A program made the translations under genes and the position numbers. Of a stretch of 34,938 nucleotides of DNA, positions 1 to 34,938 are shown piece after piece. Source of the DNA: a virus; the IMG/VR virus record IMGVR_UViG_3300025687_000158, positions 1-34,938 of that record. One strand, written 5' to 3'. The first letter of the stretch is position 1; every line of letters begins with the position of its first letter. Below the pieces are notes generated by a model. The model ran no database searches, was not told the DNA's origin, and saw only the letters and a program-made list of their open reading frames with translations.

Positions 1-1
1 T

Positions 2-565
2 AGTGAGATCAATGCAATGGAGATTTATTTCAATCCTACATCCGGAACTCTTAACAACTTAAATGATGTTAAGACGGAGTCTTTAAGGGTTGGGTTAAGT
101 ACCGTTCTGTTAGATATCAATGCAAGTACATTTGACATTTTAACTAATGTTGTGTCAACAGGAAACCTTACCTTAAGTGGCGCAGGTTTATTTAGAAATG
201 ATGTAGACCCACAAACTCTTAATGATACATTTTCAGGTCCTTCATTAACAATTTCGGTTGGTACGAGTACCGCCATTCCACCTTACACAATAGAAAGGGT
301 TGGTAATTCAAATACCTCAGCCTTAACTATTGAACTTAACGATGGTGCAATTGGTCAAGAAATTTTCTTTGTGTATTCAGAAGCAACTACTGGTATGGTT
401 GAAATTACAGGTGCAGTGAATCCTTTAATTTTACCTGGTGCTGGAGCAACACCAACGGTTCAATTGAATGCGCAAGGAAAGAGTGTACATTTGTTATGTG
501 TTGATGATGGAACTGGTAACGGTGATTGGTATGTAGTTGGAGGAACTGGATATACTATCGTTTAA
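2..565 (+). CDS. Tail fibre-like structural protein, C-terminal part
   Basis: The reading frame is open from the first bases of the window. The first ATG (position 17) has no ribosome binding site, so the gene almost certainly begins upstream and only its C-terminal part is seen. The sequence is rich in Thr, Ser, Gly, Asn and Val with alternating hydrophobic residues, as in beta-rich fibre proteins. The last 100 residues contain a pattern of the type GQ-hydrophobic-strand, Thr/Gly-rich turn, then L-C-x-D-D-G and a W-Y-V-V-G-G end, common in C-terminal modules of phage fibre and receptor-binding proteins. The next gene starts 18 bases downstream and is also structural. The role in the virion is inferred from composition and context; no specific family was recognised. 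Confidence 0.55.
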   Translation, partial: SEINAMEIYFNPTSGTLNNLNDVKTESLRVGLSTVLLDINASTFDILTNVVSTGNLTLSGAGLFRNDVDPQTLNDTFSGPSLTISVGTSTAIPPYTIERVGNSNTSALTIELNDGAIGQEIFFVYSEATTGMVEITGAVNPLILPGAGATPTVQLNAQGKSVHLLCVDDGTGNGDWYVVGGTGYTIV

Positions 566-583
566 TAAAAAATTAAAGACTAA

Positions 584-2698
584 ATGGCTACGACGCCCTT
601 AATAAAAACACCACAAGCAGATGGAGGTACATTTTATACCTTTTCATCTTCAGCAAGAGACCTATCTAAGACTCTAAATAATGATAATCTTAGACTGGTC
701 TTTTCTAAGTTTGTGCTTTTAAATATTCCGGATTTTGATAGATTAGATCCTACCACGTTTAGTAATTATGAAAACTATATGCAATTTGATACCATTGATG
801 GTATGATTGCAAACGGTGGACTAAAAGGAGATCCAAATGTTAACTGGGCGGAGAGCTTTCAAAACTATGCTCTTAATCTTGAAGAGCTAATCATAAGCGA
901 TCCTGATTATGATAACGCTGAAAGAAGGTCTGTTTCCGAGAGGGTCTTCTTTAAGTGGTTAAAAGAAACAGGAGCCATCCGATTTAGAGAAGCCACTACC
1001 CTAGAAAAAAGTGGAGCTGTTACAGGTTCTGTGTTTGTAGAAGAAGATGAAAAAACAAGTGGCACAATACAGTATAGAAGAGTAGTAAAGTACATAGGAG
1101 ATATTGATATTGTAAATAATGTAGACCGGGCCGGAGAAGCTTATACGGAATTATATATTAATGTACCTACAGAGGTGGGTGGCACTCCTACAATCCTCTT
1201 TAACACGGTGTCTGATAATAACTATCAGCCTGGCTTAAAGATTCAAGGAGAAGACGAATATATTCTAGGTAGAGGAACCAGTACAATACATCCACAAGGT
1301 TTAGATTTATTTGCATTTTATGATTACGATCAACCTTTGTTAGGAGGAGGTCCTGCAGGATATACTGATCCAAATGCAAACTGGATGAATGAATCAACTC
1401 CACCTAATACAACTGATGCATACTTTACAGAACCTACTACATTTAATAGCGCTCTTAATGTTGACATAAGAAAATATCCTGCTGATTATGGAAGTCCTGC
1501 AGGGTATGCAGGTTCTGCGTATAGAAGATCTGAATTAGACGGTATCTCTGTTGACTTTGCGCCTGGTGACTATCAGCAGATTGTACAAGATCCTACAATT
1601 TCTACCATATCTCAGTTTAACGGTATTGACTTATCATCAACGTTTGAATTTAATGCTGTCTTAGTTTATTATGACCTGGTAGATTTAAGTAATAGAAATA
1701 ATACCGTAACTAACTTGTATGGTATTTTACTCTTAGATAATATCACGCCTACGACGGATGGTGGTTATATCCAAAGATATCCTAAGTATAAGCCTAATAG
1801 AGTTACTGGACAAAACGGTAACAGCTACGGGTTTAAAATTAATTTAAGATTTGATGCATCACCAGGAACGGCTGGCATTGACACGATTGTTAATGATTAC
1901 AACACTTTCTCAATGGGCCTATTCGCCGATGCAACTGCGCAATTACAGGAATCGGCAAAAATTTTCCAAAGACAACAGATTGAAATATCTGACATAGAAA
2001 GTAGATTATTAGGATTAGAAAATACTATAAATGCAATTAGTACTTCTACTTCTTTACAGAGTCAATTGGATAGTATTCAAACGCAACTTAATAATGCAAG
2101 TCTTTCTTTTGCAAGTGAAAGTAGCTTATTAGATTTAATTGCTAAAAACTCTGATGATATCCAATCATTGGCAAACGGAAATGTTTCTCAGACACTTCAG
2201 TATAATACTGATGTACTTAGATCAGGTCCTGGTATCAGATTAAATAAAAATACACCTAACCAGGTAAGAGTAGATCTGGTTACTCAACAATATACCTTTA
2301 TGATCCCATTTGATGAAAATGGAGATCAAATAACAGTAACTAATCCACTGGATCTAAATGTTATCTCGCCAAAGGCATACGCCGAATTGGTACCTTTTAC
2401 TAATATGTTAAGGCTTGATACAATAAACAATCCTAACGGTGACTTACTAATATACATTGATGATACCGATACACAGTGGTTGGTTGGACAAACTATTAGG
2501 CTTACTTTTAATAACACGGTTAATCTTTCATCCAGAAATGTCAGTATATTTACTGATGCACCTGGAAGATTAAATCAAGGGACTTATGGTAAGCTTATCG
2601 CAAATATTACAGGTAGCGAATTAGGAACCAAGCCTATTATTGAATTAATATGTACCGAGCAAGGTATTCTAAATTTCGTATATGATATCATCAAATAA
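584..2698 (+). CDS. Large tail/baseplate structural protein (704 aa)
   Basis: A 704-residue protein of a type seen in the tail modules of large T4-like phages; no T4 protein can be named with confidence. The N-terminal 440 residues are mixed, with many Asp, Asn, Tyr and Thr and a S-E-R-V-F-F-K-W-L-K segment near residue 120. Residues about 445-535 form a helical, probably coiled-coil stretch with repeated Gln, Leu, Ile and Ser (I-E-S-R-L-L-G-L-E-N, then L-Q-S-Q-L-D-S-I-Q-T-Q-L). The last 135 residues are beta-rich. A coiled coil between globular parts suggests an oligomeric, probably trimeric, baseplate or fibre-attachment protein. The ATG has no Shine-Dalgarno. Function is inferred from length, composition and its place next to two other giant structural genes. 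Confidence 0.6.
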   Translation: MATTPLIKTPQADGGTFYTFSSSARDLSKTLNNDNLRLVFSKFVLLNIPDFDRLDPTTFSNYENYMQFDTIDGMIANGGLKGDPNVNWAESFQNYALNLEELIISDPDYDNAERRSVSERVFFKWLKETGAIRFREATTLEKSGAVTGSVFVEEDEKTSGTIQYRRVVKYIGDIDIVNNVDRAGEAYTELYINVPTEVGGTPTILFNTVSDNNYQPGLKIQGEDEYILGRGTSTIHPQGLDLFAFYDYDQPLLGGGPAGYTDPNANWMNESTPPNTTDAYFTEPTTFNSALNVDIRKYPADYGSPAGYAGSAYRRSELDGISVDFAPGDYQQIVQDPTISTISQFNGIDLSSTFEFNAVLVYYDLVDLSNRNNTVTNLYGILLLDNITPTTDGGYIQRYPKYKPNRVTGQNGNSYGFKINLRFDASPGTAGIDTIVNDYNTFSMGLFADATAQLQESAKIFQRQQIEISDIESRLLGLENTINAISTSTSLQSQLDSIQTQLNNASLSFASESSLLDLIAKNSDDIQSLANGNVSQTLQYNTDVLRSGPGIRLNKNTPNQVRVDLVTQQYTFMIPFDENGDQITVTNPLDLNVISPKAYAELVPFTNMLRLDTINNPNGDLLIYIDDTDTQWLVGQTIRLTFNNTVNLSSRNVSIFTDAPGRLNQGTYGKLIANITGSELGTKPIIELICTEQGILNFVYDIIK

Positions 2699-2701
2699 AT
2701 A
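2694..2701 (+). promoter_or_regulatory. Late-promoter-like element AATAAATA
   Basis: AATAAATA overlaps the stop codon of the 704-aa gene and lies 18 bases before the next ATG. It matches 7 of 8 bases of the T4 late promoter core TATAAATA and fits the NATAAATA form described for T4-like cyanophages. The same octamer recurs at other junctions in this window. Activity is inferred. Confidence 0.4.
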
Positions 2702-2719
2702 ATAAAAGTATAAAATCTG

Positions 2720-5700
2720 ATGGCCGAACAAAATTCAATATCAACTCTGTTACCTGAACTGTTAAGACTTTTTAACAATTCATTAGAGAGTTTTGAAAAA
2801 GTAAATCAAGCAGTAACCTCAAATAGAGATTCTGTAACGATTAACTTACAAACAGAAGATGGGACTAACCAAAGGGTTACTGTTCCTTCGTTTGGCTTTC
2901 TTAAGAACTCTATTGATAGACTCGATGCAAATGTTAATACTATAACAAATGTTACAGGTGCAGGAAGTTCAATAAGATTATCTGATGGTACTTTTAGAAA
3001 GTTAGTTTTAGCAAAGCTTCCAACCGAAGCACCGGATTTAACAGGATTAAATACTGTTAATGAATTTAACATTAAACCTAACTGGTTTTTTGAAGAACTT
3101 ATTAACCCATTATTATATGTATCATTTGATCTAACCGGTCAGGTTCCTATTGATACCGAAAGGGCTATCATAAGAAGATATATTTTAGATACAAACACGC
3201 AAAGTAAGATACAGTTTTTTGACAATAACTACAATGGTAGATCTGAAATTAACTATGATACATTCTTACAGAATATAGTAGAGAGAAACATATCTTATGT
3301 TTTAGATGAAGCTGTTGTTGATTTGCCACCTAGAGTAAAAAGATACAGTGGTAAATTTGGAGTTACAAGAATATCCGAAACCGATTTTACAGAAGAGATT
3401 AATGGTGTAACTGTAACTACAAAGAAGAAACAGTATAAACTCACTAAGTTATTTTATACCGATGCAGAAGCAGACTTTCCTGATACGATACAACTTAAAG
3501 TAGGTGATTCTTTAGAGGTTGTTTCTAATCCTATTGATACCAGGTACATTGTAAAGAATGTTGATTCTAGTACAAATACAGTTATCTTAGATTTAGTTGA
3601 AGGCAGCAAGCCAATTCAATTAGGTGCTGATATTTTAAAAATATCTTCTACTTTAAATGATAATGTTCAGGTTGATGTAACTGTCGGTTTTAATGAAAGA
3701 TGTGTAACCTTTGTAAAGCCAATTGATCCTGATTCAAAGATCCCTTCGGTTAACTGGTCTCCAGGCTCAGGTTTTTATACAAATACATTAACTACTATTG
3801 CTAGTGATGGAACCTTGCAAACTCTATCTGACTATTATCAAAGAAATGCAGTTGACTTTGGAAGATTCTTATTATCATTTGCGCAGGATAAGTTGCCTAC
3901 AAGTAGAGAAGGTTTAATACCTAATTCTCCTACTTTATCCGCTACTGATTTTAAAGTAAAGTTAATTAATGGACAGGTAACAAACGCTGACGCTATTGTT
4001 CAATTAGAAGATCTTAATAACCAAAAGAATACATTAGAAGCAAGTATTAAAGAACTTGATTCTGCTATTTCACAGACAAGAACAAAGTTACAGACTACTA
4101 ATTATGCTACAGATGTAGAACGTTCGGCTGATAAGAATGCTTTACAAGGATTGATAACCGAGAGATCTTCTAATGCCCAATTGTATTCTTCTGTTGTAAA
4201 AGAAATTGACGCAAAGAGTAAAGATAATTCCGTAGGTAGTGTAACTCCTAAATATAGAGTTAGAGGATTTTGGCCAATGCCTGCTGAAAAGTCCAGCCCT
4301 GCAACTGGACCACAATCAATTATTAAGTTTAAGATTAGATACCGATACCTTTCTCAGGATGGCGCTGCTAATCCAGTTGATCAATTTACATTTGAGGATG
4401 GTCAAACCAGAAGCCAAGGCGCATTCTCAAATTGGGAAATTGTTGAAAGTGTATTAAGACCTAGATATAAAAATAGTATAACCGGTCTTTATGAATGGGC
4501 ACCTATAGATAATGATAATGCTGATGCAAATAACATTAACCAATTAGATGTACCAATTAGAAAGGGAGAAATTGTAGAAGTACAGGTTAAATCTATTTCA
4601 GAGGCCGGTTGGCCATCTAATCCAATCGAAAGCGATTGGTCAATTGCAACTAGGATTGAGTTTCCTGCAGATTTAAGTTCCGATAATGCAATTGAATCTA
4701 TTTTGAATCAAAATGCTGAGGATCTTGCTAAAGTTAGTTTACAAGAACAATTAGATGCACAAGGAATTAATGATCATTTAAGTAGTTCATTTATTTCAAA
4801 TGAAAAATATTATGCCCACGGCGCAACTGTAATTGCATCTGGATTTTTATCTGAAAACCAAACACCAATTGACCTATTTACCAAGCTTAGTGAAATGCAA
4901 GCTAGGCTTGATGAATTTGCAGAGATTCTTAGAAATGCTGCAGGCGAATTGGTTGTTACCTTATTGGATGATCAAGGCAATGTTAATAGACTTAACAAGA
5001 ATGCTACAACTAAAATCTTTGCAGGATTTTACTTTAATGAAGTTAAAGATCTGGATGATCCTAGAGGAGCGGTTGTTACTAAAACATTCTTTATTAACCT
5101 TGCTAACAATGAACAAACTGGATTACGATTAATCTCCAGAATTGCAGGTTCTAGAACTAGAATGGTAAAACAATCAGAGAATCCTTCATATAGTTTATCT
5201 GAAGCGCAAGGCGGTAGTGTAATTTTACCAGCAACATATACATGGCTTGATAACAGTGCTGCTAATCAGAGCAATAGTAAAGCTACATATGATACCAATG
5301 ATAGTGATTATAATACTATTCGTAAGTATGATCTAACACCTTTACTATTAACTAATCCTACTGTTGATTCTACTAATAGGTTTGGTCAGGATATATCTCT
5401 TGCGCCATACCAATCGGCACAGAATAAGAATCAAATTTTATACTCAAGATTTCAGGATGTATCTTCTGAAGAATCTTTTTATAACTATATAAATCCAGCA
5501 GGTCAGTATACATTTAACTTAGATACCGCTGAAAACTTTTATTTAAAAGATTCTTTTGATACCGCTGTAACCCCAGGTGAATTTATTTGGGGTGGAGGAT
5601 TTTTATCAACAGGTGTACCTACTACTGCTTCTGGGTTTGATTTACCACAAGGTGATGAAACTATAGAGGTTCATATTAATCACCCATGGTTATCTTCATA

Positions 5701-6577
5701 TGATGCATATAGAGCTGCTTATGTTTATTTGACTGGGGATACTACTACTTTACCCGCAACACTAGCGGCGGATATTGATTGTACATCAAGTGGTAATGGT
5801 ACTGCTGCTGTTATGTTTAGACAATCTAAATTTATTCCTTTGACATCAGACCAGATTAAAGGTAAGCAGCAATCAATTTACTTAAATGAAAACGCGGCAG
5901 CCTTAAATACATTAGCTGCATTCACACCAATTACATTTACTTCTACAGGTCAATCTTTAGCAACTAGTCCAACTCTTGCTGCTATCCCACCGTTAAGTAA
6001 TAACACTAATCCTAATTTTGTTGATTATGCGAGAAATGTCAAAACTTCATTTGAAGCGTTTGACCAGTATTTGCTAGGTAAAAACACATGTGGATCATAT
6101 CTATTTGTATCTTCTGATGATCATGAAGCCGTTCAAGTAGATGGGGATTCCGTACAGTCAAGTAAAATTGTTCAGTTCGGTTCTTCTAATTCAATTAACA
6201 TACCTTTAGTATTCCAATATAGAATGACCGATTATTTTGGAACCGGAACAGGATCTGCTGGTGGTATTGGTAATATTGCAGGTGATAGTACCGGAGCAAC
6301 TACTAATCTAACATATGCTAAAAAAGTTGGGTTTGACGTTTATCCTAACGGTAATGAACCTTATCAATTTGATATTGAAATCTTTGCTAAGTATAAGTCG
6401 GATAATCTTAATGTAGATGTATTCCCAGCTGCCACGGTTACTAAAGGATTAAATGATTTGGAAAAAGTAATTAGTAAGCTTTCACCATCGGTAACTGCAA
6501 CTAAGGTTAACCAAGTAGTTAGCTCAGGTGGAAGTGTATCTACTGGTGCTATTAGTAGAGGGATAGCGGATAGATAA
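2720..6577 (+). CDS. Giant tail/baseplate structural protein with FN3-like region (1285 aa)
   Basis: A 1285-residue structural protein. The N-terminal 420 residues are mixed alpha/beta. Residues about 433-500 are a charged helical, coiled-coil-like segment. Residues about 507-640 look like one or two fibronectin type III-like domains: Y-R-V-R-G-F-W-P, then K-I-R-Y-R-Y-L-S, and later V-E-V-Q-V-K-S-I-S-E-A-G-W-P-S-N-P with S-D-W-S, the usual FN3 strand F/G pattern. A second helical stretch near residues 665-740 includes K-L-S-E-M-Q-A-R-L-D-E-F-A-E-I-L. The C-terminal 500 residues are Asn/Thr/Tyr-rich. Size and position resemble baseplate wedge proteins such as T4 gp7 (about 1030 aa), but I see no motif that proves this. 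Its neighbours are structural genes in the same direction. Confidence 0.6.
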   Translation: MAEQNSISTLLPELLRLFNNSLESFEKVNQAVTSNRDSVTINLQTEDGTNQRVTVPSFGFLKNSIDRLDANVNTITNVTGAGSSIRLSDGTFRKLVLAKLPTEAPDLTGLNTVNEFNIKPNWFFEELINPLLYVSFDLTGQVPIDTERAIIRRYILDTNTQSKIQFFDNNYNGRSEINYDTFLQNIVERNISYVLDEAVVDLPPRVKRYSGKFGVTRISETDFTEEINGVTVTTKKKQYKLTKLFYTDAEADFPDTIQLKVGDSLEVVSNPIDTRYIVKNVDSSTNTVILDLVEGSKPIQLGADILKISSTLNDNVQVDVTVGFNERCVTFVKPIDPDSKIPSVNWSPGSGFYTNTLTTIASDGTLQTLSDYYQRNAVDFGRFLLSFAQDKLPTSREGLIPNSPTLSATDFKVKLINGQVTNADAIVQLEDLNNQKNTLEASIKELDSAISQTRTKLQTTNYATDVERSADKNALQGLITERSSNAQLYSSVVKEIDAKSKDNSVGSVTPKYRVRGFWPMPAEKSSPATGPQSIIKFKIRYRYLSQDGAANPVDQFTFEDGQTRSQGAFSNWEIVESVLRPRYKNSITGLYEWAPIDNDNADANNINQLDVPIRKGEIVEVQVKSISEAGWPSNPIESDWSIATRIEFPADLSSDNAIESILNQNAEDLAKVSLQEQLDAQGINDHLSSSFISNEKYYAHGATVIASGFLSENQTPIDLFTKLSEMQARLDEFAEILRNAAGELVVTLLDDQGNVNRLNKNATTKIFAGFYFNEVKDLDDPRGAVVTKTFFINLANNEQTGLRLISRIAGSRTRMVKQSENPSYSLSEAQGGSVILPATYTWLDNSAANQSNSKATYDTNDSDYNTIRKYDLTPLLLTNPTVDSTNRFGQDISLAPYQSAQNKNQILYSRFQDVSSEESFYNYINPAGQYTFNLDTAENFYLKDSFDTAVTPGEFIWGGGFLSTGVPTTASGFDLPQGDETIEVHINHPWLSSYDAYRAAYVYLTGDTTTLPATLAADIDCTSSGNGTAAVMFRQSKFIPLTSDQIKGKQQSIYLNENAAALNTLAAFTPITFTSTGQSLATSPTLAAIPPLSNNTNPNFVDYARNVKTSFEAFDQYLLGKNTCGSYLFVSSDDHEAVQVDGDSVQSSKIVQFGSSNSINIPLVFQYRMTDYFGTGTGSAGGIGNIAGDSTGATTNLTYAKKVGFDVYPNGNEPYQFDIEIFAKYKSDNLNVDVFPAATVTKGLNDLEKVISKLSPSVTATKVNQVVSSGGSVSTGAISRGIADR

Positions 6578-6621
6578 TTTTCACTGCCTTCTTGGTGAAT
6601 AAATAAAAAAAGTGAAAATTA
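6575..6621 (+). promoter_or_regulatory. Inverted repeat enclosing a late-promoter-like element
   Basis: TAATTTTCACT (6575-6585) is the exact reverse complement of AGTGAAAATTA (6611-6621), an 11-bp stem with a 25-base loop. The right arm ends directly before the ATG at 6622, so the hairpin would cover the ribosome landing region of the 1558-aa gene in read-through mRNA. The loop carries AATAAATA (6598-6605). A transcript starting about 6 bases after that element would lack the left arm and could not form the hairpin. Confidence 0.5.
6598..6605 (+). promoter_or_regulatory. Late-promoter-like element AATAAATA in hairpin loop
   Basis: AATAAATA lies in the loop of the inverted repeat at 6575-6621, 16 bases before the ATG of the 1558-aa gene. 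It is the only example in the window where the octamer sits wholly in the intergenic gap, not on a stop codon, which makes chance coincidence with a TAA stop less likely. Confidence 0.45.
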
Positions 6622-9600
6622 ATGGCCGAGCCCTTACTTGATAAAGCCTCATATAGTTTATTAAGAACAAATCCAAAACTTACCGGTAATGTTAAGCTGG
6701 TTAGTAACGGGAATGATTTGTATCTAGAATCGTTTAGTTCCAATTCTCAGCTATCATCGTCTTCATTTAAGGCATTTAAAATTGATGGTACGCAGACTTA
6801 TGATATTGATGTTTATAACTTTTTTCAAAGAGGAAAGTTTCCTACCGATTTAGCTTATGAAGTTTTTCAAGAATTTCAAGATGTTTCAGTTTTGTCTTCT
6901 TATAATAGGCAATATGAAATGTTTTACTCGGCAGGTACACGGTCGGTAGCATCTGATGCATATTCTGAAAATTTAGGTATGCTCGCTCCTTTATGGCTGA
7001 ATCAAAAGATACCTAATTATTTTGTTATATTTAGACTAGATAATCCATCTGCTGTAAATAATACCGATGCAGCCGTTCCAAACGAGGATGAAATTTTAGC
7101 ACAAACGCCTGAAAAATTTAAGGAATTTGTTTTACAAAATTGTACAGCAATTAAAACATTTGACTTATCTGAGAATTCTAAGTTAGGTGCTTATATTAGA
7201 AGATACCGAAATAAGGAGGGGTTTCCAAAGGCTCCCTTAACAGTTAGTTGGAGAAAAGATGAACCTATTACATGGAATGGTATTTCATATAAAAAAGGTG
7301 GGTTTACATCAAGCGGTAGCTTTTCATATGATGGTCTTGTTACACAAGATGCAACTATTATACAAAATGAATATTTCTTTACACAAGGATTTGAAAGAAA
7401 TGGTATTCTTTTAGCAAACCTAATCAACTTTGAATTCTTATTCTCTGATCCTGATGCAGAAGATTATTCAATAAATCGCTATTTTGGTTTATATGTAAAT
7501 GAAATAGAAGAAGGGTTATTTGATATTTCAGGTGAAGGGTTTTACAAAAACACAGAGAAAACACAACTTCCTAAAATTAAAACTATTACTGAGGTTTCAC
7601 AGTATTTAAATACACCATTTGAATTAACAAATAGAAATGGTATACTTTTATTCTTGGATCCTACTAAGACCACAGAAATTACAGGTCTTCCTACACCACA
7701 AAGAGTTAGCGAAACAGATTCAATATTTTATGTAAAGGATAAAGATGATCAATTTCATACAATTAAAAAAGGTTCTAGGTGGGGTACAAACCAGATAAGA
7801 TTGTTTGATAAAAAAATTGATATATCAAAACTTGCAGGATATAAAAATCCTGATACTTTTGCCAATGCACAAGTTATTAATAAAGCAGGTTCTGCTAATT
7901 CATATGTTAAGGTACTAGGGGAATTGCCTGTTGGTACTACATTAAAGTTTTATGATGGCCCTAATCTGATTGGGCAGGTGGCGGCTAATGAATCTTTAAC
8001 TAATGGGCCGGGTACTAGCTTTGAAGCATTCTTTAATCCTAATGGTACACCAGAAGAAATTGCAAGAGCAATTAGAAAAGCCATTTCGTTTGGTATAAAC
8101 ATTGATAAAAGATTCTTTATTGCAACTATAAATAAAGATACTGTATATTTTACTAGCAGATTTTTTGGTTCACGATTTAATAGACTGAAGCTTAATATAA
8201 ACTGGTCTGAATATTCCCAAATAGAAGGTAATTTGGTATCTTATCCTGAAACATCTTTTCAAAACGAGACTACTAATTTTGTAGGAGGTAATGATAAAAC
8301 TAATTCATTGCTTAAAGTTGCAGCCGGCGATCAACTTAGATTTGTAAAAGGTAATTATGTAAAGACCAAAGCTGGATATGCATTAATATCAGATTGGGTT
8401 CCGTATTTAGAAGAACCTATATTTGATGGTAATGGCAATCAATTAGGTTATACTGATGTAGATAAGTATGTTATTGTAACAGTTGATGATAACCAAATAG
8501 ATTTAACAAGATCTGGGCAAGTTTCTCTATATTCTGATTATAGACCTTCGTTTGGTAGATTTTCATTCTTTGGGGTTAGAGATTTTGATTTTGATTTTTA
8601 TAGTGATCTTTATAGTGAGCTAGGCGAGCTTAATTATGAAATAGCTGAATATAACCAATCTGACGGTATTTCAACTGGAGTCACTGGTGTAACTGGAGTT
8701 CCATCAACTTCTTATTTTGGTGTAAGTGAATGGGAGGACATTAGAGAGTTTTATGATTCAGGTGGATTTAGTAATTTAATAGGATTGCTAAAAGAATCAG
8801 ATCCTGATGTTACTTTTGACATTGCAATATCTTCAGAGTATCAAAGATTAGAAGAAAACTATCTTAAAGAACAGGCTGTTGCCTCTAGGGTTATACCTTA
8901 TATTAATAAATGGGGATGGTATAATGGTGGAACCGATGTAAGGAATCATCCATATAGATTAAATTTGAGCATGGCATTTGGCACAGATAATTTTGCGCCA
9001 TCTAAATGGGCTACCGGTAGATCTCCTCAGGGATTTAGTCATGAATGGTATTACTTATCTGAATTTCCTCCTTACTTTACGGATGATGCAATAAAATCAT
9101 CATGGAGTTATTTTGATAATGCACCATCTGATAACGCAATAGATTCCAATGGCAATATTGTCCCAGGGACTTTTCAAAGAACTGACATAAATTATTTTAA
9201 TGAATACTTTATAACTGATAGGTTTACTACTGGAGGTACAATCAATCTTATTAATCGCCAGCTTAGATATGGTAGGTTTACTGGTGGTGATAGAGAAAAT
9301 TTTGCAGAAGCATTTTTAAGAGGGGTTAGGATTATTATTAAACCAAAATCTAATGGTGAAGAAAAGCCTAATTTTAATGCAAAGAGATTGTCTTATATTA
9401 GAGATGCTAGATTTAATGATTATAGGTTCTCGGTTATGTTGGTTCCTAATGCACCAGACAAACCTAAAAAACAGATTAAGTTTATAAAGAACGAGAAATG
9501 GAAAACGGTTACTATGCTTATCTTTGTTTCTTTTGATAATGATTGTATAAATGGAGGAGCTCCTATTATTGATAGAACTTCTCTTTATTCAATGAAAAGT

Positions 9601-11298
9601 TCAATTGAAACCCTAAGTGACTGTAGCCCAAACGAATCAACAGGAGGATCATATTCCTATAAGAACTCTGTGATGCAAGGCTCTATAAGTTTCTCATCTT
9701 CACAGTGGGAACCTGCGGTTAATGCATATTTAATACAAGGAATTCCTGATGCCTTTGGAAATCCTACGCGGTTTATTAGAGACATAACGATTGGGGCGGA
9801 TGGTCAATTTAATAACATAAAATTTCAAATTAGTGGATTTGAGTATGAAATTAGTGGAATCAGTAGAATATTAAACGATAATAAATTGTATGCAACCACT
9901 ATAACTAAAACACCATTGCCTAGTGGTACTATTATCCCGATTACATTACCTGATCCAACTGTACCTGCAATATCATTAAAAAGAGCAACCTATAATATAG
10001 TTGGTGGTGGATTTAATGAGTATTTGCAAACATTGGATAATGTAAGTTTTGCTGCAATACTTGGAGCGGTTAATGATGGAAATCCTGATATCATATATGA
10101 AACTATTGACAAAAATGGTAAACAGAAACTTAATAGTGATGGGAGTCTTTCTATGACATTTGCTGTTGAACTAAGGGCACAAGATGATATTCTTAAATCA
10201 ACTTATATTGGTGTTTTACCAGATCCTAATAAACCAACGGTCTTTAACTTAACCGATATTATTGGATATGATCTATCATTGCAAAGAAAGCCTAGAATTA
10301 ATCCAATAGGTAGACATTCAGGTTGGTATGAACCTATTTCAAGACAGGTATTATTTTATAAAGATCCATATTCTAATATTGACTTTACTACATCATATAC
10401 AGGAAGTACAGGAAACACAGGAAGCACTGCGTATTCAAACGTGCCTGATGAAGCGTACAAGTTCAAGGTATTTAATCTATGTAGATATGCAAATGCAGAA
10501 TTTAATAGTACATATGCCAATTTTGGTTTGCTGAAGAATTTCTTTTATCATAAAGTTAATCAAGAAGACCCTTCTTCTGTGTTAGAACTTTCTACTAACT
10601 CTGCATACTTAAGCCTATATCCTTTAATTAATGAAGTAGGTATTGACTATAAAGACTTCTACATATTTTCTTCAAACTGGGAGCCTGGTTATTTTACTAA
10701 AAGTATTGATAAGAATAAGATACAAAGTATAATTGGTACTAGATCAATGACAGAGAAAAAGTCCTTCTTTGGTTCTAAGTATCTAAAAGTTCCACAACAG
10801 ATAACACTAGAAACTTTTGTACCTAGTGAATTCTTTAGAGATGCAATAAATGACCCTTCTCTTATAGATGGTACATTTATGTATGAAGAAGATCAAGCTA
10901 ACACTAGGTTTTACTTATTCATACAAAAAAGATTAACAGAGTATCTATTTGATCAAATAAAACCTAAATTTGAAGAATATGTTAATCCTGACTTTGGTTT
11001 TGGAAATACCGAAACATTAGATGATGATGTTAACCAGTATATTGAAAAGAATATTTTAAAACTATACAAAGTAGGTTCTGTTAATTTTTATGTTAGGAAT
11101 AGTAGAGAAAATATTCCACCTACTTATACAACAGCTGAACTTACTAATGCAGAAAAGTCTTCAGCTGGTCTTTCAATAGAAAATAATATATCATCTAAAA
11201 TACTTAATACTAATCCGTTTGATTTAAGGCTAATATATAACAAAAGGACTGGATTTTCTGAATCATTTGGGTTTAGTGTAACTTTAGTTAAAAAATAA
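6622..11298 (+). CDS. Giant virion structural protein (1558 aa)
   Basis: The longest protein of the window, 1558 residues, rich in Asn, Phe, Tyr, Asp and Ser, with no signal peptide or membrane segment. The start M-A-E-P-L-L-D-K-A-S-Y is preceded by an inverted repeat and a late-promoter-like element. Two short collagen-like insertions are visible: T-G-V-T-G-V-T-G-V at residues 685-693 and T-G-S-T-G-N-T-G-S-T at 1260-1269. They look like flexible linkers or surface loops between domains. No T4 homologue was recognised; a baseplate or tail-fibre-network protein is the most likely role, given that it lies between the 1285-aa structural protein and a collagen-containing fibre-like protein. The C-terminal 300 residues are rich in aromatic and charged residues. 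Confidence 0.6.
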   Translation: MAEPLLDKASYSLLRTNPKLTGNVKLVSNGNDLYLESFSSNSQLSSSSFKAFKIDGTQTYDIDVYNFFQRGKFPTDLAYEVFQEFQDVSVLSSYNRQYEMFYSAGTRSVASDAYSENLGMLAPLWLNQKIPNYFVIFRLDNPSAVNNTDAAVPNEDEILAQTPEKFKEFVLQNCTAIKTFDLSENSKLGAYIRRYRNKEGFPKAPLTVSWRKDEPITWNGISYKKGGFTSSGSFSYDGLVTQDATIIQNEYFFTQGFERNGILLANLINFEFLFSDPDAEDYSINRYFGLYVNEIEEGLFDISGEGFYKNTEKTQLPKIKTITEVSQYLNTPFELTNRNGILLFLDPTKTTEITGLPTPQRVSETDSIFYVKDKDDQFHTIKKGSRWGTNQIRLFDKKIDISKLAGYKNPDTFANAQVINKAGSANSYVKVLGELPVGTTLKFYDGPNLIGQVAANESLTNGPGTSFEAFFNPNGTPEEIARAIRKAISFGINIDKRFFIATINKDTVYFTSRFFGSRFNRLKLNINWSEYSQIEGNLVSYPETSFQNETTNFVGGNDKTNSLLKVAAGDQLRFVKGNYVKTKAGYALISDWVPYLEEPIFDGNGNQLGYTDVDKYVIVTVDDNQIDLTRSGQVSLYSDYRPSFGRFSFFGVRDFDFDFYSDLYSELGELNYEIAEYNQSDGISTGVTGVTGVPSTSYFGVSEWEDIREFYDSGGFSNLIGLLKESDPDVTFDIAISSEYQRLEENYLKEQAVASRVIPYINKWGWYNGGTDVRNHPYRLNLSMAFGTDNFAPSKWATGRSPQGFSHEWYYLSEFPPYFTDDAIKSSWSYFDNAPSDNAIDSNGNIVPGTFQRTDINYFNEYFITDRFTTGGTINLINRQLRYGRFTGGDRENFAEAFLRGVRIIIKPKSNGEEKPNFNAKRLSYIRDARFNDYRFSVMLVPNAPDKPKKQIKFIKNEKWKTVTMLIFVSFDNDCINGGAPIIDRTSLYSMKSSIETLSDCSPNESTGGSYSYKNSVMQGSISFSSSQWEPAVNAYLIQGIPDAFGNPTRFIRDITIGADGQFNNIKFQISGFEYEISGISRILNDNKLYATTITKTPLPSGTIIPITLPDPTVPAISLKRATYNIVGGGFNEYLQTLDNVSFAAILGAVNDGNPDIIYETIDKNGKQKLNSDGSLSMTFAVELRAQDDILKSTYIGVLPDPNKPTVFNLTDIIGYDLSLQRKPRINPIGRHSGWYEPISRQVLFYKDPYSNIDFTTSYTGSTGNTGSTAYSNVPDEAYKFKVFNLCRYANAEFNSTYANFGLLKNFFYHKVNQEDPSSVLELSTNSAYLSLYPLINEVGIDYKDFYIFSSNWEPGYFTKSIDKNKIQSIIGTRSMTEKKSFFGSKYLKVPQQITLETFVPSEFFRDAINDPSLIDGTFMYEEDQANTRFYLFIQKRLTEYLFDQIKPKFEEYVNPDFGFGNTETLDDDVNQYIEKNILKLYKVGSVNFYVRNSRENIPPTYTTAELTNAEKSSAGLSIENNISSKILNTNPFDLRLIYNKRTGFSESFGFSVTLVKK

Positions 11299-11301
11299 AT
11301 A
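11294..11301 (+). promoter_or_regulatory. Late-promoter-like element AATAAATA
   Basis: AATAAATA overlaps the TAA stop of the 1558-aa gene. It ends only 5 bases before the ATG at 11307, so a transcript from it would be nearly leaderless. AGAGGA just before the ATG could serve as a Shine-Dalgarno in read-through mRNA. A chance match built on the stop codon is possible. Confidence 0.25.
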
Positions 11302-11306
11302 GAGGA

Positions 11307-13637
11307 ATGCCGATTACTATACAAGAACTGCTAGCATCTGACACGATATCACAGGCGGTTGATAAGATTAATTTTAATTTTGACCAGCTTATATTGAATG
11401 GTGGTGGACCTGCTGGCCCTGTTGGACCAAACGGCCCAACTGGTCCAATAGGAGGAAGAGGTGTTAGAGGAAGTAAATGGTTTGAAGATCCTAATGCAGC
11501 TGCAACAGATCCTAATACTCTTATCTTTGCTGATATTGCATCTGGTGACTATTACTTAGATGCTGATGGGCAGGTATGGGAATATAATGGAACTATATGG
11601 GTAATTACCACTGTTGATTTAACCGGACCTCAAGGTATTCCAGGGGCATCTGACGGTTTTCAATTCTTTGGAGGTTTCCCTGGTGGGGCTGCTGCTGGTA
11701 ATGATAACGTTGCTTATCCAACTGTTATGCCAGGTGGTATTGCAAGTGGAGCAGATCAGTTAACCAATGAAGCAGTACCTTCTCTTTTAATTGCAGGTAT
11801 TCCACAAAATGCACCGGCTACCCCAGGTATAACTTATACTAATGCTTTCCAAATTAGTACTGCGATGATGGAAGATTTAGATTCTTCGGTTGTTAGTACT
11901 ATTATACATCAAAAGGATAGCGCCGCAAGTGCTATTAAATTTATGGGGGGTGGGGCTGTAGCTGCTGAAAATTTTGAACAGGATGATGTTACACTATTAT
12001 CAGAAATTAAACTAACCGACGATGATGCTCTTAGCATAAATGTTATTAAACCTGCAACATCCCCAACAGTTATTAGCAATCTAATTGGATTTAGCCTAAA
12101 TACCACTAGAAGAGGTCAATCGTTTAGGGCAGGTAAACAGATTAATATTGAATCTGGTACTGATTCTGTTTTTTCTGGTGTATCTACTGAAAACTCTGAT
12201 GTCACAATAACGGTTAACACGAGTAATGCTGCTAATCCTGGTAAGTTTTCGGTAGCGTCTACTGCAGTGGGTTCTTCTGCTAGTTTTGAATTAGGTGGAA
12301 ATATTTCATCTATAACAACAACTACTAATACAGGTAGGATTACAGGTGCTGCTGATAGAATCAGATTTGTTGCTGCCAATACAGTTGATATAAGAAATGG
12401 AAATAATTATGTTTCAGTTGAGCCTAGTAAAGTTGAAATTAGTGTACCAGGAAATGACATTTACCTATTAGGAAATGGTGGTGATATCTTTGTTGATGCT
12501 GGTATTGGTGGAGCGGTGGAGCTTAATGGTAATGGTTTAACTTTTGACGCCACGGCTACTATTGTTGGAACGGCACCTTCTATACAATTAACTGCGGCTG
12601 ATGTACTTACTCTACAAGGTGCCCCCACAGATGTACATAAAATTACTTTAGACAATACCGCTGTTACTACAGGTGGTGCTAAGTTCCAAGGTAACATTGT
12701 TTGGAGAGCAAGCGGTTTATCTACAAACGCAGGACCTATAGGTCATCGTAGTATTTTTATACAAAAAGAAGGGAGTATAACCCAGTCACCAGTTTTTATA
12801 CAAGCAGTGGATGCGGGGTCATCGAGTTTCTATGGATTGGTTGTTTCTACTTCCATGACAAGAGGAGGCTTTTATAGCAGCGCTTATAACTCTACCGTGG
12901 TTCATAATACAGGTGTAGTGATAGATGGTAATTCTGCTAATACTGGTATTGAAGGTTTTAAACTTGATGCAGCAGATAGTATTAGCGCCAGGGATCATAC
13001 TCAATTTCATGCGCAGCGTGATAGGACATCGATTGGAAATAGACTTCAATATGTTAGGAGATCATTGGTTGTTAATCCGTGTACTGATGGATTGTCCTCT
13101 GGACTAGGTTTTACTGTACCTACTTCACATATGGATGCAACGTATCTTGATATCCAATTTGCTAATTTTGGCTTTTCCCCCGCGTCCCCTGCTGTATCAG
13201 ATGATTTTTTTAATGTCTATTTGCCTGATGGTGAGTATGAAGGACAAAAACTTATTTTACATATAACGGCCGCGCCAGGTATTTACGCCGATTTGACTTT
13301 AGGCTCTTTTAGATGGCCGAGCACGTCTGGATCAGGTGGCCAAATAGGTATTTACGTAAAGGCCAATGCAGCCGGATTATCAACATCTTATACAAAGATT
13401 GGTCAAATGATCATAGGCAAACCTAATATTAACCCTAGAGTAGGTTCTGAATTTTTAGCCGAGCTTGTCTGGATTGGTCGAACATACCAAACAGTTGAAA
13501 CTGGCATAAGTGGAGGTGGGTTATTCTCTGTTGATCGATATCATACAATGGGATGGGTTATGGTAAGTGGCCCTGGCATACTTAGTGCTGTGGGTGGGCA
13601 ATTCCAGGCGATTGAAAATTCACAAACATATTCTTAA
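11307..13637 (+). CDS. Fibre-like protein with collagen-like segment (776 aa)
   Basis: The N-terminus (I-T-I-Q-E-L-L-A-S-D-T-I-S, then D-K-I-N-F-N-F-D-Q-L) is followed at residues 32-55 by a collagen-like run with Pro (G-P-A-G-P-V-G-P-N-G-P-T-G-P-I-G) and a shorter one near 106-115 (G-P-Q-G-I-P-G). This is typical of trimeric phage fibre or baseplate-attached proteins. Residues 120-480 are beta-rich with many Gly, Thr, Ser, Asn and Val, consistent with a beta-helix or repeated beta strands. The C-terminal 300 residues include H-R-S-I-F-I-Q-K and end W-V-M-V-S-G-P-G-I-L-S, which may be a receptor-binding or chaperone-like tip. Next to the membrane and coiled-coil genes downstream. Family assignment is by pattern only. 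Confidence 0.6.
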   Translation: MPITIQELLASDTISQAVDKINFNFDQLILNGGGPAGPVGPNGPTGPIGGRGVRGSKWFEDPNAAATDPNTLIFADIASGDYYLDADGQVWEYNGTIWVITTVDLTGPQGIPGASDGFQFFGGFPGGAAAGNDNVAYPTVMPGGIASGADQLTNEAVPSLLIAGIPQNAPATPGITYTNAFQISTAMMEDLDSSVVSTIIHQKDSAASAIKFMGGGAVAAENFEQDDVTLLSEIKLTDDDALSINVIKPATSPTVISNLIGFSLNTTRRGQSFRAGKQINIESGTDSVFSGVSTENSDVTITVNTSNAANPGKFSVASTAVGSSASFELGGNISSITTTTNTGRITGAADRIRFVAANTVDIRNGNNYVSVEPSKVEISVPGNDIYLLGNGGDIFVDAGIGGAVELNGNGLTFDATATIVGTAPSIQLTAADVLTLQGAPTDVHKITLDNTAVTTGGAKFQGNIVWRASGLSTNAGPIGHRSIFIQKEGSITQSPVFIQAVDAGSSSFYGLVVSTSMTRGGFYSSAYNSTVVHNTGVVIDGNSANTGIEGFKLDAADSISARDHTQFHAQRDRTSIGNRLQYVRRSLVVNPCTDGLSSGLGFTVPTSHMDATYLDIQFANFGFSPASPAVSDDFFNVYLPDGEYEGQKLILHITAAPGIYADLTLGSFRWPSTSGSGGQIGIYVKANAAGLSTSYTKIGQMIIGKPNINPRVGSEFLAELVWIGRTYQTVETGISGGGLFSVDRYHTMGWVMVSGPGILSAVGGQFQAIENSQTYS

Positions 13638-13647
13638 TAGTTAAGGA

Positions 13648-13890
13648 ATGAATACAGAAGATAGAAAAGAACTTAAGAACTTTGTAGATCGTTACAAAGA
13701 AATTGAAACCTCAATTGACCTAATGCAGAAAAGCATTGAAAGTCTTGCAGAGAAAAGAGATGGTTTATTTGATGAATTGGAAACACTTAAAGTAAAGGAA
13801 GAGCAATTCATGAAAAGAATTGTTGAAAAATATGGAGCTAGCGAAGTTACACCACATAAGCTATTACAACTCTATGAAGAAGGCATATGA
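13648..13890 (+). CDS. Small coiled-coil protein (80 aa)
   Basis: An 80-residue, highly charged protein, almost entirely helical by composition. Leu, Ile and Met fall at heptad spacing (F-V-D-R-Y-K-E-I-E-T-S-I-D-L-M, then I-E-S-L-A-E-K-R-D-G-L-F-D-E-L-E-T-L-K), so a two-stranded coiled coil is likely. AAGGA lies directly before the ATG. Its last four bases overlap the ATG of the next gene (ATGA), so the two are probably translationally coupled and may work together. No known family was recognised. Confidence 0.6.
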   Translation: MNTEDRKELKNFVDRYKEIETSIDLMQKSIESLAEKRDGLFDELETLKVKEEQFMKRIVEKYGASEVTPHKLLQLYEEGI

Positions 13891-14657
13891 TAGTTATTAA
13901 AAACATATTAGCGTTTTTAACGGATCCCAAAAATACTAGAATGCTACTATTAGGTGGCATTGTTGTATTGGTGATGCTACTTCTTAGACAGTGCCAAGCT
14001 ACCCAAGAAGCACAAGGTGAGGCCGATAGAATAAGTAATAATTGGAAAGCTTCTCTTGATGAAATTGAAAACTATATTAACGAAAAGGGTAATACTGAGG
14101 CTGAAATACTAGCTCTTACTTTAACGTTAGATGAAGTTAAAGATGAACTTGATTTTGAGAAATCAAAGCCACCTGTTACTGTTATTAAGTATAGAACCGA
14201 AATTGTTGAAAAAATTGTAGAAGTTCCTGTAGAGGTTAAAGATACGATCATAGGAAACTTTAATTCTGCTCTTACTATTAATCAAGAAAATAGTTGGTCA
14301 AATAGTTCGAGAAAAATTGGAGTACAAGTTCCATATAATGCAATAGGTGATTCTTTAGTTTTTGGAAATGCAACTATTGACCTGAGACAGAATATTTGGT
14401 TAACTGCATCAATTTTAAGAGATAAGAAAACTAAAGAAGTATTTGTAAATCTTGAAACAGATTATCCTGGTACTACATTTAATAATGCACAGGGTATTAT
14501 GATTGACCCTAAGAGTTCAGGTTTTAGAGATTTGCAATTTCAAAATAGAAAGCCTTTTGGTATAGGTGTTCAATTAGGATTTGGTCTAAGCGGTAATACA
14601 GTAGGACCTTATGTAGGTATTGGAATAAACTATACACCAAAGTTTTTACAATGGTAA
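13887..14657 (+). CDS. Membrane-anchored protein, DUF6808-like
   Basis: A 256-residue protein with one N-terminal membrane segment (residues about 19-34: M-L-L-L-G-G-I-V-V-L-V-M-L-L-L), followed by R-Q-C, a charged helical stretch to about residue 95, and a beta-rich C-terminal half. The end has the alternating Gly/aromatic pattern F-G-I-G-V-Q-L-G-F-G-L-S-G and P-Y-V-G-I-G-I-N-Y-T-P. This arrangement (N-terminal TM, coiled coil, Gly-rich beta C-terminus) is what I recall for DUF6808-type proteins of Bacteroidota phages, which is the best host hint here. Orientation is probably N-in with the rest outside the inner membrane. A spanin-like or ejection-related role is possible but unproven; it is coupled to the 80-aa coiled-coil gene. 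Confidence 0.55.
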   Translation: MIVIKNILAFLTDPKNTRMLLLGGIVVLVMLLLRQCQATQEAQGEADRISNNWKASLDEIENYINEKGNTEAEILALTLTLDEVKDELDFEKSKPPVTVIKYRTEIVEKIVEVPVEVKDTIIGNFNSALTINQENSWSNSSRKIGVQVPYNAIGDSLVFGNATIDLRQNIWLTASILRDKKTKEVFVNLETDYPGTTFNNAQGIMIDPKSSGFRDLQFQNRKPFGIGVQLGFGLSGNTVGPYVGIGINYTPKFLQW

Positions 14658-14664
14658 ATAAATA
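14657..14664 (+). promoter_or_regulatory. Late-promoter-like element AATAAATA
   Basis: AATAAATA begins at the last base of the stop codon of the membrane protein gene and ends 6 bases before the ATG at 14671. It belongs to the recurring junction octamer of this window. The short distance would give an almost leaderless mRNA for the next gene. Confidence 0.3.
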
Positions 14665-14670
14665 GAATAG

Positions 14671-16047
14671 ATGGAATCCTCTAGATTTATACAAATAACA
14701 CCGGAAATTTTGATTGAGTATGTTTATACCGATCAAACAAATCCAAGTACATTTAATACATTTACATACCCTATTGAAATTATGAGGGATGGTCATACCG
14801 GTGGTTCTTATATGTTTAATACAGATTCTGTTTCGGCTACCATGGGTAACTATAGGGATATATCGGCGGTTGCTCTTAATAGTGCAAAAAGTCAATATGT
14901 GCTATTAGATACCAGTGTAGGTGTACCTTATAACGATTATGATCCGGAATTAACGGATAGCACAAACCTATTACAAAACTTTTCGCCTTTCCTTGATATT
15001 GAATACGACAGAATAAGAGTACACTTTATAGCGGGATTTAATTTTGAGGGCTTTGATGGTTATGTGTTTAATGTAGCTGTACCAAGAAGGGATGGAGTTG
15101 CTATAAATCTATCATCTATTACTTATCTTAAAACTGACACCCCGGTATTTAATCCTGACCCTTTACTTATTGCTGATAAGTTATTCTCAACTTATATTGA
15201 GTGGAGAGTACCTGCTTTGTACTATATGAATAATAGCTTTAGTACAGGTGATCCTAATGGATTAGGATATAGATTAACAGAAGGACAAGGATTTAGAGGT
15301 ACTCCTACTATAAATTTACAGGTATTAGGAATATCTGAAACCTTAGTTGATAACGGCTATAACTTCTATAGTGTAAGAGAGCTTAATGCTGTTGATATTT
15401 TAAGTAGAGATATTTATGATAATCTTTATGCTGAGGTGGTTGAATCCAGCGTAGGAGATTACTTTGAATTGACCGGTGTTGTTACGGGTTCTTCACTATC
15501 TAATTTTATTGCCCAGCTTAATTCTACTGGTGGAGATTACATGATATTTCATGAAATTACTGTTAGCGAACAGCTAGGAAGTATATTTGAACAATCAAGC
15601 AATCAGATCATATCACAGACTACTGATTTTGATGAACCTATTTTATTTAGACCGATTATTCTTAATAGTTCTATAGCAACATCTTTTGCGATTAATTATA
15701 CACTAAGACTCTATAATCGTGCTGATAGTACACAAATTATTAAAAATGCTAGATTAGTGTCAACTGATGTTAGAAAATATGGCAGAAGACTTATGAAAAT
15801 TAATTTAGGTGTGGTACCTACCGTTGCAAATGTAGTAAACCAAGTATCAGCTGATGATGGTAGAAACATTATTGTATCAACAGGTTCTTCTGTGAGTTCT
15901 TCTAATAACAGTGCGAATACCTCTGAGCAGATAGCAGAAAAATTGGTTGTTAAAACTAAGTATGTTACTACCTTTAGAGATAGAATAAACATAAAGGCAT
16001 CAATTTCACCAGTCAAAATTCAAAATGTAACAGATGACGGCAATTAA
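14671..16047 (+). CDS. Virion structural protein, probably baseplate (458 aa)
   Basis: A 458-residue protein with no membrane segment. The N-terminus (F-I-Q-I-T-P-E-I-L-I-E-Y-V-Y) is followed by a mostly beta pattern with many Asp, Asn, Ser and Thr. Residues 370-415 are low-complexity Ser/Asn/Thr (S-S-V-S-S-S-N-N-S-A-N-T), a likely linker before a last segment containing V-K-T-K-Y-V-T-T-F-R-D-R-I-N-I. It overlaps the next gene by 14 bases. I do not recognise a named family. Its place among tail genes, directly before the coiled-coil and tail-tube-like proteins, suggests a baseplate or tail-end protein. Confidence 0.5.
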   Translation: MESSRFIQITPEILIEYVYTDQTNPSTFNTFTYPIEIMRDGHTGGSYMFNTDSVSATMGNYRDISAVALNSAKSQYVLLDTSVGVPYNDYDPELTDSTNLLQNFSPFLDIEYDRIRVHFIAGFNFEGFDGYVFNVAVPRRDGVAINLSSITYLKTDTPVFNPDPLLIADKLFSTYIEWRVPALYYMNNSFSTGDPNGLGYRLTEGQGFRGTPTINLQVLGISETLVDNGYNFYSVRELNAVDILSRDIYDNLYAEVVESSVGDYFELTGVVTGSSLSNFIAQLNSTGGDYMIFHEITVSEQLGSIFEQSSNQIISQTTDFDEPILFRPIILNSSIATSFAINYTLRLYNRADSTQIIKNARLVSTDVRKYGRRLMKINLGVVPTVANVVNQVSADDGRNIIVSTGSSVSSSNNSANTSEQIAEKLVVKTKYVTTFRDRINIKASISPVKIQNVTDDGN

Positions 16048-17002
16048 TACTAACATACCATTATCCGAAAAGGAAACCACGATTTATAAAAAGTTTAAAT
16101 CATTAGCTGTAAATGAAGAGCCTAAACTTCAAGGGGACGGTGTGATTAAGATATCACCGTTTGATGACTATTTTATTTTTACTCTATATAATGAAATTGA
16201 CGGAGAAAATGTACCTATTGATTTGAGCAATGTAGGCACTCTCTTTATGGTATTCGTTGGGGCTAATGATGAAATAAGAATTCCTAATTATACAAATGTC
16301 CAAGATATTGATATGTCAGCTGGGCAGGTATTATTTAAAGTAGATAAAGAAAATTCAAAAAAAGTTTTAGCATTAGACAATAAGAACTTCTATATCTCCA
16401 CAATGATGATTGATGAAAATGGAGAATCTGATGAATCTGTAGTATACACTGGTACATTTCTTTCAATTGATGAGGCTTCAAAAAAATCATCAACCCAGGA
16501 AATAGAAGATCTAAGAATTCAATATTCTAAAGAACTTGCTTCATATAAAGAACAGATAGATTCTCTTAATACTCAAATCGCAGAACTTATACAGGTAAAT
16601 GAAGAGCAGACTACAGTCATAAATGGATTAACTGTAAGTAATACTAATTTGACAGATGAGGTTGCAAGATTAAGTGAAGCGTTAGGAGATGCTAAAGCTG
16701 AGGCTGTATTAGCAGAAGCCAGAGCTGCGCAAAAAGCAGAAGAAATTAATAGGTTAAGACAGCAACAAGTTCAAGCAATACAGACTGCAAGTTCTGGCAG
16801 TTCAGGAATTGGCGGTGTTAGGAAAAAGTATTATTACCAGACGGCTGCCGAAAATTTAAGACAGAATGCACCAGGCGTAACACCGGTTACTTCTGCTAAG
16901 GCAGGTGTTTCTACTACCTTTACTCCAGCTTCGCAATCACCTTCAACTGTTATTAAGCAATCAAGGGATTTTGATACTAACGGAAATATAAGCGCGGTAT
17001 AA
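16034..17002 (+). CDS. Structural protein with beta head and long coiled coil (322 aa)
   Basis: Three parts are visible. Residues 1-150 look like a beta-sandwich domain (I-S-P-F-D-D-Y-F-I-F-T-L-Y, then G-T-L-F-M-V-F-V-G and F-Y-I-S-T-M-M-I-D). Residues about 154-249 form a long coiled coil (I-A-E-L-I-Q-V-N-E-E-Q, then A-E-A-R-A-A-Q-K-A-E-E-I-N-R-L-R). The rest is Ser/Thr/Gln/Pro-rich and probably flexible. This looks like an oligomeric tail or baseplate connector; the beta domain plus coiled coil recalls upper-baseplate proteins of siphophages, but that is only a shape comparison. It overlaps both neighbours: 14 bases upstream and one base (TAATG) downstream. Confidence 0.5.
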   Translation: MTAINTNIPLSEKETTIYKKFKSLAVNEEPKLQGDGVIKISPFDDYFIFTLYNEIDGENVPIDLSNVGTLFMVFVGANDEIRIPNYTNVQDIDMSAGQVLFKVDKENSKKVLALDNKNFYISTMMIDENGESDESVVYTGTFLSIDEASKKSSTQEIEDLRIQYSKELASYKEQIDSLNTQIAELIQVNEEQTTVINGLTVSNTNLTDEVARLSEALGDAKAEAVLAEARAAQKAEEINRLRQQQVQAIQTASSGSSGIGGVRKKYYYQTAAENLRQNAPGVTPVTSAKAGVSTTFTPASQSPSTVIKQSRDFDTNGNISAV

Positions 17003-17556
17003 TGTTATTAAGTGCAAGAAATAATCAGTTTAGGTTTACATTTCCTAGAAACTTTATTCCTACCCCTATTGCAGATAAGTATAGGCCATATCTAAATAGG
17101 ATGCCAGGTGGATTAATTAAGGAACCTATTGACTTTTTTAATTATGGAATTCAATCTTTGAACTTGCCAGGCCCTAGCTTTGATCCAACTACACAAAATG
17201 ACTTTCCTGGTAATACAAGAAGATTTAGAAGTAGTTTACCAAAACAAGAATTATTTGATAAATCCTTGACGGTTACTATGCAGGCATTTGATGGGTGGAT
17301 TAATTATTGGATGGCTGTTGAAACTTTTGATTACTACTATTCATTAAGTGGAAAGAGTCCATTCTTACCACCAGGACCTGGGATCCAAATGATGGATGGA
17401 GAGGGAAATATTTTTGTTACAATTCAATTAAAGGAAATGATTATGACAAGCGTAGGTTCATTAGACCTTAACTTTTCAAGTAATACTATTGAGTTTCAAA
17501 CCTTTGATATTGAGTTCTCATATAACATACTAGAGGTAGACGTAAACCTTAGCTAA
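17002..17556 (+). CDS. Tail tube-fold protein (gp19/gp54-like)
   Basis: A 184-residue protein whose length and C-terminal half fit the T4 tail tube family (gp19, 163 aa; gp54 tube initiator has a related fold). The relevant pattern is G-N-I-F-V-T-I-Q-L-K-E-M, then S-L-D-L-N-F-S-S-N-T-I-E-F-Q-T-F-D-I-E-F-S-Y: a strand pair ending in a beta strand with aromatic residues, as at the end of tube proteins. An aromatic middle part (W-I-N-Y-W-M-A-V-E-T-F-D-Y-Y) is also typical. The start overlaps the previous stop (TAATG). Since a major tube gene is normally beside the sheath gene, which is not in this window, a baseplate-proximal tube or tube-initiator role is equally likely. Confidence 0.5.
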   Translation: MLLSARNNQFRFTFPRNFIPTPIADKYRPYLNRMPGGLIKEPIDFFNYGIQSLNLPGPSFDPTTQNDFPGNTRRFRSSLPKQELFDKSLTVTMQAFDGWINYWMAVETFDYYYSLSGKSPFLPPGPGIQMMDGEGNIFVTIQLKEMIMTSVGSLDLNFSSNTIEFQTFDIEFSYNILEVDVNLS

Positions 17557-17563
17557 TATATAA
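17554..17563 (+). promoter_or_regulatory. Candidate promoter element TAATATATAA
   Basis: TAATATATAA starts just after the tail gene's C-terminal codons, overlaps its stop codon and lies 17 bases before the ATG at 17581; AAGGA (17571-17575) is the likely ribosome binding site. Related ATATATAA sequences precede three other gene groups (18965, 23282, 26211). The motif also occurs inside at least one gene (11231-11240), so specificity is uncertain. Confidence 0.3.
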
Positions 17564-17580
17564 CTAAAATAAGGAAGTAA

Positions 17581-17610
17581 ATGAAAACCTTTAAAGACTA
17601 TTTAACAGAG
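17581..17610 (+). other. Capsid targeting sequence-like N-terminal peptide
   Basis: Encodes MKTFKDYLTE. Compared with T4 IPI/IPIII MKTYQEFIAE, identical or conservative residues occur at M1, K2, T3, F/Y4, K/Q5, D/E6, Y/F7, L/I8 and E10. The cut by a gp21-like protease would follow E10. Confidence 0.6.
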
Positions 17611-17931
17611 AACCATAATGATTCTATTGATATTCAAAACCTATTAAATGAATCTCTAACAGAAGAGCAAGAAGCTGCAATTGACAATGCAATTTCTAAG
17701 ATCATGGAAGAACATGAAAACGGTAGAGATCTTGAAGAAATTATGGAGGAAATTGTAAATGAAGGTATTTTAGGTTCTGTCTTAGGAGGTCTTACTGGTT
17801 TTGCTTTAGGTAAAGCTGTAGGTGGAGCTATTGCAAAAGTATTAGGAATTGAAAAAGGCGCTCTTTATGATCTTTTAACCAGTCGATTAGTTGGTGCTGC
17901 ATTAGGTGCGGTATTAGGTAAGAGGCTATAA
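17581..17931 (+). CDS. Glycine-zipper internal head protein candidate with capsid targeting sequence
   Basis: A 116-residue protein in three parts. Residues 1-10 (MKTFKDYLTE) match the capsid targeting sequence of T4 internal proteins (MKTYQEFIAE, from memory) at most positions, including the final prohead-protease type site L-T-E. Residues 11-60 are acidic and helical (E-E-Q-E-A-A-I-D-N-A-I) with further possible cut sites L-N-E (23-25) and V-N-E (59-61). Residues 62-116 are hydrophobic and Gly-rich at regular spacing (G-S-V-L-G-G-L-T-G-F-A-L-G-K-A-V-G-G-A, then G-A-A-L-G-A-V-L-G-K), a glycine zipper that can insert in membranes. Packaging in the head and a membrane role during DNA entry are inferences. 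A clear AAGGA lies 5 bases before the ATG. Confidence 0.65.
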   Translation: MKTFKDYLTENHNDSIDIQNLLNESLTEEQEAAIDNAISKIMEEHENGRDLEEIMEEIVNEGILGSVLGGLTGFALGKAVGGAIAKVLGIEKGALYDLLTSRLVGAALGAVLGKRL

Positions 17932-17941
17932 TTTAATTAAT

Positions 17942-18595
17942 GTGACTTACATAGGAATAGACTTTTCTCTTAATAGCCCAGCTGTATGTATTCAGGATAA
18001 CAAAGGGAATTACAAATTTATCTCATTCTTTAATTTTGGAAATCGTTTATGGGATTCTGAAAAAATGCCAAAGGCGTTCAGCTTACATAAGGAGTTATCA
18101 GATGATAACACTATTTTAGCAATACCGTATAATAGAGAAGTTGATAGCAAAGAATTTCTCATAAGAGAAAGACAGAAACTTAATGACGGTTCTGCTATAG
18201 CCGAGCTTATGTCAAATATTCTTGTAACTTTTTGTGGAACGCAGAATGTTACAATTGGTCTGGAAGGTTTCTCTTATGGATCTACCGGTAACTCTTTTAT
18301 TGATATTGTTCAGTACAATACATTCTTAAGAAATGAATTACTCCAAGCATATGGGTCAGAAAAGATAAATGTTTTTCAACCATCTCATGTTAAGAAATTA
18401 GCAGGCAAAGGAAATGCAAATAAACACTACATGGTTAAGGCATTTCAGGATGATGTCCTTAATGATAAAGATCTAAGGAATACAAAATTATGGAAATGGT
18501 GTAAAGGAAAGGACTTTTCGGAAAAGATTCCAAAACCATTAGATGATCTTGTAGATTCATACTTTATACTTAAATCTATACAAGCTAACCAATAA
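17942..18595 (+). CDS. RuvC-like Holliday junction resolvase/endonuclease
   Basis: A 217-residue RNase H-fold nuclease of the RuvC type. It should cut branched DNA, resolving recombination or replication junctions before packaging. Visible motifs: G-I-D-F-S with the first acidic residue D7; I-G-L-E-G-F-S-Y-G with E108; the P-S-H-V-K-K-L-A-G-K-G-N-A-N-K segment (147-161), very like the conserved RuvC/Crossover junction nuclease pattern before the last motif; and D-D-L-V-D-S-Y (D201, D202, D205). All four acidic positions expected for two-metal catalysis are present. The start is GTG: the frame has no ATG upstream and starting later would remove D7. T4 uses the unrelated gp49 endonuclease VII for this job. 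Confidence 0.8.
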   Translation: MTYIGIDFSLNSPAVCIQDNKGNYKFISFFNFGNRLWDSEKMPKAFSLHKELSDDNTILAIPYNREVDSKEFLIRERQKLNDGSAIAELMSNILVTFCGTQNVTIGLEGFSYGSTGNSFIDIVQYNTFLRNELLQAYGSEKINVFQPSHVKKLAGKGNANKHYMVKAFQDDVLNDKDLRNTKLWKWCKGKDFSEKIPKPLDDLVDSYFILKSIQANQ

Positions 18596-18598
18596 ATA
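18591..18598 (+). promoter_or_regulatory. Late-promoter-like element AATAAATA
   Basis: AATAAATA spans the stop codon of the resolvase gene, 63 bases before the ATG of the co-chaperonin gene at 18662. The longer gap makes it a more plausible promoter than the copies lying 5-8 bases before an ATG. Confidence 0.35.
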
Positions 18599-18661
18599 CT
18601 ATTCTTTCAATCAATCAGTTAAATTTTATATTGTAGATCCAGAAATTAGTTTCAGCTATTT

Positions 18662-18958
18662 ATGATAAAAGCGATAAAAAATAGAATACTTCTTAAAAAA
18701 GATGAGCAACCAGATAAAATTGGTTTAATCTATGTACCTAAACTAGAAGGTCAGCATGCACCCCCCTACTCTGGCATTATCTTATCAGTAGGTCCTGATA
18801 TAGAAGATCCTGATTATGAAGAAGGTTTGAGAGTCATATTTCATGATTTAGCAGGTACTGAATTTGAAGTAAATGGAGAAAAGATTTTTAGTATCAGGGA
18901 TACTGACGTGACTGCAATAATTTTTGATAAAATATCTAAACCTACTGAAACTAAGTAG
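18662..18958 (+). CDS. GroES/gp31-like co-chaperonin
   Basis: A 98-residue protein with the length and layout of the Cpn10 family (GroES 97 aa; T4 gp31 111 aa). It starts I-K-A-I-K-N-R-I-L-L-K-K-D-E, equal to the GroES first strand (R-V-L-V-K-R-x-E). The mobile loop region is P-D-K-I-G-L-I-Y-V-P-K, with G-L-I-Y-V in place of the hydrophobic G-G-I-V-L tripeptide area that binds GroEL. Then Y-S-G-I-I-L-S-V-G-P-D matches G-x-V-x-A-V-G-x-G, followed by V-I-F-H-D-L-A-G-T-E-F-E and a D-V-T-A-I-I end. It would cap the host GroEL for folding of phage proteins, as gp31 does for the T4 major capsid protein. No GroEL is in this window. Confidence 0.85.
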   Translation: MIKAIKNRILLKKDEQPDKIGLIYVPKLEGQHAPPYSGIILSVGPDIEDPDYEEGLRVIFHDLAGTEFEVNGEKIFSIRDTDVTAIIFDKISKPTETK

Positions 18959-18964
18959 GGATTT

Positions 18965-18974
18965 GGATATATAA
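18965..18974 (+). promoter_or_regulatory. Candidate promoter element GGATATATAA
   Basis: GGATATATAA lies right after the co-chaperonin stop codon and 146 bases before the gp32-like gene. It matches the element at 23282-23291 exactly over ten bases. If active, it starts a long leader for gp32 mRNA. Confidence 0.4.
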
Positions 18975-19120
18975 TTAACAAAGGAACTGATTATTCAGGG
19001 ACTTTTAAACTGGCACTAACAAGGCAAAGTATTATTGGCAATTCCCGGGCACGCAAATAGGCAATGCTAAGTTAGGCTTTTAATAAACAAAAGTTAAACT
19101 TAAAAAAAAGGCAAAGTAAA
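18975..19120 (+). promoter_or_regulatory. Structured leader of the gp32-like gene
   Basis: A 146-base non-coding stretch before gp32, the longest leader in the window. Near its end a long hairpin can form: AAGTT (19069-19073) with AACTT (19097-19101) and CTTTT (19077-19081) with AAAAG (19089-19093), joined by two G-U pairs and one A-A mismatch, loop AATAAAC. An A-rich single-stranded tract (19102-19109) follows, then the ATG at 19121. AAGGCAAAGTA occurs twice, at 19021-19031 and at 19108-19118 next to the start codon. T4 gp32 represses its own translation by binding a leader with a pseudoknot and an unstructured A/U-rich tract, so autoregulation here is plausible but inferred. Confidence 0.45.
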
Positions 19121-20020
19121 ATGGCAAATGAATTTGACATCTTCAGTGTTAGCGTCAATGACCTAGACACTGGCGACAGAGAAAGATCCGGTGGATCTGA
19201 CCTCTACACTCCAAAACCCGATCAGGGTCAAGACGGTACTTACCGTTCTCTAATTAGGTTCCTACCTAATATTAAAAATCCACGCAAACCTTTCGTTCGT
19301 AAATTCGTCTATTGGTTGGAAGACCGTGACGGAAATGGTTTCTATGCTGACTCACCATCAACAGTTGGAGAAAAATGTCCAGTACAGGATATGTTCTTTA
19401 AACTTCGTAACAGTGAATCTGCTGTAGATAAAAAGATGTCCGAAAGTCTAAAGCGTAGAGAAGTATTCTATGCATTGGTTCAAATCGTTAAGGATCCACA
19501 AAATCGTGATCTTGAAGGTCAAGTCAAAGTATTCAAATTTGGATATAAGATTAAGGCTAAGATTGATGAAGAATTGAATCCACAATTCGATGAACCAACT
19601 CAAGTATTTGATCCGTTTGAAGGTAAGAACTTTGAATTGGTAATTTCAAAGAAAGGTGGTTATCCTAACTATGATTCTTGTAAATTCCAAGGTTCTCGTT
19701 CTGCAATGGCAATCAATGGAGAAAATGTAACCGATTCTGATGAAGGTCGTAAGGCAATCCTTGAATTCTTAAAAGATGCCCCTGATCTTGGTAATTTTGA
19801 TTACAAATCATGGAACGATGAAACTCGTAACAAGGTAATGAACATCCTTTCTCAATATAGCTCGCCGGGAGCTTCTATTGAAACTGTTATGCGTAAGTCT
19901 GAACCTACACCTGCACCTAAGAAAGTTGAAAAAGCTGCTGAGGCAGTAGCTGAAGAAACCACTGAAGCTGCCCCTGGCGGAGATGACTTTGATGATTTCA
20001 TTAACGGATTAGATCTCTAA
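19121..20020 (+). CDS. 32: gp32-like single-stranded DNA-binding protein
   Basis: A 299-residue protein (T4 gp32: 301) that aligns along its length by eye with gp32: S-L-I-R-F-L-P (T4 A-V-I-R-F-L-P), I-V-K-D-P-Q-N with E-G-Q-V-K-V-F-K-F-G-Y-K-I (T4 V-V-K-D-P, E-G-K-V-F-K-Y-R-F-G-K-K-I), F-E-G-K-N-F-E-L-V-I with G-Y-P-N-Y-D-S-C-K-F (T4 W-E-G-A-N-F-V-L-K-V, G-F-S-N-Y-D-E-S-K-F), and an acidic tail D-D-F-D-D-F-I-N-G-L like the T4 interaction tail. The zinc site of T4 (His plus three Cys) is missing: only C86 remains where T4 has C-P-V-C. Arginine codons are mostly CGT, unlike neighbouring genes that favour AGA, suggesting very high expression. It coats ssDNA and organises replication and recombination. 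Confidence 0.85.
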   Translation: MANEFDIFSVSVNDLDTGDRERSGGSDLYTPKPDQGQDGTYRSLIRFLPNIKNPRKPFVRKFVYWLEDRDGNGFYADSPSTVGEKCPVQDMFFKLRNSESAVDKKMSESLKRREVFYALVQIVKDPQNRDLEGQVKVFKFGYKIKAKIDEELNPQFDEPTQVFDPFEGKNFELVISKKGGYPNYDSCKFQGSRSAMAINGENVTDSDEGRKAILEFLKDAPDLGNFDYKSWNDETRNKVMNILSQYSSPGASIETVMRKSEPTPAPKKVEKAAEAVAEETTEAAPGGDDFDDFINGLDL

Positions 20021-20024
20021 TCTT

Positions 20025-21095
20025 ATGGCAACAGAAGTTAATATTTCTTCTGAGATGAAGACTCGGATTATCGATAAGGTAGTCCGAGTCCTTCATCATA
20101 GCCATTCTCATCCTGAAAAAAGAAGGCCTTTAGAAAGTAGAGATAGGTTAAATTTTGCATGCCCGTATTGTGGAGATTCAACTTCTAACCCTCGAAAGAA
20201 AAGAGGTAATCTTTATTGGAATGATCTGTATATTCATTGTTACAACTGCTCTGCTCACGTTTCTTTGGATGTATTTTTAAAGGATCATAATTTAAACTTT
20301 GAAGGAGAAGATCGTGTTGAAGTATTAAATTACATCAAAGAAAATAAAAGAAACTTTTCGTTTGGTGAAAGCTTAGATTTTTATCTTTTTGATAAAGCAA
20401 AAGAATTGGCATTAACCTTTGATGAACTTGCGTTAGGATTTAACATCTATCCAATTAACTCTCTAACATATAGAGCTTATCCATATCTTAAGAGTAGATT
20501 ACTTCATCATAAGTCTGGTCATTTTGCATATGATCCTCGTCGAAAAGAATTATATGTTTTTAACCTTACGCCTGAAGGTAAGATACTTGGTTTTCAAACT
20601 AGGGATCTTGAAGGTAATGGTCCTAAATATAAAACATGGAACATACAAAGAATCTATGATAGATTAAAGAAGCCTCTTGAATTATCCGATGATGAAATTG
20701 ATAATCTTAATAAGATATCAATGTTATTTGGAATCTTAACTGCTGATTTTAGTAGAGACTTTACAATATTTGAAGGTCCAATTGATTCTATGTTTATGAC
20801 CAACTCCATCGGATTAACAGGCGTTAAAAAACAGATCGTTGAATTTAATGAAATTCCAACCGCTAGGTATTTCTTTGATAATGATATTGAAGGTAAAACA
20901 CGAATGATTGAAAAACTTAAATCTGGGCAGTATGTATTTATGTGGGATAAGTTTTTAAAGGATTATTCAATACCTTCAAAAAAGGTAAAGGACTTAAATG
21001 ACTTAGTTAAATATGAGTATACTAATCGTACTGGGTGCCTTAAAGAGATAGATAGATATTTTACAAATAACCATTTAGACATTATCTTTATATGA
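20025..21095 (+). CDS. 61: DNA primase, gp61-like
   Basis: A 356-residue DnaG-type primase (T4 gp61: 342). It makes RNA primers for lagging-strand synthesis. The N-terminal zinc ribbon has C46-P-Y-C49 and C72-Y-N-C75; the surrounding C-P-Y-C-G-D-S and I-H-C-Y-N-C match T4 gp61 C-P-V-C-G-D-S and I-H-C-Y-N-C. The TOPRIM domain has the acidic motif T-I-F-E-G-P-I-D-S near residue 248 and F-F-D-N-D-I-E-G-K near 284. It lies 4 bases after gp32 and its TGA stop overlaps the next ATG (ATGA). The gp41-type helicase is not in this window. Confidence 0.85.
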   Translation: MATEVNISSEMKTRIIDKVVRVLHHSHSHPEKRRPLESRDRLNFACPYCGDSTSNPRKKRGNLYWNDLYIHCYNCSAHVSLDVFLKDHNLNFEGEDRVEVLNYIKENKRNFSFGESLDFYLFDKAKELALTFDELALGFNIYPINSLTYRAYPYLKSRLLHHKSGHFAYDPRRKELYVFNLTPEGKILGFQTRDLEGNGPKYKTWNIQRIYDRLKKPLELSDDEIDNLNKISMLFGILTADFSRDFTIFEGPIDSMFMTNSIGLTGVKKQIVEFNEIPTARYFFDNDIEGKTRMIEKLKSGQYVFMWDKFLKDYSIPSKKVKDLNDLVKYEYTNRTGCLKEIDRYFTNNHLDIIFI

Positions 21096-21124
21096 TTAAG
21101 AACTTTGTAAATTTCATAAATGAA
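21092..21124 (+). other. Capsid targeting sequence-like N-terminal peptide
   Basis: Encodes MIKNFVNFINE, with the phenylalanine pair and I-N-E ending shared with MKTFKDYLTE at 17581. One extra residue follows the Met. Confidence 0.4.
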
Positions 21125-21304
21125 CAATTTGATGATTTCTATGATGACTTTGAAACCAGTCAAAAAAAGATTAAGCTGTTTACAAAGTTTACAAAGAGTG
21201 ATCTAGATCATAAAGAAAAAGGTATTAAAATTGATACGCCTAAAAAAAGGTTTCAACCTAAAATAAGGGTTATGTCTAAACAATCTGATAAAGGAATATT
21301 CTAA
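21092..21304 (+). CDS. Small basic protein with capsid targeting-like N-terminus (70 aa)
   Basis: A 70-residue protein between primase and UvsY, overlapping both (ATGA and TAATG). The N-terminus MIKNFVNFINE has the F-x-x-F-I-x-E pattern of the capsid targeting peptides elsewhere in this window. The rest begins acidic and aromatic (F-D-D-F-Y-D-D-F-E) and becomes Lys-rich (K-K-R-F-Q-P-K-I-R-V). No known family was recognised. Either it is an internal head protein embedded in the replication operon, or the N-terminal similarity is a chance helix. Confidence 0.55.
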   Translation: MIKNFVNFINEQFDDFYDDFETSQKKIKLFTKFTKSDLDHKEKGIKIDTPKKRFQPKIRVMSKQSDKGIF

Positions 21305-21753
21305 TGGCATTTGATGATACACAAATAAAACAGGCTAATGAAGAATTAGAAACTAGATTAGCCACCGATCGTATAGATTGGAAAAATAAAATCAATGACC
21401 TTGTTCATAAGATTAAGAATATGAATGATCTAGCTGAATGTCAGGTTAATATGTTATCTTATCGGCAAATCCTTTTGGATAAAGTTACTGATTTTAAGAC
21501 CATGATATATAAAAGGAACGCCACGTGGGAAAGGTATTACCGCCAACAATATCGAGAGTATACTCTTAACTATGACGTTAAACTAACAAGTGGAGAAAAA
21601 CATCAATTCATTAAGGCAGACTTATCTGCATTAAGAACACAAATAGATATGCTTCAGTCACATGTTGATTATTACTATGAATGTATTAAGACATTAGATA
21701 ATATGGCATTTGCTATTCGTAACCGTATAAGATTAGATGACCAACAACAATAA
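21304..21753 (+). CDS. uvsY: UvsY-like recombination mediator
   Basis: A 149-residue, strongly helical protein (T4 UvsY: 137). The C-terminal half follows the T4 pattern: a tyrosine-rich segment (Y-Y-R-Q-Q-Y-R-E-Y), then a Glu/Lys stretch with K-A-D-L-S-A-L-R-T-Q-I-D-M-L (T4 L-S-A-D-K-D-V-L-K-V-D-T-S-L), and an ending A-F-A-I-R-N-R-I (T4 G-F-A-I-K-H-I). Immediate position before UvsW, as in T4, supports the call. UvsY loads the UvsX recombinase on gp32-coated ssDNA. Both ends show TAATG overlaps, indicating translational coupling. UvsX is outside the window. Confidence 0.75.
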   Translation: MAFDDTQIKQANEELETRLATDRIDWKNKINDLVHKIKNMNDLAECQVNMLSYRQILLDKVTDFKTMIYKRNATWERYYRQQYREYTLNYDVKLTSGEKHQFIKADLSALRTQIDMLQSHVDYYYECIKTLDNMAFAIRNRIRLDDQQQ

Positions 21754-23255
21754 TGGAACTTTCGCTCTCTGATAATAAAAAGTTTTTAGTTATTGATTCA
21801 TGTACCGAACTGGAATATGAACAGCTAAAAAGTAGCTTAACTAAAAAGATTGAAGGATGGAGATTCCACCCTTTAGTTAAAAAGAGAGTGTGGGATGGAA
21901 ATATTTCCTTCATTAAAAGAAATAAAATTCCAGCAGGTCTTTGGAAGGAAGTAATAGACATCTGTAAGGAATATGATTTAAAGTATAGCCTAAATGGAAT
22001 TACCGAGATATTTGATACCGGAATTAAGGAATCAGATTTCTTAGAATGGGTTGATGATTTCTTTGCAGATTCTGATATTAAACCAAGGGACTATCAAGTT
22101 GATGCGGCATTTAAGATTTTAAGATACCGCCGCTGTCTTGCTGAATTAGCAACATCTGCAGGTAAAACTCTAATCTCTTTTATGGTTGTTGCATATATGA
22201 TGGAACAGTTAGGTATTAAAAAGATCTTAATGATTGTACCTAATGTTAGTTTGGTTGTGCAGGCAACTGGAGATTTTGAACAATACAATAAAAGTAGGGT
22301 TCCTATTAGGATCCAACAGATATATGCTGGTGTTAAGATACGAAAAAGCTCTAACATTGTTATTGGTACTTATCAATCTTTAACTAAAAAGGATGAAGAA
22401 TATTTTCAACAATTTGATGCTGTCTTTGTAGATGAAACCCATAAAGCAAAAGCTAATTCAATTCAAAAGATTATGGATATGTGTTGGCATTGTGATTACC
22501 GGTTTGGTCTTAGCGGTACTATTCCTAAAAGAGGTACTGTAAATAGATTAAGTCTTATGTCGGCAATGGGACCTCTTGTTACTCAGGTTAAGGCTAATTA
22601 TTTACAGGATGAAGGTCATATTGCAAAATGTAAAGTTTTACAGATACACATGGATTATGCAACCAATGAACAAAAAGAAGCATTCTCTAGTTTATCAAAA
22701 AATCCTTATGACCGCCAAAAATTGTTTAGCTTAGAACAAAACTTTATTAATCAAAGTGATAAGAGATTAGATTTTGTATGTAATGTAATTAAAAAATCAA
22801 CCTCAAACTCTTTGGTTCTATTTCATAAAATTGCATACGGTGAAAGGCTATATCAAAAATTAAGAGAAATTACAGATAAGAAAATTTATTATGTAGATGG
22901 TTCTGTTAATGCTGATATTAGAGAAGAGTTTAAAAAGAGAATGGAAAAGAATGATGATGTTATAATTGTAGCATCATACGGTACATTCTCCACTGGTATT
23001 TCAATTAAAAACATTCATAATATCTTTTTTACCGAATCATTTAAGTCCGAGGTAATTATAAGACAGTCAATTGGCCGTGGTTTAAGAAAACATGCATCAA
23101 AAGATACTGTAAAGATTTATGACTTTATTGATGATTTTAGATATAAAACAGACGATCATGATTGGTTAAACTATATTTACCGTCATGGTATGTCCAGACG
23201 AAACATATACAAGGAAGAGAAATTTCCATTTACGGTTCAAAATATTAGATTCTAA
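21753..23255 (+). CDS. uvsW: UvsW-like DNA/RNA helicase
   Basis: A 500-residue superfamily 2 helicase (T4 UvsW: about 500). The N-terminal DNA-binding part has K-R-V-W-D-G-N-I-S (T4 Y-G-N-W-D-G-R-I-R). Helicase motifs: Q-like P-R-D-Y-Q (111-115), Walker A A-T-S-A-G-K-T-L (133-140), D-E-T-H (227-230), G-L-S-G-T (252-256), the strongly conserved I-I-V-A-S-Y-G-T-F-S-T-G-I-S-I-K-N and motif VI Q-S-I-G-R-G-L-R-K-H, nearly identical to T4. It unwinds R-loops and branched DNA and drives fork regression and the switch to recombination-dependent replication. It ends the gp32-61-uvsY-uvsW operon. Confidence 0.92.
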   Translation: MELSLSDNKKFLVIDSCTELEYEQLKSSLTKKIEGWRFHPLVKKRVWDGNISFIKRNKIPAGLWKEVIDICKEYDLKYSLNGITEIFDTGIKESDFLEWVDDFFADSDIKPRDYQVDAAFKILRYRRCLAELATSAGKTLISFMVVAYMMEQLGIKKILMIVPNVSLVVQATGDFEQYNKSRVPIRIQQIYAGVKIRKSSNIVIGTYQSLTKKDEEYFQQFDAVFVDETHKAKANSIQKIMDMCWHCDYRFGLSGTIPKRGTVNRLSLMSAMGPLVTQVKANYLQDEGHIAKCKVLQIHMDYATNEQKEAFSSLSKNPYDRQKLFSLEQNFINQSDKRLDFVCNVIKKSTSNSLVLFHKIAYGERLYQKLREITDKKIYYVDGSVNADIREEFKKRMEKNDDVIIVASYGTFSTGISIKNIHNIFFTESFKSEVIIRQSIGRGLRKHASKDTVKIYDFIDDFRYKTDDHDWLNYIYRHGMSRRNIYKEEKFPFTVQNIRF

Positions 23256-23273
23256 TATGTAATATCTTTCTTG

Positions 23274-23294
23274 ATGTACATGGATATATAAAAA
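23274..23294 (+). promoter_or_regulatory. Candidate promoter ahead of the acidic protein
   Basis: ACATGGATATATAAAA here and ACATGAATATATAAAA at 26207-26222 agree over 16 bases with one difference. Both lie in intergenic gaps 20-25 bases before an ATG (23318 and 26243), and the second follows a terminator. This is the best-supported promoter-like element of the ATATATAA class in the window. Confidence 0.45.
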
Positions 23295-23317
23295 AAGAAC
23301 AAAAAAAGAAATTTATA

Positions 23318-24610
23318 ATGAAGCCTATCAAAAAGTTTTCAACGATTTCAACTGGTGCTACAAAAAGTGCCGACTCTATTTTGGAATCTGCAAGCCTTAG
23401 CCCAGAAGCATTAGCTGAACTCGTTCAGAAATTGGGTTACAATAACATTGAAGAAGTTAAAAAAGAAAAAGCTCTTCTTTCAAAATTAGAAGCCCTTCTT
23501 AAGGAATTTGCCCCTAAAGATGATGTTAGCGAAGATGACGCTGAAGATATCGAAGATGAGGTATTAAAAATGGGAGAACCTAAATCATTGGAAGATGAGG
23601 AAGGTGCAAAAGAAGAAGATAAAGAAGCTGGAGCTCCCGGTGAAGTTGCTGAAGAAGATGAGGAAGCTTCTGAAATTGAAAAAGAAGTCGAAGACGACGA
23701 AGACGACGAAGACGACGATGAGTCTGATAGAATAGAAAAGGACACTGTAGAAATGGGTGAGCCTGAAGAAAAGGAAGAAGAAGAAGGTGAAGAGGTTGTT
23801 ACCGATGATCAACCTATTACTGATGAAGTACCTGAAGAAGGCGACGATGAAGAATCTGGCGAAGAGATTGAAAAAGAAGAAGAATCAGAAGAAAAGCCTG
23901 TTGCCAAAAGAAGGATCATGACCTTTGAAGATTTCTGTACCGAAAAGGAAGTTACGGTTAATAAGAATGTTAGTTACCGTGATGATGAAGAAGAAGAAGA
24001 TTATGCTGTACCTGTAGCTGATTCTGAAGAAGTTGAAGTTGAAGCTGATGAAGAAATTGAGGAAGAGGTAAAAACAACTTCATCTATTAAATCTTTCTCT
24101 ACATTTGTATCTGAAGCATATTTATCTGAAGAAGCTGATAATGGTCCTGAGTTAACTGAAGAAACTCCTGATGAAAATGGTATTGCTATTAAGATTGCAA
24201 AAGGTGACGGTCCTGAAACTGCCGCTGGTATTGCAGGTGATATTATGAATATGGGTAAGGTAAAGAAGGAAGATGAAAAGGACGGAGAAGCATTGGTTAC
24301 TAAAGATCAACCAATTACTAAAGTTCCTGAAACTTCAAAGGACGAACCTAATGTTCAAGGTACTGTTGTTGTAAAAGAGGAAGAAGAAGTTGAAGCCGAA
24401 GAGGAAGAAACTGTTGAAGAAGCTAAAGTATCAGAAAAAGAAATTAAGTCCGATGCTGAATTTGAAGAATATGCAACCGAAATTCTGAAAAATGCACATG
24501 GCGACAAATTTGATGAAGCTAAAGCAAAAGAAGTTATTGACGGTTTAAAATCTAAATATAGCGGAGATTATGGCGCTATGGTTGGGGCATTACAATCTTC
24601 AATGGGATAA
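23318..24610 (+). CDS. Highly acidic repetitive protein, internal head/prohead core candidate (430 aa)
   Basis: A 430-residue protein dominated by Glu and Asp (residues 67-250 and 315-375). A module recurs in imperfect form: E-V-L-K-M-G-E-P (81-88), D-T-V-E-M-G-E-P (142-149) followed by T-D-D-Q-P-I-T-D-E-V-P-E (162-173), and D-I-M-N-M-G-K (308-314) followed by T-K-D-Q-P-I-T-K-V-P-E (328-338). Two segments resemble capsid targeting peptides: M-T-F-E-D-F-C-T-E (201-209) and K-S-F-S-T-F-V-S-E (258-266), the latter followed by L-S-E. The last 60 residues are a folded-looking helical domain (A-T-E-I-L-K-N-A-H-G, then Y-S-G-D-Y-G-A-M-V-G-A-L). T4 gp67 and gp22 are acidic scaffold/internal proteins, so a prohead core role is plausible; no sequence match to them was seen. 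Confidence 0.6.
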   Translation: MKPIKKFSTISTGATKSADSILESASLSPEALAELVQKLGYNNIEEVKKEKALLSKLEALLKEFAPKDDVSEDDAEDIEDEVLKMGEPKSLEDEEGAKEEDKEAGAPGEVAEEDEEASEIEKEVEDDEDDEDDDESDRIEKDTVEMGEPEEKEEEEGEEVVTDDQPITDEVPEEGDDEESGEEIEKEEESEEKPVAKRRIMTFEDFCTEKEVTVNKNVSYRDDEEEEDYAVPVADSEEVEVEADEEIEEEVKTTSSIKSFSTFVSEAYLSEEADNGPELTEETPDENGIAIKIAKGDGPETAAGIAGDIMNMGKVKKEDEKDGEALVTKDQPITKVPETSKDEPNVQGTVVVKEEEEVEAEEEETVEEAKVSEKEIKSDAEFEEYATEILKNAHGDKFDEAKAKEVIDGLKSKYSGDYGAMVGALQSSMG

Positions 24611-24621
24611 TAAATTTATTA
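24608..24621 (+). repeat. 14-bp perfect palindrome before the ligase-like gene
   Basis: TAATAAATTTATTA is a perfect palindrome that begins on the stop codon of the acidic protein gene and ends one base before the ATG at 24623. It could be an operator or a weak RNA hairpin. In AT-rich DNA a chance origin is quite possible. Confidence 0.3.
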
Positions 24622-24622
24622 C

Positions 24623-24685
24623 ATGAAATACGTAAAGTTATTTGAGCAATGGCTGGCAGATAAAAGCCAGCCATTTCTTTTTGAA
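24623..24685 (+). other. Candidate capsid targeting peptide and processing site
   Basis: Encodes M-K-Y-V-K-L-F-E-Q-W-L, then L-F-E at residues 19-21 followed by G-G-A-A-G. The L-x-E before Gly fits the prohead protease consensus. The similarity to the 17581 peptide is weaker than for 29337. Confidence 0.4.
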
Positions 24686-25894
24686 GGTGGCGCTGCAGGT
24701 CATATGAGCCACCCATACGATGATAAGGGATTAACCTTTGGGGATTTTAAAAGTATCATTGATGCAGGTCTTCGTGGTGAACTAAACTTTGAAGAGGATC
24801 CTATTGAAAAGACCGATGGGCAAAACTTATTTGTTACTATTAAAGATGGTAAAGTTATGTTTGCTAGAAACACTGGTGATACAAAGGATCCGATGAGCCT
24901 TGACCAGTTCGTGTCAAAATTTGAAGCCCATGAAGTTCCTATGGTAAGGGATACTTTTGTTTTTGCTGCTAAGGATCTTGCTAGCCTTTTAGTTAAATTA
25001 CCTGCAGCGAAACAAGAAGAAATCTTTGGTAATGGTAAAAACTTCATGAACATGGAGCTTATCTATTCTAAAAATCCTAATGTTATTAATTATGATACTG
25101 ATGTTATCCAATTTCATAACATTACACAAACAGATGGTGATGGTAATATTTTAGGAACTGACAGCAGACCTGCTAAAGAGATACCACAAATCTTAGCCAC
25201 AGTAAAAGCTAACATTGGTAAAACTTTTAAGATCATTCCACCTAGAGTACTTCAATTAAGACAAGATCTTGATTTTAGTGCTAATAAGAAAAGGTTTGAA
25301 GATAAGGTTATTGCTTTACAAAAACGTTACGGATTAAATGATGGAGATGAGGTTGCTAGATATCATGAAATGTGGTGGAGAGAATTAATTGATGCAGACT
25401 TTCCTAATCTATCACAAGATGTTAAAGAAGGTCTTTTAAGAAGATGGGCATATGATGATAAGAAATCATTAAACATGAGATCTCTTGAAAAGCAAATCGG
25501 TAAAGATGAAGCGGCATTAGTTAAGAAGTATGATAAGGAAGATGTTAAGAAAAAGTATAAAGAAAACATTCAACCGTTTGAAGACTTATTCTTAGAGCTC
25601 GGTGCAACAATTATTAAGAATGCAAGTAATTTTGTTGCAGCTAATCCATCTGATGAAGCACAGAGACTAAGAGCATACCTTGATGCAGAAACCACTAAGA
25701 TTAGAAAGGGTGGCGGTGTTGATCAAATTAAAAGAGTAGAAGATCAATTGGCTAAACTCGATAGAATTGGCGGCCTTGATTCAATTTATCCAAGTGAAGG
25801 TATAGTTTTTAGATATAATGGAAAGTTATATAAACTAACTGGCGCATTTGCTCCACTTAATCAATTATTAGGAATTATAAAATACGGCAGATAA
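24623..25894 (+). CDS. Ligase-superfamily nucleotidyltransferase with capsid targeting-like N-terminus (423 aa)
   Basis: The motifs of the covalent nucleotidyltransferase (ATP-dependent DNA/RNA ligase and capping enzyme) superfamily are present: motif I E-K-T-D-G (62-66; K63 the predicted AMP-accepting lysine), A-R-N-T-G (81-85) with the usual Arg, N-M-E-L-I-Y (143-148; E145, motif III), S-E-G-I-V-F-R (391-397; motif IV) and K-L-Y-K-L (401-405; motif V). An unusual helical, Lys-rich insert of about 200 residues lies between III and IV. No OB-fold domain is evident after motif V, so this may be an RNA ligase-like enzyme or another adenylyltransferase. Residues 1-13 (M-K-Y-V-K-L-F-E-Q-W-L-A-D) and L-F-E (19-21) before G-G-A-A-G suggest head targeting and protease processing. 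It is one base coupled to the DUF6356-like gene. Confidence 0.7.
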   Translation: MKYVKLFEQWLADKSQPFLFEGGAAGHMSHPYDDKGLTFGDFKSIIDAGLRGELNFEEDPIEKTDGQNLFVTIKDGKVMFARNTGDTKDPMSLDQFVSKFEAHEVPMVRDTFVFAAKDLASLLVKLPAAKQEEIFGNGKNFMNMELIYSKNPNVINYDTDVIQFHNITQTDGDGNILGTDSRPAKEIPQILATVKANIGKTFKIIPPRVLQLRQDLDFSANKKRFEDKVIALQKRYGLNDGDEVARYHEMWWRELIDADFPNLSQDVKEGLLRRWAYDDKKSLNMRSLEKQIGKDEAALVKKYDKEDVKKKYKENIQPFEDLFLELGATIIKNASNFVAANPSDEAQRLRAYLDAETTKIRKGGGVDQIKRVEDQLAKLDRIGGLDSIYPSEGIVFRYNGKLYKLTGAFAPLNQLLGIIKYGR

Positions 25895-26097
25895 TGAAAC
25901 ACCTTAAGGATGCTGGTATGGGATATTGGCAACATTGGTTACATGCAACTAAAATAGGAATATCTCTTATTATTCATGCATGGTTTCCTAATCTATTATC
26001 CGACTATGCCAGTAACCAACTCTGTAAAAAGAAAGGGGTTGATGGCTGTTGGGATGAAGATGAATGGGATAACTGGTGGGGAGAGTATGGCATATAA
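25894..26097 (+). CDS. DUF6356-like small membrane-associated protein (67 aa)
   Basis: A 67-residue protein. M-G-Y-W-Q-H-W-L-H-A-T followed by a hydrophobic stretch and I-H-A-W-F-P-N-L-L-S-D-Y-A-S fits the pattern I recall for DUF6356 (M-x-Y-x-x-H, hydrophobic helix, H-A-x-x-P-x-L, A-S). In bacteria that family is sometimes labelled capsule biosynthesis protein, without experimental support that I know of. The C-terminal tail is very rich in Trp, Asp and Glu (D-E-W-D-N-W-W-G-E-Y). It probably associates with a membrane. The start overlaps the previous stop (TAATG), and a strong terminator follows. Confidence 0.55.
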   Translation: MKHLKDAGMGYWQHWLHATKIGISLIIHAWFPNLLSDYASNQLCKKKGVDGCWDEDEWDNWWGEYGI

Positions 26098-26163
26098 AAC
26101 CTACATCTAATAGGTTATAATTTATTGTAAGTATATTCCATAATAGACTAATCTAATGATGTT

Positions 26164-26192
26164 AAAAGGCGAGTATTATACTCGCTTTTTTT
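26164..26192 (+). terminator. Rho-independent terminator
   Basis: Perfect 7-bp stem GCGAGTA/TACTCGC (26169-26175 and 26179-26185) with a TTA loop, extended by a G-U and A-U pairs, and followed by seven T residues (26186-26192). It ends the transcript containing the acidic protein, ligase-like and DUF6356-like genes. Confidence 0.9.
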
Positions 26193-26202
26193 CTATACTA
26201 TG

Positions 26203-26222
26203 TTTTACATGAATATATAAAA
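26203..26222 (+). promoter_or_regulatory. Candidate promoter after the terminator
   Basis: ACATGAATATATAAAA (26207-26222) nearly duplicates the element at 23277-23292. It follows the terminator directly and lies about 20 bases before the ATG at 26243, which is where a new transcript must start. Confidence 0.5.
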
Positions 26223-26242
26223 GGTAATACAAAATATATGAA

Positions 26243-29200
26243 ATGAAAGAGTTAACTCAAATCTATAAGGAACATGGAAAACAGCTTATTGAGGATCTTC
26301 TGAAAGATTATTTGGTAGTGACCGAAAAACTTGCAGGGTCTTCTTTTGCTTTTCAAAAATCAGGAGATTCTTTACAGTATTTTAAAGGTAGTGGAGATAG
26401 ACCGATTAATCTGATTGATCGTACACTAATGATGTATTATGAAACACCTATTCAATACATTAAGAATGTTACATCTAATATGTTATCTTCTATTCCTGAA
26501 AATTGGAGATTTTGTTTTCAGTATTTTGTACATAATCAGCCTAGTGTTATTACTTATGATAAGATACCTTCGAATCATTTGGTTCTTACTCATATTAAGG
26601 TAATGAATCCTAATGGTAAAATTGCCAAGATAATAGAAGATCCTAGAGTAATTAAAGATTGGTCATCTGCTTTAGGTGTTACTCCTCTTACTCCTATCTT
26701 TAAGGGATATCTTACAAACGAACAGAAGGAAAAGATTAAGTCTTTTATTTCAACACCAAAAGAAGACCATCAGGAGATTTTTAAAACTAGCTCTTTTGCC
26801 GAATATCTTATAAGAACACTTAATTCAAATGTAGACTCAACTACATTACATGATGATCTTAAAAAACCAATTGACTCAATTGTGTTTAAGTTTTATAAGC
26901 CTGGTACAACCCAAACCTTTTCTGCTAAAATGATTGATCCTTACACAATGAATCTTATGAAGGATAAGGAACCAATTGATTTAAGAAGAGCACCGGCTGA
27001 TATTAATGAAATTTTATTATTAGATGTTTTGGCATTTATTGAAGAAAGAGGCTTAAAGAAACATGAAGTACTAAGCTCTACACCAGATGAAAGATATCTT
27101 GAATTAGTATCAAACATCTTTAATGACTATGTTACCAAAAAAGGTAAGGACATTAAAAATGTTGATATTGAAAAAGCCGATTTTGCAAAAGGTGATGAAT
27201 TTAATCTAAATATAGATTTAGTGCCTGGTCAAATGACAAGAGATTATCTTAAAGGTGATTCTACATTACAGGATTTATTTAAGATAATGTTAGGCTCTCT
27301 TCGTAAAAAGAGAAATCCTGAAAAGGCTGGAAATATAATGACACCTTCGGTTATCAATGACTTTAATAAGATGGTTGATAAAATCAATGATGTAGTAGAA
27401 GTTGAAGATGATGGTAAGTTTAAAACCTTTGATGATTATCTAAAGATTAAGTCAACTAATGAATCTCTATTACCAACAGCAGAAGAAATGGTCTTGGAAG
27501 AAAGAGTACTTAATTACAATTCATTTATTAACTTAGGTAAAGTTATTGTAGAAGAAGATGGCAAAACCTTAGTAAGAAATAAGAAAACTGGAGATGAGTA
27601 CGAAGTTAAAAATCCAGACCCTAAAAAGCATGAAATAGTAGAGCCTAAAGGTAAAGAAGATAAGGAGGCAGACGAACAGCCACAAGAAGGTGCAAGTGAA
27701 AAGATATCTAAATTATCTAATAAAGTAGGTGATGAAATAGAAAAGATTAAAGATCCGGATAAAAAAGAAAATGCAGAACAGGTATTAGATACATTAAATG
27801 TTATTAATGATCCTAATGCATCAAAAGAAGATAAGATTGAAGCAATACAAGCATTAAATGATGCAGGGCTGATTGCAAGAAATAGTGTAACTGCAAAGGC
27901 TACAAAAATGTATTTAAACACATCAGCAACGGGTCTTCCAAGAAAACTTTTAGTACCAAGTTCTGGCAGTCCTTCTGAAATAACCAATTTAATGAAAGAA
28001 ATTGGATTGGAAAACTTCTCGCCTGAAGGCGGAAAGGTTGGCAGAAAGGAAATGACAGCTGCTAAAATATTTGGTGAAGAAAAAGTTGTAAATGTAAAAA
28101 CTGAAGTATTAGAAGATGGCGTTCAAATAGGTGGTGGTAAAATACAAAAAACTAAAATACCTTCAGATGATGAGCTATTAAAGGTATATGGTTCTAAAGA
28201 AGAGGCTGATTTGGCAAAAAAGTTTTTAGAGAGAAGAAATAAGATTATTGATTCTGCAATGGGCTCATTTAAGTCAGGTGAAATGTCAATCATAGAACCG
28301 GTTCCTAATACTCCACCTTCATCACCAGAAAACAGGGATAAGCTAAAAAATGCTACAGCGGATTCTATAGTAGAAGGATTTGAGGAACAATTTAAAAAGA
28401 CAGGAAATACCCCTTCAAAATCACAGACTAAGATTTTAAATGATTTTAAGAATCTTAAAGATATTAAAGATCCTGAAGAATATGATAAGGAATTGCATAG
28501 ACTTACCGAGGAAATGTTTGCCGACCCATTTTTTGATAGCGCAACTGCCGATGTTGCTGAAATGGTAACATATATGAGTGAACTTAATAAAGGTAATGAA
28601 GTATATATGCCAGCCCAGTCAAATTATCCACTAGGTGACATAATATCAATTTCTCCTGAGAAAATAGATTTTGAAAAAGATTCACCAGAAGAAATACAGA
28701 GAAAGATGCAATTAATCTATAACGGTGTAGAGGCTAGGTCTATTAAGAAAGGCGCAGGTGGCGCATCAGCATCTGGTGTAAAAACAGATCAATCTTCATT
28801 TAATGAAGTTACTAATAAGAAAGGTGAAAAGATTAGTCCTGATGAAATAAAGAATGATTTATCAGATTTATCTGATAAAGATAAAGTATATAATGAACTT
28901 ATGTTTGGTGATGTTGATAAAGCGGCAAAAAGAATTGAAGAAATTGCAGAAAAATATGATTTTGATTTAAATGATGAAGACTTTAAAAAGAGAAGAGACC
29001 AATCAGTTAATTCTGCTGTTGAGAATATTCTTAGTAAGCCTAAGTGCGAGGGGTCAGATAGAGAAAATCTAAAGAAAAAATTGGAGTCATATTTTAATCA
29101 AGGCGAAATGTATGCATCGGTGTATAATGAAAATGTTAATGAACAGCTGTTTGTTAATGAACAATACAAATACACTAAAACTAAAGGTCTTGATGTTAAT

Positions 29201-29317
29201 AGAACAGATGGTGTAAATAAGCTTGCTAGATTAAATTTTGCATTTTCTGCAGGATCTTGGAGTTGTGACGGCCGTCCTTCTAATCCTATACCAACAAGGT
29301 TTGTAAATGATAGATAA
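26243..29317 (+). CDS. Ligase-like nucleotidyltransferase with very long C-terminal region (1024 aa)
   Basis: The first 240 residues resemble an RNA ligase-type nucleotidyltransferase: V-V-T-E-K-L-A-G-S-S-F-A-F (25-37) matches the Rnl2-type motif I E-K-x-x-G (T4 Rnl2: E-K-I-H-G-T-N-F), with K29 the predicted nucleophile; W-R-F-C-F-Q-Y-F-V-H-N (near 93) takes the place of motif III; P-I-D-S-I-V-F-K-F (near 208) and F-S-A-K-M-I-D-P (near 227) look like motifs IV and V. Two usual Glu positions appear replaced (Q in III, D/S in IV), so activity is uncertain. Residues 330-1024 are charged, Lys/Glu/Asp-rich and partly low complexity, with K-T-F-D-D-Y-L (393-399) similar to the capsid targeting peptides. 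A third-base preference and gene direction match its neighbours. No other domain was recognised. Confidence 0.6.
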   Translation: MKELTQIYKEHGKQLIEDLLKDYLVVTEKLAGSSFAFQKSGDSLQYFKGSGDRPINLIDRTLMMYYETPIQYIKNVTSNMLSSIPENWRFCFQYFVHNQPSVITYDKIPSNHLVLTHIKVMNPNGKIAKIIEDPRVIKDWSSALGVTPLTPIFKGYLTNEQKEKIKSFISTPKEDHQEIFKTSSFAEYLIRTLNSNVDSTTLHDDLKKPIDSIVFKFYKPGTTQTFSAKMIDPYTMNLMKDKEPIDLRRAPADINEILLLDVLAFIEERGLKKHEVLSSTPDERYLELVSNIFNDYVTKKGKDIKNVDIEKADFAKGDEFNLNIDLVPGQMTRDYLKGDSTLQDLFKIMLGSLRKKRNPEKAGNIMTPSVINDFNKMVDKINDVVEVEDDGKFKTFDDYLKIKSTNESLLPTAEEMVLEERVLNYNSFINLGKVIVEEDGKTLVRNKKTGDEYEVKNPDPKKHEIVEPKGKEDKEADEQPQEGASEKISKLSNKVGDEIEKIKDPDKKENAEQVLDTLNVINDPNASKEDKIEAIQALNDAGLIARNSVTAKATKMYLNTSATGLPRKLLVPSSGSPSEITNLMKEIGLENFSPEGGKVGRKEMTAAKIFGEEKVVNVKTEVLEDGVQIGGGKIQKTKIPSDDELLKVYGSKEEADLAKKFLERRNKIIDSAMGSFKSGEMSIIEPVPNTPPSSPENRDKLKNATADSIVEGFEEQFKKTGNTPSKSQTKILNDFKNLKDIKDPEEYDKELHRLTEEMFADPFFDSATADVAEMVTYMSELNKGNEVYMPAQSNYPLGDIISISPEKIDFEKDSPEEIQRKMQLIYNGVEARSIKKGAGGASASGVKTDQSSFNEVTNKKGEKISPDEIKNDLSDLSDKDKVYNELMFGDVDKAAKRIEEIAEKYDFDLNDEDFKKRRDQSVNSAVENILSKPKCEGSDRENLKKKLESYFNQGEMYASVYNENVNEQLFVNEQYKYTKTKGLDVNRTDGVNKLARLNFAFSAGSWSCDGRPSNPIPTRFVNDR

Positions 29318-29320
29318 ATA
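29313..29320 (+). promoter_or_regulatory. Late-promoter-like element GATAAATA
   Basis: GATAAATA overlaps the stop codon of the 1024-aa gene and contains the full ATAAATA of the T4 late core. It is 7 bases before the ATG at 29328 and 16 before the alternative ATG at 29337, the latter giving a more normal leader. Confidence 0.35.
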
Positions 29321-29327
29321 AAAAAAT

Positions 29328-30707
29328 ATGCATATAATGAAGAATCTTCATAAATTAGATAATTTCATAACAGAGAAAAAGGTAGCTGTTAAAAGGAGAT
29401 ATACTGAAAAGTATCCAGCCAAGAATGTTTCTACTTCAGCAAAAGTTCGCAATGCGGTATTAACCGCTATTGCAGATGGTCATTTAACTGAAGAAGAGGT
29501 TTCAAATATTCTATCTGAAATATCTGCTCATAAAAGATGGTTAAACAGAAACTTAGGTTTATTTAATATTAGTGAAGATGAAAATGGTATTAAGAGATAT
29601 TCATTATCTCCTTATGGTCAAAGAGTAAGAAAGGCCACCTTAAATGAATCTGAAGAACTTAATGAAGCCTTAAAAGTACCTCATACTAAACCTGGTCTTA
29701 AAAAAGTAAATATGTTTGTTGGTAGATTCCAACCTTTTACGTTAGGTCATGTTAAGGTATTTGAACAGATGTACAAAGAAAACGGTTTACCTACTGTAGT
29801 ATTCTTAGTAAGAGGTGGAAAGGCAGATCCTGAAAAAAGACCTTTTGATGAAAATCTTCAGCAGGCTATGTTTGCTAAAATGGCAAAACAATATCCATTC
29901 TTAGAAACTGCAATCGTAGTTCCTAATGGTGCTATTGATACTCTCTTTGCTGCTGCTAGGCCAACTTATGAACCGGTTCTTTGGGGTTATGGAACTGACA
30001 GAAAGAAGGCATACGATTCAATGATCAATAAAGATTCATATCGCGAACAATTAGGAGTTGATCCAGATTTTACTGGATATGAAATCTTTAGAACTGATGA
30101 TAACATATCAGCATCTAAAGTTCGTAATGCCCTTAAGATAGATGATGAAAAAGCATTTAAGCAAATGACGCCAAAAAGTATTCATAGTTTTTATAAAACT
30201 CTACAAGATATACTACAACCTATAAAAGAAAATCAAAACATGAAAAATTTAAAACCACTTAATGAGTTTGTCCTTAATGAAAAGGATGAAGAAAAGAAAG
30301 GCGGTGAGGAGGCCAAAGCCGATGAACCTAAAGTTGATACTAGTGGCGGCACTCTTAAGAGTATGAAGGTTGATGGAACTGATTATAATGCAGTCCTATC
30401 TACATTTGATGCAATCGGAGCAAAGCAAAAAGCAATGGGTAAAGATGTTGTAGGTCTTATTACATTACCAGGGGAAGAAGAAGTATATGAACTCTTAGCA
30501 AAAGAAGGTACTTCTAATGAATCTGTTATTAATGAAGAGTATGTAGAGCTAATGGATCCAATCCGCATGGCTAATGCAATGGGTGAAATACAACAAGTAT
30601 GGGATCAATGGAAAACTGGTCCTTTAACAGAACCTAATATGATTAAGCCTGCTCAAAAGGAACTTAAGGGTTGGTTGGATCGCTGGTTCAAACAAAATAT
30701 TAAATAA
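29328..30707 (+). CDS. NMNAT-like adenylyl/cytidylyltransferase fusion protein
   Basis: Residues 132-141 G-R-F-Q-P-F-T-L-G-H are the nucleotide-binding H-x-G-H-type motif of the cytidylyltransferase/NMNAT superfamily (NadM/NadR-like G-R-F-Q-P-x-H-x-G-H; the first His is Phe/Thr-shifted here). I-S-A-S-K-V-R-N-A-L (260-269) is the second signature (I-S-x-T-x-V-R), and G-Y-G-T-D-R (220-225) lies between. The likely reaction is transfer of AMP (or CMP) to a phosphorylated substrate, perhaps NMN to NAD. Residues 4-16 (MKNLHKLDNFITE) are a capsid targeting-like peptide, favouring ATG 29337 as the true start. Residues 17-105 are a small helical domain; L-N-E sites at 105-107 and 111-113 precede the enzyme domain. 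A second targeting-like segment begins at M305, and residues 305-459 form another, acidic domain. The substrate cannot be read from sequence. Confidence 0.75.
   Translation: MHIMKNLHKLDNFITEKKVAVKRRYTEKYPAKNVSTSAKVRNAVLTAIADGHLTEEEVSNILSEISAHKRWLNRNLGLFNISEDENGIKRYSLSPYGQRVRKATLNESEELNEALKVPHTKPGLKKVNMFVGRFQPFTLGHVKVFEQMYKENGLPTVVFLVRGGKADPEKRPFDENLQQAMFAKMAKQYPFLETAIVVPNGAIDTLFAAARPTYEPVLWGYGTDRKKAYDSMINKDSYREQLGVDPDFTGYEIFRTDDNISASKVRNALKIDDEKAFKQMTPKSIHSFYKTLQDILQPIKENQNMKNLKPLNEFVLNEKDEEKKGGEEAKADEPKVDTSGGTLKSMKVDGTDYNAVLSTFDAIGAKQKAMGKDVVGLITLPGEEEVYELLAKEGTSNESVINEEYVELMDPIRMANAMGEIQQVWDQWKTGPLTEPNMIKPAQKELKGWLDRWFKQNIK
29337..29375 (+). other. Capsid targeting sequence-like peptide, start-deciding
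   Basis: Encodes MKNLHKLDNFITE: M-K start, F-I-T-E end with I-x-E cut site. Since such peptides are N-terminal in T4, translation probably starts here and not at 29328. Confidence 0.5.
30240..30281 (+). other. Internal capsid targeting-like segment
   Basis: Encodes MKNLKPLNEFVLNE inside the NMNAT-like fusion (residues 305-318). It begins with Met-Lys as a free-standing gene would, suggesting that two internal-protein genes were fused, or that an internal start is used. No good ribosome binding site is seen before it. Confidence 0.4.
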
Positions 30708-30928
30708 TGTCGGTACATAGAAAAGTAGTGGAAGAGGTAACTCTTAATCCTAATATGAATGTACAGTCCATGGGTCCGGTAGAATTACCAGGTGATCCAG
30801 GATCTATGAATTCTTTTACTGCACAAAAGGTTGGCAGCGGGGATTCTCCAAATGATCCAAAGAAAAAAAATAAAGTTAAGTTATTATCATTTGACCAATT
30901 TCTTGACCTTATGAAAGTAAATAAATAA
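30707..30928 (+). CDS. Small protein with C-terminal targeting-like segment (73 aa)
   Basis: A 73-residue protein, one-base coupled (TAATG) to the NMNAT-like gene. The first 50 residues are polar and Pro/Gly/Asn-rich (P-V-E-L-P-G-D-P-G-S), probably disordered. A basic stretch (D-P-K-K-K-N-K-V-K) leads into L-L-S-F-D-Q-F-L-D-L-M, which has the F-x-x-F-L pattern of the targeting peptides but at the C-terminus. No family was recognised. Confidence 0.5.
   Translation: MSVHRKVVEEVTLNPNMNVQSMGPVELPGDPGSMNSFTAQKVGSGDSPNDPKKKNKVKLLSFDQFLDLMKVNK
30920..30927 (+). promoter_or_regulatory. Late-promoter-like element AATAAATA
   Basis: AATAAATA overlaps the last two codons and stop of the 73-aa gene and ends 8 bases before the ATG of the 739-aa fibre-like gene. 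AAAGGT between them can serve as ribosome binding site. Confidence 0.35.
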
Positions 30929-30935
30929 AGGTATA

Positions 30936-33155
30936 ATGGCCATACTACCTAAATACCAGCTAAAGCAATTATTTGAGAGCGGTGACTTAATTACACAGTC
31001 AACGCTTGATGCGTTTATTGAAGCTTCGTATAACCCCACCTTGGTTGCAGGTTCTAATGTAACTTTAAGTAAGGTAAGTACACCAAGCGGTGATACAATA
31101 ACCATTTCTTCTACTGGGGGCGGAGGTGGATCTCCTATTATAGCTGGAGATGGTATTAGTATTACAACCGTAGGTTCTGATAAAGAGGTATCAATTAATT
31201 TAGATACATCTCAGACCAACCTTATAATAAATGGTACCGGAAAATTATCATTTGATGGTATTCATATCCAAGATGAGGGCGTTGCTGTAGGTACCTATAG
31301 AACAATTAATTTTATAGGAGATGATGTATTAGCTGAAGATAGCGGTACTCCTGGAAAAGTAAATGTTTATATTCCTACACCAACATTTGCATCTCACTTT
31401 AACACAACGGATGGTACAACCACAGGAACTGTAAGTGAGAGTGGTATAACTAGAGAATGTGTTCGTATTAGTACACCTACAACAGAAGGTAGCCCATTTG
31501 CAACTAATGGCTGGGCTGGTACAAATCAAGATGGGTTTACGGATGGTGGAACAGGTACTGTTACTTTTTCAACAGCACAACAAGTAACTGGTTTTAGCGG
31601 GTCTGTAAGTGGTGATGCAAAAATAGTGGTTACCGTATATGACGCAGATGGTACAACAAGTTTAGAGACTTTTGATACGTCTACCGTTAATGCGTTATAC
31701 CAAAACCAAACATTTACAAGTCCGAGTACAAACATAACTGTACAAATTTTAAATTATGCAGCCGACACTTCAAAATGGAAAGCAAAGGTTTCTGTTGTTG
31801 TTAAAGCTGGATCTATTTTAACAAGCAATGGAAGAAGCGGTGGTCGTTTCCATGTAGGTATTGATATGACAACCGATACTACTACAGATGGAGGAACTAC
31901 TTATGGTTATGATCAAGAGGATGTATTTTTTGATCCAAACCCATCTCCTTTACCTACAGTTAATTCAATGACTCTGGTTGAATCTACGGATCCTACTAAA
32001 GTTATAACAAAACACTTGAGTGGTGTTGAATATTATTATAGACTTTCTGAGTTTGAGTTAAATGCATTAGATATTGATAACTTAAACAAAAACACACAAG
32101 GATATGTCAATGCTACTGTGGCACCGTGTACTTATAATATGAGAATACAGGCTCCTGACTATGGACTTCCTGCATATAATATTCCTGCATGGAATCCTCA
32201 GGTGGGTACATTTAATGGTACTTGGACAAACCAATGGGATTTATTAAATGCTGACTTTGAATATGATTCATGGGATATCACTAATAACAATTACAGATTT
32301 AGAAATAATGATGGTATTGGGGAAACTCGGGTCTATGATCCATGGGATGGCACAATTGGTACTTCATCTTCAACACCTGCATCTATTTTAATTGATACAT
32401 GGAATATAACATCAACTAATTTAGGTGAAGATTTTGATGATGAAAGCGAAAGATTAACTCGCGGTGCATCTTCATATACTGCGTTTGATTCAACTGCAAC
32501 ACTAGGTACAGCAATCAGTAATCAAACTGGTTCTGCTGGTACATTTGACGATGGCTGTGTGGTAGGAAGTAACTTAGTAAGAGCTGATAAGTTTTATGCT
32601 GATAATGGAAATAGCCCAGCGGTAGGAACTGTTATAGCTGATTTGACTGGCTATAAGCCTGATAAAAATGGATCAAATCCTGATTATAGTTCATATTCAG
32701 GAATTCCAACATATCATAGAAAATTTTATACAAGCAGCGCCTTACCTATTGCAAACTTTGATATGACAGCGGGTGGAACTTGGGGCTCTAGTGGTAATCT
32801 TGTTACTGCATTAGCAAATAGCCAAATTAAAATGTATGTAAGAAGAGTAGGTTCTGCTACAAGTGTGGCTAATACATTTGGTCATGGTGCTTATCCACTT
32901 GCATTACATGGTGGCCTTTACAATTCAGGCGCTCCTTCTAATCCATTTGATGATGGTGCTAGTGGAGTTGATACTGTAGGATCTCTTATTAGATCTGCAG
33001 GCAGTGGAAATACAATCACAGGAACTTTTGGTAGCAATTCTGCAACCGGAGGTTTTTGGCTAGAGATACAAATAATTGATTCAAATATTAGGTTAGATTT
33101 TATAAATGTTACTTTAGAATTTACTAACGGTAGCACAGAATCTAACCCAGTATAA
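30936..33155 (+). CDS. Tail fibre-like structural protein (739 aa)
   Basis: A 739-residue, beta-rich protein with high Thr, Ser, Gly, Asn and Asp. The N-terminus (Y-Q-L-K-Q-L-F-E-S-G-D-L-I-T-Q-S-T-L-D-A-F-I-E-A) is a helical attachment segment as in fibre or fibritin-like proteins, followed by G-S-N-V-T-L-S-K, a poly-Gly linker (residues about 61-65), and I-I-A-G-D-G-I-S-I-T, a pattern common in fibre shafts. Residues 190-300 look Ig-like (V-T-G-F-S-G-S-V-S-G-D-A-K-I-V-V-T-V-Y-D). The remainder is rich in Trp, Tyr, Asp and Asn and may bind a glycan receptor. It is grouped with a collagen-like fibre gene downstream. Confidence 0.6.
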   Translation: MAILPKYQLKQLFESGDLITQSTLDAFIEASYNPTLVAGSNVTLSKVSTPSGDTITISSTGGGGGSPIIAGDGISITTVGSDKEVSINLDTSQTNLIINGTGKLSFDGIHIQDEGVAVGTYRTINFIGDDVLAEDSGTPGKVNVYIPTPTFASHFNTTDGTTTGTVSESGITRECVRISTPTTEGSPFATNGWAGTNQDGFTDGGTGTVTFSTAQQVTGFSGSVSGDAKIVVTVYDADGTTSLETFDTSTVNALYQNQTFTSPSTNITVQILNYAADTSKWKAKVSVVVKAGSILTSNGRSGGRFHVGIDMTTDTTTDGGTTYGYDQEDVFFDPNPSPLPTVNSMTLVESTDPTKVITKHLSGVEYYYRLSEFELNALDIDNLNKNTQGYVNATVAPCTYNMRIQAPDYGLPAYNIPAWNPQVGTFNGTWTNQWDLLNADFEYDSWDITNNNYRFRNNDGIGETRVYDPWDGTIGTSSSTPASILIDTWNITSTNLGEDFDDESERLTRGASSYTAFDSTATLGTAISNQTGSAGTFDDGCVVGSNLVRADKFYADNGNSPAVGTVIADLTGYKPDKNGSNPDYSSYSGIPTYHRKFYTSSALPIANFDMTAGGTWGSSGNLVTALANSQIKMYVRRVGSATSVANTFGHGAYPLALHGGLYNSGAPSNPFDDGASGVDTVGSLIRSAGSGNTITGTFGSNSATGGFWLEIQIIDSNIRLDFINVTLEFTNGSTESNPV

Positions 33156-33160
33156 GAATG

Positions 33161-33177
33161 GATAAATACAATAAATA
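33161..33177 (+). promoter_or_regulatory. Double late-promoter-like element
   Basis: GATAAATA (33161-33168) and AATAAATA (33170-33177) lie in the short gap before the ATG at 33188, both outside coding sequence. GAGGT (33182-33186) follows as a ribosome binding site. Two copies nine bases apart strengthen the case for a real promoter here. Confidence 0.45.
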
Positions 33178-33187
33178 AATTGAGGTA

Positions 33188-33403
33188 ATGGAGAATACAT
33201 TTAAAGATACAATACATTTAAAAGTCGACAGAAAAAATAACTTATGTCATTTGTCTGTTAGATCTTCTGAGTATAAAGTAGAAATATTCAAAATTCCTTT
33301 AGGGGATATGGCTAGTTTATTGTCTCAATTTAAAGAAGGTATGAGATCAGGTGATGACTTAGATATTAAACCAGAAACAGAAGACGTAAATAATAACGAA
33401 TAA
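33188..33403 (+). CDS. Small hypothetical protein (71 aa)
   Basis: A 71-residue protein with GAGGT before the ATG. The N-terminal 45 residues look like a small beta domain ([19 protein letters not shown], then [10 protein letters not shown]), followed by a helix ([12 protein letters not shown]) and an acidic tail. It is coupled by TAATG to the collagen-like fibre gene and may be an assembly partner of that fibre. No family was recognised. Confidence 0.55.
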
Positions 33404-34938
33404 TGGGATTTACTTCAGCAGAGGTTGCAAAACTAACATTTAAAGTACAGGCTGGTAATGTCATTGATGCCGATTCAGGTAATTATTGGTATCAGTCAAA
33501 ACTAGAGAATTCTCCTGCTATTAAGGCAGAGAGAATTATGACAGAATACTCTACTGTCACTTCAAATGTTCCTACGAGCTTTTCAAACTTACAGGCACTT
33601 TGTGCTTCTGGTGGTGCGCTTAATGGTGTAGTTGAAGATGAATACACTGGAGTATCTACACGATTAACGATTTTAACAACAGGTAATAATAATACCTGGA
33701 TTGCATACGATACATATAATACACCTGCTTCTGGTAGAAAGGATCTTTGGATTAATCCAACTAGTGTACCTCATCCTACTACAGGTTTACCCACAAGCTA
33801 TTATGAAATTGCCTTATATAGTGGAGATCCTGCTAGTGGCGGCGTTGCTATTTCAACCACAGTAGGACAGAGTGGTGGTGAAGTAGGTTGGGTATTTAAT
33901 TATGATCAAGGTTTACTTTTCTTAGCAAATGATTTAGTTTCTGCTATACAAGCAAACCCTGGTACATATCCAGCTGGTTTAGATTTTTATATAAGAGGTT
34001 TTAGATACATTGGTGCAACCGGTATCGGTGGAGCAAGTGGTGCAACTGGATCAATAGGATTCCAAGGAGCAACCGGTGCCACCGGTTTAGATGGTGCTAC
34101 TGGTGATCAAGGTTTCCAAGGTGCTACTGGTTCTGATGGACTTTCTGGAATCCAAGGAGCAACTGGAGCAACTGGAGATATAGGATCTCAGGGTAGTGCA
34201 GGTAATCAAGGATCTACTGGAGCCACAGGAGACCAAGGTAATCAAGGAGCCACAGGAGCTACAGGATTAAGCGGTTCACAAGGATTCCGAGGCGCAACTG
34301 GCTTAGATGGATCTCAAGGATTCCAAGGAGCTACTGGAGATAAAGGAGCAACTGGTTTAGATGGAGCCACTGGAGAACAAGGTTTCCAAGGTGCAACTGG
34401 TTTAGACGGAGCCACTGGAGATAAAGGATTCCAAGGGGCCACTGGAGAACAAGGAGCAACTGGTTTAGACGGAGCCACTGGAGATAAAGGATTCCAAGGG
34501 GCCACTGGAGAACAAGGAGCAACTGGTTTAGACGGTGCTACTGGAGATAAAGGAGCAACTGGTTTAGATGGAGCCACTGGAGATAAAGGATTCCAAGGAG
34601 CCACTGGAATAGATGGTGACCAAGGACATCAAGGTGCCACTGGTTTAGATGGTGCTACTGGAGCCGATGGATTCCAAGGAGCTACTGGAATAGATGGTGC
34701 AACTGGAGAACAAGGGTTCCAAGGAGCAACTGGTTTAGATGGTGCTACTGGAGCCGATGGATTCCAAGGAGCCACTGGAATAGATGGTGACCAAGGACAT
34801 CAAGGTGCCACTGGATCAACTGGTTTAGATGGTGCAACTGGAGATAAAGGATTCCAAGGATCTACCGGAATAGACGGTGATAAAGGTTTTCAAGGATCAA
34901 CTGGTTTAGATGGTTCAACTGGAGCCGATGGATTCCAA
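33403..34938 (+). CDS. Collagen-like tail fibre/adhesin, 3' truncated by window end
   Basis: The frame is open from ATG 33403 to the last base (512 codons seen). Residues 1-203 form a globular, beta-rich N-terminal domain ([34 protein letters not shown]). From residue 204 every third residue is Gly: at least 103 G-X-Y triplets, mostly G-A-T, G-L-D, G-F-Q, G-D-K, G-I-D and G-E-Q. This predicts a long triple-helical rod, typical of phage fibres. Proline is almost absent; Thr, Gln, Asp and Lys fill the Y positions. The distal, receptor-binding end lies beyond the window. It is coupled to the 71-aa gene by TAATG. Confidence 0.8.
34012..34938 (+). repeat. Collagen-like triplet repeat region
   Basis: Continuous 9-base GGN-NNN-NNN units encoding G-X-Y. 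Blocks such as GGAGCCACT, GGATTCCAA, GGAGATAAA and GGTTTAGAT are reused in changing order with few synonymous changes, showing recent expansion and shuffling. The repeat runs past the window edge. Confidence 0.9.
34399..34524 (+). repeat. Two identical tandem 63-bp units
   Basis: 34399-34461 and 34462-34524 are identical over 63 bases, each coding seven triplets [22 protein letters not shown] third copy starts at 34525 and then diverges. This is a recent in-frame duplication that would let the fibre length vary. Confidence 0.9.

Follow-up and report, generated by a model that had tools for sequence, protein, structure and literature searches.

Phage P1 takes its DarB protein into the head by means of an N-terminal signal, and phage SPN3US, which like phiKZ has ejection proteins, packs and ejects many proteins. 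A search for papers on how cyanophages or jumbo phages target proteins to the capsid found work on T4, P1 and SPN3US only. In T4, the determinants of targeting and processing of the internal protein IPIII are residues 4, 7, 8 and 10, and the ADP-ribosyltransferase Alt travels inside the head, where gp21 processes it before its ejection (PMC9026906). No shared N-terminal consensus was found among the Dar proteins of P1 (PMC9024508).

Here we describe a stretch of 34,938 nt from an uncultured T4-like phage (hereafter the window, a record which is only a 34.9-kb fragment), for which a nucleotide search among phages gave no match. This phage and its relatives place one short, probably cleavable tag on many unrelated proteins, several of them enzymes, most likely for the purpose of loading them into the head and delivering them to the next host cell.

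A peptide shared by unrelated proteins

A first-pass annotation of the window had quoted a set of similar peptides, all of which we found at the positions given. Their consensus, K-x-F/Y-x-x-F/Y/W-I/L/V-x-E, occurs far above chance. Scored with a profile trained without any of the window families, the chance per position was 4.6e-6 for KNFVNFINE (70-aa protein starting at 21092), 1.4e-5 for KTFKDYLTE (116-aa protein, 17581), <5e-6 and 1.9e-5 for two copies inside an acidic protein, 4.6e-5 for KTFDDYLKI (1024-aa protein), 1.3e-4 for KLFEQWLAD (423-aa protein, 24623) and 3e-4 for LSFDQFLDL (73-aa protein). The proposal of a single shared motif was borne out for the 17581 and 21092 proteins and for both acidic-protein copies, but not for the Glu end of the 24623 tag, which is Asp; the related segments of the 1024-aa and 73-aa proteins do score above chance, although both lack the final Glu. 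Judged by its residues, the T4-type capsid-targeting pattern (approximately ten N-terminal residues, aromatic or hydrophobic at 4, 7 and 8, with Glu at 10) is present in the 17581 and 21092 proteins, in the 24623 protein with Asp, and weakly in the 29337 protein. Some divergent orthologs of the tagged proteins lack a final Glu or have Lys or Asn there. No N-terminus of the tail, baseplate and replication ORFs of the window reached a cargo-level score, the highest being 6.3 bits in an 80-aa ORF; the replication proteins of the window lack the motif.

A regular expression built from T4 matched 19 N-termini in the window plus four relatives, against approximately 1.1 expected from the internal rate, and shuffled N-termini gave 0.02-0.16 matches per record. 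Conversely, a profile trained on the relatives without T4 matched exactly IPI, IPII and IPIII among 91 T4 ORFs; the short-motif search suggested by the first-pass annotation thus singled out the internal proteins of T4. In LR756500, a 462-kb phage independent of the training, 24 of 614 N-termini matched the profile (shuffle mean 2.0), compared with 1 of 453 internal windows. Eighteen of its tagged genes are alike only in codons 1-13 (73% nucleotide and 65% amino acid identity), while both the next 27 residues (8% amino acid identity) and the 40 bases upstream are unalike, which shows that the tag is common to otherwise unrelated proteins.

Tagged proteins of the window

All features of the window located below lie on the + strand. 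The 116-aa protein begins with MKTFKDYLTE (17581..17610), with a predicted cut after E10. Among its 69 orthologs, F4 is conserved in 100%, Y/F7 in 98%, L/I/M8 in 97% and E10 in 96%, while flanking positions, residue 9 included, are free and codon changes are synonymous as F4, Y7 and E10 persist. The conserved positions 4, 7, 8 and 10 are those which mutations of T4 IPIII assign to targeting and processing. The hydrophobic C-terminal half (GILGSVLGGLTGFALGK..., 17764..17928) resembles a glycine zipper, with a weak, below cut-off match to the Gly-zipper profile, and is preceded by an invariant N-E; the stretch NE↓G[IVFL][ILF]GS[IV][FLI]GGLTGFALGK is conserved across approximately 30 distinct orthologs. 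By its sequence, this half is possibly a released membrane-active peptide. NE↓G was dropped as a sure cut site, P3 being Thr in one clade. For the 70-aa protein, 56 orthologs were found, most of which retain its tag, MIKNFVNFINE (21092..21124).

The acidic modular protein (430 aa, 23318..24610) carries its two tag copies internally. The first, MTFEDFCTE (23918..23944), appears as RIM[AT]F[ED]DF[IVC][KT]E or a near variant in 52 of 78 orthologs, and the second, KSFSTFVSE (24089..24115, 17.8 bits), is conserved in 49 of the 78. In distant relatives this protein is larger and polyprotein-like, with modules separated by [IVL]-x-E↓A/S sites.

The 423-aa protein starts with MKYVKLFEQWLAD (24623..24661). 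The final residue of this tag is Asp in 50 of 52 clade members, encoded by both GAT and GAC; in divergent orthologs the tag ends in Glu. Because the tag ends in Asp, targeting without cutting is predicted. A second putative protease site, L-F-E↓GGAAGHM (residues 19-21, 24677..24685), is suggested by conservation: E21-G22-G23 does not vary across an alignment of 50 homologs, the most distant at approximately 40% identity, and in most fused homologs an [LIV]-x-E lies at the domain border. The remainder (24686..25891) is a predicted RNA-ligase-like domain in which ligase motifs I (KxDG; K63, D65, G66), III (E145), IV (E392-G393) and V (K404) are invariant. Pfam, PHROG and PDB sequence searches gave no match to the 423-aa protein, and we therefore call it RNA-ligase-like only. 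An initial structure model reached a pLDDT of 66.5, too low for its Foldseek matches to mean anything. With a deeper alignment the model reached a pLDDT of 79.7; its folded domain begins past the tag and a disordered linker, and in a fold search against the PDB, ranks 1-6 and 8 were T4 RNA ligase 1 or 2, at weak E-values (0.045-0.34). Any ligase activity of this putative cargo is thus a prediction.

Downstream lies a variable slot (25894..26097), filled in the window by an untagged 67-aa ORF which is present at 1 of 80 loci, and in relatives by tagged ORFs (177704 in G001; 68956 and 69225 in G002). The 1024-aa protein that follows (26243..29317) has an internal tag-like KTFDDYLKI (27422..27448), found as KTFx[DE]YL in 35 of 64 orthologs. 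Searches of this protein against Pfam, PHROGs and PDB sequences returned nothing useful, except that fused relatives showed a cytidylyltransferase domain; a single ORF of distant relatives combines the N-terminal part of the 1024-aa protein with the NMNAT domain. Its N-terminus was considered as a canonical nucleotidyltransferase and dropped, as EKLAGSS lacks the Asp of KxDG.

The protein at 29337 begins with a weak variant tag, MKNLHKLDNFITE (29337..29375, 4.3-5.3 bits). Its membership of the family, as first annotated, is only partly upheld, since HKLDNFITE scores 4.3 bits and is unremarkable alone, although L/I-x-x-F-[ILV]-x-E is conserved in the orthologs. The protein contains an NMNAT-like cytidylyltransferase domain of predicted activity (29712..29915; PF01467, 26.1 bits, cut-off 21), with ISASKVR and with GRFQPFTLGH matching the GxFxPxTxGH motif. 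A further internal segment, MKNLKPLNEFVLNE (30240..30281), lies between domains; it was read from the sequence and its profile score is low.

The 73-aa protein carries a copy of the mature major capsid protein N-arm (LNPNMNVQSMG..LPGDPGSMN..GSGD, 30710..30850), which aligns with residues 43-89 of the G001 capsid protein with a score of 150 (shuffles <=56). Past a Lys-rich linker it ends in LSFDQFLDL (30884..30910), and all full-length orthologs listed have the linker followed by a [ST]F[DNE]x[FY] tail.

Protease and scaffold in relatives

Genes for protease, capsid and scaffold are all missing from the window fragment. The gp21-like protease for which the first-pass annotation proposed a check elsewhere in the genome is thus absent from the 34,938 nt, but an S77 protease is present in all four relatives which reach that region (Peptidase_S77, 48-55 bits, cut-off 27). 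Three complete copies are fused to a scaffold-like tail with 14-residue repeats that contain the tag motif. These repeats resemble YSEYIAE, with p 9e-10 for G001 and 3e-13 for G004, and are degenerate in G002 and LR756500. The scaffold part, like the acidic protein, has [IVL]-x-E sites at several places. The motif is absent from T4 gp22, gp67 and gp68, and its presence in the scaffold is therefore no T4 rule. By eye, the fused tail and T4 gp22 show some likeness (YSDAFSSKLSAIVE / YKDAISEKLSNLIS).

In the isolate PAU, whose protease is unfused, four of five entries annotated by the depositor as 'internal capsid protein' begin with a similar peptide; gp70, which bears the same annotation, does not. 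The PAU capsid protein has been N-terminally sequenced (PMC5646251), and placing that N-terminus on the sequence puts the cut at most 1 residue from L-M-E. Our literature search found no PAU virion proteome paper.

Proposed mechanism and alternatives

We consider it very likely that these peptides target the capsid as those of T4 do, on proteins that are loaded into the head, cut by an S77 protease and ejected. During head assembly, each tag would bind the prohead's scaffold core and bring its protein inside; the gp21-like protease, which in the closest relatives forms the N-terminal portion of the scaffold protein, would then cut after [ILV]-x-E and free the cargo from the core, to exit with the DNA upon infection. 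Tags could act at the N-terminus (17581, 21092, 24623, 29337), internally (acidic and 1024-aa proteins) or at the C-terminus (73-aa protein). Those with an Asp end or without Glu would target without being cut, and the 423-aa enzyme would be cut instead at its second site, L-x-E↓GG. The T4-like reading of the first-pass annotation is supported by the tests that can be computed; packaging, cutting and ejection in the window phage are what we infer from the motif with its enrichment and conservation, the relatives' protease and scaffold repeats, and the capsid-arm copy.

The tag could alternatively target proteins to the head but serve as a permanent anchor, mostly with no protease step. We regard this as unlikely: the Asp at P1 in the 423-aa clade and the copies without Glu in the 1024-aa and 73-aa proteins would fit, but the near-constant E10 next to a free residue 9 in the 17581 family, the repeated [IVL]-x-E sites of the scaffold and acidic protein and the L-x-E cut of the PAU capsid protein speak for cleavage. 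There is still less probability that the peptide docks to another phage complex (sliding clamp, replication factory or tail). Docking motifs often take the form of short F-x-x-[FY]-[IL] helices, and some of the copies lie inside a protein or at its C-terminus, without the protease residue; against this, the T4-free profile selects precisely head proteins of T4, the motif stands in tandem in the scaffold-protease, one tagged protein carries a capsid arm, PAU 'internal capsid' proteins begin similarly, and the window's replication proteins have no such motif. Finally, chance likeness, a composition bias of lysine-rich N-termini or an effect on translation start is hardly credible, even with K and I abundant in many phage N-termini, given the low shuffle counts, the synonymous codon variation around fixed F4, Y7 and E10, and the copies inside proteins and at a C-terminus.

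Within the capsid-targeting reading, a more tentative idea, which we hold somewhat less probable than even, joins these elements into one code. The cargo would imitate the 14-residue repeat of the protease-scaffold fusion and the same protease would erase both; tags could sit anywhere, with the acidic polyprotein yielding more than one cargo, and the capsid N-arm copy would let a small adaptor link shell and core. If so, these phages would carry an open-ended, enzyme-rich payload.

As sequence alone reveals the tag, the proteins which uncultured phages of this group probably inject could be listed without proteomics. Many genes so far without annotation thereby gain a suggested function; RNA-ligase-like, NMNAT-like, ATP-grasp and kinase-like proteins become candidate head-packaged enzymes, and there is a hint at what DUF3008, on which our search found no literature, may do. 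It also makes the recognition of the prohead core by T4-type targeting peptides directly testable.

Comparison with known systems

We conclude that the tag set represents a variant of T4 capsid targeting that is large and carries enzymes. The tags agree with that of T4 IPI, IPII and IPIII (MKTYQEFIAE) in position, length, residue pattern, determinants 4, 7, 8 and 10 and the [IL]-x-E end, and the S77 protease is common to T4 and the relatives of the window phage. No homology to the mature internal proteins of T4 was found, and the present group has many more tagged genes (approximately 22 in LR756500), tagged enzymes, internal and C-terminal copies and Asp-ended tags. Like Alt, the predicted cargo includes enzymes, but of other kinds: RNA-ligase-like and NMNAT-like in the window, ATP-grasp and zeta-toxin/AAA_33-like in relatives. 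The relatives resemble T4 gp21/gp22 in the S77 domain, the [ILV]-x-E sites of the scaffold part and the order portal-protease-scaffold-capsid, and differ in that protease and scaffold are fused into one protein (556-666 aa) in which the motif repeats every 14 residues. Unlike the Dar proteins of P1, all tagged proteins of the present group are served by one motif.

Results

A peptide shared by unrelated proteins is a tag

The window, a 34,938-base fragment of a virus record, carries tail/baseplate-like genes, then RuvC-like, Cpn10, primase, UvsY-like and UvsW-like helicase genes, and then the cluster under study (23318-30928); the tail and UvsW labels are based on gene order and on the sequence as read, and ORF starts were assigned by simple calling. 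The Cpn10 (GroES-like) co-chaperonin gene (18662-18958; PF00166, E 5.8e-11) has structural genes nearby. Close to the window end, a called ORF and a short-period repeat (34314-34604) occupy opposite strands, and the + strand there probably encodes a collagen-like Gly-x-y stretch.

The first-pass annotation had claimed that unrelated proteins share a T4-like capsid-targeting peptide, and all the peptides it quoted are present at their coordinates. Across the window plus four relatives, a regular expression derived from T4 matched 19 N-termini, where its internal frequency predicts approximately 1.1 and shuffles predict fewer. We also built a position-specific profile from 25 such peptides, leaving T4 out, and trialled it on 49 kb of T4, the 462-kb phage LR756500 and the cultured relative PAU as independent sets. 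In T4 the profile picked ipI, ipII and ipIII and passed over the remaining 88 ORFs; in LR756500 it picked 24 of 614 N-termini (2.0 from shuffling) and one of 453 internal windows, and residues 1-8 gave 3.66 hits of 12 bits or more per 1000 positions versus 0.12-0.16 elsewhere. Several PAU N-termini were also picked, with MKT[IL]xxLYEAxLNEA as their common pattern. When every window family was withheld, most window copies were still picked; the N-terminal tag of the 29337 protein is weak.

Across 18 tagged LR756500 genes, codons 1-13 agree at 73% of bases and 65% of residues, while agreement is 38% in the 40 bases upstream and 8% in the next 27 residues. The shared peptide is a tag. Tagged genes of LR756500 cluster at 11.7-15.9, 181-201 and 313-317 kb, and several encode leucine-rich bodies that resemble one another (LDGLELIAKLAKVSVDELINL), a pattern that looks like cargo duplication.

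Relatives suggest a link between tag and head

The 423-aa protein (start 24623) relates the window to 284 viral contigs, 80 of which were retained. Four large relatives, G001 (181,663 bases), G002 (130,479), G003 (93,904) and G004 (88,677), extend into head genes, and each has a Peptidase_S77 match above cut-off; an S77 protease of the window's own phage would lie outside the fragment. The G001 capsid protein matches LR756500 and further uncultured phages, the largest of 735 kb, as well as phages of Tenacibaculum, Prevotella (Lak) and Chryseobacterium, and PAU, whose host was assigned to Sphingobacterium (PMC3738902). These matches and hosts make it most likely that the window comes from a group of Bacteroidota phages within the T4 superfamily.

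Depositors labelled five PAU proteins 'internal capsid protein', four of which begin with the shared peptide; the strict pattern occurs in three of the five versus 17 of 297 ORFs overall (p 0.0015). Our literature search found no paper underlying this annotation. The PAU sigma factor gp1 (L206, 94-1182) is annotated as belonging to a vertex complex inside the capsid ('mango') and, if this is right, is carried in the virion. The acidic PAU gp155, adjoining the capsid gene, also scores (NSFRNFLLE).

Residues 2-48 of the 73-aa protein (capsid-arm copy at 30710-30850) align, with a score of 150 against no more than 56 for shuffles, to the part of the major capsid protein that directly follows its predicted cut. 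In the PAU capsid protein, N-terminal sequencing (PMC5646251) puts the homologous cut no more than one residue from L-M-E. Full-length members of the 73-aa family finish with a Lys-rich linker followed by a tail, [ST]F[DNE]x[FY], that resembles the tag, and some relatives have a DUF3008 domain in front. The protein reads like a shell-to-core adaptor. DUF3008 proteins at L004 15633-16025 and other loci bear the capsid N-arm copy and the C-terminal tag; a literature search on DUF3008 in phages found no paper.

Tagged candidate enzymes and the acidic protein

In the 423-aa family the K-x-D-G, E, E-G and K motifs are invariant, and named distant viral matches are for the most part RNA ligases. The best PDB matches of its predicted structure are T4 RNA ligases 1 and 2, although with E values of 0.045-0.34. 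Sequence profiles gave no support for RNA ligase membership, and we therefore call the protein only RNA-ligase-like. A packaged RNA ligase might, speculatively, repair tRNA of the host or the phage at an early stage. In distant relatives, the NMNAT-like domain of the 29337 protein is joined to the N-terminal portion of the 1024-aa protein (26243-29317); Mel-JY01 combines a cytidylyltransferase-like domain with the 423-aa domain, and among the tagged genes of relatives are some for ATP-grasp and zeta-toxin/AAA_33-like proteins. Between the 423-aa and 1024-aa genes lies a variable slot, which holds an untagged 67-aa ORF here (25894-26097; one of 80 loci) and small ORFs with tags in G001 and G002.

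The acidic protein (430 aa; 23318-24610) has two conserved internal tags. Its longer, modular form in distant relatives, with ES[IV]VTEA-type sites, suggests a polyprotein; in relatives at L060 7509-9890 and L077 7958-9904 (~650-790 aa) such sites separate the modules, and a single C-terminal domain is conserved.

Comparison with T4

G001, G002 and G004 encode the protease as the leading third of a protein of 556-666 aa; the PAU protease is unfused, and for MA9V-1 a 'prohead core protein serine protease' of 4,044 bases is reported (PMC10537231). After the protease, a YSEYIAE-like unit, corresponding to the second half of the tag, recurs every 14 residues under the strict pattern, six times in G001 (p 9e-10) and eight times in G004 (p 3e-13), with degenerate forms in G002 and LR756500. 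T4 gp22 lacks such a repeat, unlike this scaffold-like stretch.

In T4 IPIII, residues 4 and 7 set targeting and residues 8 and 10 processing, and Asp at 10 blocks cutting while targeting is kept (PMC9026906). Residues 4, 7, 8 and 10 are fixed or almost fixed in 69 orthologs of the 116-aa 17581 protein, with synonymous codon changes at conserved residues; 5, 6, 9 and 11-14 are variable. The 423-aa tag ends in Asp in 50 of 52 members of the window clade and in Glu in divergent clades. A second [LIV]-x-E site lies ahead of the folded domain's invariant GG and recurs in homologs with this domain fused to others; in the better structure model the tag is a short helix predicted with low confidence, the linker that surrounds the second site is disordered, and the ordered domain begins at about residue 30. 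The Asp and Glu clades of this family, together with its second site, match the division of IPIII residues between targeting and processing.
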